This document shows, piece after piece, positions 1 through 64,000 of a stretch of DNA of 64,000 nucleotides (the stretch's first letter is position 1; the number at the start of each line of letters is the position of its first letter). Where the stretch lies: contig JACCLO010000006.1 of the NCBI GenBank assembly GCA_029448655.1, positions 248,001-312,000 of the forward strand, given 5' to 3'. A program made the translations under genes and the position numbers. A model generated the notes under the pieces. That model made no database searches and was not told the DNA's origin. It saw only the letters and a program-made list of their open reading frames with translations. This stretch comes from Wolfiporia cocos. Its lineage: Eukaryota; Basidiomycota; Agaricomycetes; Polyporales; Phaeolaceae.

Positions 1-440
1 AGGTTCCTTCCGGCCAGTTGAAGTCCGGGTTGTGTTTCAGGAACCAGTCATATCCGAGGATCACATCCGCATTCTGTACGTCCATTACGTACAAGAATTC
101 GGTGGACTTGTGTTCCTCGTGCACCATATAAGCTTTTATTGCCATATTGATATTACCGGCGGTATTAGAGGTACCGTCGGCGTTACGAATCTCGAGGGGC
201 GAAGGTAGTTTCTGAGTGACTAACTTCTCCTCGTGTACGAGTTTCTTATCTATGACGCTTATTGATGCACCGGTGTCGATTAGTGCCATGGCGTTAACTT
301 TCTTTCCGTATACCCACAGTTCCACTTCGATAGAGAACGATTTATTGTCGTCTCGAGAATCGTTTCCATGTACATTATACAAAGTGAAAAATTTTAACGC
401 GAGCGGGTCAGGATAAAAGTATTGTACAGGAGGGGCACGT
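1..440 (-). pseudogene. Gypsy element A: aspartic protease fragment (cut by window edge)
   Basis: Retropepsin domain at the start of the pol polyprotein, which cleaves Gag and Pol. The minus frame reads LWVYGKKVNAMALIDTGAS, where DTGA is the catalytic aspartate loop. It continues through NADGT and VILGYDW (the second conserved glycine-rich strand) to LKHNPDFNW, the same order as in elements C, D, E and P. Only the protease is inside the window; RT, RNase H and integrase would lie left of position 1. It sits just downstream of the element A gag on the same strand. No stop is visible in the part shown, so it could be intact, but completeness cannot be judged. Confidence 0.85.
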
Positions 441-629
441 GTAGCTAGTGTCCAAGTCCTCCGGGCAAAGTCCATTGCCGAGCTGCCGAATATACCGAGA
501 TGGGATACCGGGTGACGTACGACCGCCTTACCTTCCCACAGGATAAGGGGTCTCTGTGAAGCCTCTTCGTAGAGGTGCACTTCTTCGGGGCGCTGTACAC
601 TCCCAGCCGCTGCGGGGCTGGTGTGTTCT

Positions 630-2617
630 TCACAGAACGTCTTCGAGACGTGTGGTTGGAGCGAGGGGGACCGAGATGGTCCCGACATTGGCGACGGTGG
701 TGGCGGGGGCCGAGGGTCCTGCTGAGCTTGAGTCAGCCGTCACTTCTTCCCAGATCGTTCGGGCACGATACGTCTTGCCATCCGTGGGGGGCGACGAGTA
801 CGGCTTCTTGCCAGAAGCCTGTCCCTTTCCACTACCCGAAGGAGCAGCCGTGGTCTTTCCAGACGCGGCAGCTGCATCCTTCGCCCTTTGTTGTTCGGCC
901 CGCTGAGCGGCAGGCACGAACGTTCCCGCAGCCTTATCCGCGGCAAGCTTAGGACACTTGTTGAAATAGTGTCCCGTCTGCTTGCAGTAGGTGCAGACGG
1001 CGTTGGCGGTGTCGGCGGGGGCTTTGGCGGGCGCCTTTCCCTTGTCCTTCTTTTTCTCCGACTTCTTTGCAGAAGCGGAGGACATCTCCTTCTTTTCGGC
1101 AGGGGCCGAGTCCTTCTTGCCAGCCTTCTCAAAGATTGAACCCTTGATCTTGTCTGGATAGGACGTTTGGTACATTTCTAGGGCGAAGTCGATGAGAGGT
1201 TCGATGTCGGTCGGGGCCTTGAAGAATGGGGTCTTGCCGAGGACGTTTAAGGTGTCCTTAACCTTTTCTGGGAGAGTCTCGGTGAATTCCCACACCAGGG
1301 TCTCATTGGCAGTTTCAGAGAGATGGCCGAGGGTGCGGAACCGTTCGCAGTAATTGAAGTAGTTCGATTCTGCCAGTTCCTTGCCCTTCGTGCCGTAGTA
1401 GCCGCGAATTTCCTTCTTCGCGATCTCCTTATCCGTCATCTTCCCATATTGCACCATTACGGATTTGGTGAAGTCCTCCCAGGTGCCGAGAGGTTCACCG
1501 TTTCCTGCCTTCTTGATGAGAGGCGAGAAAAATTTGTATGCGTCCCCTGTGATGCGGAAGAGGGCCGTGGTGATACGGTCATGGTCATCGTAGACCCTGA
1601 GCGTACCGAAGTACAGGCCCATCTTCTCCACCCATTCCTGCGCAGTCACCTTTCCAGATGACCCAGAGAATTCGGGGGGAGGGGGAATTTTCAGGTTTTG
1701 AGGCAGACCTGGAATCTGCGGGGCGACGGCTGCTGCAGCAGCGGCTGCAGCTTGTGCGGCGGCAGCGGCCTCGGCTGCTCGGGCTTGAGCAGTGCTGGGG
1801 GCCGGTGCGGGTTCTTCCGGGGGTGTGCGGTTACCGGGAGGGTTGGGAATGGAGAGGTCCTTGCGACTCCTCCGAAGTTCCTCCTCAACCTTCTCTATGC
1901 GCTCGGCAAATGCATCCTCGAGGTCATCGAGCCGAGACCGGTAATCCTTCCGGAGCTCTTTCTCCATTTCGGAGAACTTGGCGGTGTATTCCTGCCGGAG
2001 TTCCTTTCCAAGGTCCACCAAAGTGGACACAACCTCGTTGCGGACTGAATTGACCGCTTCGTGTAGCTCGTCTTGGGCCATCTGTTCGATTGCCCTGGAT
2101 TGCCCAGCCAGGGAGTCGATTCTGCCATTGATTCGCTCCAGGTGGGCGTACACCATCCGTCCGAGGGTGCTAACCTTGTCGTGGCTGATTGCCGCACTTC
2201 GTTGTACGGCGGCATCGAGGATTGCCCCATGAAGGGATCCATCCACCTTGTGGTGGTCCTCTTCTGGGAGGTACGCCTTGAGGCCTGTTTCAACCTCGGC
2301 GTTGGTTTGGCGTGCTGGACCCGAAAACTCTATTTCTAGGTTTGTGACGGGCCCAATCGGACGGGTGTAGCGAGCCGGGGGATATCCGGGGATAGGCGTG
2401 CCCGGACGCGTTCCCATATGGGGTTGGACGGGGAGTCCCTTTGTGGGGGAACATCCTCGACTTCGACTTCTTCCTCTTCCTTTTCCTCACTTAGGTGATC
2501 CAGGGTCACCAGGGGTTGAGTCCCAGAGGGCCCTGCTACCGGAGTCACCGGGCCTTCCGAACGGAGGCGCATGCGACGAGGGGCGAGGGGGGTGCTAACG
2601 GAGGAGGTGGAAGACAT
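630..2617 (-). pseudogene. gag: Gypsy element A: Gag with CCHC zinc knuckle
   Basis: Gag capsid-nucleocapsid precursor, which assembles the virus-like particle and binds the element RNA. The long frame 630-2417 holds an N-terminal coiled-coil-like stretch (about residues 60-200), a low-complexity Ala/Pro linker with a run of alanines, then the Ty3-type Gag core (QEWVEKMGLYFGTL onward). A canonical knuckle CTYCKQTGHYFNKC (CX2CX4HX4C) is followed by a basic/Ser tail. The natural start is probably the ATG at 2617 (MSSTSSVSTPL); that frame runs to 2336 and overlaps the long frame. A frameshift near 2390-2440 therefore separates the first about 60 residues from the rest. Neighbours are the protease downstream and the extra ORF upstream, the usual order for this group here. 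Confidence 0.85.
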
Positions 2618-2762
2618 TTGTGAATCTGTTTATGACGAATGTTAGTTTCCGGTTACTCATTGTCTTAGATTCTTTAAGAAGGGATTTGGTTTGAAAACTG
2701 CAACTTTCGTTATAGATCATACTCGCACTCTATTTCAGAGTTAAAAGATGATAGTATTTCTA

Positions 2763-3661
2763 CTATACAATCGCGAGTATATCCTCTTCTACCGAAGTAG
2801 TTGAGGGCCCTGCCACCTTGTCAGGTGGTGTTACACCGAAGGCAAAAGTAATTTGTAGCGCTACGCATTCTGCTACGATACGAGCCAAGTCCGTACGCCA
2901 ATCCAAAAAGGAAATGTTGCCGAGTTGTTTACAATACTTTTTCATAATTCTCCAGTCTCTATTGGTGATCCTCCCCCGTCTCGTTCTATCCTTTACGTTA
3001 TCCACCAAGTCCTCCAATTCTACTACCATAGTATGGAAACGCATGTCGTTTTCCATATGGAAGCCTGGGTAATTAGGGGGGTGGTTGGCGAGAGGAGTGA
3101 GCGAGTGAGAGTGCCTTCTAGCATGGGAATAACTTGATCGCATGCTTGGAGAGGCTTCTTCTTCCCGAAGACGAGGGAAGGGTCGAGAATCTTGTGGTTG
3201 GTCGGAACGGGAGGTCCGGCCGCCGGGCTGGAGAGACGGAGGGCCAGTGAAGAAGCTGCTTGCTTGGCTTCCTTGGCGGCTTGTTTGGCGGCGATTCGCT
3301 TATTCAGCTTATCGCGGGCGAGCTTGAGCTTGTTGAGTTCACGGAGTTCGATGAGGTTCTCCATGGCGGTAATGGAAGCGGCTAACTTCTCTTCCTCTGT
3401 CCAGATACGCTTAGCGAGCGGAACTGGTTTGGGAGGTCGAGGAGCGGGTTTCCCAGCCTCAGCGATGTGCTTTGGCATGTGGACGGGAATCTCCCAAAGA
3501 TGGAGCTTCCCGGTGTAGTCTTCCTTTACAGGAAGCGTGTAGGTGACGTCCTCTGCCCGAGGAATGTTGGTGGTGTCGATGCGGCTGAGAAGGGACCGCT
3601 TTGCCGGTTTGACGTAAGGGGCAGTGGAGGAGCCACGTGTGCGACGGGTAACGCGGGGCAT
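2763..3661 (-). pseudogene. Extra ORF (ORF1) of element A, upstream of gag
   Basis: A member of the conserved extra ORF found between leader and gag in elements A, B, C, D and P. I do not recognise a named family. The N-terminal part (start ATG 3661) carries TGKLHLWEIP, matching the TGK-x-E-x-W signature of the other copies. A Lys/Arg/Ala-rich helix follows (EEKLAASITAMENLIEL onward) that looks like a coiled coil. The C-terminal part lies in another frame (2763-3143) and has ITNRDWRIMKKYCKQLG, matching the conserved NK/R-x-M-R block. The two frames overlap at 3023-3143, so there is a frameshift. The usual CTEKxWDW block is not visible and may be deleted. Confidence 0.7.
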
Positions 3662-4707
3662 GATTACTAGAAAGTGCAGCCTTCATGAGAAACGAAGTTT
3701 CCCAGTGATACGTCCAAGAACAGGAATAGAAGGGATTATGTAAGGTAGGGTAGTGGACTCCTTTTCAGGAGCAAAGAAGGTGTACTACGGGGCATAATTA
3801 CTCTTATGTTGCGCGCAAACCCTGTGCCGAGGCGGCGCGGATATTCGCATGACCCTAACGGTCAGAGGCGCCGACTCCAGGGGTAGAGTTGCTGACTGCC
3901 AGGCCGGTTCCTGGGTCAGATGATTGGGATTCGGGTACACGACACCGCCCCGGAGGGACGATGCCGGAAAGTGGCTGGGATTTTACATCCCTTAGCCTGT
4001 CCATGCTTCAACAATGAGGTTGCCATCTGTAGCCACATGGGTGTCACATCAGGGCTAAAAAACCACTGTCGATCTAAGATCGCGAGACAGCAGCGCTCCA
4101 CATCCCGAAGGAGTGGGCCACGCGCTTCTCTTCCAATGGGGCCCCAAATCCGTTTGACCCATGCTCGCACGCCGAGCTGCCCGGAGGACTTATGCTATTG
4201 GCTACCGCGAGTGACCTATGGCAGGGTGATTTTTTACGTCACCCCCCTCACTGCTTTTCCCATAATGGGTTCAAAGCAGGTCCCTTACGCCTGGGAGGCG
4301 GCTTTGGAAAATTCCCATGCCATCATAATGATGACCCTGTGGATAGTGATGGGGCGCTGAACAACGCTTGCCATGACAGGGGGTTGGGCGCACACAGGCA
4401 GACCGTCCCCTTTTCTCCACAGGCGGGTCTTAACCGCGCATAGTCCAAGCTTGTCAGCGAGGACCATGTCTCCTTGACCCTGGAGTCCGGGTTAGGTAGG
4501 CCTCCTGCCTAAAAAGGCGGTGTGGCTTCCCTGGTTGCCAATCCTCTGCCGAGGATGACAATGTATCCCCCAGATCTCAACTATCACCCCAATCGCCTTG
4601 TCAGGCAGAAAGGGATGTGCGCAGCAACGAGCAAAATACCCCTGTAGGATAGAGACCCAGGCCCAAGCGCAAGTGCAAGGGCGGGGGTAGGGGGAGATTT
4701 GTTCTTA
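3662..4707 (-). other. 5' leader of element A with primer-binding site
   Basis: About 1 kb with no supported gene; the ORFs here are short and unlike anything. Near its upstream end (4575-4590) lies the CCCCCAGA-type block also found in the leaders of B, C and D. Positions 4695-4705, just inside the LTR, read AGATTTGTTCT. This is the exact complement of AGAACAAATCT at 4830-4840 inside the adjacent LTR, which makes it the likely self-priming primer-binding site. Confidence 0.7.
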
Positions 4708-5406
4708 TGACACAGACTAGACTGTGGGACTCACACTATAACCTTATAGGCAACTTGAAGATGTTGCAGAAGGTTGGTGAGGAGGCTAGTGGGCGCAAGC
4801 AGAGATGGTATGTAACTGTGCGAATGCAGAGAACAAATCTAAGGCTTATCCGCAGTGATAGCCCTACTTATATACATGCTTTGTTTGGTTACCGGTAAGG
4901 GAGCCAAACATGAAGGTGGTCTGTGCGCAGACATAACTAATATGGTTAAGTCGTAAACTACAATAGACCATGTGCACCAGTAATGGCCGCGCCAGTAAGA
5001 TCGTTTGTTTGGACCGTAGGTCCATGTTGTGGAAGTGGCTGTAGCTACGTTAGTAAGCCATGCATGTGATCCTTATATTCCGGTATCGGGATATGAGTAA
5101 TCATAAGGGCATTGGCATGTGATAACGAGCGGGCCGCTTATCCAATGGTGTTGACATAGCCCGGTATCGGGATATGAGTAAGGCGCGTGACACCGGAGGT
5201 TAGTCCGCTGAGTCATTGACGTGTACAAACGTGTTATGTACGTGTTGTTATGACAAGTGGACGTATACCGCGTTGTGTACGTGTTGTTTGGTTGCGTGTA
5301 CGTGTAGACGGGCGCTTAGCAGCGTAAATGTCTACAAGGTCGTAGAAATACCAGATAAATAGGTAAAAATACGGGAAAAATAGTGGCATGTCCCAAATCT
5401 GTGACA
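4708..5406 (-). repeat. LTR-X, 5' LTR of element A (699 bp)
   Basis: Bounded by TGACAC and GTGACA. The same sequence recurs as a solo LTR at 56332-57027 and as a split solo LTR at 14862-15112 plus 16055-16507, which fixes both ends. The left side touches the element A leader and primer site, so this is a 5' LTR in minus orientation. The right flank CACAA is the presumed target duplication; its partner would lie outside the window. Confidence 0.9.
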
Positions 5407-5689
5407 CACAATTTCTGAGCCATTCCCTGCTATTGGTGTTGCCATGAACATTTGAACCCGCTTTTTCCTCACATCAGCCAAGTGCTGATACCTGTAGTGT
5501 GTCACTGAAGGCAGAGACAATATACATAACCATATGAGCAAAACAATAGCTATGCCAGGATCTCCTCACAATCTCATGTCTGAAAACCATGTATACCATG
5601 TATATACCATGTATATACCATGTATATACCATATACCATATATTTACCAATTTTCTGTACATGTATATTATATGGTTGGAGCCTTAAAT
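5407..5689. other. Unassigned DNA with AT-rich tandem repeat
   Basis: No gene seen. Positions 5586-5643 are a short tandem array of CCATGTATATA-like units of 11-13 bp. The stretch lies between LTR-X and the left inverted terminal repeat of the DUF6589 element. Confidence 0.6.
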
Positions 5690-7946
5690 GAAGCACAGTT
5701 GTTAAATTAATCTCAGTGACTGAAGTCCCTCTGGATATTATGCTCTTGAAGCATGTCAAGAGCAATGAATGCATTGGGCCGGCCAGTGGTATTTGCGAGC
5801 CAGCAGTAATTCATGACGAACTGCCTAAGAAGGTGTTATCAGCAATTGTTAAAGATGTAAGCTATAGAGGTAAGCATGAACTGAATATCTGGAGGCCATT
5901 CACGATGTAATCCCTGCAGGATTTCCATCATTTCGATGGCATAATTTGGATTTCTACCTCCTGCGAACCGATACAGTAGCCATGGGATCTGATCCTCCAT
6001 AGCACCAACATCTCCCATTCGCATTGCTTCGTTGAAGTCAATGTAGTCTAGGATGTCACGATTCCATACCACTGATTGATAGAACACATCATCCTGTTTC
6101 TCCCATGGAAGCTGCTCAAGATTGTAGATTGCAAGGTTTGATGCATATGCTGTGACAGTCGTCTCGGCAAAACCATAGAGTGTGGTTGGTGTGAAAGCAC
6201 GAAGCTTATCCAGAGAGTCAACCTTCCCAGCTATGCACCAGAGATCACAGAATCGTGCTTCAGCAATGTGCAGGAGACCTTTCTGTAGGCTATGATGAAA
6301 AGTGCCTTTGATCGAGGCAGTGTCTAGTCCCTTCCGATTGAGAAGCTTGAATGCAAATGAGAGCCCCCGACCATCAGGAGTACCAAGGAACTGAGAATGT
6401 AGTGAATGCTCTTGTGCAATATGTGTGTGAAACCGGCCAGAATGTGGGAGAAGATACTCAAGCCACTCATCAGAATTGATGTCCTTGTAGCGGAACTTCT
6501 GCAAGCCACACAGCCGCCCAGTCGTCAGCAGGTCGCTGATCCAGATCAGTACCTTTGATAGTGCCAGTAGCTTCTTGTTTTCGAGTGAGGAGAGACCCAG
6601 TTGGCGAAGCCACTCAGCCATAAGTCGGTCATTCCCTTCGTAGGATGACTCTTCAATGTGCATAGTGTTGAGCATATATTGAGTAGTCGCATGCTCCCAT
6701 CCTATTGGCAGCTGCCACACAGAATGAGGGGCATTGAAGACTGGATCATCGCAGTGCTTGTAGGTCTTGAAATCAAAAGCAGGAGCACACATGAGAACAG
6801 AGAGCACTTGCCAGACCGTACGCTTGAAGATACAGGCACTGGCAGCTTCATCGAGATTATTAATATCAAGAATATTGATTGGGTCCTGATGGCCAGCTTC
6901 TCGTTGTTCACGAAGAGCTGGATTACTTGGAAATATAGCATCAGGGTCTTTGACGATAATGATAGTACCTGCTGTGCCTGAATCGAAGTGATTTTGATTG
7001 TTCTGCCTCTGCTCGTAGACTCGTTGTGCAATATTCAGATTGTCATGCATTCCAAACCAGGGAAATTGCTTGATGTCTTTGAGTGGATCCATATGGGCTG
7101 ATTCTGCAAGTGTGTCGATTGCATTGTATACCCAGGACTGGCTCATACAGATACCAAGGTCATGGAGGGTGTCAAATGCCTTTGAGGCAAGACCACAGCT
7201 GCAAAAGTAGATGCCAAGCTGCTTCGCAAGTTTGCATGAATTGTATGAGCGAGAATACGACAGCATGGAAATGATTGTGAGAATGCACTGTTCTTTGATT
7301 AGCATGTGCAGGAATAGTTGTGTCTTATTATAATACAATACTGCATCAGGATTTTTGTATGTATTCCATTCATCCTGCATGGGGGTGTATGCTGTGCTGC
7401 GAAGAAGCGACCATATCCTTGGTGTGGCCGCTTGGACCTCGTCTTGCAGCTGGCTCCACGAGAAGTCCATCAGAGTCTCATGAGACAGGTCCTCCTACGA
7501 TGAGCATAGCAGAGCAACGAGCACAACCATTTCTTGTTGGATGGTATATCTAACAATGTCCATAGCGAGTTGCTCAATGACTTCATGCACAGCCTGAGTG
7601 CGCATGCCCATTTGATGGGTCTGTGGTGGATGGTACCATTGCCTTAGGATTTGAGGGAGCTCAGAGCTCAACATGAGCCCTGTCCATGCATATTGAGCCT
7701 TGCCATTAGCTTTGAGCTCCGGGATATCGGGATTCCAGCTAATTGCCCATAAGAATAATGGCAAGTCTAAGCCTTCAGAGTCTATGTATGCTAGTATGCA
7801 TAAGACCCTTGGAGCTATGTCACCCGATGCATCGAGAGCATTGCATAGCCGTCGCGTACGATCTTGATGCGGCGTCTTTGTACTAGTATTAATGTGCTCT
7901 TCCAGAGGGACTTCAGTCACTGAGATTAAATTAGCAACTGCACTTC
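5690..7946 (-). mobile_element. TIR-bounded element carrying a DUF6589-like ORF
   Basis: The 46-bp inverted repeats at 5690-5735 and 7901-7946 match at 42 positions, including an uninterrupted core with CAGTGACTGAAGTCCC. They bracket one long minus-strand ORF with almost no spare sequence. The ORF start lies in or beside the right TIR and its stop about 100 bp from the left TIR. This compact layout (TIR-ORF-TIR, 2257 bp) is that of an autonomous DNA transposon. I found no convincing target-site duplication outside the repeats, so the exact ends remain uncertain and an inverted duplication beside a gene is a weaker alternative. Confidence 0.65.
5839..7920 (-). pseudogene. DUF6589-like protein, one in-frame stop
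   Basis: A continuous minus frame of about 690 codons broken by a single TAG at 7495-7497; the downstream part alone is 543 residues. The pattern resembles the DUF6589 proteins that are abundant in Agaricomycetes. An N-terminal helical part ends in a block with LAKQLGIYFCSCGLASKAF. A central block has FGMHDNLNIAQRVYEQR (the conserved Asp-Asn 'DN' after a hydrophobic strand). The C-terminal part ends in AGGRNPNYAIEMMEILQGL. No biochemical function is established to my knowledge. The flanking inverted repeats suggest a transposase-like role, which is inference. The TAG could be a nonsense mutation or could lie in a small unrecognised intron. No start codon upstream of 7920 is obvious, so the N-terminus is uncertain. 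Confidence 0.65.
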
Positions 7947-8236
7947 GTTAGCGCTGCGCAGTTGCCCAAGTGCTCAGCTAGCGCCAGAGAAATAAGATTA
8001 ATCTGCCAAATTGATAAAATAAACTGCATTATCAAGGTTCAAACTCTCAACCTCTGGATAGCAGAGCCAGCATACAAAATCCCATTGGCTTACCACTACA
8101 CCAAGGAGCAATACAATGACTGCACTTCTTCATATGCTATATACCCAATAATGAAAATTTTAATTTTTCGGTCATTCAAGAAGAAAAAATCGCAGACCCT
8201 CAAAGAGGGTGGGGGCGAAAGCAAGTTCTATTCATA
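7947..8236 (-). other. Remnant of a Z-type element leader, with primer-binding site
   Basis: No ORF. The right part (about 8174-8236) is the antisense of the leader start seen in sense at 44709-44775 (CTTTCGCCCCC, then CCCTCTTTGAGGG). AGTTCTATTCAT at 8224-8235 is the exact complement of ATGAATAGAACT at 8348-8359 in the neighbouring LTR, so it is a self-complementary primer site. The left part (8035-8110, read on the minus strand) has weak tRNA-promoter-like boxes, discussed under rejected items. Confidence 0.6.
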
Positions 8237-8856
8237 TAACACAAGATAAGAACTTACTAGTTATTCTTGAAGGGTTTGCTGGTTAGGCAAAGAGTAGTAG
8301 CTGTTAAGCAGGATACAACACGAGTGTTACTCGATAGTATGAATGCAATGAATAGAACTGAGGCAATAGCGCTCAGCAAGTCTAGTATATATACATGATA
8401 AATAAGACCCCTAACAGTCTTATTAAATAATACTAGTGTTCATATTCGTATGTACAAGTCCCCAGATACCTAAGTACTTAGTAATATACGATAAATACAT
8501 ATACCGATCAAAACCGGGATATAGAAAGGCGGCATAGGCCGCACGAATGGCGTTTTGTGCTCTTGTCATTACAAAGACAGGGCGTGACCAAAGCCCGGTC
8601 TGCTGATGTTTATACGCTGACTGCTTCCGGACGAAACGTCCGATTGGCTAGAACTAGACATGTGACTGATGGTGACTACTAGTGATAAGATAAGACCGTC
8701 GTTATGGGAGGTAACACGGCCATCAGTCGGCACGTATGTAACCGTTAACTTATGAACCGGATAAGCTAGTTATTGGTCTAGAAAGTCGTAGATAATTCGT
8801 AGAATAGCCGGACAAATAGTAAGAAATATAGGGAAACTAGGAGAATTCTTGTGACA
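8237..8856 (-). repeat. LTR-Z, 5' LTR of a truncated element
   Basis: 620 bp beginning TAACACAAG (a decayed TGACAC start) and ending TTGTGACA. It carries a TATA-like stretch and a dyad CTGAG...CTCAG like the other LTRs. Its right edge cuts the KDZ transposase coding sequence, after a residue run matching the C-terminal helix of that family. Its left edge is followed by the element's own leader. The rest of the element and of the KDZ 3' end are missing, so a deletion followed insertion. Confidence 0.75.
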
Positions 8857-11800
8857 CAACTGCTCGGCTTTGAGATGTGCAAGGACATCCAAAAAATGAG
8901 CCTCTTCATCATGAATGGACGTGTGCAAGCGGCGCGCCTCGACGTTACAACGCTCGATTTCCTCTTGCGCGTGTTCGATCCGTTGTGCTTCTTTCATTGT
9001 CTCGCGAATCGCAGGCCGTGTCCATGGTTTGTCCATCACACTATTGCGAGTATCTCTTAACAGGTAAAAGTCCTCCAGGAAATTGTAATGGGATACTCTC
9101 TCCCAGTCAACGGTGGGCTTCGGGGGATCCAGCATCAAAGTGACGCAGAAATACCGTCATTGCCTACAAGGCACTAACATGGCTTGAGGACCGTATAGAG
9201 GGGCGACGTAAAGGCCACGGATGGCTGTCGCACAGACTAGTGGTCTAAGAGTGAAGCCAGAGGTTACGCGGACAGAGACCTTGAAGGGGCCAAGTAAGGC
9301 CAGAGGTCGGTGTCGAGGTGCACAAGCAGACAAGGATGGCATAACCGGGGGACTAAGCCCCAAAGTCGAGAATAATCGTTCTAAGGCTCTAAGGCCAAAG
9401 AACGATGCATATATGTACATGGACTGGACCACTATCTAAGGTACTACCCTAAAGTAATGGTCTGTGCGCCAGTAAGGGCGCAGGTCACATGTATAGAGAG
9501 AAGCATAAAGGCCTGGACCATAAGGGCCCAGGCTAAAGGCCTGAGTATCTAGACTCATCGTCATAGACACAAGGCTGTGCATAATGTGTGACGTCAGCTG
9601 TAAGGCTGACGCCGGTAGGACAAGCGCTAAGGTCAGGTGCCATACTGAGATAACGATGTCTGGGGGTGGTGCTACTATCTAATCTATGGTGTCACGTGAC
9701 CACCTGGCTATGGTGAGTGTATGACGAGGACAGGGACTAGGGGATTGGGGGTGCGAGGCGTACGCTAAAGGCCTAAAGAGAAGGTGAAAAGAAAGGCGTA
9801 CCCTTATGCCACAGTGAAAACCGTGACACAAAGCAGCCTGATTGTATATCTTGACGGCGTTTTGAATGGCTTTTGATTGCGCTTGCAGCAATTTAGCAAT
9901 GTATGTTCGCGTGCGATATCCTTGAAACAGATCGATTGTTAATTACAATCATATAAAAGCCACAGCACTTACCCGTCTGCGATATGTTCATCCTGTGTAA
10001 TTTGAACAGGCATTGGATTACGAGGCACTGGAGATTGTCCAACGCCTTATGATACTGCCTATTTGTCATGTAGCTTACTGCGTCGATGTATTGCTGATCC
10101 GTTACTTCCCACCGCCTGGAAATTTCCATGTGAACCTCCATTTCTGTGACCTCACGTGTTAATGTAGCATGTCGTTCGCGTAGGAATTTACGCCGAGTCT
10201 CCAGCTTTTGCGTGTGAGACAATTCAGCATTATAGTTGACTGAGCTGGCAATTGGAGGAGCGAAACGTAATTCAGCGGGGGCAGTGTGATAGAATTTCGA
10301 AGATATGCCTTCAAGTTCAGCCACTACTGCATGTAGCTCTTGTAACACCTCGACGTAGGCGACCACGTGTAAATTAGCATCGTTCTCGTGCTCGAGCTGC
10401 TGAAAATAGGAGGGCTCCTCTTCATGCCATGTGTGTATCTGATCCAGTGTGATGCCTAGTGAGTCCAGTGCTTCTCCCAGAGCTGTAGATTCTGAGTCCA
10501 AGATGTCTAGAGCCTGTCTATAATTATTGAAGATCATAGTGCTCAGGTTTGCATATTTTTCTTCATCCCATTGTTTGAAGTAAGTGTTGATTAGAACACG
10601 TCGGCGATATGCCAATGCATGTCGAGTGACAGAGGCAAGATTGTTAGATGCACTGAATATTCTCTCCAGTGTCTTGAGATCCTCGATGCCTGCACCTTCA
10701 ATGACGTTCGGACGGTTGCGCGTCTGACACGGATAGCAGTGAGTATATCCGTGGAAGGCATTCACACAGCATCTGCAGTTTGCCTCTTTCCATCTCCATC
10801 CGAGAGAACTGCGTCGTATAGTCCCCTCAAACTCGCATCCAATGTTGTATCCCATGAGTACTCGTTCGCGCAATACATCGAGTGATTTTGATACAATTGC
10901 CAGGGGATATATGGCTCTATGCAATCAGTTAGCCATAGTTCACTATAATAACGCATGCTTACAGTTCTCCACTTCGTACCATGTCCATGATCCACAGAAT
11001 AAATCCGTGTCTGCATGCACTGGCAAAGATCCCGGTCTCGTCAAAAATTGCCCACATTTGTTTTTCTCATCAGACGCCGCCGCCTTCCAGTTCTTCGTAC
11101 ACAGTTCGTAATCCGGGCAATCGATGGCTCCATCCATTGGATCACCTTCAGTCATGTCTTGAGTATCCTCCTCTGTGTTGTCGCCCTCCTCCTCTCCTCC
11201 TCTGCATATTCCGCCCGCGAATCGTTTGGTCTGCGCTTATGAGATTGCACCTCATTTGCGTACTGGTTAACGAAGTCCTGTGCTAAGAAGTAGTTGCTTT
11301 CCTCGAAGATTCGGATATCTCCTTGCATCCTGTTGTCAAACGGAGCGAGGCGCTTGAGAGAATTGTTACCGTCCATACATATGAGCCTCTTCCACTTCAG
11401 AGCAGGCTCCCCAATAAGCTGTGATATGACATGAGAGATTTAAAAGCAATTTGGGGACCCCCACATACCTCATAGCCACAAGCTGGACAGCCATACAAAA
11501 CATGCCAGTTTGGAGAGTTGCGTCCAAGTGCAGTGAGTACTTGCTTGTCAACGATGCAACGCATGCCAAGATATACCTCAAATGCATCTGCAAATAGGGT
11601 TGGAAAGCGCGCTTTATACGGAATTTATACGGAATCTAAAATATATTATAGATTGCGGGAAACATAGTGTATGAGCTAATGTACCTTATACAAGTAACAC
11701 ATCAACTTGCAGAAGGCTTCTATGCTGAACGATGCTTTGAATAGTCAAATAGAATCTAGGAACTCAAGTGATTTTTAACGAGATGGCGATGGTTGGATTG

Positions 11801-12392
11801 ATCAGCGTGGTACCGAGATATCCGTGGATTACTATAGCCTCAGAGTTTGATCGCATACTTGAAGCACGTCGGACAGTAACAGAGGTTGTAAGACTAAAGA
11901 TATTGAACGCAGAAATGTCGAATGTTGTTGCCAGTGTGTCAGACGCAGGCTCCTCTGTACGATCTGCGTAGTGCCAGTGGGTATACACTACCGCAAGTTC
12001 TGGAAGTACCACATGCCAATTCTCGTCCATGTGTTGTATACGCTGGTGCCAGGTACGTGCATCCTTTCTTCTACGAAAACTGCGCATATGATATTTAGCA
12101 GCAGCAGCTATAAAAGTGTCATACGACATACCTTGAATGTGTAATATCTCGTAGTGTGTGCATGAAATCTTCGTTCATACGCAGATCCTCAGGGATGGTC
12201 TCCCATTCATCGACATCGTTGCCAACAGCCTCTGAGAACACCCCGGCTGGCTCGGCGTCTTCAACGTCCATGGGTACTTGATCGCCACAGATTTCGGCAA
12301 GGATGCCCAAAGATTGCCGGCTTAAGCCTGAGATTGTCATTATTACAAAATGCGCTAGAATATGTAATGCCCAACATACCTGCAGACCTCAT
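8857..12392 (-). pseudogene. KDZ (Kyakuja-Dileera-Zisupton) family transposase, decayed
   Basis: Transposase of the KDZ class of fungal DNA transposons. Exons read on the minus strand from an ATG at 12392-12390. Introns with GT...AG ends lie at 12328-12379 and 12080-12131, near 11600-11695, near 11410-11460, near 10927-10973 and just before 9892. Family blocks seen in order: HGYLGTT; GCPACGYE; CMDGNNSLKR; YFLAQDFVNQ; CTKNWKAAASDEKN; ETGIFASACRHGF; YPLAIVSKSLDVL; GYNIGCEF; AFHGYTHCYPCQ; ASVTRHALAYRR; then C-terminal LEDFYLLRDTR. It is dead: there is a frameshift plus TGA in exon 3 (near 11730-11760), frameshifts near 11200 and 11060, a solo LTR at 9141-9828, and truncation by LTR-Z at 8857. 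The family's usual Asp in the YDIGC-like block is Asn here. Inverted termini were not found. Confidence 0.88.
9141..9828 (-). repeat. Solo LTR in KDZ gene, TSD CAAAG
   Basis: 688 bp from TGACGCAG to CCGTGACA, flanked on both sides by CAAAG (9136-9140 and 9829-9833). Removing it rejoins the KDZ reading frame across the site. The start TGACGCAG is shared with the solo LTR at 17267-17720. Confidence 0.95.
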
Positions 12393-12734
12393 CTCGTTCC
12401 TCTCCTTAACCTTCTGTCTCTCTTAAAAGAGGCCACGTTGTTTTAAGTTTTTGTCGGCTGAACTCCGACCCAACCCCTGGCCTACAGACGTGTGCATGGT
12501 ACGTGAGAGTCCTTTGGTACGTGCCATGTTAAATAGATGCAACTGAATAAAGCCGATTATGAGCTTGTATAGTGAGTCGAAGTAAGTTAGGCACAAATAT
12601 TGTTGAACGTCTCGGAAGACCTCAAGCTCGCCAGCTCACGTGATAGATCATCGGTCAAGATCAGACACGCTTATACGTTCTCCAGTGCGTACCTGGCTAA
12701 CCATGGGTAAGTCAAATAAGAGTCATAATAAAAC
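12393..12734. other. Upstream of KDZ gene, no gene seen
   Basis: Probably the 5' flank of the KDZ gene and old flanking DNA. No ORF, RNA gene or LTR end is recognisable. Confidence 0.5.
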
Positions 12735-13197
12735 TGTCACAAAAAATCCCGGAATAAAGGGGTTCCCTGAGGATCTATTCACCTTTATTCCACCGATATT
12801 CGCTACGATATATTACTTAGCCGCTCAAGTGGAACCGCACGTGCGTAGGTAGATAATTCCTTCACTATCTTATCTCTACAGGTCACGTGACATTGGGAGT
12901 AGTCACAGCGTAACATAGTTATGGGTTACGGTCACAGCACGCGCACAGACCATGCCATTAGGGCAGGTCTTGTGCGGCGGTAGTTACTGATCCTCATGTA
13001 TATATACTACGACGTTCTGAGGCTTACACCTCAGAACTATTCTTCTCGACCTTGGGGCAAGTCCCCAGGAAACCATCTCCTCTCTGGTGTGCGCCTGCCT
13101 TAGCGTCGGCACACACACACACACTCTCTCTCTTTGACTGCTAAGCCTGGGTGTCTAAAGAGCGGCCAGTCCTCTTCATCCGCCAGCGGTTCGGTGC
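12735..13197 (+). repeat. LTR-W, 3'-truncated
   Basis: Starts TGTCAC and is homologous to 41346-41608 over the first 260 bp. It has the U3 block GCGCACAGACCATGCCATTAG, TATA (GTATATATAC near 13007) and a dyad TTCTGAGG-CTTACA-CCTCAGAA at the expected transcription start. It is cut at 13197 by LTR-V. A CA/CT microsatellite lies at 13107-13132. Confidence 0.8.
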
Positions 13198-13902
13198 TGT
13201 TATGGTTATTTTGATTTTTCGAATATCGACAGAACTCACCACTAGGCGAATACGATACAGGGACTTGTTGCGCAACCAACTCCCCTGGCCACTCGTGATC
13301 TTACTGGGCGCATCCCCAGTGGTACTAGTCTGTAGGGCTCATTTCATCTTTGGCAGATCCAACCTGCCACCGTTTCACGTTCATCGTTTATTAGCTGATA
13401 GATGGCGCTCAACCGCCATCATCCCTATCCATCGTCTCAGATATATCACTCCATACTTATCAAACGTTTGGGACTATAGCGTAGATAGTATCGGCGGCAT
13501 CTGGGACAGACTTGACCCCTGAAACCTAGCGTAGTATAAAACGCATGTACTTACCGTCGAGGCTCTTCAGCTCGACCTTGTTGTATTAACAAGAAGTCTT
13601 ATACTCGTTCTCAAACGTAGGAAACTACGCTCAGTATTTCTCACTCAAGCAACCGAACGACTAAGTCCTCGAAGTGCACACTGACTTCTCGGACTTAGGC
13701 GAGTCTTATATTCTATCAGACTCGCACTTGAACAGATTATATCCTCTAACGCGTATTGGATATTTACCGATCCCCTAGGAACCTCACCTAGGACTGAAGG
13801 CATCTAACGAGTATTTGCCTTGCATACGGCTACACGCCTACGTGCAGAAGAACGATCTATATTCGCGACTCGAATATACAAACGGGTATTCGACCCGTAA
13901 CA
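13198..13902 (+). repeat. LTR-V copy (705 bp), 5' LTR of a truncated V element
   Basis: Starts TGTTA and ends TAACA, unlike the TGTCAC families, and is closely similar to the element V LTR at 31128-31836. It is followed by about 18 bp of V interior (AAGGTCGA primer site) and then abruptly by ORF1 of element B, so the rest of that V element is gone. Confidence 0.85.
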
Positions 13903-13920
13903 AAGGTCGAAGTCGAGACC

Positions 13921-14700
13921 GCTATGTACTAGATGAGTCTTTGAGTACGTAACGTGCTGTTTCACGTCTAGATCTCCAAAAACGTGCTCCACCCTCCTGA
14001 GATATTTTTCGAGGCGGCGGAGATCTTCGTTCTTCATGGAGTCCTGACGGATCCTTTGCTCCAGGTGTGTGGAGAGATCGTCGAAGTCGGTGACGAGGGT
14101 GGTGAATTTTGCTATGATGGGGGCCGTGGTGGTTGTGTCGGGAACCTTCCATAGCCGGAAGAGGTTCTTGTGGGCGGCGTTCATCTGTTTGTCGATTTCC
14201 AGAAACCAGTCCCACTTCTTCTCCGTGCAATGGACGTCCTTGGGGTTCAAAAGACCCCGCTTCTCGACCCACTCGGCCGGCATCCTAAGCTCTTCCACTC
14301 TCTCCAACAGCGACTTCTTTGGGGGCTGGATTCGCTCCTGAAGACTCCTCACCATCCTCTCGTCCTCAACCCTCTTCCTGGCCGCCTTGGCGATCAGCTG
14401 ATCCAGGCTCTGTTTCTGGATCTGAGCCTCGAGCTTCTCCTTTTGTCGAAGAAGCTTGTCGAGCTTCTTCTGCCTGATGTCGTTGAGGGCGGCCTCGTGG
14501 TTTACCCTTCGGATCTCCTCCGGGTCAGGGTTCGGCTTCCTATAGAAGACGTCTTTGCCCTTTCGGGACTTCCCTCGCTTTGGGGCGGTGACCGCGGAGA
14601 TGCGGTCTTCGAGCGATTTAGAGGCGGCAATGTGCCATTCCTCGCGCTCCCCCGTAGCGGCGTTTCTCGGAGTAACCGTGAAACGTGGTGCTTTTGGCAT
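13921..14700 (-). CDS. Extra ORF (ORF1) of element B, 3'-truncated
   Basis: Starts at ATG 14700 and stays open into V sequence. About 260 residues belong to the family. The N-terminal NAATGEREEW matches the TGK-x-E-x-W signature. A long Lys/Glu/Gln-rich segment (about residues 75-150) is a likely coiled coil. VHCTEKKWDWF is the clearest copy of the CTEKxWDW block, and MKNEDLRRLEKYL matches the C-terminal NKxMR block. No known domain is recognised. The C-terminus is cut at the junction with LTR-V interior near 13920. Gag and pol of element B are not in the window; its leader continues at 14701, 15980 and 44709 because of inversions. Confidence 0.75.
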
Positions 14701-14861
14701 GACTACGTAAAAGAAGTCTAAGTAAGCTATTCTAGTGGAAATTCACGCGGTCTTCTGTCGGGGCTTATCGTCGCTTCTTGATGTGTCGTGCGCTTATCCT
14801 CCGGCGTCAATGGGCGCTCCGCCCTCGACCGGAGTTAGTGTCGGCGACGGGATGGCGTCTC
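14701..14861 (-). other. Leader of element B, part 1
   Basis: Non-coding stretch upstream of ORF1-B. It ends with GTCTC (14857-14861), the left TSD of the split solo LTR-X. The leader resumes at 15980-16054 and 44709-45189 once the two inversions are undone. Confidence 0.65.
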
Positions 14862-15112
14862 TGACACAGACTAGACTGTGGGACTCACACTATAACCTTA
14901 TAGGCGACTTGAAGGAGTTGCTAGAGGTTGGTGAGGAGACTAGTGGGCGCAAGCAGAGATGTTGTGTAACTGTGCGAATGCAGAGAACAAATCTAAGGCT
15001 TATCCGCAGTGATAGCCCTACTTATATACATGCTTTGTTTGGTTACCGGTAAGGGAGCCAAACATGCAGGTGGTCTGTGCACAGACATAACTAATATGGT
15101 TAAGTCGTAAAC
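14862..15112 (-). repeat. Solo LTR-X, part 1 (split by LTR-L)
   Basis: First 251 bp of an LTR-X, ending in TAAAC (15108-15112). The remaining 453 bp lie inverted at 16055-16507. The combined length minus the duplicated TAAAC is 699 bp, equal to the intact LTR-X at 4708-5406. Flanking TSD GTCTC is at 14857-14861, and its inverse GAGAC at 16050-16054. Confidence 0.9.
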
Positions 15113-15682
15113 TGACACAGACTCACTAGGCTGTGGGACCCTGGCTACAGGGGAGTCCCTAACGCGCCTACAAGGCGGTGTACCAATCGGCCAGAGGCCG
15201 GCGCAGAGGCAACGTGGGAGCTGGATGCATCCCTTGTGTACGACGGCGTAGTCGACTAGCACACAGTCAAGCAAGAACGTGAGGGCCCCCGGGGCAGAGA
15301 CGCACACAGCGCAGAATGAGAGAGGAGCCAGAGGCTCAGTTGTCGAGAATCCTAAAGATGGGGAAGTAAGTCCCCATCTTGTCGTACTTATACATGCATA
15401 GCTGACCAGTAATGGTCACCCTAAAGTCGCGGCCTGTGCGCAGTAACTACCAGGGCACATGATATGTAACTATATGTGACGACATGTGGACGGTGTGACC
15501 ATAACGTGAGTACCTAAGATGCGCGCTACCCTACAGCGCTAACCTATGGTCATATGATCTAGATAGAGTCCTGGACGGGCGCTGGAGGTGGCTGAGGATC
15601 AGGGAAGCGCGCGCGCACCTAGCGGCGCCTATAATACCTATAGCGAGGGATGTTACGTATCCTCTAAGGAAAGTTTGTGACA
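15113..15682 (-). repeat. Solo LTR-L with swapped TSDs
   Basis: 570 bp from TGACACAG to TTGTGACA, related to the TRIM LTRs at 62282 and 63633. The left flank is TAAAC and the right flank GCCCA, so the TSDs do not match as the sequence stands. Undoing the 15683-16507 inversion gives TAAAC on both sides. Confidence 0.85.
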
Positions 15683-15979
15683 GCCCATGCCCTTAGGGCA
15701 GTACTTACATAGTAGCGCGTTGTCTCCCCATGTATATAAACCTACTCGCTGAGGTCTTACTACCTCAGTTCGATTATCATCGGCATTGGGGCGAGTCCCT
15801 CAGTTCTACTCTGAACCTCTGCGTGCTAGACTGGTGGTCGACATAACTACTTGGTTACTGTCTACCTTGGGTCGTTAGTCAACACCCATCCAGTCGCCCT
15901 TCAAGACGTTAGGTCTTAGCCTTAGACGTTAGGTTATAGGCGGGGCGTTAGTATCGTACGTCACAGTAAATCTGTGTCA
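15683..15979 (+). repeat. LTR-K part 2
   Basis: Begins GCCCATGCC and ends CTGTGTCA, matching positions about 45383-45678 of the intact LTR-K. It contains the TATA (near 15732) and dyad CTGAGGT-CTTACT-ACCTCAG. The following ACCCC (15980-15984) pairs with ACCCC at 45185-45189 as the TSD of the K element (GGGGT in the other orientation). Confidence 0.9.
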
Positions 15980-16054
15980 ACCCCAAATCTTGCATTCCCA
16001 GGCGTCAAGGGAAGACGACCTGCTGTATCCCCCACCTGGTAGCGTGAGAGAGAC

Positions 16055-16507
16055 TGTCACAGATTTGGGACATGCCACTATTTTTCCCGTATTTTTACCT
16101 ATTTATCTGGTATTTCTACGAACTTGTAGACATTTACGCTGCTAAGCGCCCGTCTACACGTACACGCAACCAAACAACACGTACACAACGCGGTATACGT
16201 CCACCTGTCATAACAACACGTACATAACACGTTTGTACGCGACAATGACTCAGCGGACTAACCTCCGGTGTCACGCGCTTTACTCATATCCCGCTACCGG
16301 GCTATGTCAGTACGATTGGATAAGCGGCCTGCTCGTTATCACATGCCAATGCCCCTACGATTACTCATATCCCGATGCCGGTACATAAGAATCACATGCA
16401 TGGCTTACTAACGTAGCTACAGCCACTTCCACAACATGGACCTACGGTCCAAACAAACGATCTTACTGGTGCGGCCATTACCGGCGCACATGGTCTATTG
16501 TAGTTTA
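16055..16507 (+). repeat. Solo LTR-X, part 2 (inverted)
   Basis: Starts TGTCACAGATTTGGGAC and ends GTTTA (16503-16507), the inverse of the TAAAC at the end of part 1. Matches the 3' half of LTR-X in reverse orientation. Confidence 0.9.
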
Positions 16508-16761
16508 TGTCACAGATAATGCGAAAGCATAATATCATAGACGTTACGGAGCAATAACTAGGGTACATTACCCGTACGTGGCGCCGGCATACATGGCCTA
16601 CACCATAGAGTGTCTAATAGGCGCCGAGCGTGGGAATATGAACTGCAGATATAGCTGGACCCTCGATAGCAGCATGAGCTGTTATCGTAGCCCTTTTGGG
16701 GGAGTGGCTATTATGCCACTCATAAGCACGTTGCATTGGGTCCGCAGCGCGTCTTGTGATA
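16508..16761 (-). repeat. Solo LTR-S (about 254 bp)
   Basis: Inverted relative of the 243-bp LTRs of the mini-TRIM at 22205-23137, sharing most of their length (GGGTCCGC, TTATCGTAGCCC and TGCAGATATAGC blocks). It starts TGTCACAGAT and ends TTGTGATA. The right flank is TGGGC and the left flank GTTTA. Undoing the small inversion makes both flanks TGGGC. Confidence 0.82.
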
Positions 16762-16959
16762 TGGGCCGTGCGCTATCTATCATGTGCCCCAGTATATACC
16801 ATGTGACCTACTTATCATGTGACCGTATGTCCTGACGGACGAGTACGCTATATACCACTACACTACCGGGCACCAGTCATTTGACTACTAGAACGTGAAG
16901 TCCTAGGTTCGAGCCTAGGGGGGGGTAATACATTAAAACATGCCACAAAATCTGTGACA
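16762..16959 (-). repeat. LTR-K part 1 (inverted)
   Basis: From TGGGC to AAATCTGTGACA, the reverse of 45190-45387. With part 2 it makes a 490-bp LTR, against 489 bp for the intact copy at 45190-45678. It is followed by TTACCTCC, the complement of a polypurine tract, so it is the 3' LTR of the minus-oriented K element. Confidence 0.9.
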
Positions 16960-18021
16960 TTACCTCCGCTTCATATTCAACGTCCTCGTTGAAGGACTAA
17001 CTTCCATCCCTGCCTGTCGGCAATCCTGTACGCTTTGATAACTGGTATCCTGTAAGGTCTACTGGGCTCACTACCTCCCTATACATACACGTCGCCGCTG
17101 ACTTGGCATGCTCCGCCTACCGGTCAGCACAGGAGAGGTGCCTAGGTCTGTATATCGCCTGTCGTGCATGATTCCTCCCACCGCCGGCCACAGAGACGGC
17201 ACCTAGGTCTGTAGGTCGCCTGTCGTGTGGTCTGCCGCGTCGTTGGCTAATGTAGTCGTGTAGTAGTGACGCAGTTATCTACGACGTACGGCTTATGCCC
17301 TAGGACCGAAGGCGCAATGCCTAAGGATCAGACGTCCTAGTGGCGCTGGCTAAGAGAGACCAGAGACCAAGTAGATAGTCGGTGGTTGGGCCAGCAGAGC
17401 ACGCAGAGGGAGAGTACTGTGGGACACGCCCCAATGTCGACAATAACAAGACTGAGGTTGTAAGACCTCAGTCGCTAGCTTATATACATGTCAGCGCACC
17501 GTACTACTGTAAGTACCGACCCTAAACTAAAGGTCCGTGCGCAGGCGCCGCGCCGCCGCTGACTAAGCTACTGTCATGTGTCCCTGTAACGTGACAACTA
17601 AAGTATGGAAGATAACCGCTACACTATGGAACAGCCTTAACATGTGACTAGAAACCAAGAGGACCGGGGTTCGACCCCGGGGGAATACCATATCCCAACG
17701 TCAGGCAGAAAACCGTGACAAGTAGCTTACTTGAGAATGGCCCGCTCTGGGGGGTACGGATGTTGGTTGTTGGTTATGTCGAATGAATGTCGTTCGTCGT
17801 CCGTGATGGACTGACCGTGTCGGTGTGGGGTTAGGGTTAGGCTTTGCAGCCCTTCGCATACCCACTGGTCATAAAGGGGGTCCTGCCGCCCAGGACGTAC
17901 ACCGGATGGACGTACCACGAGGTTGTCCTGCTATCGCTTAACAGCGAGGGCGGGCTTATGTCTTCCACTCCTCAGTAGGAGGGCGTACCTGTCGCCGACG
18001 TCGCTTCGACCGTGCTCCTTG
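16960..18021 (-). mobile_element. Interior of TRIM-like element K (3' part)
   Basis: Non-coding interior of a non-autonomous LTR element, interrupted by a solo LTR (17267-17720). It shares with TRIMs T1, N and 62845-63632 a block (17821-17896) with two hairpins: GTCCTG/CAGGAC (17880-17896) and a GCAA-loop hairpin (17839-17852). The 5' end of this interior lies at 45679-45875, displaced by the 27-kb inversion. No ORF. Confidence 0.8.
17267..17720 (-). repeat. Solo LTR in element K, TSD AGTAG
   Basis: 454 bp from TGACGCAG to CCGTGACA with AGTAG at 17262-17266 and 17721-17725. Confidence 0.93.
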
Positions 18022-18600
18022 TGTCACAAACTTACTTGTTTGTGAGGACCTGCGCTGCAGGGGAATCCTAACGTGCCTAACGAGGCATGTGGGCGACCGC
18101 AACAGCGGTGACCGGGTCGGCTGTACCAAGGGCGCACCCAGCCCAAGGACTCCTAGCGGCGACATGTCATGGCGGCACACAGTCAAGCGCGACAAGAGAG
18201 GCCCCCGGGGCAGAGACGCATCACGCGCATAATAAGAAAGGGGCCAAAGCCCAATGACTAGAATCTCAAAGATGAGGGAGTAAGCCCTCATCGCTGCAGT
18301 ATAAGTACATGTGTTGGTACGCTAAGTATCTAGCCTGCCCTACAGTAATGGCCTGTGCGCATGTAATGTAAGCGTGACCGTACAAGTAACGTAACATGTA
18401 ACTATATGGTGACCTAGCATGTGAGTACCTGGCACGCGCGCTGCCTGACTAGCGCGCGCCTACTGGGTCAGGTGATCTTGGAGGTAACTAGGGCGCGACC
18501 GAGAGGAAACGTAAAGTGAGCGGGGCGCGCGCGCGTGCAGCGGCGCCCATACAACAATAGGAAAGGGATGTACAGTAGCCCCCCGGGCATATCCGTGACA
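18022..18600 (-). repeat. Solo LTR-H, right TSD displaced by inversion
   Basis: 579 bp from TGTCACAAAC to ATCCGTGACA. The left flank CCTTG (18017-18021) has no partner on the right, where GTACG follows. Its partner is CAAGG at 45871-45875, the far end of the 27-kb inversion, which reads CCTTG when flipped back. Confidence 0.9.
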
Positions 18601-18696
18601 GTACGTTCAGGAATGCGACATCTGTCAAAAGATGAAGAGTCAACCTGAGAAGCCGTACGGGTTACTTAAACCTAATCCCGTACCAACCCAGCCATG

Positions 18697-20594
18697 TGAC
18701 ACGGAAACCATCCGTGCCACCCGTCCTAACGGGGAACCCCCATATCCGCCCCATCCTATCTCCAATAGCCCCCCACCCTCCATAGGCGGAGAACAAGAAG
18801 GCACCTCTATTGAGAGGTCCTGCCGTATTGCCTGAGGTACCGACCCATAAGTGCACCGGTACGCCCCCAGACTAGCAAGTAATAGAGAAGAGGCAGGTTG
18901 GATGCAATGAATAGGAGCCCCCACGCCCAAGTAGGACGCAGCAGGCTTTGTCGTCAAGGACCCTGCACGCGAGAACAAGCAGCAGAGGGATAAGAAAGAG
19001 GTGACCAGGGGACACGCCCCCTAGGCCAAAATCTTAAGTCTGAGGAGTAGCCTCAGACGTCGCCAGTATATATACATGTAGGAGACCTCTAGCTAAAGAC
19101 CTTTTGTCTACCCTAAAGTGACGGTCTGTGCGCATCAGGATCATGTGCCTACAGTAACAACTAAGTGACAGTCATATGACGAGGTAACTACCCGTGACTC
19201 TAGATATAACAACGTGACCTGTAGAGATAACGAGATAAGATGAAGACTCATCTACCTATGCACGTGATACCTCCAGCGTCGGTCTAACAAGCCTAGAAAT
19301 CGGAATAAAAAGCGCAAAAATAAGGGAAAAATCACAAATTATTTCTTGTGACATCACCCCCCCCTTAAGGTTCGTCGACCTCGACGAAGGACGGCCCATC
19401 CAGCTCCTTCCTGTCGGGTTATCGGTCGTCCAGTCTGGTTCGCTCGCGCTCTGTGAACTTTTTGCGCATATTCAGTAACCTGTGTCACTTGGTGGTGCCC
19501 TATCGCGCGGACCCTGCCAAGTTACTCCCTTGCGCGTTTTGGGGCGCAGTTCTGAGTGTGAGTGACCTTACCGGTTGACGTTACGCCTAAGGCCGACCAT
19601 GGAGTCGAGTCGCCTTGGTGGTCGTCGAAATTCTTGCATACCGAAAGACCTGCCGACGCGGGGTTACACCGAGGTGCTTCACATACCCGCTAGGTCCGCT
19701 GTCCTGCCCAGGACGTGGGCTACTGCTGTGTCTTGCAGCGCCCCTTTGTGGCCGTTTTCACTCCTCATGGTCTCCATGGTGATGCGCGCGCTTAGTGGGG
19801 ACTGGTAAATGTACCGCCCAAGGCCGCTTGTGGCTCAGTGGGTGTCCCGCCGCGCACGCTGGAGTACCTAGAGTGGAAAATTCCTTGGCTCCCCGACGAT
19901 CAGCGCGAGGAGGGAAGAAAAAATAGACTTAAGATTATGACACGGAAACCATCCGTGCCACCCGTCCTAACGGGGAACCCCCATATCCGCCCCATCCTAT
20001 CTCCAATAGCCCCCCACCCTCCATAGGCGGAGAACAAGAAGGCACCTCTATTGAGAGGTCCTGCCGTATTGCCTGAGGTACCGACCCATAAGTGCACCGG
20101 TACGCCCCCAGACTAGCAAGTAATAGAGAAGAGGCAGGTTGGATGCAATGAATAGGAGCCCCCACGCCCAAGTAGGACGCAGCAGGCTTTGTCGTCAAGG
20201 ACCCTGCACGCGAGAACAAGCAGCAGAGGGATAAGAAAGAGGTGACCAGGGGACACGCCCCCTAGGCCAAAATCTTAAGTCTGAGGAGTAGCCTCAGACG
20301 TCGCCAGTATATATACATGTAGGAGACCTCTAGCTAAAGACCTTTTGTCTACCCTAAAGTGACGGTCTGTGCGCATCAGGATCATGTGCCTACAGTAACA
20401 ACTAAGTGACAGTCATATGACGAGGTAACTACCCGTGACTCTAGATATAACAACGTGACCTGTAGAGATAACGAGATAAGATGAAGACTCATCTACCTAT
20501 GCACGTGATACCTCCAGCGTCGGTCTAACAAGCCTAGAAATCGGAATAAAAAGCGCAAAAATAAGGGAAAAATCACAAATTATTTCTTGTGACA
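18697..20594 (-). mobile_element. TRIM G: complete short LTR element, TSD CCATG
   Basis: Two 657-bp LTRs (18697-19353, 19938-20594) that look identical by eye flank a 584-bp interior with no credible ORF. TSD CCATG at 18692-18696 and 20595-20599. TCACCCCCCC after the left LTR is the complement of the polypurine tract, so orientation is minus. The primer site AATCTTAAGTCT (sense) next to the right LTR complements the LTR R region. Near-identical LTRs mean a very recent insertion. Confidence 0.95.
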
Positions 20595-22204
20595 CCATGG
20601 GAAGTCATTACAATCGACTTTATCATGTATCTACCAAAGTCTATCGATAACAAGAAGACTTACGACTCCATTATGGTTGTAGTGGATCGACTAACGAAGA
20701 GGGCACACTTCTATCCGATCAGTTCCAAGTTTGGAACAAAGGATTTGGCCGATATCTTGTATACACGGGTTTACCCGTTACACGGCCTGCCTCGCCAGAT
20801 CATTAGCGATAGAGGTGTCCAATTCGCGTCAAAGCTGTTTAAGGAATTCTGCCAATTCCTCAACATTGAACACTTGATGTCAACAGCTTATCATCCACAG
20901 ACCGATGGACAGATGGAGAGGGTTAACCAAACCCTGGAACAGTACCTTCGCTGCTACGTCAATTCGTATAGAAAAGACAATTGGAGCAGACTCTTGCCTA
21001 CGGCAGAGTTTGCCTACAATAACGTAGCGTCGGAAACTACCAGGCACTCGCCTTTCTTTGTCGAACTAGGTAGACACCCTTTGGCTGGACCCAGCGATCA
21101 GGAACTCCCCCGCACAGTCAATCCTGACTTAAACGACATCGCACACGAACGATGGAAAGCACAGGAAGAAGCGAAAGCCGCTATGTTAGTAGCTTCTGAA
21201 CGATGGAAATGGTATAGCAATCGAGGACATAAACAACTCGATCTACGTGTTGGTGATAAAGTACTAGTTAGTACTAAGGATTACCAGACATCTGAAAAGA
21301 GTCTGGCCCCACGATATATCGGTCCTTTCAAGATTGCAGAAATCTTATCGCCGGTGACTTTCAGATTAACAATGGGGTCACAATATCGTCAATATCACCC
21401 TGTATTCCACGCATCCAAGCTAGTACCATACGTCCAAACCGAAGATCGGTCGCCGTCTCCTGAAGTACCAGAAGACGACGACAGAGAATGGGAAGTATCG
21501 GAAATCCTTAACCATCGGAAACGAAGGGGGAAACTTGAGTACCTCGTTCGATGGTCAGACACTACGTCTAAGGACGATACATGGGAACCCGAAGAAAACC
21601 TTGAGCACTCCAAGGAGGTCCTGGACGAATACAAAGCCCGGTTCTTCGACGCTCAGACAAACCACCTCTCAGCACACCGAACGATTGCTGTTGCTGAACC
21701 CGACGACGATCCTAACTGGAAAGTAGGAGATCGTTACCTCTGGCCTGATGACTGGCCCATGCACTCGGACAATGTAGACGACGAATCCGAGGGTTACGAC
21801 TCCGACGAGGAGAGGCCAATCAAACCCACCAGCCGATGGCTGAAAAGAGATCCGTACGGAAACTTCGTAGAAGACAACATTGTCTTCAATGACTATCTGG
21901 AATTCGCCGTACCATTCGGTGACAAGGATACGGCTCCACTCTATCCCGTAAAAGGGACCCCACACTCCGCTGGATACGATATTTATGCTATGGAAGGATT
22001 AACAATCCAACCCGGCCAAACCGCTACAATTTCAACAGGACTTCAAGTTCTGTTCCCCTACGGGCATTACGGACAATTGGCAACACGGTCTAGCATGGCG
22101 AAGCAAAGCCTAATCGTACTTGGAGGAGTTATCGACTGGGACTATAGAGGAGAAGTCAAAGTCATGATTCATAACCTTGGATCAACCGCATACGAAGTCA
22201 AGGC

Positions 22205-23137
22205 TATCACAAGATGCACAGCGGACCCAATGCAACGCGCTCATGAGTGGTGTTATAGACCACTCCCCCAAAAGGGCTACGATAACAGCTTGGCTGTTAT
22301 CAAGGGTCCGGCTATATCTGCAGTTCAGATTCCCACGCTTAGCGTCTACGGGTAGCCTTGTTCAGGTTATACCCACGTATTCCCTCCGTATACCCTAGTT
22401 AATTACTCCGTAACGTCCAGATGCCTTTACAGGTATAATCTGTGACATTACCCCCACTTCAAGGATTAACCGTCTCTGGTTAAGGAGGTAACTAGGCTGC
22501 ATCAAGCCGCCCCCGGTACTAAGTATCACTTCTACTATGCATGTGTCACGCGGTTATTTATATGTTACCCACCGGGTGACTAGTCCGGTGGTAGGGAGCC
22601 CGTCTCCCCCTTAGTTATTTTTGTGACGTGTGTGCCAACCTCTTGAAGGCCCGACTTAATCCCTGGATTTTGGGAGCGGGTTAAGGCTATTTAATAGTAG
22701 TTTTTACCACGCAACTTTTGACCAATCTTATCCCCGACAAGCGGGGCCCCGTGATACATGGGGGTCACGTGGTGGGTACTTTTCCCTCAGCCGCCAGTGG
22801 TTCGGAAGCGCCCCAGGCATGTGACTTATTAACGCCCCCAATTAGCGTTTGCCACTGCCCAGGTTCGAACCGGCGACCGGGTAAGCTGTTATTATATCAC
22901 AAGACGCACAGCGGACCCAATGCAACGCGCTTATGAGTGGTGTTATAGACCACTCCCCCAAAAGGGCTACGATAACAGCTTGGCTGTTATCAAGGGTCCG
23001 GCTATATCTGCAGTTCAGATTCCCACGCTTAGCGTCTACGGGTAGCCTTGTTCAGGTTATACCCACGTATTCCCTCCGTATACCCTAGTTAATTACTCCG
23101 TAACGTCCAGATGCCTTTACAGGTATAATCTGTGACA
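22205..23137 (-). mobile_element. Mini-TRIM inside dUTPase, TSD AAGGC
   Basis: 933 bp in total: 243-bp LTRs (22205-22447, 22895-23137) and a 447-bp interior without an ORF. LTRs start TATCAC instead of TGTCAC and end TGTGACA. TSD AAGGC at 22200-22204 and 23138-23142. Removing it and one TSD copy restores the dUTPase frame. TTACCCCCAC at 22448 is the complement of a polypurine tract. The interior end contains GGTTCGAACC, a tRNA-B-box-like palindrome. Confidence 0.93.
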
Positions 23138-23362
23138 AAGGCAAAAGACAAAGTAGCCCAGCTACTAGTTCATCGGATGTACTATCCCGACGAACATGTC
23201 TCATCGCCCTCCGCTTACGATCTCTTACACGGTCAACAAGGTCAACGAGGTACAAAGGGTTTTGGCAGCACAGGCAAGTAGCGCAAGCAAAGTCTAACCC
23301 TTTAGTGGGCTCTAGCATTTTTAGCTGCTTCATCGGGAGGCTGAATTTTGAGGAGGGGGTAA

Positions 23363-23964
23363 TGTCACGGTTTCTCTTATTTTTCCCTATTTTTTCCTAT
23401 TTTCTCTGATTTTCTACAGCTCGTTCTACTCGCTTTCCAAGTCACGTTATGTCCTATCTTATCTCACTCTCGTAGATAACTCTTATCTTATCTCTTGTGC
23501 ACGTTAGCTCAGCGCCTATCATGGCGCCTCGTCTTATCTGTAGACTTATCTTATCTTTCCTGCACGTGACCCTACAAAGAGTTCACAACATACGTTGCCA
23601 CACGTCACATGGCTTTCTAGTGACTCGCGTCACCTGCCGCTGCCTCACGCTCAGTCAGCGGCCTAACTCACGTCACATGCTGTAGCCTTATGCTCAGTCA
23701 GCGACCTTTAGAACTATCACAAGCTTCGGGTCGTACCATTACCGGTACATAACCCTACGCCCTGCGGTATCACTAGTCTTACCTACGGTGTTACGGGTCT
23801 TACCCTTCATGTATATAAGCTGGCCTCTGAGTACGTTGTAGACTCAGAATAGTTCTCCTCGACAATTCACCAGTTGCACTTAACAACTTGCTTGACTCTT
23901 AACACTTCACCGCTATCGACACCGCCCCTCAACTTATATTCGACCTTAGTGAGTGTCTGTGTCA
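23363..23964 (+). repeat. 3' LTR of element P/F, inserted in element D at CCCAG
   Basis: 602 bp from TGTCACGG to CTGTGTCA, preceded by the polypurine tract GAGGAGGGGGTAA (23350-23362), so a plus-oriented 3' LTR. It is followed by CCCAG (23965-23969) and then the element D protease. A near-identical LTR sits at the same site of element E (59177-59778) as a solo LTR. Confidence 0.9.
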
Positions 23965-24412
23965 CCCAGTTGAATTCTGGGTTGTGTTTCTGAAGCCAGT
24001 CATATCCTAAGATAATGTCGAGGTTGTGGATTTTCATTACGGTAAGGAATACCCTTTCCTTGTGTTCTCCGTGTTGCATATATCCTTTAACCAATTTCTT
24101 TATAAGACCATTTTTGTTGTAAGATCCGTCGGCATTGTGGATCCAAAAGGGGTCTTTCTTATCGTGGGTAACTAGACCATGTTTTTCAACAAAGTCTGAG
24201 TTGATGACTGAGAGCGTAGCACCGGAGTCGATTAATGCTAAGCCTTGCACTTTTTGGCCGTAAACCCACAAGTCTACCCAGACCTGGAAAGATCGGGACT
24301 TGTCACGCGCATTGTTCTCGTAAAACTGATATAAATTGTAACAGTCTTTTACAGAGGGGTCTACATGCTGGGCCGTTATACTAGTACACAGCACACATGG
24401 GCAAGGGTTCAC
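23965..24412 (-). pseudogene. Gypsy element D: aspartic protease, truncated
   Basis: Retropepsin start of pol: LWVYGQKVQGLALIDSGAT (DSGA active site), then HNADGSYNKNG, IILGYDWLQKHNPEFNW. Cut after FNW at the CCCAG site by the P/F LTR; RT, RNase H and integrase of D are not in the window. Nearly identical to 59779-60226 of element E (Leu versus Ser in LIKK-L/S-VKG). The 4-bp overlap with the gag end is as in element E. Confidence 0.9.
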
Positions 24413-26418
24413 ATGTGCTGAAGGGGAAAACCCGGAGCGTTTGCAGGGCGCTCCGGAGTTTGCTGGACTATCGATGTCCAGGGAATGTATTGTGTGCCCC
24501 AGTTAGGCGGCGTACCTACTGGGGCCGTTACCAGCGTACTGCTTGCTGGTTTCTCCACAACTTCTTCAATGCGCGCGGAGGACGGGGCTGGGGAAGAGCC
24601 CGAAGATTCGTCTTCACCATCGGGGATCCACGTTTCGGTAGTGGTCACCTTGACGAAGCGGCCGCCTTTTTGGCCGGACTGCTGTTTGTATGCGGGGGGG
24701 TTGCCGCTGGTAGATTGTTGAGCCCCCTTCGAGTCCGTCTTGGCCTTGTCGACCCACTTGCACTTGTCCTCGGGGAAGGTACAGTTCGGGCGCCCGCATT
24801 TGGCACACTGGTGGGACGGCCACCATAGAACAAGCTTGTTGAACTTGTTCTTTACCCATTTCGACCCTTTCGGAGCACCAGCCGGTAGTGGCTTGGTGTC
24901 CGGGTCTTCGGGCGCACTCTTCTTCTTCTCCGAGGTAGTAGTAGTGGTCGCCTTTGCAGGCGCCGCATCCTTCTTCTTTTCCTCCTTTTTCTCGTTCTTC
25001 ACAAAGATGTGTTGCCCCTCCAAATCGTTGGGGTTCGTCTTCTTATAAAGATTTATATTGGCGTCGAGATACGCCTCCCATTGCTCCGGGGCTTTGAAGC
25101 CCATTCCCATGGATTCAAATACGCCAAACTGCTTTTTCAAGTCAGCCGGCAGTGTGTCCTCCAGCTTCTTTCGGAGGGACGCGTTTTCGTATCCCGTCAG
25201 CTTGGCTAGCTGGCGGAATTCTTCGCAGTAGGTGAAGAAGGACTTCTTACACCTGGCGATTCCTGCGTCTCCCGAGAAGGCCTTATCCAGCTCGTTTTGC
25301 GCGACCTCTTTCTGCGTCTTCTTCTCATACGTCCGCTTTAACCGTGTTTCGAAATCTGCCCAGGTACCAATATTTCCACCGGCGCTATACTTCTCCTGTA
25401 CGTCGGTGAAGTATTTGAACGCCGTCCCAGTGATCCGGGTCAGGGCGTCTCCGATGCGCGCTTTGTCGGTCGTGTACTTCATATGGTCATGGTACACGTT
25501 GACCTTAAACAACCACTCCTCCACGTTGTCTTTTCCCTCGCCTGAGAATGAAAGCGGCGGGGTTGGACGTGGTGCCATTGTGAGGGTACCGCTAGTGGTG
25601 GGGGCTGCGTGTGTGAGTGCGGCGACTTGGGCTTTCAAGTCGTTGATCTCCTTCTGCGCGGATGCGGGGATTGCCGTGATCGTAACGTTACCGGGTTGGG
25701 ACTTCTTAACCTTTTCGAGATCGGCACGCAGGACATCTAATTGGTCCTGGAAAACAGCCGTATCTCGGTTCTCAAGGTCGAGTACCCGCTGGTGTAAGTA
25801 CCGGGCGTAGTTTCGGACTTCGTTGTACTTGCGGTGGTAGAGTTGTAGACGTTGGTCAATGCGCCCTCGTTGTTTGGTGAGCACATGGTCCGTATAGGTC
25901 TTCCCGAGTTGGGTGGCTAAGTACATGCTGGAGGTGGCTGCCTGTATTGCTGGTTCATCTATTTCGGCGTCGGCTATGTGTTCTCCAATACTCTGTATGA
26001 CTTCTGGCAGCGTGGGGTAACCGAATTGTTCCTGGTCGATTCTGATCCTGTCGTAGACGCCGAGGGGTTTGGGGATAGGTGGAGCCGGTATTACGGTGTC
26101 CGGGAGTTCCCGGATCCCCGTGTCCTCCGTCAGAGGCGCTAACGGGTTCTCGTATTGCGGTTTTGGGAAGTAGGTCGGGGCCTGGACGTTAGTCCTGAAC
26201 GCCCGATTTGCTTCCGTAGCTTCTCCTTCCTCTGTTGGCTCAAACCATGGATCTTGGATCCCCGACATGACACTTTCGTCGAACGCCCCTGGCGGGCGCG
26301 TTCGGGTGTGCGTAGGTGTGACGGGGGTCGTGGGACGGCTGGGAACTCGGGTTCCAGACCCTTCTGCCCCTTGGTTCTCTGAGGCGAGGCGGGCGGCTTG
26401 GCTGCGGGTGGTCGGCAT
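24409..26418 (-). CDS. gag: Gypsy element D: Gag, 669 residues, with CCCC-type knuckle
   Basis: Intact frame from ATG 26418 (MPTTRSQAARL). Acidic, Pro/Thr-rich N-terminus; a coiled-coil-like region (about residues 150-270); a Gag capsid core (EEWLFKVNVYHDHMKY to EQWEAYLDANINLY); then a Lys-rich linker. The zinc-binding motif CAKCGRPNCTFPEDKC has spacing CX2CX4CX6C and no His in the usual CCHC place. The C-terminus overlaps the protease frame by 4 bp, so Pol is probably made by frameshift or reinitiation. Element E carries a near-identical copy at 60223-62232. Confidence 0.9.
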   Translation of the reverse strand: MPTTRSQAARLASENQGAEGSGTRVPSRPTTPVTPTHTRTRPPGAFDESVMSGIQDPWFEPTEEGEATEANRAFRTNVQAPTYFPKPQYENPLAPLTEDTGIRELPDTVIPAPPIPKPLGVYDRIRIDQEQFGYPTLPEVIQSIGEHIADAEIDEPAIQAATSSMYLATQLGKTYTDHVLTKQRGRIDQRLQLYHRKYNEVRNYARYLHQRVLDLENRDTAVFQDQLDVLRADLEKVKKSQPGNVTITAIPASAQKEINDLKAQVAALTHAAPTTSGTLTMAPRPTPPLSFSGEGKDNVEEWLFKVNVYHDHMKYTTDKARIGDALTRITGTAFKYFTDVQEKYSAGGNIGTWADFETRLKRTYEKKTQKEVAQNELDKAFSGDAGIARCKKSFFTYCEEFRQLAKLTGYENASLRKKLEDTLPADLKKQFGVFESMGMGFKAPEQWEAYLDANINLYKKTNPNDLEGQHIFVKNEKKEEKKKDAAPAKATTTTTSEKKKSAPEDPDTKPLPAGAPKGSKWVKNKFNKLVLWWPSHQCAKCGRPNCTFPEDKCKWVDKAKTDSKGAQQSTSGNPPAYKQQSGQKGGRFVKVTTTETWIPDGEDESSGSSPAPSSARIEEVVEKPASSTLVTAPVGTPPNWGTQYIPWTSIVQQTPERPANAPGFPLQHM

Positions 26419-26603
26419 TTCTGATTGGAAATATGTTAGTTTTCTGGGAATTTCTCGGATCCGGGTTTCTACAAGGAGAAAAGAGATTTTCTAGGATGTG
26501 TTCCCCTTTTCAGGTGGAACCTTACGTGGACAGTCTTTTCAGATCCGTCTGAACCTAATATGCCAATTTAAAACAATCCATTGTTGCCGATGTTACAAAT
26601 ATT

Positions 26604-27584
26604 CTATGCTAGATCTAGCCCGTCGTTGTCTCCTTCTTCGAACTCCCACCGTTCGTACACCTCGATGCGGTTGTCAAAAAGACCCTCCGCTATCTGTTGG
26701 AGGTGACGGTAGGGGTCCCTGTCGGCGAAGACGTACTTGACCACTTTAGAGGTGTCGCGCAGGAAGCGGCGCATCTCCCTGTTGGTGACAAGTCCATGGA
26801 TGACAGAGCGTCTCCAAGCGATGGCGGCTGTTTCCAGAGCGTCGAAGTAGTGGTCTAAGTAGACCTCGAGTTCCATGTCGAGTTTTCCGGGCGAGCGGTT
26901 CATGGCAGCGTAGAAGGCCTGACATTTCTGAGTCAGGCGGGCGATGAGGGGCATGGACTTGCAGGCCAAGTACCACTGTGCTTCAGTGCACTTGACCTCG
27001 CGTAGATCGCACCAGGGGGGGAGGCTGTCAATGCTCTCCTGGGACCAGTTGTAGTCCACCCTGATCTTGTTGGCGATCCGTTCGATCCTTTCCTCTGGGC
27101 CAAATCGACCCTCGCCGTTCTCGAGCCAGTCCTGGTGTCGTTTTTGGCGACGTTCCAGCTCTTCCGCTTCTCGCTGACGTGCTTCTTCCTCGGCCCTGGC
27201 CTGGGCTGCAACTTCCCGAGATCGCGCGAGGGTGTCTCGAGCTCGTTGCCGTTCAAGCCGGCGGGCGTCTTGGATTTCTCGCTTCTGACGGTTTCGCCGA
27301 CCTTCGATCTGGATGTTTCGTCGTTCTTCCTTGGTGAGTCGGGCGGGGATGTGATCTAGGATTACCGGAGTGTCGGTTCTTAAGGTCAGTTCGACCTTTC
27401 CTCGGTGCAGGCGCCTGTAGGGGCACGCATACTCCTCTTCTCTCCGGGCGAGGCGCTGGGCCTCGGTTTCGCGGACGTTTTCACGTTCCGCATCTTCGCG
27501 TGCTTCTGCCTGCGCTTCCAGCTCCCTTATCTCCTTGGGAGTGTAGCGGGGTTGCATGGCACGTGGGCGGCAATCGGCTGGCAT
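26604..27584 (-). CDS. Extra ORF (ORF1) of element D, intact, 326 residues
   Basis: The only copy that is full length without a break. It starts at ATG 27584 (MPADCRPRAMQP; MPA[ED] starts also occur in C and P). Residues about 15-165 are very rich in Arg, Glu, Ala and Gln and predict a long coiled coil. Then VKCTEAQWYLACKSMP (the CTExxW block), a helical stretch with LDMELEVYLDHYFDAL, TNREMRRFLRD (the NKxMR block) and an acidic tail EGDNDGLDLA. No known domain is recognised. It lies between the 5' leader and gag, on the same strand, with 185 bp to the gag ATG. A structural or RNA-binding accessory role is possible but unproven. Confidence 0.85.
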   Translation of the reverse strand: MPADCRPRAMQPRYTPKEIRELEAQAEAREDAERENVRETEAQRLARREEEYACPYRRLHRGKVELTLRTDTPVILDHIPARLTKEERRNIQIEGRRNRQKREIQDARRLERQRARDTLARSREVAAQARAEEEARQREAEELERRQKRHQDWLENGEGRFGPEERIERIANKIRVDYNWSQESIDSLPPWCDLREVKCTEAQWYLACKSMPLIARLTQKCQAFYAAMNRSPGKLDMELEVYLDHYFDALETAAIAWRRSVIHGLVTNREMRRFLRDTSKVVKYVFADRDPYRHLQQIAEGLFDNRIEVYERWEFEEGDNDGLDLA

Positions 27585-28162
27585 GGCTAGGTTCTTACAC
27601 GTAAGCTACTATGTATTCTAAGTGTGGGTCTAAAAATAAAAGCCTAGATCTGCTTCTTGATGTATGCATGAGGGTCTACTTTCGAGTCGAAAACGGGGGG
27701 TACACTGGTCATGGGCCTACATGCCAGGAACGGATTTGGGTGTTTACACACCGCTGGAGCCGGACTCCCAGCCTAGAACCCATGGGGACCAGTACGCGAG
27801 CTTATCCACCTGATAGCAGATGGCGTCACAGCCGGAGACTTGTTAGCTCCGGCTTATCGACTTAAGCGCTATGGCTTTCCCACAGACCCTGTCGCAAGCG
27901 ACTAAGGCTGGCCCTTACGTCATATGGGCAAAGACGTGGTGATCGCCGCAGTAACCACTTCCTATTTCTAGAGAAGCGGTGTCCTGGGTCCTCAATACTG
28001 CGCACAGAGGCGCCCCCTTAGCCTTGGGGATCAGGCATAGTATTTCCCCCAGAACCCAAGTAGACGTCTTGTCCTCAAGCCCCCTAGGGGGATGCATACG
28101 CAGACCTGTAAACGGCGTCCCAGGGCCAAACGGCCGGGGGACCGAAAAGAGTTCTGTTCTAA
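27585..28162 (-). other. 5' leader of element D
   Basis: 578 bp with no gene. It has the TTTCCCCCAGAACCC block (28049-28063) shared with the C and B leaders. The primer site AGTTCTGTTCT at 28150-28160 is the exact complement of AGAACAGAACT at 28279-28289 in the adjacent LTR. Confidence 0.75.
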
Positions 28163-28623
28163 TGACACAAACCAAACTGCAATACTTACTAAGATCCTTT
28201 TGGGGGGTGTCTTAGAGGGTAAAAAGCAAAGTAGTGAGGCGATGAAATAGCTTGTTAGGCTGTAGTTCAATATCGAGGAGAACAGAACTGAGGTTTAACG
28301 CTCAGTCTGCCCTAGTATATATACATGCGTTGCGGGACCCCTAATACTACTAGGACCTACGGTACCTAAGGATGAGTAACGCTACATGTGATCTAATACT
28401 TCGACATGTGATTCTAGGTAAGAGCATCAGTCAGCGATCATGTGAGCGTAGACGATGCGCGTGATTCTGGTTGGTATGGAACCTGCTAGAAGGTTCCGGT
28501 AAATTCCATGGACGTAAGCGCTTGGTCACGTGATGTGCTAGTTATACGTATTCTATGCTACAACGTAGATATTGAAGTATAAAAGCAGGAAAAACAGCTA
28601 AAAATAAGGAAAAATCTGTGACA
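28163..28623 (-). repeat. LTR-Y, 5' LTR of element D (461 bp)
   Basis: TGACACAAACC to AATCTGTGACA, almost identical to the 3' LTR of element E at 54064-54523. The right flank AAGGC is the start of the kinase-like pseudogene. It contains TATATATAC and a CTGAG/CTCAG dyad. Confidence 0.92.
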
Positions 28624-29067
28624 AAGGCAAGGTAGTAGTGAAGTTTGTCCATAAATATGGCAAACACGGACACAAGTTGCTTGCGAAGGAAGGCCTCACC
28701 CTTCGCGCCGCTGGGAGGCGGCATATATGTCATCGTCATGGACTTTGTGACTGGCGACACAATCTTCGATGCAAAGAGCGAGAGTCTCTCTCTTGACTGA
28801 CATCAAACGAGCTGTAAAGCTCCTGCACACCAACGATGTCACAAATTATTCCTTTATTAATTTAGACTCCCTCGCTATAGGTTGTATGTGCGGCGCTAGG
28901 CGTACGCCGCGCCTCTACTCCATAGCTACCTCCAGCGTCACTCCCAGATATTGCAGGTCACCTGGTCGTTAGGTTAGCGCTGTAGGGTAGCGCGCGCCTC
29001 CGGTACTCACATCATGGTCACACTCGTTACATGCTCGTTACCTAGCACATGACTCAGTAGCTACATG

Positions 29068-29161
29068 GTGCACAGACCATTAGTTTAGGGCGGTCTCGGT
29101 AGTAGATACTAGCGTGTATAAGTACGACGGAATGAGGTCTTACAACCTCATTCCTAAGATT
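29068..29161 (+). promoter_or_regulatory. LTR promoter of TRIM T1: U3 block, TATA, start-site dyad, primer
   Basis: In order: GTGCACAGACCATTAG...TTTAGGGCGG (the U3 block shared by most LTR families here), TATAAG at 29117, then a perfect dyad GAATGAGG (29130-29137) / CCTCATTC (29146-29153) with loop TCTTACAA. ATTCCTAAGATT (29150-29161) overlaps the dyad and is the self-primer sequence. The primer starts about 34 nt after the TATA, so it should lie near the 5' end of the RNA. Confidence 0.7.
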
Positions 29162-29397
29162 CTCGACAATTGGGCATAGCCCCTTTCTTACTATCGCTGT
29201 GATGCTCTCTGGCCCGGGGCCCGTATCGCGTCGTGCTAGTCTGTGAGCCGCCTCTGTTACCTCGACGTACACAAGGGGACTAGTCACCCCCACGTTGCCT
29301 CTGCGTTCAGCGCTGGCACGGTGACTTGTAGGCTCGCTCAACGGCGTGTATGGTTCCCCCTGAGCCCAGGGGTAGCACAGACGTAAGTCTGTGTCAT

Positions 29398-29409
29398 AAT
29401 CTTAGGAAT
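29398..29409 (+). promoter_or_regulatory. Primer-binding site of TRIM T1
   Basis: AATCTTAGGAAT is the exact 12-nt complement of ATTCCTAAGATT in the LTR (29150-29161). It lies one base inside the 5' LTR, as expected for self-priming elements of the Tf1/sushi type. Confidence 0.8.
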
Positions 29410-29423
29410 ATCTTACCTCCCCT

Positions 29424-29790
29424 CCGGCGCCACCTGCGCTGGGGCCGAGGGTTCTCCACTTGCAGGTTGCCATGGCAGCGTGGCGGGGCAGCCGTCGGTA
29501 GAAGCGCCGGCGGTCCGTAGACTTACGAGCCCCCACGAAACGCTACACCAGGCAAAGCAACCGCAAGGAGTGAGCAATCAAGTCCGCCCTCTTTCGAACG
29601 CGAGATAGCAGGGATCGACTCGCGTAAGCCGCGTTTGAGGACCCGCCATCCACCCCTGCAAAGGGAATGCGATGCGTGGAGGTCTAGTGCAGCGGAGCCA
29701 TTATCCCTGGGCGGCAGGGGCTATCGTCAAGAACCTTTGATCAGTGGGTATGCGAAGGAACCCGCAAGGGTCTCCAACCCCACACCGACG
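29424..29790 (+). ncRNA. Candidate structured RNA in TRIM interior
   Basis: Four hairpins recur at the same places in other TRIM interiors. A: CCGGCGC/GCGCTGG (29424-29442). B: CCGTCGGT/GCCGGCGG with loop AGAAGC (29492-29513). C: CCCTG/CAGGG with loop GGCGG (29705-29719). D: ACCC/GGGT with GCAA loop (29760-29771), enclosed by GTGGG/CCCAC. Stem B differs in sequence but stays paired at 63516-63537, 47058-47079 and 45776-45794. Stem D becomes GGGCT/AGCCT in K with the GCAA loop kept. Function unknown; packaging or dimerisation signal is a guess. Confidence 0.65.
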
Positions 29791-30977
29791 ATCACGAAGG
29801 TCAGAAAGCAATCCACCACGACAGACTATCGAATACCAACGAGCGAACCACATACCCCGAGGTCGGTGGGCCACGCGTAGCTATGTCGGCGCAAGTCATG
29901 AACATTGACATGTACCAATACGCTCACCGCTGGCGCGCCTCGCCAACTCACGTCGCGGGATGTAAGGGAACAGGGATGGTCGGTTTGCTCCCAATGTCTC
30001 CTGAAGGCTAGCTCACTTCGCTCCACCACCGGCGGACGGACCGTGCTCCTGGATGCTCCCCATCCTCCGCGAAGAAGGAATGGGCCTCGAGTCAAACAAG
30101 CAACCAAGGTAGCGAGCGTCGTAGGATTCAAGATAGAACGTCAGGGACGACGTTTTTCGAGAGGGGGGGTAATGTCACAAATTATTCCTTTATTAATTTA
30201 GACTCCCTCGCTATAGGTTGTATGTGCGGCGCTAGGCGTACGCCGCGCCTCTACTCCATAGCTACCTCCAGCGTCACTCCCAGATATTGCAGGTCACCTG
30301 GTCGTTAGGTTAGCGCTGTAGGGTAGCGCGCGCCTCCGGTACTCACATCATGGTCACACTCGTTACATGCTCGTTACCTAGCACATGACTCAGTAGCTAC
30401 ATGGTGCACAGACCATTAGTTTAGGGCGGTCTCGGTAGTAGATACTAGCGTGTATAAGTACGACGGAATGAGGTCTTACAACCTCATTCCTAAGATTCTC
30501 GACAATTGGGCATAGCCCCTTTCTTACTATCGCTGTGATGCTCTCTGGCCCGGGGCCCGTATCGCGTCGTGCTAGTCTGTGAGCCGCCTCTGTTACCTCG
30601 ACGTACACAAGGGGACTAGTCACCCCCACGTTGCCTCTGCGTTCAGCGCTGGCACGGTGACTTGTAGGCTCGCTCAACGGCATGTATGGTTCCCCCTGAG
30701 CCCAGGGGTAGCACAGACGTAAGTCTGTGTCAAACGATCTCGTCTTTGGCGACCTGTGCCAACCCAACGTCATGGTGGTAAAGCGCGAGGACGGGAAATA
30801 TGGTGTGATGTTGATTAATCTTGACTGGTGTGGGAAGCACGGAGAGGCACGATACCCTGTACGACTCAATATGGGGATAAAATGGCACAGCTAAGTTGAG
30901 TGTGGTGGGATCATAGCGAAGGAGCATGACACGTACATGTTGTCCAAGATACGGCAGAAGTTCTCGGGTCGTTAGAC

Positions 30978-31127
30978 ATTGGTTGTGTCTTGTTCACTCA
31001 TAACAGTAACACCGCTCCTATATTCTTCTATGGAATTCTCTCTTATACTGCTCACAGCTTGTTAAAGCCATTTCTCCCCCAGCACCTTCGGTGGCTCACC
31101 GTTCTACTCGTGCTTCCACTGCCAGTG
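30978..31127. other. Unassigned DNA between kinase pseudogene and LTR-V
   Basis: No feature recognised; probably the natural 3' flank of the kinase-like gene. Confidence 0.5.
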
Positions 31128-31836
31128 TGTTACGGTTATTCTGATTTTTCGAACATCCGCAGAACTCACCACTAGTCGAATACGATACAGGGACTTGTTG
31201 CGCAACCAACTCCCCTGGCTATTCGTGATCTTACTGGGCGCATCCCCAGTTGTACTAGTCTATAGGGCGCGTTTCATCACTGGCAGATCCAACTCTGCCA
31301 ACCGTTTCATGTTCATCGTTTATTAGCTGATAGATGGCGTTCAACCGCCATCATTCCTATCTATCGTCTCGGATATATCACTCCATACTTATCAAACGTT
31401 TGGTACTATAGCGTAGATAGTAGCGGTGACATCTGGGACAGGCTTGACCCCTGAAAACTAACGTAGTATATAAATTCGTGTACTTACTGTCGAGGCTCTT
31501 CAGCTTGACCTTGTTGTATAAACAAGAAGTCTTATACTCGTTCTCAAACGTAGGAAACTACGCTCAGTATTTCTCACTCGAGCAACCGAACGACTAAGTC
31601 CTCGAAGTGCACACTGACTTCTCGGACTTAGGCGAGTCTTATATTCTATTCGACTCGCACCTGAACAGATTATATCCTCTAACGCGTATTGGATATTAAC
31701 CGATCTCCTAAGAACTTCACTTAGGACCTGAAGGCATCTAACGAGTATTTGCCTTGCATACGGCTACACGCCTACGTGCAGAAGAACGATCTATATTCGC
31801 GACTCGAATATACGAACGGGTATTCGACCCGTAACA
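31128..31836 (+). repeat. LTR-V, 5' LTR of element V (709 bp)
   Basis: Starts TGTTACGG and ends CCCGTAACA; homologous to 13198-13902. It is followed by the primer site AAGGTCGAGCT (31838-31848), which pairs with AGCTTGACCTT at 31502-31512 (one G-U pair). Outer flank CAGTG. No 3' LTR for this element is present. Confidence 0.9.
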
Positions 31837-31870
31837 GAAGGTCGAGCTCATCACTCCCTCACCTACCACG

Positions 31871-33721
31871 GTGCAAGGGCATATGATATTTGGACCAGAA
31901 TTCCCAGCACGACTGATTGAACTCTTGCCCGAGGACATTCAGGGAGTCTACAGACTCAACCGATACGAGTGGACTGACACCATTGGAGCCTTCCGTAACC
32001 GCGGAGGAATTGTTGTCATCCCCAGAGAAGATAGGGCATCGAAGTGGGTACAAGTATACCCCTCCGCAGGAACGACCGCTTGGGAAATAACGCGTGAAGC
32101 GTTCGAACGATTCGGAGAAATCCCTCCGATGTCAACTGCGACGTTGACCGAAAACAAAACTGAAACCATCAACAGAACCTTCAATGCCGATGGAAATACG
32201 AATCAGCCTTCGGGCGCCACAGGAATGGCAGGAATTGGGCGCATCGGAGATGATGGGAGAAATCCTGGAAACTTTACAGGAACAGATAACAGCCAGACCG
32301 GAGGACAGGACCCTCCAGGATTTATATCTGCTTTTGCGCAGAGTGGGATTGGGTCTATGTCTGGAGGAGCAAACCTCTTTGGAAGCCCCCCACAGAACGC
32401 ACCCAGAATGGGTAGCGGAGGAAATCCATCTTGGACTAGCCCAAGCGGAGGAATGGGAACAACAAACCCAGGAACATGGCCTTCAGGCCTATTTGGACGA
32501 ACCTCCGCAAATACAAGCGGAGGAGGATTGGGAGGAAACGGAGGAGGGAATGCCCCCCCTCCTGGAGGACTTGGAGGAGGAACCCCCACGAACCTCGGAG
32601 GAAACCCTGGAGGAGGAAACCCAGGGAACCCCGGAGGAAATCCAGGAAACCCGGGTGGAGGATACCCGGGAGGAGGAGGACCCCCAGGGGGACCGTCACC
32701 ACCGAATGTGCCGCAGCCTCAACCTCCGGCGCCGAACCGGTATTACCGGCCCCCAATGATAAAGATCAATCCCCCAGACGTATTCGACGGGGAACGATCC
32801 GACATGCAGAACTTCATAAACCAGTGCAATTCCTGGTTTACGATGTACGAAACGTCATTCCAGAACGACGTTCAGAGAGTGATCTTTATCCTCTCTTATA
32901 ATTCGAACAAGGAGAAAACGGGCCAATGGAAACAGAATTATCACCGGGTTTATACGAACCCCCAGACAAAACGATTGTTCCCGCCTAGCCTTGAACAGTT
33001 TGATGCAGATTTCCAGAAAGCCTTCGGAGCCATCGAAGAGGTACAGAAGGCGCGGAAGAAAATCCTGGACGTAACCCAGGACAGGAAGGACATCGATGAT
33101 TATATCACCGAGTTCAACAACTTGGCCGGAAAGGCCCAGTACGATCGATACAGCGTGGACGGAAACGCATTGCTCATAACCCTCTTCAAGAAAGAGTTAC
33201 CCGAACATACGACCCGATATATCATCGGCGTTCGGCCGCTAGCAGCGACCATTGATGAATGGCAGTCCGCTGCCTCGTACTATGAAAATACGTACAAGAT
33301 ATTCTTGAAACGGGATAAACTGTTTGTCAAGAAAAAGGCTTGGCAAGCCTCGAACCAGAACGGCGGATGCACTAGTGCTCCGCAGACACCCACACCGAAA
33401 GATCCGAATGCGATGGATGTAGATCGAATGACCACCCAGGAAAGGGACGATCACATCAAGAAGGGAAAATGTTTCACCTGTCATCAGCCAGGGCATATGT
33501 TGCGAGACTGCCCAAAGAGGCCGAGGAAGCCAGCCCGCCCTAGGCGGACTACTCGAAAAACTGAAGAAGAAGAAGCCGAGCAAGAAGCTCGCATTGAAGA
33601 AGTCTCTGAGGAAGAGACTGAATACATCACCGCTAACAGGGCGGTCACAGCAATTAGGGCTCTAAAAGCCAAGAACCCCGAGCTCCTAGCACGGCTCGTA
33701 GAAGAACAGGATTTTGCCTAG
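31871..33721 (+). CDS. gag: Gypsy element V: Gag with Gly-rich linker and CCHC knuckle
   Basis: 616 residues, uninterrupted, 34 bp after the LTR. Residues about 1-85 form a globular N-terminal part. Residues about 120-290 are a low-complexity Gly/Pro/Asn linker (GGNPGNPGG-like repeats). Then comes a Gag capsid core (FDGERSDMQNFINQCNSWF to YYENTYKIFL) and a canonical knuckle CFTCHQPGHMLRDC, ending in an acidic tail. There is no extra ORF before gag, unlike A-D and P. The protease is in the -1 frame just after. Confidence 0.9.
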   Translation: MQGHMIFGPEFPARLIELLPEDIQGVYRLNRYEWTDTIGAFRNRGGIVVIPREDRASKWVQVYPSAGTTAWEITREAFERFGEIPPMSTATLTENKTETINRTFNADGNTNQPSGATGMAGIGRIGDDGRNPGNFTGTDNSQTGGQDPPGFISAFAQSGIGSMSGGANLFGSPPQNAPRMGSGGNPSWTSPSGGMGTTNPGTWPSGLFGRTSANTSGGGLGGNGGGNAPPPGGLGGGTPTNLGGNPGGGNPGNPGGNPGNPGGGYPGGGGPPGGPSPPNVPQPQPPAPNRYYRPPMIKINPPDVFDGERSDMQNFINQCNSWFTMYETSFQNDVQRVIFILSYNSNKEKTGQWKQNYHRVYTNPQTKRLFPPSLEQFDADFQKAFGAIEEVQKARKKILDVTQDRKDIDDYITEFNNLAGKAQYDRYSVDGNALLITLFKKELPEHTTRYIIGVRPLAATIDEWQSAASYYENTYKIFLKRDKLFVKKKAWQASNQNGGCTSAPQTPTPKDPNAMDVDRMTTQERDDHIKKGKCFTCHQPGHMLRDCPKRPRKPARPRRTTRKTEEEEAEQEARIEEVSEEETEYITANRAVTAIRALKAKNPELLARLVEEQDFA

Positions 33722-34335
33722 GAGGGAAGCCCACGGTCTTACCCTCCGAGAAAGCAGCGCATGTAATTACCTCGTTCGAGAAGAATCGATCCCTCTTCAT
33801 CCCGGTAATCATGACACTGGCAAAACCCGTGAAGTGCAATGCACTAATCGACTCAGGAGCAATGTCGAACCTGATCCACAGCAGAGTGGTAGAAAAATAC
33901 AAGGTGCCCACGCAACCCTTGAAGAACCCGATCATCGTCAAAAATGTTGACGGAACAGAAAACAAAGATGGGCGAATAGACCGAGAAGCCACCATACTAC
34001 TACGATATCCGAAGACCCAGAAAACGCGAAAAGTCCGATTCCTGGTAGGATCAATTGGAACAGAGAATATGATTCTAGGGTATGGATGGCTAAAAGACGA
34101 AAACCCCACAATCGACTGGAAGGACCAAACAGTCGATGTACGATTGATGCTAGGGGCAGAAGAACAGAAACAGGAAACCACGATCCGAATGGATACGGTA
34201 GAAATGGTAGTTGCCCCAGACCAGAAGGAAAAATTCCAACAAGGGGGACCCAAGAAGCTGCAGGGTACGACCTTTACGCCGCAGAAGAAACCGAGATTCC
34301 TGCCAGAGGATGGAAACTCGTCTCCACAGGAGTAA
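33717..34335 (+). CDS. Gypsy element V: aspartic protease (separate -1 frame)
   Basis: Retropepsin: CNALIDSGAMSNLI (DSGA active site), IVKNVDGTENKDG, then MILGYGWLKDENPTIDW. The frame is -1 relative to gag and is open from the last codons of gag (about 33717), so a -1 frameshift near GATTTTGCC at the gag end could make a Gag-Pro fusion. An internal ATG at 33811 is an alternative start. It runs to 34335 and overlaps the dUTPase-RT frame, again shifted by -1. Confidence 0.85.
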
Positions 34336-36560
34336 AAATGAAGATCCCGAAGGGATCGTATGGAAGGTTGGCCGGACGATCAGGCAACACCCTCAGACAC
34401 GGATTGGTAGTACAAGCCGGAGTCATAGACTCGGACTACCGAGGAGACGTCGGAGCCATCGTCTTCAACTACTCAGACAAGGCACATAGAATTATCCCGG
34501 GCATGCGAATAGCCCAGATAATTTTCGAACGGCACCTCACCCCCGACATTATAGAGGTTGAAGACCTAGATGAAACAGAACGAGGGGAGAAAGGGTTTGG
34601 ATCCACGGACCAGCCAGAAGAAACAGCACAGCGGCTCCATACTCCTGAAGAGTACGAAGCGATCCGACGCTTTGCAAAAGATAACCCTAGGATCATAGGA
34701 AAGAAAGGGGAGACGCGAAAGAAGTTCCGAACAAAGATACAAATCATCAACACTGTCAGGAAAGCACTGACGAAATCCCAGGAATTCGCGCAGAAAACCC
34801 CTGAACCAGAACGAACGATTGAGGAGATGGTCCCGAAACACCTGCTGGACTTCGCCAAGGTGTTCAGCAAGGAGTCCGCAGCAGCGTTTCCCCCGTCGAG
34901 ACCATGGGATCACGCAATCGAATTAAAACCCGATTTCGTGCCGAAAGACTGCAAAGTCTATGCACTCTCGCCTAAAGAGCAACAGGCGCTGGACGAATTC
35001 CTAAAAGAAAATTTGGCCAAGGGATTCATAGTCCCTTCAAAATCCCCGATGGCGTCACCGTTCTTTTTCGTTCGAAAAAAAGACAGCGGCCTACGACCCT
35101 GTCAAGATTATCAATATCTGAACGAAGGGACGATAAAGAACGTCTATCCCTTGCCACTGATCTCAGAGGTCCTGGAAAAACTAAAAGGAGCAAAGATCTT
35201 CACAAAAATGGACCTTAGAGTGGGATACAACAACGTGCGGATCAAGAAGGGAGACGAATGGAAAGCAGCCTTCAAAACAAACCGAGGGTTGTATGAGCCC
35301 ACAGTTATGTTTTTTGGATTGTGCAACGCACCCGGAACCTGTCAGGCAATGATGAATGAAATCCTGAAAGAAAAAATTCTCGAAGGATGGGTGCTTGTTT
35401 ATATGGACGACATCCTCGTTTTCTCAGAAGATGAGAAAACACACAAAGAACGGGAACGACGGATCCTTCAGAAATTAGTGGACAACCACCTTTTTGTGAA
35501 ACCCGAGAAATGCACCTTTGGCGTCGACCGAGTTGAGTTCCTAGGGCTGGTCATCACCCCGGGGAACATCCAGATGGACCCAGAGAAACTCAACGGGATT
35601 AAAGAATGGCCGACTCCCCAAAATCTCAAGGAAGTCAGATCCTTCCTAGGGTTTGCGAACTTCTATCAAAAACTCATCGACCACTACTCAACGCACGCAC
35701 GACCCCTGGTAGACCTCACAAAAACGGTCACAGGAACGGGGTTCCAGTGGATGGACAAAGAACAGAGAGCGTTCGACTTCATGAAGCAGGCATTCACAAG
35801 GGCGCCCGCGCTAGGAACACCAGACAAGGAAAAACCATTCATCTTCATCCTCGAACCAGATGCATCTCAGTTCGCCACAGGAGCAGTGCTGAAACAAACA
35901 GATGAAACAGGGCGCAAACGACCAGTAGGATATCTCTCACAATCCCTGACATCAACAGAACAGAACTACAAAATCTACGATCGCAAACTACTCGGAATAG
36001 TCCGAGCATTAGAAGAATGGCGGCACCTATTGGAAGGAGCACCGCATCGGATCTTGATCCGAAGTGATCATCAGAACCTGACGTACTGGAGAAGCGCAAA
36101 TCGGCGACAAGCGAGATGGCATCTATTCCTTTCACAATTCAACCTGAAATTGCAGCACGTCCCCGGAAGGAAACTAGTCATGGCCGACACACTTTCCAGG
36201 TTGTACCACCTGGACAAAAGCAACGAGGACAACGAGGGAATCACCATGATTCCAGACGAACTTGTCGTCCTTGCAATCCAGATCCTGATCATTGATCGAA
36301 TCAAGAACGCCAACGATCGAGATGAATCTGCGGAACAGGCGATCCGTGCTCTAGGGGGCACAGGCGAATTCCCCGCGAGAACCACTGCAGATGAATGGCA
36401 ACAAACGGATGGAATACTGCTCTACAGGGGCAGGATGTACGTGCCAAAAGACGAGGACCTTCGATGGGACGTCATCTCAAAATATCACAACACGATCCCG
36501 GCCGGAGGATCTGGGGTACAACAGTACAGGTTACGACCCACTTCTGGTGGCCTGACATGA
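34210..36560 (+). pseudogene. pol: Gypsy element V: dUTPase, reverse transcriptase, RNase H
   Basis: The frame (open from 34086) is -1 relative to the protease. First domain: trimeric dUTPase with AGYDLYAAEE (34267 on), GRSGNT, AGVIDSDYRGD (catalytic Asp and uracil-stacking Tyr), MRIAQIIFE and RGEKGFGSTD. It hydrolyses dUTP and limits uracil in the cDNA. Then RT: FVRKKDSGLRPCQDY, FTKMDLRVGYNNVR, MFFGLCNAPGTCQAM and the YMDD active site in VYMDDILVF, VEFLGLVI. Then RNase H (EPDASQFATGAVL, YKIYDRKLLGIVRALEEWRH, SDHQNLTYW, ADTLSRL). A frameshift near 36500-36530 separates the integrase stub. A dUTPase between protease and RT is unusual. Confidence 0.9.
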
Positions 36561-36688
36561 GAACAATGATAGCGGAATACGTCCGGGGCTGTGCAATTTG
36601 TCAACAGATGAAACCTGATAGGAATCCGCTAAAACCCCCTTTGCAACCAATACCGACACGGGAAGATGCCTTCCCCTTCTCACAGTAG
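36521..36688 (+). pseudogene. Element V integrase zinc-finger stub
   Basis: In a shifted frame: THFWWPDMRTMIAEYVRGC and AICQQMK, the end of the HHCC finger, then a short linker to about 36686. The sequence then switches directly to the minus-strand integrase of element C. The catalytic core, any chromodomain and the 3' LTR are lost. Confidence 0.8.
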
Positions 36689-38194
36689 AACGGCAAATAC
36701 TTGGTGGTTTCTGACGCCACGTTGTTGTATGCGAACTCGGCTGTTGGGAGTAATTGGCTCCAATTGTCTTTCTCGTAGGAGTTGACGTAACAGCGTAAAT
36801 ATTGTTCCAACATTTGATTCGTTCGTTCTGTTTGTCCATCAGTTTGGGGATGATAGGCGGTAGTCATGGATCGTTGTATGCCAAGTTGGGAGCACCATTC
36901 TCCGAATAGTTTCGAGGAGGATTGAACGCCTCTGTCCGATATGATCTGCTTAGGTAATCCGTGTAACGGGTAGAATCTGCCGTATAAGATAGTGGCAAGA
37001 TCCTTGGTACTGAATTTAGCATTGATTGGGTAGAAACGGGCTCGTTTGGTTAGGCGATTGACTACTACCATGATTGCATCGTAGGTAGACTTGTTGAACA
37101 TGGATTTTGGAAGATACATGATGAAGTCACAAGTGATAACTTCCCATGGTCCTTCTGGGACGGGGTTGGGCTGGAGCATGCCATAACGCTTCTCAGGCCG
37201 GTTCTTCATCCGTTGACATGTGTCGCATGCTTGTACGTACTTCTTGACATCGGTTGTCATTAATGGCCAATAATAGTTCTGTGTGATGAGTTCGTACGTC
37301 TTCCATCGGCCAAAGTGACCGGCAGAAGGGTGGTCGTGATGGGCTTCCATCAGACGTTGTCGTAACTCTGGAACCTTTGGGACATAGACTTTTCCGCGTC
37401 GTAATAGAAGACCATTCTCGTAATCCCATTCTGCGAGGTCTTTCTTGAATTCTCTAGGACTAGATGAGAGAAGTTGTTTATAGTCCTTGGTTACTTCATC
37501 TGATAGCAACGCTTTGCGGATTTCTTCCATGAGTTTATCATCCTCGTTTGAGTTGACAGTAGGGTTATGGGCGGATTCGTTAGCGTGAATGGCAAGTTCA
37601 TGCGCGAAAAATTCTGGTTTCAGAAGTATCTGATCGCGATTATCGTTTTCCACTCCCTCTTCATGGTCTGGCCTCCTGGACAGGGGATCTGTGGTAAGAA
37701 TTATTTTTCCAGGCTTATGGTATAGCTTAAAATTGAAGCGGGTGAGGTAAAGTGCCCATCGGGCTTGCCGGCGTGTGAGCTTCTGCGTGGTTCGGAAGTA
37801 CGTAAGATTTAGGTGATCTGTCCATACTTCGAACGGTTCCTTATGGCCTTCGAGATAGTGACGCCATTCTTCTAGGGCTTGTATGATGCCTAGAAGTTCC
37901 TTGTCATATATCTCATAGTTCCGTTCCGGAGCTGTCATGGTCTTTGAGAAGAACGCCACGGGATGATACATCTTGTCAGATGTGTCAAGTTGTGATAGGA
38001 CGGCTCCAGTTGCAAAGTTTGATGCATCGGACTCTACTCGGAATGAGTTGGGGATCTGGAGGATCGGTGCGGTTGTGAAGGCTCACTTGAGAGTCTCGAA
38101 CGCTTCCTGTTGGGGTGCTTCCCAAGACCACGGAGTGTCTTTCTTGGTCAGCGCTGTCAATGGTCTGGCCACCTTCGAGAAGTCCTTGATAAAT

Positions 38195-38754
38195 TGTCAC
38201 GGATCACTCCTGGGGGGTATCTGTACATCCCTCGCTATTGGTATTCATAGGCGCCGCTAGGTGCGCGCGCGTCTTCCTGATCCTCAGCCACCTCCAGCGT
38301 CTCCTCCAGCCATATAGATCATCTGACTTAGTAGTTTAGCGCTGTAGGGTAGCGCGCGCCTCATCATACGGACACATGATGGTCACATTAGTTACATGTT
38401 ACGTCACGTTCCCGTGATCCCTTAGTTACGGCGCACAGGCCATTACATTAGGGTAGGATTCGTGCTCTCAACGTTCATGCATGTATATATACGACAAGAT
38501 GGTGGCCTTACAGCCCCATCTTTAGGATTCTCGTCAATGAGCTAACGCTCCGTTCTTATCATCTGTCTGCGTGCGCTCGGGCCCGGGGCCCCTCTCGACT
38601 AGCTTGTCTGTGTGCCAGCTCAACTCGTCGCCTCTTAGGAGTTCCCCCATGGGATACAGCCGACGTCGCGGTCTTGCTGGCTTGCGCACCGCCTTGTTAG
38701 GCGTTAGGGCCTCCCCAGTTGTCTGGGTCCTCACAGACTGGTAAGTCTGTGACA
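38195..38754 (+). repeat. Solo LTR in element C, TSD TAAAT
   Basis: 560 bp from TGTCACGG to CTGTGACA with TAAAT at 38190-38194 and 38755-38759. TATA at about 38489, dyad GATGG...CCATC with CTTAC in the loop. It interrupts pol between RT and RNase H. Confidence 0.95.
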
Positions 38755-39175
38755 TAAATCGCCTATAGAAATTGGCGAATCCGATGAAGGCCTGGACTTC
38801 CTTTACTTTCCGAGGTATCGGCCATGATTGAACTCCATCATACTTCTTTTGATCCATCTCGACCTTTCCTTTGGAAATGATCATGCCGAGATACTCGATC
38901 GAACTTTGTTCAAAGAAGCATTTTTCTGGTTTGGCGAACAGATCGCACTCACGGAGCCTTTTCAGGACCGCTTTTACGAGTTTGTGATGTTCAGCCAGGT
39001 CGTTGCCGAAAATCAGAATGTCGTCTAGATAAACGACCGATTGGATAAAGTCTTCTAGAACCGTATTCATCATTGCTTGGAAGGTTCCGGGTGCGTTACA
39101 GAAACCGAAGTACATAACAGTGGCTTCGAATAGTCCATGGTGAATGATAAACGCCGTTTTCCATTCGTCGCCCTT

Positions 39176-40255
39176 TGTCACAGATTTATCTGGGGCTTAC
39201 AGCATTTTTCCTATGATTATAGCAATTTATCCGGGATTTATACGTCTAACTACCAGTTATCTATGGGTTAACTCCCATTGCCATACGACAAGCTCTTAAC
39301 TGGGCTTATAAACCACATGACTAGCTTACATAACGCTACGGTGCATCCACGTCCAATAGCAACACTACCGCTACGTCATAATGGTCTCGCCCGTCAGAGC
39401 AAGACCAGCCACGTCATAGACCGTAGATCATAATGATAGGCCGAGCGCGGCACGCTCGCATAATAATGTCCACACGCACAAACAGTGCCTCACGGCCTTG
39501 TACTATTGGGTCGGCCTTCACGGCTTCCCACGCGCCATAAGATCCTTGATCACAATGGCACCTCAGGCGCGCCACGCCTTCGCATAATAATGGCAACACG
39601 GCCAAATAGCACTATATTAGCATCAAGGCAATATCGCTATAGGCTACAGCCTTCCCGGCCTCCCACGGACTCGGCAGTCTCCAAGTCCCGGGCTTCTGCC
39701 ATCACGGCGTTGCCCAAACACCGGACCTCGCCTCACGGCTAAGACCAACACATGTCCCGGTTACCTTTCGGTCTGGACATATCACATGCTACGGTACCTA
39801 TCGGTCCAATAGCATAATGACCTCGGCATCTCGACTTGGTCATCCAACGAAGCACGGCCAATCGCCATTATACCTCACGGTATCCGGCAACCGGCTTCCC
39901 CTATACCCAGGCTGTGCCCGCTTTATCACAACAACAAGACATAACCCCTCTCATACGATTGGTTCGGCCATTAGGGCCAGCCACGGCCATTCTATGTAGA
40001 GTCCATAAACAGTAGATAAGATAAGCTTCGCCACTTGGCAAAGCCACATAACCCGGTAAGGCCATAGCTATATAGTAGCACGTGCCCTCCCGATACACAT
40101 GTATATAAGGACCTGGCTAGACGCCACTAATCCTTAGTTCTATTATTCTCGGCTTGCGCCATAGAATAACCTCACTTCTGCTGCACTTGACTGGCTACTC
40201 CGTCCGCCTATATCCTCAACACATAGGTGGTGAGTCCCACAGCTAGTCTGTGTCA
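39176..40255 (+). repeat. Solo LTR in element C RT, TSD CCCTT
   Basis: 1080 bp from TGTCACAG to CTGTGTCA, the longest LTR here, with CCCTT at 39171-39175 and 40256-40260. Removing it joins RIKKG to DEWKTAF in the RT palm. No ORF inside. Confidence 0.93.
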
Positions 40256-41345
40256 CCCTTCTTGATCCGAACATTGTTATAGCCCCATCGTAGATCGATT
40301 GTGGTAAAGATAGACGCTTGGACTAGTTGATCGATGAGATCGGATATTTGGGGTATGGGATATTTGTTTTGTACGGTGATTTCGTTGAGTTTCCTGTAAT
40401 CTACAAGCATCCGGAGACCTCTGTCTTTCTTTTTTACGAAAAAGACGGGCGATGCAAACGGGGATTTCGATGGTACAATATAACCTTTTCGGAGTTCCTC
40501 ATTGATCCATTGATCTAGGGAATTGCATTCTGCGGGACCCATTGGGTATGGCTTAGCTGAGCGGGGGAATTCTGCGCCTTCTTTAATTTCGATGGCATGG
40601 TCGAAGTGTTTTCAAGTCGGCATCCTGTCGGATGCTTTGTGACTAAACACTGTGGGACCAAATTCGTGGTATTCCTCGGGGACTAGAGACTTCCACTTGT
40701 CAGTGTCAAGGGTCTCATCGTCCTGGCTTGAGTTAATTTCTGCTACTAGTTGTGCTAGCAGTGCTGCGTCCTTATCGTCTAGGGTCTCCACCCAATTGAC
40801 AAAAGGGTTTTAGGTATCTTCCTTTCCGATGATATCTATTGGAAGATCCCAGAGAGTTTCCTCTTGTTGGCTGTTTTCGTCGAGGTAGTCATCCTCGACC
40901 AAAGGCCGCGGTGGCCTGTTTTTCTTGGCATGGGCGCAATTTCGATTGATAATGCATGCAACGGGAGTAATCCATTTGACTTGTTGCCCAGTCAAAGTGT
41001 GGATTGTGCTTATGTAACCAATTGTGTCCCAATATGATATCCTGTCCTCCTGATTTAATTACGTGGAGAGCAATAGTCTCTTTATGCTCTCCATGTTGGA
41101 GATATGCCTTTACGAGCTCGTTGATCTCGCCGTGCTCATTGTAGGTACCATCTGCGTTTTTGACCTTAAAGGGTATAGGAAGGGGATTGGTTAGGAGCTT
41201 ATGCTTTTCGACAAATTCTTTATCGATAGTGCTTAGAGACGCTCCCAAGTCGATTAATGCCAAAGCTTGCACTTGTTGACCATATACCCAGAGAGTCACG
41301 TTAATTCGAAAGGATTCTTTTGGGTTTCGCGCGTTATTAACGTAT

Positions 41346-41608
41346 TGTCACAAGAAATCCCAGAATAAAGGGGTTCCCTGAGGATCTATTCACCTTTATT
41401 CCACAGATATTCGCTACGATATATTACTTAGCCGCTCAAGTGGAACCGCATGTGCGTAGGTAGATAATTCCTTCACTATCTTATCTCTACAGGTCACGTG
41501 ACGTTGGGAGTAGTCACAGCATAATGTAGTTATGGGTTACGGTCACAGCGTGCGCACAGACCACGCCATTAGGGCAGGTCTTGTGCGGCGGTAGTTACTG
41601 ATCCTCAT
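41346..41608 (+). repeat. LTR-W fragment, 5' 263 bp only
   Basis: Matches 12735-12996 from TGTCACAA to ATCCTCAT, then changes abruptly to element C gag sequence. Insertion of W followed by a deletion that removed the rest of W and most of gag explains this. Confidence 0.8.
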
Positions 41609-41858
41609 TCTGGTACGGACCATATGCTGGGGGAAGCAGGACTTCACTTGTGATGGCGCTGTCCAGGATGGCTTCCCCCAACCACGTCTCATCTCGAATG
41701 ATTTGGAGTCGCTCTCGTTGAGCGCGGCGAAAGCGTTGAGTGCGTTCAATGGGGGGCAGGTTCGATAGTACCCGCGCCTGACGAGTTGGGGTCGTAAGGT
41801 TGCTTCCGCTGGGGAAAGAGGCCCTGGAGGTAGAGGTTCCTGCGTGAGTGGTCGGCAT
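41609..41858 (-). pseudogene. gag: Element C gag, N-terminal stub
   Basis: ATG at 41858 (MPTTHAGTSTSRASF), comparable with MPTTRSQAARL of D. About 83 residues to the LTR-W junction; the capsid core and knuckle are deleted. Confidence 0.65.
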
Positions 41859-42022
41859 TGTGCTGTGACCAGCGCAGATAAGTCCTCTTGATCTTGGTTG
41901 AAGATAATAAAAAATGGAAATGAAATATCTTTGTCAGGATGTGAGTCATATAGTCGAGTCATGCCTTATGCCTTTCGTTTCAGTCTTGTCAGACTATGAA
42001 GCGTTAATAACCCTTGTCAGGA

Positions 42023-42994
42023 TTATATTTGTGTATCTACGACAACGAAGGGAATTGGAGGTTGAGGGCGTTCAAGCCCCGTACAATATTGGGTAGTTGC
42101 CTTTCTTGTATCTCGCCCCTTCCTCAGATATGCCCCTACCGCTTTGGCGTCCCTCTCTACTTCCCGCATTTGCTTATTATATAGCTGGCAGTATAGTACG
42201 GCTTCAAAGAACTTATAGCTCATCTTGCTAAAAGCCTTCACCATGTCGAGGAACTCCTGTGACTCTGGTTTGCAGGATTCCTTGTAGTCGTTAATGAGCT
42301 GGTTGTATAAGCTTGCAAGAAGCTTGTGCGCGGCCTCGAGTTTTGGGAGGATGCGCTGAGCCCATTCGTACTGTTTTAAGGTACATAAGACTAGGTCGGG
42401 GTCGATGTGTTCTGGGAACTTTGACTTGTAATCCTTGATCCAGGTTTGCTGGATGGTGACGGACTTGGCGATTGCTGTCGCCGTCTCCTTGGAGAGGATT
42501 CTTTCCCCCAGCAGTCGGCCAGACCATCCCGTAGAGGGTTGGTACTGAGGGCCGAACTTGGCGTGGTGGGCGTCGGCAAAAGCTTTGGCAGCTGCTTCCT
42601 CCGAGTGTTGAATGTGGGCACGCTCGGCAGTCCACAACCGCCTCTGCTCTTTGGCAAACTTGAGTTGTTGTGCGTAAAGTTGGTTGTCTTCGAGCAACCA
42701 GTCGTCGTACTCCCGCTGTTCCTCGGGCGTTAGCTTAGGAAGGCGGGGTTTGTCGTTGGGGTTCCACGAGTTGTTGTGGTAGCGACGGGTACGTATGAGG
42801 TCCTTGATCTCTTTGACACTTTTGGACAGAGTGTCCCAGAGTTCCGGTTTCCCGGTAGCAGCGTTGGTAACCACCATTTGGTTAGGGGGGGCGGCTACCG
42901 ACTGCTTGACCTTCTCCTTGGGGAGTTGGACGGGTCCAGCGGCGAGGCGGGCCTCAAGCCTGCAGACGGATGCTTTGTATCGGTCGGCGGGCAT
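42023..42994 (-). CDS. Extra ORF (ORF1) of element C, intact frame, 323 residues
   Basis: Start ATG 42994 (MPADRYKASVCRLEARLAAG). QMVVTNAATGKPELW (about residues 39-53) is nearly the same as in ORF1-P. A Gln/Arg/Ala-rich segment follows, then LVLCTLKQYEWAQRILPKL (equivalent of the CTEKxWDW block, with Thr-Leu), a helical stretch, YNKQMREVERD and a basic C-terminus. Part of the extra-ORF family lying between leader and gag. Its frame is open although gag and pol of the same element are wrecked, so age alone does not explain its conservation. No known domain. Confidence 0.8.
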   Translation of the reverse strand: MPADRYKASVCRLEARLAAGPVQLPKEKVKQSVAAPPNQMVVTNAATGKPELWDTLSKSVKEIKDLIRTRRYHNNSWNPNDKPRLPKLTPEEQREYDDWLLEDNQLYAQQLKFAKEQRRLWTAERAHIQHSEEAAAKAFADAHHAKFGPQYQPSTGWSGRLLGERILSKETATAIAKSVTIQQTWIKDYKSKFPEHIDPDLVLCTLKQYEWAQRILPKLEAAHKLLASLYNQLINDYKESCKPESQEFLDMVKAFSKMSYKFFEAVLYCQLYNKQMREVERDAKAVGAYLRKGRDTRKATTQYCTGLERPQPPIPFVVVDTQI

Positions 42995-43634
42995 GACTGT
43001 GCGACTATGTAAGAAGATATGTAAAAAAGTATGTAGTCTAATGATAATGGTCGTGTCTTGATTTGCTCGGTATGCGTATAGTCGGTGATGTCGGCGTCTG
43101 ACAGAGCTCTCTCTAACTCCACCAGGAAGAATTCGGATACAACACCTGTGACGGGCCTACGTCTGGGTGGAAATTTGCTTAGAGTATTGCACTCAGGGTG
43201 ATATAACCCGTAATCTCCTAATGTCCGGATACATTGGTTATCCATTGCCTCGTAGTCCCAAGTAGGGTAGTACGGCTCAGGGAGATGCCCGGAAGCTTCT
43301 TGACCTATAGAGCACGGCGCAGGGCCTTTGTCCGTTACATATGTAAGGAGATCCCTTTAACGTCTAATGGGGTAAGACGGCCTACTTATCCGAGGATCGC
43401 ATGGTCAGGGGTTAACCCTAGTCGGCATAGTGATCCAAGGATGTTTTTGGACTCAGACGGAAGTTCTTGTCAGGACAACCGCCTGCCACTGTAAAGCCAT
43501 GTGGATCAGCTATAGTATTCCCCCAGAACCCAATACGCTGTTTGAATACCGATACAAAACGACCTAGAAACAGATAGAAATCAAACCGCCCAGAGTCTTG
43601 CCAGGCTGGGGGCGTAGAAAAAGAACTATCAAAG
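42995..43634 (-). other. 5' leader of element C with primer-binding site
   Basis: No gene. The block ATTCCCCCAGAACCC lies at 43518-43532, as in D and B. AGAACTATCAA at 43622-43632 is the exact complement of TTGATAGTTCT at 43736-43746 in the LTR. Confidence 0.7.
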
Positions 43635-44268
43635 TGTAACGGATGACTTACTTGTAAGATCTTGTTGTCAGACGAGCTAAGAAGACTAAGTAGTGTTTGC
43701 TTATTAGGCAAGAGTGTTATCGCTGAGTAACGAAGTTGATAGTTCTGGGGCAATAGCCGCCAGAGAATGCAAGCTTATATACATGTGGTATAGGACCCCT
43801 GGTACTCTAAGTAGGACTAACGATACAGTAGGGCATAGGGCACAGGCCGGTAATGGCGGTGCTAACGAAGTGTCCGAAGCTTGTGATATGGGGATCCCAG
43901 GCTGAGCCATAGGCCGATTGGGATATGTCATGAGTATGACGATGCGTGAGTAAGGCGTCTACGTTGGAAACGTGATGTGGGTCCGGACTCTGCCCAGAGT
44001 CTGGAACGATGATGTCAGTTATGACGTGGCAGCGCTAAGGGTGCTGGAGATAGTATCGTGTGATGAATAGGTAACGTGGTTGAGAGATAAGATAAGACGT
44101 CTAGTGTGGGAATGGTCACGTGAGTGATCTACGAGGTTATGGTTCGGTACAGCGGCACGGTAGCTTAAGTATAGCTTAGATACAGGATAAGTGTAGATGT
44201 TGAGGAACAATTTGGAATGAATGCGAAGAAAATACAGGGAAAATTAGAGAACAGATAAATCTGTGACA
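43635..44268 (-). repeat. 5' LTR of element C (634 bp)
   Basis: Starts TGTAACGG (mutated) and ends AAATCTGTGACA; outer flank CAATT. TATA-like CTTATATACATG near 43772. Several short differences from other families show an older insertion. Confidence 0.8.
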
Positions 44269-44594
44269 CAATTCTGTATGTAATCACACCCTTCTTTCAC
44301 CCTTCCTAAATAATGTAGCCCTATGATTTCAATGGTAATAACTATATTTCCGTAGCTCCCACGCGTGGGATGGATGCCGCCGCCCGACGACGGATGACAT
44401 CCGGCGGGCATCTGACCTTCCAAACATGGAACATTATCCCACGCTCAGCGCTCGGCCTTGTCGCGCCTCGACCTTCAGATAGCAGCGCGCTTATCTAATC
44501 GCACCGCCGCGCCGATGCTGTCGTGCACATTGGTGGCAATGGTGGGCTCATTCTTCAAATTTTTGACTCACGCTTTTTGTATCATATGTAATAT
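44269..44594. other. Unassigned DNA
   Basis: No ORF, LTR end or RNA gene recognised. It contains a GC-rich stretch with an inverted repeat (CCACGCGTGGG). It may be old flanking sequence. Confidence 0.45.
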
Positions 44595-44708
44595 AGTATT
44601 TACAGTAACACAAGATAACACTTACTTGTAATAGTTGCTTGGTTTGCTGGTTAGGCAGGATAGTTGTAAGGGTTAAGCAGGATACGCGGAGTGGTTAACT
44701 CGTAGTAT
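44595..44708 (-). repeat. Inverted U5 piece of an LTR-Z
   Basis: TAACACAAGATAAC to ATGAATAGAAC corresponds to the first about 115 bp of LTR-Z (8237 on). It runs into leader sequence in the opposite sense. The junction is the 12-nt match shared by the LTR primer sequence and the primer-binding site, which are inverted repeats flanking U5. Confidence 0.65.
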
Positions 44709-45189
44709 GAATGCTATGAATAGAACTCGCTTTCGCCCCCCGCCCTCTTTGAGGGTCTGGGATTTTTTCTTCTTAGGGGTTTTCGTCGCCGTCTGCGCAC
44801 CCCTGCTCGCCGCCAGGCAGCAGGGTATCCTTAGTGGGTTCTGGGGGATCACCGCCTTCGGGCAAATAGCCGGACCGTAGGCTTAAGCGGAACCGGGGAC
44901 TGGCTGACAAGCCTTTCCCCATATGTTGGGAATCGATGGCAACGGTGTAACGTCTTGACCGGGCCGGAGACGACCTTCTCGCCTATCCCCAGGCGTACAG
45001 GGGCCACTCTATTTAGAGTTGGGATGGTGGGCACGAGTTGCCCTGCCTAGAACCGCTGCCGATACGGCTTCAGAACGATGGAGTTCTGGCCTTGGCACCC
45101 TCTAAGTCCCTCAGGGCATGGGTTTGGTTTTAACACTGGCAGCCACCTAACTGGAGTGAGGCGTGGGCACATGCGGGGTGTAATACCCC
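44709..45189 (+). other. Leader of element B, part 3 (sense here because of the inversion)
   Basis: Leader start (CGCTTTCGCCCCC, then CCCTCTTTGAGGG) as antisense at 8174-8230, with GGGTTCTGGGGGATC at 44836-44850, the conserved leader block. It ends with ACCCC (45185-45189), the TSD of element K whose partner is at 15980-15984. No gene. Confidence 0.7.
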
Positions 45190-45678
45190 TGTCACAGATT
45201 TTGTGGCATGTTTTAATGTATTACCCCCCCTAGGCTCGAACCTAGGACTTCACGTTCTAGTAGTCACATGACTGGTGCCCGGTAGTGTAGTGGTATATAG
45301 CGTACTCGTCCGTCAGGACATACGGTCACATGATAAGTAGGTCACATGGTATATACTGGGGCACATGATAGATAGCGCACGGCCCATGCCTTTAGGGCAG
45401 TACTTACATAGTAGCGCGTTGTCTCCCCATGTATATAAACCTACTCGCTGAGGTCTTACTACCTCAGTTCGATTATCATCGGCATTGGGGCGAGTCCCTC
45501 AGTTCTACTCTGAACCTCTGCGTGCTAGACTGGTGGTCGACATAACTACTTGGTTACTGTCTACCTTGGGTCGTTAGTCAACACCCATCCAGTCGCCCTT
45601 CAAGACGTTAGGTCTTAGCCTTAGACGTTAGGTTATAGGCGGGGCGTTAGTATCGTACGTCACAGTAAATCTGTGTCA
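45190..45678 (+). repeat. LTR-K, intact 5' LTR of element K (489 bp)
   Basis: TGTCACAGATTTTGTGG to AAATCTGTGTCA. It contains CTAGGCTCGAACCTAGG and GGTAGTGTAGTGGTA (tRNA-box-like words), a U3 array of CACATG words, TATATAAAC at about 45430 and the dyad CTGAGGT-CTTACT-ACCTCAG. Confidence 0.92.
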
Positions 45679-45875
45679 TAATAATCGAACCACTTTACCC
45701 ACCCCCCTTGCGCTTGATCATTCGCGCTTGGGGCCTGGGGTTTCCCACTCTGTAGGACAGCGACGCGGCGGGGGCACCTCCTTGAAGAGGAGGTCGGCAT
45801 GAACTCGCCAGCCCCCCATTACAAGCGTTGCTATGGCGACTGCCAGCACGACTCGCCCGGATCCTCCTGTCAAGG
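45679..45875 (+). mobile_element. Interior of element K, 5' end
   Basis: Starts with primer site ATAATCGAAC, complementary to GTTCGATTAT in LTR-K. Hairpin B equivalent at 45776-45794: ACCTCCT/AGGAGGT, loop TGAAG, preceded by GCGGGGGC as in the other TRIMs. It ends at CAAGG (45871-45875), the TSD partner of LTR-H across the inversion. Confidence 0.8.
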
Positions 45876-47766
45876 TGTCACAGACTTGCCTCTGTGCTAC
45901 CCCTGGGCTCAGGGGGATCCCTACACGCCTGTATAGACGTAAGCCAACGGCGACAACGTACTCATACGGCCAACCCTAAGTGGACTCAAAGGCCCATCCC
46001 TAAGGTGTCCCGCCACCTAAGGTCCCGCAGACGACGCAGTCGCTGACCCACAGACTAGGCAGACGCGATAGAGGCCCCGGGCCAGAGAGTCACACAGGGT
46101 TTAGCAAGAAAGGCACATACGTGCATTGACGAGAATCTTAAGGATGGGGCTGTAAGGCCACCATCCGCCGTACTTATACATCTGTAGCTGGCCAGTAATG
46201 GCCGCCCTAAACTAATGGCCTGTGCGCACATTATGTAAGAGGACACATGATATGTAACTACTGGTAACGATGTAACTGGTGTGACCGTAGTGTGTCCGTA
46301 CCTGAGGCGCGCGCTACCCTACAGCGCTAACCAGGCGGTCAGGTGATCTATATACTCTGAGTGCGACGTGGAGGTAACCAAGGAGTAGCGGAGCGGCGTA
46401 CGCCTAGCGCCGCCCATACAACCAATAGTGAGGGACGTACGGTGACCCCCTGGGCACATCCGTGACATTACCCCCCCTCTCGAAAAACGTCGTCTCTGAC
46501 GTTCTATCTAGAAAACTACGACACTCACTTCCTTGGTTTCATGTTTAACCCACGGCCCATTCCTTCTTCGCGGAAGATGGGGAGCCCCCGAGGGCACGGT
46601 CCGTCCGCCGGTGGTGGAGTGAAGGAGGCGCTTTCGGTATCGGTTCGGCATTCGTCGCAAAGGTTACTGGGTTATTTTTTAAGTGGGGTCCCCGTCGTCC
46701 CCGTGTGCCTCCGCTTGCCTACTCGCGTCCTCGTCGTGTTCGATAGTCGGTCGTATCTTGATATAATCTAACCTTGGAGACCGTCGGTGTGGGGTTGGAG
46801 ACCCTTGCGGGTTCCTTCGCATACCCACCGGTCAAAGTTCTTGTCGTCGTGCCTGCCGCCCAGGGATAATGGCCGTCGATGCGCTAGCCTCCGTACTCAT
46901 ACTACAACCCCGCGGGGTCAGCAGACGGAAGGCATCAGACGCGGCTTACACCGGTCGATCCCTGCTACCTTGGTTCAAAGGGGGCGGTCTTGATTATTCA
47001 CTCCCTATGGCCGCTTTGCCTGGTGTAATGCTTCGTGGGGGCTCGTAAAAGTACGGACCGTCGGTGCTTCTACCGACGGCTGCCCCGCCGCATTGCCATG
47101 GCGACCTGTAGGTGGAAAACCCTCGGCCCCAACGCAGTTCGCGCCGGAGGGGAGGTAAACTATCCTTAAGATTATGTCACAGACTTGCCTCTGTGCTACC
47201 CCTGGGCTCAGGGGGATCCCTACACGCCTGTATAGACGTAAGCCAACGGCGACGACGTACTCATACGGCCAACCCTAAGTGGACTCAAAGGCCCATCCCT
47301 AAGGTGTCCCGCCACCTAAGGTCCCGCAGACGACGCAGTCGCTGACCCACAGACTAGGCAGACGCGATAGAGGCCCCGGGCCAGAGAGTCACACAGGGTT
47401 TAGCAAGAAAGGCACATACGTGCATTGACGAGAATCTTAAGGATGGGGCTGTAAGGCCACCATCCGCCGTACTTATACATCTGTAGCTGGCCAGTAATGG
47501 CCGCCCTAAACTAATGGCCTGTGCGCACATTATGTAAGAGGACACATGATATGTAACTACTGGTAACGATGTAACTGGTGTGACCGTAGTGTGTCCGTAC
47601 CTGAGGCGCGCGCTACCCTACAGCGCTAACCAGGCGGTCAGGTGATCTATATACTCTGAGTGCGACGTGGAGGTAACCAAGGAGTAGCGGAGCGGCGTAC
47701 GCCTAGCGCCGCCCATACAACCAATAGTGAGGGACGTACGGTGACCCCCTGGGCACATCCGTGACA
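45876..47766 (-). mobile_element. TRIM N: short LTR element, left TSD displaced
   Basis: LTRs 45876-46467 and 47175-47766 (592 bp each, at least one difference: GACAACG versus GACGACG). The interior of 707 bp has no credible ORF and begins TTACCCCCCC (complement of the polypurine tract). Primer site AATCTTAAGGAT (sense) complements the LTR. Hairpins B (47058-47079), C (46852-46864) and D (46801-46812) are present. Right TSD CGTAC (47767-47771); the left partner is GTACG at 18601-18605 before the inversion. Confidence 0.92.
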
Positions 47767-50316
47767 CGTACTTCTTAACAAACGTTGATATGCCTGGCCA
47801 CCAGAAGTTACGAGTTACTAATTCGTAGGTCTTCCAGCGTCCGAAGTGACCAGCGGTAATGTGGTCGTGGTGTGCGGCTACTACGCGTCGGCGTGTCTGC
47901 TCGACGTTAGGGACATAGACCTTGCCCTTGTGTAGTAGTAAGCCGTTCTCGTAGTTCCAGTCTTGGAGCTCTTTCTTGAATTCCCTTGGTCCCGATGAGA
48001 GAAGGGATTGATAGGACGAAGTTAGCTTATCGTCTTGTAATGCTAAGCGGATAGCCTCGAGTAAGGACTGATTAGAGTCTTCGGCCATCGCTGTGGTTTC
48101 ATCAGAAGAGGTTTCCAGGGCCCGAATGGCGAATTCGGTCGCGAAAAATTCCGGTTTAAGGAGGATTTTATCCCTGTTGTCAAGTTCCACCCCCTTTGAA
48201 TGATCTGGCCTCCTGGACAGAGGATCCGCGGTAAGCATTGTCTTTCCGGGCTTGTGATACAACTTGAAGTTGAATCGAGTTAGGTATAATGCCCAACGTG
48301 CCTGTCATCTGGTAAGCTTTTGCGCCGTCTTGAAGTATGTAAGATTTGCGTGATCTGTCCATACTTCGAATACCTTAGGGTGCCCCTCGAGATAATGACG
48401 CCATTCTTCGAGTGAACGAATAATAGCGAGGAGTTCCTTGTCATATATCTCGTAGTTGCGTTCGGCTTCAGTCATAGACTTGCTATAGTAAGCAACGGGA
48501 TGGTATAAACCATCCTTAGGGTCTAATTGTGAAAGGACTGAGCCGGTCGCGAAGTCAGAGGCATCGGACTCGATCCTGAAAGGCGAGTCTTGGTCTGGTA
48601 TTCTAAGAATTGGCGCAGACGTAAAGGCCTTTTTCAGGTCCTCAAACGCCTGTTGCTCCTTCTCGCCCCAAGCCCATTTCTGGGTCTTGCGGGTGAGCTG
48701 TGTGAGTGGTTTGGCCTTGTAAGAAAAGTCCCTAATAAATCGCCTATAGAAATTGGCGAAGCCTAAGAAGGCTTGGACTTCCTTAACCTTGGTTGGTTGA
48801 GGCCAATCAAGAACCCCTTCGTACTTCTTTGGGTCCATTGCGACGGAGTTATGGGAGATAATCATCCCCAAGTACTCAATGGACTTCTGCTCAAAGAAGC
48901 ATTTCTCGGGTTTCGCATAGAGGTCGGAATCCTGAAGTCGCTGCAATACGGCTTTGACTAGTTTCCGATGCTCTTTGAGGTCATTTCCGAAAATCAGAAT
49001 ATCGTCTAGGTAAACGATAACCTTTCCCGACTGAATGAAGTCGGAAAGGACGCTATTCATCATCGCTTGGAATCTGCCTGGCGCGTTACAAAAGCCAAAG
49101 TACATAATAGTAGCTTCATACAGCCCCCTATGGGTAATGAAGGCTGTCTTCCACTCGTCCCCTTCCTTTATCCGCACGTTGTTGTACCCCCAACGGAGGT
49201 CGATCTTCGTAAAGATTGATGCGGATGCGAGTTGATTATTAACTCGGATATACGAGGAATGGGATACTTGTTCTGTACTGTGATTTCGTTCAGCTTTCGA
49301 TAGTCGACTACCATGCGCAGTGACCCGTCCTTTCTTGCTACAAAGAAAACGGGTGATGCTATCGGCGATTTTGATTCTCGGATATAACCTTTGCGAAGTT
49401 CTTCATCAATCCACTCGTCTAAGGAGTTTTGCTGAAGCTTAGACATCGGGTAACGTTTTACGGGTTTCGGCAGTGTTGCGCCTTCGACAAAGTCAATGGC
49501 GTGGTCATAGTCCTTGCGGACAGGCATCCGCTCTGAAGCCTTGTGACTGAACACTGTCGGACCAAACTCGTGATACTCTTTAGGGACTAACGATCTCCAC
49601 TTTTCAGTTGAAGACGAGTCTAAGGATTCTTCATCCTTTTCGAGTATCTCTGCTACAAGTTGAGCTAGAGTTTTGTTATCTTCGTCATCTAGCTGCGATA
49701 GCCAGTTAACGAAGGGGTTGTCGGAATCTCCGTCTCCTAATGTGTCCAAAGGGAGATCCCATATACTGACCACTTCGTCAGGGAGTTCATCTGCCTCCTC
49801 CTCCGACGGTTTGGCGGGCCTTTGCCTTTTAGCAGCATGTATACATTTTCCTTCTTTCGTGCACCGGTCATAAGATATTGTTCCTGCACTCCAATCGAAG
49901 TGTGGGTTATGACGTGTGAACCATTCGTACCCTAGGATAAGATCTTGACCACTTAGTTTGGTTACGGCGAGACCGATGGTCTCCTTATGAATGCCGTGGA
50001 CCATAAAGGCCTTAACTAAGGTGTCGATCTTTCCCGCTTTGTTGTAGGTGCCGTCGGCATTATGAACGTTAATGACAGGGCGAAGCGGTTGGGTTAACAG
50101 GTTGTGGGTGGCGACGAAGTCGGAATTAATGACGCTGATTTGAGCGCCACTATCTACAAGCGCTGTAGCCTGTACTTTCTTTCCATATACCCAGAGATCC
50201 ACGTTAATCTTGAAAGATGTAGACGTGTCGCGCGATTGGTTATGATAAATATGATTGATCTCTGCAGAGGGTACAATACAACTACGCTCGAACATCGTAC
50301 ATGGACAGGCCGTCAC
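47767..50316 (-). pseudogene. pol: Gypsy element P/F pol, 5' half: protease, RT, RNase H
   Basis: Protease from 50316: LWVYGKKVQATALVDSGAQ, NADGTYNKAG, LILGYEWFTRHN. Then [23 protein letters not shown], a frameshift near 49230 (after PRISELI), RIKEGDEWKTAF, FGFCNAPGRFQAM, the YLDD site in VIVYLDDILIFG and IEYLGMIIS. RNase H: ESDASDFATGSVL, YEIYDKELLAII, WTDHANLTYF. A TGA at 48305-48307 replaces the Arg codon in LTRRQARW (CGA to TGA). Integrase finger His part: HHDHITAGHFGRW to FVKKYV, cut by TRIM N. The rest is at 18601-23281 on the other strand because of the inversion. Confidence 0.9.
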
Positions 50317-52244
50317 ATACGATCGTAGTAAAAATCCGAAGTATATTTTTTCTTTAAGAGCCGCTTCGGCGGCTCCGAGAGGGTGGACTGGTGAACGATA
50401 ACACCACTCGTGTCGGGGACGGTATCCTTATCGGCGTCCGAGTCCGTGCCCGTGACCTCCTCGATATGCGCGCGGGTGAGCGTCCCCACGGTGGATGTGG
50501 TCGCGCTCTGCCCCTCTTCGTTGTCCTCCTCGTCCGTCTCATATCTCTCAATGATGCGGACAAATCGGCGCTTTTTGCCGTCGTTAGCAGGTGCCGGCCT
50601 GCTCGACGTTGATGATGTGTTTGATGACGACCCGGCTGTCGTCTTTGGCGCAGAGGGGGCGGTCCCCTTCGGCTGACCCTTCCACTTGCAATCGGTCCAG
50701 CCGGTCGTACAGTTGTCGCGACCGCACTGGGCGCACTTGTGGGGGGGAGAGACTAGAATCCTCTTCCCGTCCTTCAGTACGCGCCACGATGCATCGGGCC
50801 TTGCGTTGTCGGGCAAGTTCTGCCCCGCCTTCTTCGCCTTGGTGCCCCCACCGCTGGTGGTCTTTTCAGATCCGCTGGTTTGGGACGTAGTGATAGTGGC
50901 GGCCTTCTTGCCGCCCGAGCTAACCTCTGCCTTCTTCGTCTCCTTCTTCCCGTCTTCGAAGATACTCCCGGTAATAGCGTCGGGGTACGCATCCTTGTAG
51001 AACTCGATAGCCATATCGAGATATTTTTCCCACTCGGTGGGGGCAGGGTGCTTGATGATCTTCAACATTGAGAAGCCATCGCGTACCTTTTCAGGTAACG
51101 CGTCCTTAAGCTCCTCCAGCACCGTCGAGTTCTCGGACTTCGCCGCTTTGACAAGTTGGCGAAGTCTCTCCGCGTACGTGAAGAAGTTGGCTTTCGCCTT
51201 CTTCTTCCCCTCGTCGCCGAAATACCCTTTGATCTCCTTACGGGCCACCTCCTGGTCCGTCTTCTTCCCGTAGACGCGCTCCATATCGTCCTCGAACTCC
51301 TTCCACGTTCCTAGGGACTTCGTTACGTCTACCGAGTCCCTAATCCTCTTTTCCTGGTGTTGGAACGCCGACCCTGATAGACGCTGCAGGGCTTCGACGA
51401 TCTGCTCCCGCTCCTGGTAGATTTTTGCTACCGAGAAGTACATAATGCACTTCTGGAGCCACTCCTTTACCGGGATCTTAGATCCATCACCGGTAAAGGT
51501 CGGGGGGGGCGTCGCCTTGGGGCGAAGAGGTGCTACTCCGGCAGGAGCAGCGGTGGCGGTGGTGGAAGCGGAGGCCGGTGCCGTCGCGGCAGCGGCCTCG
51601 AGTTTGGCAAGGCGATCGGCGAGATCGCGCGTGGTCGTGGACTCCAATTTTCGGAGTCTGGTGAGGGCTGAGTCGAGGTCGTCACGGGTCGACTTGACCC
51701 GGTTTTCCGATGCTGCCAGGCGCGCCTCCAGGAATTTTGTGTACTGGCGGTGTTCGTCTGCCCTGTGAAGGACGAGACGCAGCCTGGAGTCGAGAGCATA
51801 CCGGAATCGACGAAGTTCCTCGTCCGTGTACCTTGCCGCGACGTTGGCGTTCTCGCTCATGAAATTCAGACACATTTGGAATGTCTGACGGAGGGCAGCA
51901 TGTTCCCCTTCGGGGATGCCGTCATATGCGTCTTCTGCCACCTCGAATTCCTCCCTGACGGGTAGGACCTCCTGACTTTCGAACTCTAGGGCCGTGTACT
52001 CGCCATAGATCGGCGGTAACTGCTCGTTGCCAACTACGGGACCCGAGAAGTGAGTCGGCCAGAGCTCTGATGGGGGGAGTCTGGGGCGAGGGGCTGAGCG
52101 GGGAGCGGGCGTCCGTGGTGGACGCGAGACGGGTGTGGGGGAGGTGGTTCGCTCCGGGGTGTGCACGGGCGAGTTGACCGCAGTGCGGGAACCGGAAGCT
52201 TCGGGCTGGGGGGTCTGCGACATGGCTAAAAACCTGGTAAGCAC
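50313..52244 (-). CDS. gag: Gypsy element P: Gag with CCCC-type knuckle
   Basis: 643-residue frame; the likely start is the second Met (MSQTPQPEASG, about 52223). Pro/Thr/Ser-rich N-terminus, helical region (about 140-230), Gag capsid core (KEWLQKCIMYFSVAK to KYLDMAIEFYKDAYPD), Lys/Ser linker, then CAQCGRDNCTTGWTDC with spacing CX2CX4CX6C as in D and E. The C-terminus overlaps the protease frame by 4 bp. No internal break is seen. Confidence 0.88.
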   Translation of the reverse strand: MLTRFLAMSQTPQPEASGSRTAVNSPVHTPERTTSPTPVSRPPRTPAPRSAPRPRLPPSELWPTHFSGPVVGNEQLPPIYGEYTALEFESQEVLPVREEFEVAEDAYDGIPEGEHAALRQTFQMCLNFMSENANVAARYTDEELRRFRYALDSRLRLVLHRADEHRQYTKFLEARLAASENRVKSTRDDLDSALTRLRKLESTTTRDLADRLAKLEAAAATAPASASTTATAAPAGVAPLRPKATPPPTFTGDGSKIPVKEWLQKCIMYFSVAKIYQEREQIVEALQRLSGSAFQHQEKRIRDSVDVTKSLGTWKEFEDDMERVYGKKTDQEVARKEIKGYFGDEGKKKAKANFFTYAERLRQLVKAAKSENSTVLEELKDALPEKVRDGFSMLKIIKHPAPTEWEKYLDMAIEFYKDAYPDAITGSIFEDGKKETKKAEVSSGGKKAATITTSQTSGSEKTTSGGGTKAKKAGQNLPDNARPDASWRVLKDGKRILVSPPHKCAQCGRDNCTTGWTDCKWKGQPKGTAPSAPKTTAGSSSNTSSTSSRPAPANDGKKRRFVRIIERYETDEEDNEEGQSATTSTVGTLTRAHIEEVTGTDSDADKDTVPDTSGVIVHQSTLSEPPKRLLKKKYTSDFYYDRM

Positions 52245-52414
52245 TTGCTTGAGAAAAGCGCGGGACAGCCTGTAAAAGGAGGAGAACCAAAAAAAGCTAC
52301 GTAATTACTAAAAATTGTCTACTGCCATGTGTTGTGCCTTTCTTGAGCGCGAGCTTGAAGTCACATGATAAGAAGCGTAGAGCAAAACCCCTTCTCAGGT
52401 GGTCTGCGAGGGTT

Positions 52415-53905
52415 TTACATTTGGTGGACCGGGAACCATACATTGAGGGCATTGAGGCCCCGTATTATACGCTGTATGTGCTCCCTATCTACGCTAGGAT
52501 ATCCAGTCATAAAGTTTGTCACAGACTTGCCTCTGTGCGACCCCTGGGCTCAGGGGGATCCCTACACGCCTGTATAGACGTAAGCCAACGGCGACGACGT
52601 ACTCATACGGCCAACCCTAGATGAACTCATAGGTCCATCCCGAAGGTGCCCAGCCACCTAAGGTCCCGCAGACGACGCAGTCACTGACCCACAGACTAGG
52701 CAGACGAGATAGAGGCCCCAGGCCAGCGAGTCACGCAGGTATTAGCAAGAGAGGAGCTTGCGCTCAATGACGAGAATCCTAAAGATGGGGAGTAAGCCCC
52801 ATCTTGTCGTAGCTTATATACATGAGCGTGGATACTACTAGTACTACCCTAAAGAGATGGCCTGTGCGCCGTATCTAAGGGATCAGGTGACAAGTAACGC
52901 TACATGACATACTGTGACCATAAGTGACTGTACCTGAGGCGCGCGCTACCCTACAGCGCTAACCAGGCGGTCAGGTGATATACAGTAACTGGGCGCGACG
53001 TGAGAGTAGCGTTAGCGTAGCGGTGCGGCGTACGCCTAGCGCCGCACATACAACTAAGGCGAGGAGACGTACAGTGGCCCCCCGGGCACATCCGTGACAA
53101 AGTTCCCAATGATTTTACAGTTCTTGACTAACAAGCGCATTTGCTTGTTGTCGATCCGATCCATAAGGACCGCCTCGATGAAACCCTTACAGACTGTCTG
53201 GAGGTCCCGTATGAGGTTGGTTACCTCATATGTGGGATGACCGTTGCAGAGATCGGCATTCGCCACGATGCAAGTGTACACCGGGGAAAGTACCTTCGCG
53301 GTCTCCAGGAGCGTGGGTATTACCTTGGCACCCCAATCGAACTTCTTCTCCGTGCAGGAGATGTCGAAGACGTTGAAGTCTCGAGGGATGTCGTAGAGGC
53401 GTCTTTCAGCCCATTCGGCCCGCGGCAAGCGGACGAGGTCGACGATTTTTTGAAGTTCGTCGGGCGTGAGGATGCGGTTCATAAGAGACTGATCGGGGGG
53501 CGGAGGCGCGCGTCGGGCGCGGGAAGCGGTGTCGGCCTCGACGTGGCGAGCTACTTCGGCTTCTTCCTCTAAACGTCGCACGCGGGCGCGCTCAGCAGAA
53601 AGGGCCGCGTATTCTCGCATGGCCTTAGCTTCCTCCTCCGCTATCTGCTGGTTCCTTGTTTTGATGGCTGCGGGGCCGAGGCGAGGCCCGTGGTACTTGG
53701 GCTTCCGGATGAGGTCTTCGACCTCTTTTCGGCTCTTGGACGGGATATTCCAGAGCTCCGGTTTGCCGTTGGCCGCGTTGGTAACGACCATCTTGTCCGG
53801 CATCTTGCCGGTGTCACCCTTCTACTTCTGCTTCTTGACGATCGGGCCGGCCCTCAGGCGCGCCTCGACCATCTTGATGGACTTCTCTTGACGCTCGGCA
53901 GGCAT
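52415..53905 (-). pseudogene. Extra ORF (ORF1) of element P, split by a solo LTR
   Basis: Start ATG 53903-53905 (MPAERQEKSIKMVEARL), an in-frame TAG at about codon 28, then MVVTNAANGKPELW, a Glu/Arg/Ala-rich coiled-coil-like part, ISCTEKKFDWGAKVIPTL, RIDNKQMRLLVKNCKIIGNF. The frame is then interrupted by the LTR at 52519-53099 and resumes with GYPSVDREHIQRII and NALNVWFPVHQM to TAA at 52415. Very close to ORF1-C at the N-terminus. Lies between leader and gag. No known domain. Confidence 0.78.
52519..53099 (-). repeat. Solo LTR (N family) in ORF1-P, TSD AAGTT
   Basis: 581 bp from TGTCACAGACTTGCC to ATCCGTGACA; AAGTT at 52514-52518 and 53100-53104. Similar to the LTRs of TRIM N. Confidence 0.95.
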
Positions 53906-54063
53906 GGCTATGTAACTACGTGAGAAAGCTTAAATGACTACGTAAAAAATCCGGAAACGGCCGTTCTTGATGCGGTAAGGTGTCATGTCGGTGTGTCGAC
54001 GACGGCGTGCATCTCTCTCATACACGTCCGGAGTGGAAGATACGACGGGTCCCGCTTCCCTTG
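53906..54063 (-). other. Leader of element P, cut by element E
   Basis: 158 bp before LTR-Y of element E, ending CCTTG (54059-54063), the presumed left TSD of E. The 5' LTR of P must lie beyond E, outside the window. Confidence 0.65.
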
Positions 54064-54523
54064 TGACACAAACCAAACTGCAATACTTACTAAGATCCTT
54101 TGGGGGGTGTCTTAGAGGGTAGAAAGCAAAGTAGTGAGGCGATGAAGTAGCTTGTTAGGCTGTAGTTCAATATCGAGGAGAACAGAACTGAGGTTTAACG
54201 CTCAGTCTGCCCTAGTATATATACATGCGTTGCGGGACCCCTAATACTACTAGGACCTACGGTACCTAAGGATGAGTAACGCTACATGTGATCTAATACT
54301 TCGACATGTGATTCTAGGTAAGAGCATCAGTCAGCGATCATGTGAGCGTAGACGATGCGCGTGATTCTGGTTGGTATGGAACCTGCTAGAAGGTTCCGGT
54401 AAATTCCATGGACGTAAGCGCTTGGTCACGTGATGTGCTAGTTATACGTATTCTATGCTACAACGTAGATATTGAAGTATAAAAGCAGGAAAAATAGCTA
54501 AAAATAAGGAAAAATCTGTGACA
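54064..54523 (-). repeat. LTR-Y, 3' LTR of element E (460 bp)
   Basis: Nearly identical to 28163-28623. Followed by TTACCCCCTC, the complement of the polypurine tract, then the end of the E dUTPase. Confidence 0.93.
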
Positions 54524-56331
54524 TTACCCCCTCTTCAAGATTCGACGTCCCGGAGAAGGAGTTCCATTTCTTCAAGTTCTTCAGGTGTCATATCTGAGGT
54601 GTCCAGTTCTGGAAATGCTTCGAATGTAATGCGACGACCTGTGGAACCGAAACCCTTATCTCCTCTTCCGTTGTCTTCCTTCTCATGTCTGGCCTTGTAG
54701 CTGTCGTGCGAGGTGAGGTATTCTTCTGACTGGTCTAATGGTAAGACCAGTAGTTGTGCAATACGGTCACCTTCTTCTACCGAGTATTCCGTCGTGCCCA
54801 AGTTCAATAACATGACCTTTACTTCTCCACGATAATCCCAGTCGATTACACCGCCAACGACTAGTATGCTTTTCTTAGCCATACTAGATCGTGTCTGCAA
54901 TTGTCCGTATGTTCCGTAGGGTAGTAAAACCTTCAATCCTGTGGATATGGTGGTTACTTTTCCTGGTAGAACGGTGACGTCTTCTGCTGCGGCGATGTCG
55001 TAACCTGCTGAGTGTGGAGTACCCTTGGTTGGGTATTTGGTGTCTGAACTTGGGTCGATTGCGAATTCTAGGTAGTTATTCTCTTTCGCTTTGACTTCTA
55101 CAAAGTTGCCATTTTTGTCCCGCTTCAACCACTTGCGTTCTTTCGCTAGTTCTTCTGGTGAGAAACTTTCGAACTCAAGAGGCCAATCGTCGGGCCAGAG
55201 ATAGGAGTCCCCAACTTTCCAGTCTGGGTCGTCTTCTGGGCTTGCTACGCGAACCCGGGGGTTAGTTCTTGTCTTTCGCTTGGGTCGTCCTTGGATGTGG
55301 AGATTGTGGGTCTTCTTATAATCGTCCACAATTTCCTTGGAGTTCCCGAGCGTTTCCTCATTCTGCCATGTGTCTTCCTCAGCTGTGAAACCCTTCCATC
55401 GCACTAGGAATTGTAATCTTCCTGTGGGTGTCGTTCGATGGTTTAGGATTTCTTCGACTTCATATTCTCCGTTGTCTTCAGGTTCTGGCGGCGTCTTGTC
55501 TCCTGAGTAGGGGACTAGCTTAGAGGCGTGGAAGACCGGGTGGTAGGCGCGGTATTGGCTATCCATGAATAGTCTGAATGTCACTGGCGACAATTGTTCT
55601 ACTATTTTGAATGGGCCAATATATCTGGGGGCAAGACTCCTTTCGGATGTCTGGTAGTCCCTTACGTCTATCATGACCTTGTCTCCTACTTTGAAGGGTA
55701 CCTTCTGTACTGATTTGTCGTAGTACCACTTCATGCGCTCGTTAGCTATTTCCATAGCTGCCTTGGCCTGATTCTGTGCATTCCATCGCTCGGTTGCGAT
55801 TTCGTTGAGATCTGCTTTCGCTTGTATGTTCAGGTCTGCCGGTCCAGCTCGTGGGTGTCTGCCTAATTCTACGTAGAACGGGGACATCTTGGTGGTTTCT
55901 GATGCTGCGTTGTTGTACGCGAACTCTGCCGTTGGAAGGAACTGTGACCAGTTGTCCTTCCGGTATGAGTTGACGTAACAGCGCAGATACTGTTCCAAGG
56001 TTTGATTTGTCCGTTCCGTTTGTCCGTCTGCCTGTGGGTGATATGCCGTAGTCATGGCTCGCTTTATCCCTAGTAGTTTACACCATTCTCCGAAGAGTTC
56101 TGATGCGAACTGTACTCCGCGATCGGAAATGATTTGGTTCGGTAGCCCGTGTATTGGGTAGAACCTTCCATAAAGGACTTTTACAAGATCCTTTGTTCCG
56201 AACTTGCTGGAGATTGGGAAGAAGCGTGCTCGCTTTGTTAAGCGGTCGACTACTACCATGATTGCGTCGTATACCTTGTTGTCTACTTTGGACTTGGGAA
56301 GGTACATGATGAAATCGGTGGTGATTATTTC

Positions 56332-57027
56332 TGTCACAGATTTGGGACATGCCACTATTTTTCCCGTATTTTTACCTATTTATCTGGTATTTCTACGACC
56401 TTGTAGACGTTTACGCTGCTAGGCGCCCGTCTACACGTACACGCAACCAAACAACACGTACATAACGCGGTATACGTCCACCTGTCATAACAACACGTAC
56501 ATAACACGTTCGTACGCGTCAATGACTCAGCGGACTAACCTCCGGTGTCACGCGCCTTACTCATATCCCGATACCGGGCTATGTCAGTACAATTAGATAA
56601 GCGGCCCGCTCGTTAATCACATGCCAATGCCCTTAGTATTACTCATATCCCGATACCGGTATATAGTTATCACGTGCATGGCTTACTAACGTAGCGACGC
56701 CACTTCCACAACATGGACCCACGGTCCAAACACTGTTTCTTACTGGTGCGGCCATTACCGGCGCACATGGTCTACTGTAGTGTACGACTTAGCTGTATTA
56801 GTTATGTCTGCGCACAGACCGTCTAACTGTTTGGCTCCTCTTCGAGTAACCAAACAATGCATGTATATAAGTAGGGCTATCACTACGATAAGCCTTAGAT
56901 TTGTTCTCTGCATTCGCATAGTTACACATCATTCCTATTGCGCCCACTAGCTCTCCTCACCAAGCTCTACAACTCCTTCAAGTCGTAACAAGCTTATAGT
57001 GTGAGTCCCACAGTCTAGTCTGTGTCA
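56332..57027 (+). repeat. Solo LTR-X in element E, TSD ATTTC
   Basis: 696 bp from TGTCACAGATTTGGG to AGTCTGTGTCA with ATTTC at 56327-56331 and 57028-57032. Opposite orientation to the LTR at 4708-5406. TATA near 56872 and dyad around GGCTATC...GATAAGCC. Confidence 0.96.
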
Positions 57028-59176
57028 ATTTCCCATGGTGTGGTTGGCGTGACGTTGGGCTGTAATGGACCGTATGGCTTCGCTGGTCGAGTTAGATAGT
57101 CCTGGCCACCAGTAGTTACGGGAGATTAGTTCATATGTTTTCCATCTCCCTTGATGTCCTGCGGTAGGATGATCGTGGTGTAACTGTAAGAGTTTATTTC
57201 TAAGCTCTTCTGGTTGCTTGGGTACGTATATCTTGTTTCTATAAAGTGGTAAACCATTTTCATAGTTCCATTCCTTTAGCGCTTTTCCGAATTCTCGAGG
57301 TCCTGACTGCAATAGGCCTTTGTAGTCTTTGGTTACCTCGTCGTCTAGCAGTGCTTTGCGTATTTCCCTTTGGAGACTGTCGTCTGGGACCGTTGACGCA
57401 TGGGAGGGCTCGATTGCAAGGACAGCAAGTTCTTGCACGAATTTGACAAAAAATTCTGGTTTTAATAGAATATTGTCTCGATTATCGAGTTCCACCCCCT
57501 CTTCATGGTCTGGCCTCCTGGACAGAGGGTCTGCAGTGAGCATAGTTTTTCCTGGCTTATGGTGCATTTCAAAGTTGAAACGGGATAGGTAAAGTGCCCA
57601 TCGCGCTTGTCTCCGTGTTAGCTTCTGTGCCGTCTTGAAGTATGTCAGATTTAGGTGATCTGACCATACTTCGAATTTCTTCGGATGTCCTTCTAAGTAG
57701 TGCCGCCATTCTTCTAGCGCTCGAATGATTGCTAGCATTTCTTTATCATAGATTTCGTAGTTTCGTTCCGGTGCTGTCATTGCAGCGGAGTAAAATGCAC
57801 ACGGATGCCATTTCTGGTCCTCCGGTGACCACTGTGACAGGACTGCACCTGTTGCGAAATCTGATGCGTCGGTTTCTACTCGGAACTGTTGTTCCTTATC
57901 CGGAATTCGTAGAACGGGGGCGGTTGTAAATGCCGTTTTGAGCTGTTGGAAAGCTTCTTCCTGTTCACCATCCCAATGCCATTTCTCCGATTTCTTTGTT
58001 AACGATGTTAAGGGCTTCACTATTTTCGAGAAGTCCTTGATGAACCGTCGATAAAAGTTCGCAAAGCCTAGAAAGGCTTGAACTTCCTTCACCTTAGTGG
58101 GCTGTGGCCACTGTAAGACTCCGCCTAGCTTTGAAGGATCCATCTCAATTCTTCCTTTAGAGATGATCATTCCCAGATATTCTATGCTGCTTTGTTCGAA
58201 GAAGCATTTTTCTGGTTTGGTGTATAGGTCGTTGTCTTGCAGCCTTTTCAGGACTGCTTCGGTGATTCGACGCTGTTCTTCCAAATCGTTTCCAAAGATC
58301 AGTATGTCGTCCAAATATACAATTACTTTCCCAGTTGCGATGAAATCCTTTAGGACGTCGTTCATCATGGCTTGGAAAGTTCCTGGCGCGTTCTTGAAAC
58401 CGAAATACATTACTGTGGCCTCATACAATCCCTGTTTGGTGACGAATGCTGTTTTCCACTCGTCTCCTTCGCGGATCCTTACATTGTTGTATCCCCAGCG
58501 TAAATCGATTTTTGTGAAGATCGATGCTGAAGATAACTGGTCAATAAGGTCCGATATTCTGGGGATTGGATATTTATTATCCACCGTTATGTCGTTCAAT
58601 TTTCGGTAATCAATAACCATGCGCAGGGTTCCATCTTTCTTGGCTACGAAAAATACTGGGCTGGCTAGGGGTGACAGCGAGTCGCGGATATATCCTTTCC
58701 GCTTCTCTTCTGCTATCCAATCACGAAGGGAGTTTTCCTCCTTTGGCGATAGTGAATACGGTTTTGCCGGGGTTGGTAACGGTACTCCTTCCTTAAAGTC
58801 GATCGCATGATCGTATGACTTTCTAGTGGGGAGTCTCTCTGATGCTTTCTGAGAGAATACCGTTGGACCAAAACTCCAATACCGTTTAGGCACGAGCTGC
58901 TTCCATTTTTCTTGAGCAGCGTCCGTCTTTCCTTGGTGGATTTCTCCTACCATACCAACGAGGAGTACCAATTCCTCGTTTGCCAATGTTCCAATCCATT
59001 TAATAAATGGATCATCGGGATTTCCATCTCCGATTGCGTCTAGCGTGGAATCCCAAATGTTGCGTTGTTCTGTTTCTTCCTCTTCCTCAGCAACGACTTC
59101 TTCTTTTGAGGATGGATTCTCCTTAGCATGAGACTCTGCCGTAGGGTCTCGATATTTCATTTGTCCGGTGACCCAG

Positions 59177-59778
59177 TGTCACGGTTTCTCTTATTTTTCC
59201 CTATTTTTCCCTATTTTCTCTGATTTTCTACAGCTCGTTCTACTCGCTTTCCAAGTCACGTTATGTCCTATCTTATCTCACTCTCGTAGATAACTCTTAT
59301 CTTATCTCTTGTGCACGTTAGCTCAGCGCCTATCATGGCGCCTCGTCTTATCTGTAGACTTATCTTATCTTTCCTGCACGTGACCCTACAAAGAGTTCAC
59401 AACATACGTTGCCACACGTCACATGGCTTTCTAGTGACTCGCGTCACCTGCCGCTGCCTCACGCTCAGTCAGCGGCCTAACTCACGTCACATGCTGTAGC
59501 CTTATGCTCAGTCAGCGACCTTTAGAACTATCACAAGCTTCGGGTCGTACCATTACCGGTACATAACCCTACGCCCTGCGGTATCACTAGTCTTACCTAC
59601 GGTGTTACGGGTCTTACCCTTCATGTATATAAGCTGGCCTCTGAGTACGTTGTAGACTCAGAATAGTTCTCCTCGACAATTCACCAGTTGCACTTAACAA
59701 CTTGCTTGACTCTTAACACTTCACCGCTATCGACACCGCCCCTCAACTTATATTCGACCTTAGTGAGTGTCTGTGTCA
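59177..59778 (+). repeat. Solo LTR (P/F family) in element E, TSD CCCAG
   Basis: 602 bp with CCCAG at 59172-59176 and 59779-59783. The same LTR occupies the same site in element D (23363-23964), where it is the 3' LTR of a longer element. Removing it rejoins NPEFNW to the protease-RT linker. Confidence 0.95.
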
Positions 59779-60222
59779 CCCAGTTGAATTCTGGGTTGTG
59801 TTTCTGAAGCCAGTCATATCCTAAGATAATGTCGAGGTTGTGGATTTTCATTACGGTAAGGAATACCCTTTCCTTGTGTTCTCCGTGTTGCATATATCCT
59901 TTAACCGATTTCTTTATAAGACCATTTTTGTTGTAAGATCCGTCGGCATTGTGGATCCAAAAGGGGTCTTTCTTATCGTGGGTAACTAGACCATGTTTTT
60001 CAACAAAGTCTGAGTTGATGACTGAGAGCGTAGCACCGGAGTCGATTAATGCTAAGCCTTGCACTTTTTGGCCGTAAACCCACAAGTCTACCCAGACCTG
60101 GAAAGATCGGGACTTGTCACGCGCATTGTTCTCGTAAAACTGATATAAATTGTAACAGTCTTTTACAGAGGGGTCTACATGCTGGGCCGTTATACTAGTA
60201 CACAGCACACATGGGCAAGGGT

Positions 60223-62232
60223 TCACATGTGCTGAAGGGGAAAACCCGGAGCGTTTGCAGGGCGCTCCGGAGTTTGCTGGACTATCGATGTCCAGGGAAT
60301 GTATTGTGTGCCCCAGTTAGGCGGCGTACCTACTGGGGCCGTTACCAGCGTACTGCTTGCTGGTTTCTCCACAACTTCTTCAATGCGCGCGGAGGACGGG
60401 GCTGGGGAAGAGCCCGAAGATTCGTCTTCACCATCGGGGATCCACGTTTCGGTAGTGGTCACCTTGACGAAGCGGCCGCCTTTTTGGCCGGACTGCTGTT
60501 TGTATGCGGGGGGGTTGCCGCTGGTAGATTGTTGAGCCCCCTTCGAGTCCGTCTTGGCCTTGTCGACCCACTTGCACTTGTCCTCGGGGAAGGTACAGTT
60601 CGGGCGCCCGCATTTGGCACACTGGTGGGGCGGCCACCATAGAACAAGCTTGTTGAACTTGTTCTTTACCCATTTCGACCCTTTCGGAGCACCAGCCGGT
60701 AGTGGCTTGGTGTCCGGGTCTTCGGGCGCACTCTTCTTCTTCTCCGAGGTAGTAGTAGTGGTCGCCTTTGCAGGCGCCGCATCCTTCTTCTTTTCCTCCT
60801 TTTTCTCGTTCTTCACAAAGATGTGTTGCCCCTCCAAATCGTTGGGGTTCGTCTTCTTATAAAGATTTATATTGGCGTCGAGATACGCCTCCCATTGCTC
60901 CGGGGCTTTGAAGCCCATTCCCATGGATTCAAATACGCCAAACTGCTTTTTCAAGTCAGCCGGCAGTGTGTCCTCAAGCTTCTTTCGGAGGGACGCGTTT
61001 TCGTATCCCGTCAGCTTGGCTGGCTGGCGGAACTCTTCGCAGTAGGTGAAGAAAGATTTTTTGCACCTCGCGATTCCTGCGTCGCCCGAGAAGGCCTTGT
61101 CCAACTCATTCTGTGCGACCTCTTTCTGCGTCTTTTTCTCGTATGTCCGCTTTAACCGTGTTTCGAATTCTGCCCAGGTACCGATATTTCCACCGGCGCT
61201 GTACTTTTCCTGTAAATCGGTGAAGTACTTGAACGCCGTCCCGGTGATTCGGGTCAGGGCGTCTCCGATGCGCGCTTTGTCGGTCGTGTACTTCATATGT
61301 TCGTGGTACACGTTGACCTTGAACAACCACTCCTCCACGTTGTCCTTTCCTTCGCCTGAGAAAGATGCTGGCGGGGTTGGACGTGGTGCTACTGTGATGC
61401 TACCACTAGTGGTTGGGGCTGCGTTGGTGAGTGCGGCGACCTGAGCTTTTAGGTCGTCGATCTCCTTCTGCGCGGATGCGGGGATTGCCGTGATCGTGAC
61501 GTTACCGGGTTGGGACTTCTTAACCTTTTCGAGATCGGCACGCAGGACATCCAATTGGTCCTGGAAGACAGCCGTGTCTCGATTCTCAAGGTCGAGTACC
61601 CATTGGTGTAGATACCGGGCGTAGTTTCGGACTTTGTTGTATTTGCGGTGGTAGAGTTGTAGACGTTGGTCGATGCGCCCTCGTTGTTTGGTGAGCACAT
61701 GGTCCGTGTAGGTCTTCCCGAGTTGGGTGGCTAAGTACATGCTGGAGGTGGCTGCCTGTATTGCTGGTTCATCTATTTCGGCGTCGGCGATGTGTTCTCC
61801 AATACTCTGTATGACTTCCGGCAGCGTGGGGTAGCCGAATTGTTCCTGGTCGATTCTGATCCTGTCGTAGACGCCGAGGGGCTTGGGGATAGGCGGAGCC
61901 GGTATTACGGTATCCGGGAGTTCTCGGATTCCCGTGTCCTCGGTGAGAGGCGCTAGCGGGTTCTCGTATTGTGGCTTCGGGAAGTAAGTCGGGGCCTGGA
62001 CGCTAGTCCTGAATGCCCGATTTGCTTCCGTAGCTTCTCCTTCCTCTGTTGGCTCAAACCATGGATCTTGGATCCCCGACATGACACTTTCGTCGAACGC
62101 CCCTGGCGGGCGCGTTCGGGTGTGCGTAGGTGTGACGGGGGTCGTGGGACGGCTGGGAACTCGGGTTCCAGACCCTTCTGCCCCTTGGTTCTCTGAGGCG
62201 AGGCGGGCGGCTTGGATGCGGGTGGTCGGCAT
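60223..62232 (-). CDS. gag: Gypsy element E: Gag, 669 residues, CCCC-type knuckle
   Basis: Near-identical to the D gag; the start chosen is ATG 62232 (MPTTRIQAARL), matching D, although the frame stays open to 62295 inside the inserted TRIM LTR. Differences cluster in the middle (for example HQWVLDL for HQRVLDL, and SITVAPRPTPPASF for TLTMAPRPTPPLSF). Capsid core EEWLFKVNVYHEHMKY; knuckle CAKCGRPNCTFPEDKC. The upstream extra ORF and 5' LTR of E are displaced beyond the TRIM, outside the window. Confidence 0.9.
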   Translation of the reverse strand: MPTTRIQAARLASENQGAEGSGTRVPSRPTTPVTPTHTRTRPPGAFDESVMSGIQDPWFEPTEEGEATEANRAFRTSVQAPTYFPKPQYENPLAPLTEDTGIRELPDTVIPAPPIPKPLGVYDRIRIDQEQFGYPTLPEVIQSIGEHIADAEIDEPAIQAATSSMYLATQLGKTYTDHVLTKQRGRIDQRLQLYHRKYNKVRNYARYLHQWVLDLENRDTAVFQDQLDVLRADLEKVKKSQPGNVTITAIPASAQKEIDDLKAQVAALTNAAPTTSGSITVAPRPTPPASFSGEGKDNVEEWLFKVNVYHEHMKYTTDKARIGDALTRITGTAFKYFTDLQEKYSAGGNIGTWAEFETRLKRTYEKKTQKEVAQNELDKAFSGDAGIARCKKSFFTYCEEFRQPAKLTGYENASLRKKLEDTLPADLKKQFGVFESMGMGFKAPEQWEAYLDANINLYKKTNPNDLEGQHIFVKNEKKEEKKKDAAPAKATTTTTSEKKKSAPEDPDTKPLPAGAPKGSKWVKNKFNKLVLWWPPHQCAKCGRPNCTFPEDKCKWVDKAKTDSKGAQQSTSGNPPAYKQQSGQKGGRFVKVTTTETWIPDGEDESSGSSPAPSSARIEEVVEKPASSTLVTAPVGTPPNWGTQYIPWTSIVQQTPERPANAPGFPLQHM

Positions 62233-62281
62233 TTCTGATTGGAAATATGTTAGTTTTCTGGGAATTTCTCGGATTCGGGTT

Positions 62282-64000
62282 TGACACAGACTCACTGTCT
62301 GTGCGACCCCTGGGCTCAGGGGGGATCCCTACAGGCCTACAATCGAGGCTACAAGGCACCGCGCCAGCGCTGAACGCAGAGGCAACGTGGGATTGGCAAG
62401 ATCCCTTGTGTACGTCGAGATAGCGGCGGTGGCTCACAGTCAAGGTAGACGAGATAAGGGCCCCGGGCCAGTAGATCACACAGCGTAAAGCGAGAAAGGG
62501 TTATACACCATTGTCGGGAATCTGAGAGATGGGGTGTAAGCCCGCATCTCGTCGTATTATATACATGCTTGTGTATACTACCGAGACCGCCCTAAAGTAG
62601 TGGTCTGTGCACCGCTATCTAATGGGTCATGTGCTAGGTAACGAGTCATGTAACGATGTGACCATATGTGACGGTACCTGAGGCGCGCGCTACCCTACAG
62701 CGCTAACCAGGCGACCAGGTGACCTGCAATAACTGGGAGTGACGTTGGAGGTGACTATGGAGTAGAGGCGCGGCGTACGCCTAGCGCCGCACATACAACC
62801 TATTTCCGAGGGAGTCTAAATTAATAAAGGAATAATTTGTGACATTACCCCCCCTCTCGAAAAACGTCGTCCCTGACGTTCTACCTTGAATCCTACGACG
62901 CTCGCTACCTTGGTTGCTTGTTTAACACACGGCTCATGTGGTTCATGAGGAGCTTCCATGTGCACGGTCCGTCCGCCGGTGGTGGAGCGAAGTGAGCTAG
63001 CCTGCAGGAAGAATTGGGAGTTCCACTCATCCCGGATTCCTTACATCCCGCAACGTGAGTCGACGAGGCGTGTCAGCGGTGAGCGGGCCCATCGGAGTTG
63101 GGTAATGGACAATCATTCCGCTCCTAGGACTGACGCCGACATGGCTACGCGTGGCCTACCGACCTCGGGGTATGTGGTTCGCTCGCTGGTATTCGATAGT
63201 CTGTCGTGGTGGATTGCCTTCTGACCTTAGTGATCGCCGGTGTGGGGTTGGAGACCCTTGCGGGTTCCTTCGCATACCCACTGATCATCAGTTCTTGGTG
63301 ATACCCTGCCGCCCAGGGGTAAGTGGCCGGACTGCCCTAGACCTCCACACGCGCGCGCATTCCCTTTGCAGGGGTGACGGCGGCGGGTCCTCAAACGGGG
63401 CTTACGTCGGTCGACCCCTTCTACCTTACGTTCGAAAGGGGGCGGTCTTGCTTGCTCACTCCGTACGGGTACTTCGCCTGGTGTAACGCTTCGTGGGGGC
63501 TCGTAAGACTACGGACCTCTGGCGCTTCTGCCAGAGGCTGCCCCGCCGCGTTGCCATGGCACCCTGTACGTGGAGAACCCTCGGCCCCAGCGCAAGTGGC
63601 GCCGGAGGGGAGGTAAGATATCTCTCAGATTATGACACAGACTCACTGTCTGTGCGACCCCTGGGCTCAGGGGGGATCCCTACAGGCCTACAATCGAGGC
63701 TACAAGGCACCGCGCCAGCGCTGAACGCAGAGGCAACGTGGGATTGGCAAGATCCCTTGTGTACGTCGAGATAGCGGCGGTGGCTCACAGTCAAGGTAGA
63801 CGAGATAAGGGCCCCGGGCCAGTAGATCACACAGCGTAAAGCGAGAAAGGGTTATACACCATTGTCGAGAATCTGAGAGATGGGGTGTAAGCCCGCATCT
63901 CGTCGTATTATATACATGCTTGTGTATACTACCGAGACCGCCCTAAAGTAGTGGTCTGTGCACCGCTATCTAATGGGTCATGTGCTAGGTAACGAGTCAT
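62282..64000 (-). mobile_element. TRIM in the gag leader of element E (right LTR cut by window edge)
   Basis: Left LTR 62282-62844 (563 bp), interior 62845-63632 (788 bp, no credible ORF), right LTR from 63633, incomplete. TTACCCCCCC at 62845 is the polypurine-tract complement. Primer site AATCTGAGAGAT (sense) complements ATCTCTCAGATT of the LTR. Hairpins A (63587-63605), B (63516-63537), C (63304-63318) and D (63254-63265) match those of T1. The left flank CGGGT is part of the E gag leader, seen uninterrupted at about 26451 in element D. Confidence 0.93.

Follow-up and report, generated by a model that had tools for sequence, protein, structure and literature searches.

LTR retrotransposons are usually viewed as rearranging chromosomes passively, by offering homology for recombination, and LTR elements with mismatched duplications are likewise usually ascribed to recombination. 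For DNA transposons, those sections of the literature that treat hybrid-element insertion and alternative transposition describe inversions bounded by element tips, accompanied by target duplications and carrying non-chimeric copies (PMC2775673, PMC8225341), while recombination, in the part of PMC2775673 that deals with it, leaves chimeric copies. Integrases, as set out in portions of PMC3185514 and PMC5041404, insert two ends in concert, leaving a short duplication of fixed length; the aberrant retroviral integrations accompanied by host inversions that are described in the relevant part of the latter concern HIV, either exposed to integrase inhibitors or carrying mutant integrase, and ASLV with one mutated end (PMC5041404). 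Here we describe a genome in which chromosome stretches lying between neighbouring retrotransposons were inverted, on at least three occasions, with breakpoints exactly at the tips of the elements. Two cases lie in the window, a stretch of 64,000 nucleotides from a Wolfiporia cocos contig, and the third on another contig (C5).

The 27-kb inversion and its host elements

The larger inversion in the window (positions 18601-45875, 27,275 bp), proposed in an earlier note from the letters alone, is real in the assembly, as reciprocal 5-bp duplications and the contiguity of paralogues both confirm. Its left partner is the solo LTR H (18022..18600, minus strand, TGTCAC...GTGACA), flanked by CCTTG (18017-18021) and GTACG (18601-18605); its right partner is the TRIM N (45876..47766, minus strand, with LTRs at 45876-46467 and 47175-47766), flanked by CAAGG (45871-45875) and CGTAC (47767-47771). 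Strand signs of LTRs were inferred from the inner-side motifs of relatives, and only relative orientations matter. All of these flanking bases had been given correctly in the note, and the breakpoints (18600/18601 and 45875/45876) do lie at the outer ends of the LTRs, directly outside GTGACA and TGTCAC, so that H and N carry reciprocal duplications on either side of the segment.

For the hosts of both H and N, paralogues elsewhere are contiguous where the window is now split. Wherever a match to 17600-18021 met one to the reverse complement of 45376-45875 (6/6 loci), the two abut and share exactly 5 bp. On the N side, matches to 47767-48266 were compared in 30 copies with matches to the reverse complement of 18601-18696: the overlap is 5 bp in 26 copies and 3 bp in three, and a 27-bp gap separates the two matches in one; the 30 copies derive from 39 other rows, after exclusion of 8 rows at or below 74% identity and 1 that continued a counted copy.

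The host of N is a Gypsy element, G (47767..49402, minus strand), in which Pfam detects reverse transcriptase (RT), RNase H and the initial portion of the zinc-binding domain of integrase. The zinc-binding profile (PF17921) breaks off at N, at position 46 of 59, in agreement with the earlier placement of the break within the integrase zinc finger. The rest of the integrase region (18601..22352, plus strand) has been displaced to the opposite end of the inverted segment. Positions 18601-18696 are assigned to G by paralogues, and 20595-22352 (by Pfam integrase core, SH3, chromodomain and dUTPase) probably belongs to it too, because the TRIM that intervenes (18697-20594) has matched duplications (CCATG). 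With RT, RNase H, integrase and chromodomain all present, the resident element is by Pfam a Gypsy chromovirus, and from its domain content it is a putative source of integrase for the TRIMs.

Two further inversions and a census of the region

The pattern of H and N is not unique. At a distance of 1.3 kb, the solo LTRs A (15113..15682, minus strand, flanked by TAAAC at 15108-15112 and GCCCA at 15683-15687) and B (16508..16761, plus strand, of another family than A, TGTCAC...GTGATA, flanked by GTTTA at 16503-16507 and TGGGC at 16762-16766) enclose an inverted segment of 825 bp (15683..16507) with the same geometry. The host of A is another LTR, Q, whose left part is at 14862..15112 and whose displaced right part lies within the inverted segment (16055..16507, read as the reverse complement); undoing the inversion also restores Q's own duplication, GTCTC/GAGAC. 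The host of B is an LTR of element K, of which one part (15680..15979, with outer flank ACCCC at 15980-15984) overlaps the end of A by its first three bases, a shared ACA, and the remainder (16761/16762..16959) is the reverse complement of 45190-45386. K's other LTR (45190..45678, flank ACCCC at 45185-45189) is carried inside the 27-kb segment. Since the first of these LTRs is itself split by the inversion of 15683-16507, the matched GGGGT/GGGGT of K, which the earlier note obtained by undoing the 27-kb inversion, does return, only not from that flip alone; its 'four independent restorations from one flip' was overstated, the second inversion having gone unmentioned.

The third case began with one mismatched TRIM on contig C5, which predicted a partner with reciprocal duplications; this was found 456 bp away. 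The two elements, X and Y, are whole TRIMs, mutually inverted and ~73% alike over 1.2 kb. Both junctions are contiguous in paralogues with a 5-bp overlap, a base of the 5-mer being altered at one of them. Thus all twelve element ends of the three pairs have exact 5-bp flanks in reciprocal arrangement, and within each pair the partners belong to different families or subfamilies. N, X and Y fit TRIM structure, with paired direct LTRs, TG...CA ends and a short internal part, and their relatives have matched 5-bp duplications.

The density of repeats might suggest an assembly artefact, which we consider very unlikely: there are zero N bases in the window or in the adjacent 200 kb, the three events are spread over two contigs, one of them within 4.2 kb, and in our judgement assemblers are not known to flip sequence exactly at the ends of unlike elements.

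Exact duplications flank 34 of the 39 scorable LTR elements in 264 kb, and four of the remaining five make up the two pairs A/B and H/N; six LTR copies went unscored where the mate or an end was out of reach or interrupted. An LTR-seeded census, with A, B, H and N among the seeds, gave 42 elements, 23 with exact duplications and 19 without, most of the latter being single LTRs of full elements that were later resolved; its only reciprocal pairs, both among the 19, were A/B and H/N. A first census had yielded 0 reciprocal pairs because A and N were not taken as units. A scan without LTR seeds recovered A/B and 17 normal insertions and missed H/N. By simple arithmetic, the chance expectation of even one exact pair is ~1e-5 among the 5 elements finally unmatched, and 1.6e-4 among the 19 in the comparison made before the LTRs of full elements had been set apart; two disjoint exact pairs were found. 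A looser scan of termini, with one mismatch allowed, returned 12 reciprocal matches, two of them the junctions of A/B and of Q. Its controls yielded 2342 with the flanks the same, 0 with them swapped, 855 with them both swapped and reverse-complemented, 12 with them reversed and 2 with them complemented. The high counts among these probably reflect copies of one repeat; with such controls the scan is no evidence by itself, and homology was used instead.

Mismatched flanks also occur at the B-family locus C24:72884 and four further both-ended copies (GCATG/AGTTA), at C6:1588822 (old, CTTAC/GTGAG) and at C56:52571-53668 (AAAAG/CAATG). No motif-matching partner end is present within ~3 kb on either side of C24:72884. 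The survey of 47 elements omits three rows with an internal end, and the A family is not represented in it.

Cross-paired integration as the proposed mechanism

All six partners are young, at 0-1 difference each. The LTR pair of N has 1 difference in 592 sites, and those of X and Y have 0/590 and 0/578; H has 0 private sites in 579 against 8 fetched relatives, A has 1 in 570 against 10, and B is identical to at least 40 copies among the matches listed. Partner ages are therefore equal within error and near zero, as simultaneity requires. Youth is common in the region, with LTR divergence of full elements in 264 kb at or below 0.18% in 7 of 13 (N included) and at most 1 difference in 8 of 13, and because young elements are so common here the joint youth of partners lends simultaneity only modest support.

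Ectopic homologous recombination between inverted LTRs, as in Drosophila Galileo, would likewise yield exchanged duplications, and X and Y are indeed inverted, though only ~73% alike over 1.2 kb. H and N, however, lie in the same orientation where inverted homology is called for and are ~69% alike over ~420 bp, and A and B never share a local match longer than 10 bp. Nor is any of N, X, Y, H, A or B the chimera that such a crossover would leave: N, its two LTRs near-identical, is not a crossover product, the LTR pairs of X and Y are each identical, no family switch is found along X or Y (Y matching its own family over its whole length and X showing no switch to Y's), H and A have 0-1 private sites against fetched copies of their families, although H is itself mosaic among the subfamilies of its family, and B is identical to the copies listed. 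The earlier note had already set recombination aside for the 27-kb inversion, rightly on this evidence, and across the three events we regard it as extremely improbable.

We lean, by a modest margin of belief, towards each inversion being the outcome of one retrotransposition episode in which two LTR-element cDNAs integrated with cross-paired ends. We infer that the two arrivals were simultaneous, that their ends were cross-paired and that a Gypsy integrase took part. One integrase complex would hold the left ends of both elements and insert them at one target (CCTTG for H/N, TAAAC for A/B, TATAT for X/Y), and a second complex would hold both right ends and insert them at a nearby target (CGTAC, GCCCA and ACTGG, respectively). 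Ordinary concerted strand transfer would produce the usual 5-bp duplication at each target, its two copies coming to lie beside different elements. The first element would link the left chromosome arm with the far target and the second would link the near target with the right arm, which would reverse the interval with resident LTRs uncut and zero bases lost. After the first insertion the chromosome would be broken, the break being capped by the two elements with their LTR ends free, and the second insertion would heal it, much as in the hybrid-element insertion of DNA transposons; exchanged duplications of normal length at both breakpoints, together with non-chimeric copies, are expected of such a process, and they are found here.

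Under cross-pairing, because H and N are like-oriented, each complex there would hold ends of the same type; mixed pairs are the usual arrangement and would serve for A/B and X/Y.

Cross-paired integration also predicts deletion and circle products, of which none is proven. The candidate C10:361908 (ATGAT/TAGAT) was set aside as a further event, since an identical empty copy marks it as a simple, ordinary insertion with an altered duplication; the mismatched locus C24:72884 is a further candidate for such a product.

The earlier note suggested cutting at the ends of resident LTRs, which is not needed, as two cross-paired cDNAs and ordinary integrase chemistry give the same structure. In a broader form the idea is a possible but distinctly less probable account: the elements inserted normally and successively, and the interval was later inverted by some activity that recognises LTR termini or breaks them. 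This could be an integrase or a transposase at work on resident ends, or else the 5-nt gaps of fresh integrations could have collapsed and the ends been joined in inverted order. The final sequence would be identical, and the youth of all six partners fits breaks at fresh, still gapped ends. Two exact breaks and two exact, lossless rejoinings would nevertheless be required, three times over, and were resident ends targeted irrespective of age, older elements would be expected among the partners as well. In established retroviral chemistry, integrase is not known to cut resident LTR ends.

It seems to us rather unlikely that the LTR ends, which form short inverted repeats (GTGACA...TGTCAC), were sites of template switching or microhomology-mediated repair. 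The inverted identity at the junctions amounts to 6 bp (H/N), 7 bp (A/B) and 8 bp (X/Y), and for H/N and A/B it ends exactly at the junctions, as such repair would have it. Yet inverted 6-mer pairs in the window number 527,396, whereas ten elements, listed by hand and incompletely, give 45 pairs of an LTR right end with a later left end; on this rough count repair would fall on LTR tips by chance at ~1e-4 per event, and it would have done so twice in the window. Between these accounts, cross-paired integration remains the one we prefer; the wider proposition, that LTR-retrotransposon integrases make one-step inversions through two cross-paired cDNAs and have left at least three traces of it in this genome, we put at an even chance.

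Significance and comparison with known systems

As far as we have found, tip-exact inversion via paired elements is known for cut-and-paste transposons and apparently unreported for LTR retrotransposons; searches of an open-access library, which lacks most subscription journals, listed no report of inversions at LTR ends with two partner elements. If cross-paired integration is real, integrases would actively make inversions as a by-product of transposition bursts, along with deletions with circles in the other orientation, and translocations, all recognisable by mismatched duplications, and some LTR elements with mismatched duplications may find their explanation here. The trace, young element pairs with reciprocal duplications, is legible in any good assembly and so testable across many genomes.

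Clusters of nested LTR retrotransposons and TRIMs are one close setting, and the elements here, Gypsy-type LTR elements and TRIMs, are all likewise ordinary and have 5-bp duplications; ordinary nesting, however, gives matched duplications (as in the 34/39 above), whereas the pairs described here are reciprocal and mismatched. The Galileo inversion 2z3 is similar in its exchanged target-site duplications at both breakpoints, but its copies, in the relevant section of the source, are chimeric, homologous and inverted (PMC2775673), and ours are non-chimeric, not closely alike and in one case like-oriented. The aberrant integrations of HIV and ASLV also combine retroviral-type integration with rearrangement of host DNA; there one end was apparently inserted by host enzymes and duplications were usually large and irregular, by the part of PMC5041404 that describes them, whereas here two elements are involved and all four ends have the normal 5-bp form. 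There is also a close likeness to hybrid element insertion and reversed-ends alternative transposition (P element, Ac/Ds, impala), in which the ends of two copies act together. A transposase excises those elements from the chromosome, while here nothing is excised, and the partners, LTR retrotransposons that differ in family or subfamily, probably both arrived as cDNA; cross-paired integration, if true, would be the retroelement counterpart of alternative transposition.

Reciprocal flanks at two pairs of insertions

The window (G000:C56:248001-312000) is densely packed with nested Gypsy-type LTR elements and TRIMs. Within it lie the solo LTR H (18022-18600), flanked by CCTTG and GTACG and hosted by an element that we call K, and the full TRIM N (45876-47766), flanked by CAAGG and CGTAC and hosted by the Gypsy element G. 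The left flanks of H and N are reverse complements of each other, as are the right flanks, which is expected if 18601-45875 has been inverted, as the earlier note claimed. At all six other loci where matches of both kinds met, copies of K have the stretch ending at 18021 (from 17721 or 17727) adjoining the reverse complement of the 206-500 bases ending at 45875, each time with an overlap of exactly 5 bp. Sequence from 47767 onward joins the reverse complement of that from 18601 onward with a 5-bp overlap in 26 of 30 copies of G, the others having a 3-bp overlap (three) or a 27-bp gap (one); this comparison leaves out nine of 39 other rows, eight at <=74% identity and one continuing a counted copy. 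The match to G's integrase zinc-binding profile (59 positions) breaks off at the insertion, having reached position 46. The paralogues of K and G are independent support, at the level of sequence, for the putative ancestral order, and both the flanks and the 27-kb inversion are as the earlier note had them. Its claim that one flip also restores GGGGT for K stands in part: GGGGT is restored, but only when a second segment, 15683-16507, is flipped as well.

That segment marks a smaller inversion (15113-16761) with the same end-exact geometry, absent from the earlier note. The solo LTRs A (15113-15682; flanks TAAAC and GCCCA) and B (16508-16761; flanks GTTTA and TGGGC) have their flanks arranged around it as H and N do around theirs. 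Seven other copies of the LTR hosting A, and three of that LTR's own host, are contiguous across the now-split sites in 264 kb, and a sister (45190-45678) of the K LTR hosting B is contiguous too.

Elsewhere in the nest, the chromodomain of Gypsy pol reading frames (20568-22352 and 54538-56379) is followed by a dUTPase domain, and a 3.1-kb gag-side stretch occurs twice at 97% identity (23363-26468 and 59177-62282). A 551-aa ORF with DUF6589 (5842-7494; E 1.1e-78) probably belongs to another mobile element or to a host gene family.

Census of duplications and a predicted third pair

LTR copies were scored across C56:48001-312000, the window plus 200 kb to its left, with a library containing A, B, H and N. 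Of the 42 elements first listed, 23 had exact duplications; the other 19 included two reciprocal pairs, A/B and H/N, and no others. Pairing the LTRs of full elements gave exact duplications in 20 solo and 12 full elements; two more were recognized by eye (18697-20594, CCATG; and one ending at C56:83053, AATTT). Five both-ended elements lacked matching duplications, namely A, B, H, N and C56:52571-53668, in a census that omits six LTR copies whose mate is interrupted or missing.

Elsewhere, the B, H and N families supplied 47 both-ended elements for a survey that set aside three more rows with internal ends; duplications were exact in 38, differed by one base in two and were mismatched in seven rows from three loci. 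One of these is the single, full-length TRIM Y (C5:786102-787947; flanks ATATA and ACTGG). Were Y half of a reciprocal pair, TATAT and CCAGT would be expected beside its partner; two genome-wide pattern scans (131 matches, read among 100 listed places, and 47 matches) contained the TRIM X (C5:783758-785645), which has both motifs at its ends. X and Y form a third reciprocal pair (C5:783600-788100), with LTRs identical within each, around an inverted segment of 456 bp. A related LTR has the left arm joined directly to the reversed segment, with a 5-bp overlap, and a C10 locus likewise joins the reversed segment to the right arm with a 5-bp overlap, one base of the 5-mer being changed there. Another mismatched locus, C10:361908, was rejected as a further event and is an ordinary insertion. 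The third, on C24, is a B-family insertion flanked by GCATG and AGTTA, whose five both-ended copies (C24:72884, C22:104774, C22:26796, C21:13604 and C7:38950) sit on small contigs and C7; it belongs to a segment that has multiplied, and it may be a further insertion that was rearranged.

Recombination and the ages of the partners

Homologous recombination was rejected for every pair. H and N share orientation and only ~69% identity over 420 bp, and local matches between A and B do not exceed 10 bp. X and Y are inverted relative to each other and ~73% alike over 1.2 kb, but a crossover would swap an LTR, whereas the LTRs are identical within X (0/590 differences) and within Y (0/578). Compared in 150-bp bins with an H-family element that has matched duplications, Y is 91-100% identical throughout, and nowhere along X does the sequence change over to Y's family. 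In Galileo, by the account in passages of PMC2775673, recombination left chimeric copies and exchanged duplications, and hybrid element insertion is stated there to have much the same result, with no chimeras formed.

The LTRs of N differ at 1/592 sites; H has no private site of 579 against eight fetched relatives, A has one of 570 against ten, and B does not differ from any of the 40 copies among the matches listed. With X and Y, this near-zero divergence makes the partners equally young, within error. Unequal ages would have spoken against simultaneity, and the equality seen carries modest weight, since young elements are common here: among 13 full elements in the 264 kb, N included, seven have <=0.18% LTR divergence and eight at most one difference. 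Two subfamilies appear to be combined in H as a mosaic: several copies match its right half exactly, and its left half is closest to a different copy (C75:1702935). The 254-bp LTR of the B family is identical over its whole length in those 40 copies, and the family was, judging by sequence, apparently active very recently.

Proposed integration with cross-paired ends

On balance we lean towards the inversions having been made by integration of two cDNAs with cross-paired ends. The cDNAs would be held crosswise, one integrase complex with both left ends and another with both right ends, and each complex would integrate its ends concertedly, in the ordinary way, at one of two targets close together. 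Each target would gain a 5-bp duplication, one copy beside each element, and the interval would be inverted without loss, giving exactly the sequence observed. Inner-side motifs and homology place A, H, N and X in one orientation and B and Y in the opposite, so that the ends would be paired like with like for H/N and in the usual mixed fashion for A/B and X/Y. Such cross-linking would tether the complexes, and the distance of 0.5-27 kb between targets is in keeping with that. A later, terminus-specific inversion at the LTR tips would yield the same product, but would require extra exact cuts, and we consider it unlikely.

For LTR elements, we found no report of such a two-partner LTR-end inversion pattern in the open-access literature searched. 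Cross-paired integration would work much as does alternative transposition of class II elements, as outlined in sections of PMC8225341, PMC2775673 and PMC12312487. Aberrant integrations of HIV and ASLV, in the portion of PMC5041404 that treats them, include inversions, as here; unlike here, one end was apparently inserted by host enzymes and the duplications were irregular.
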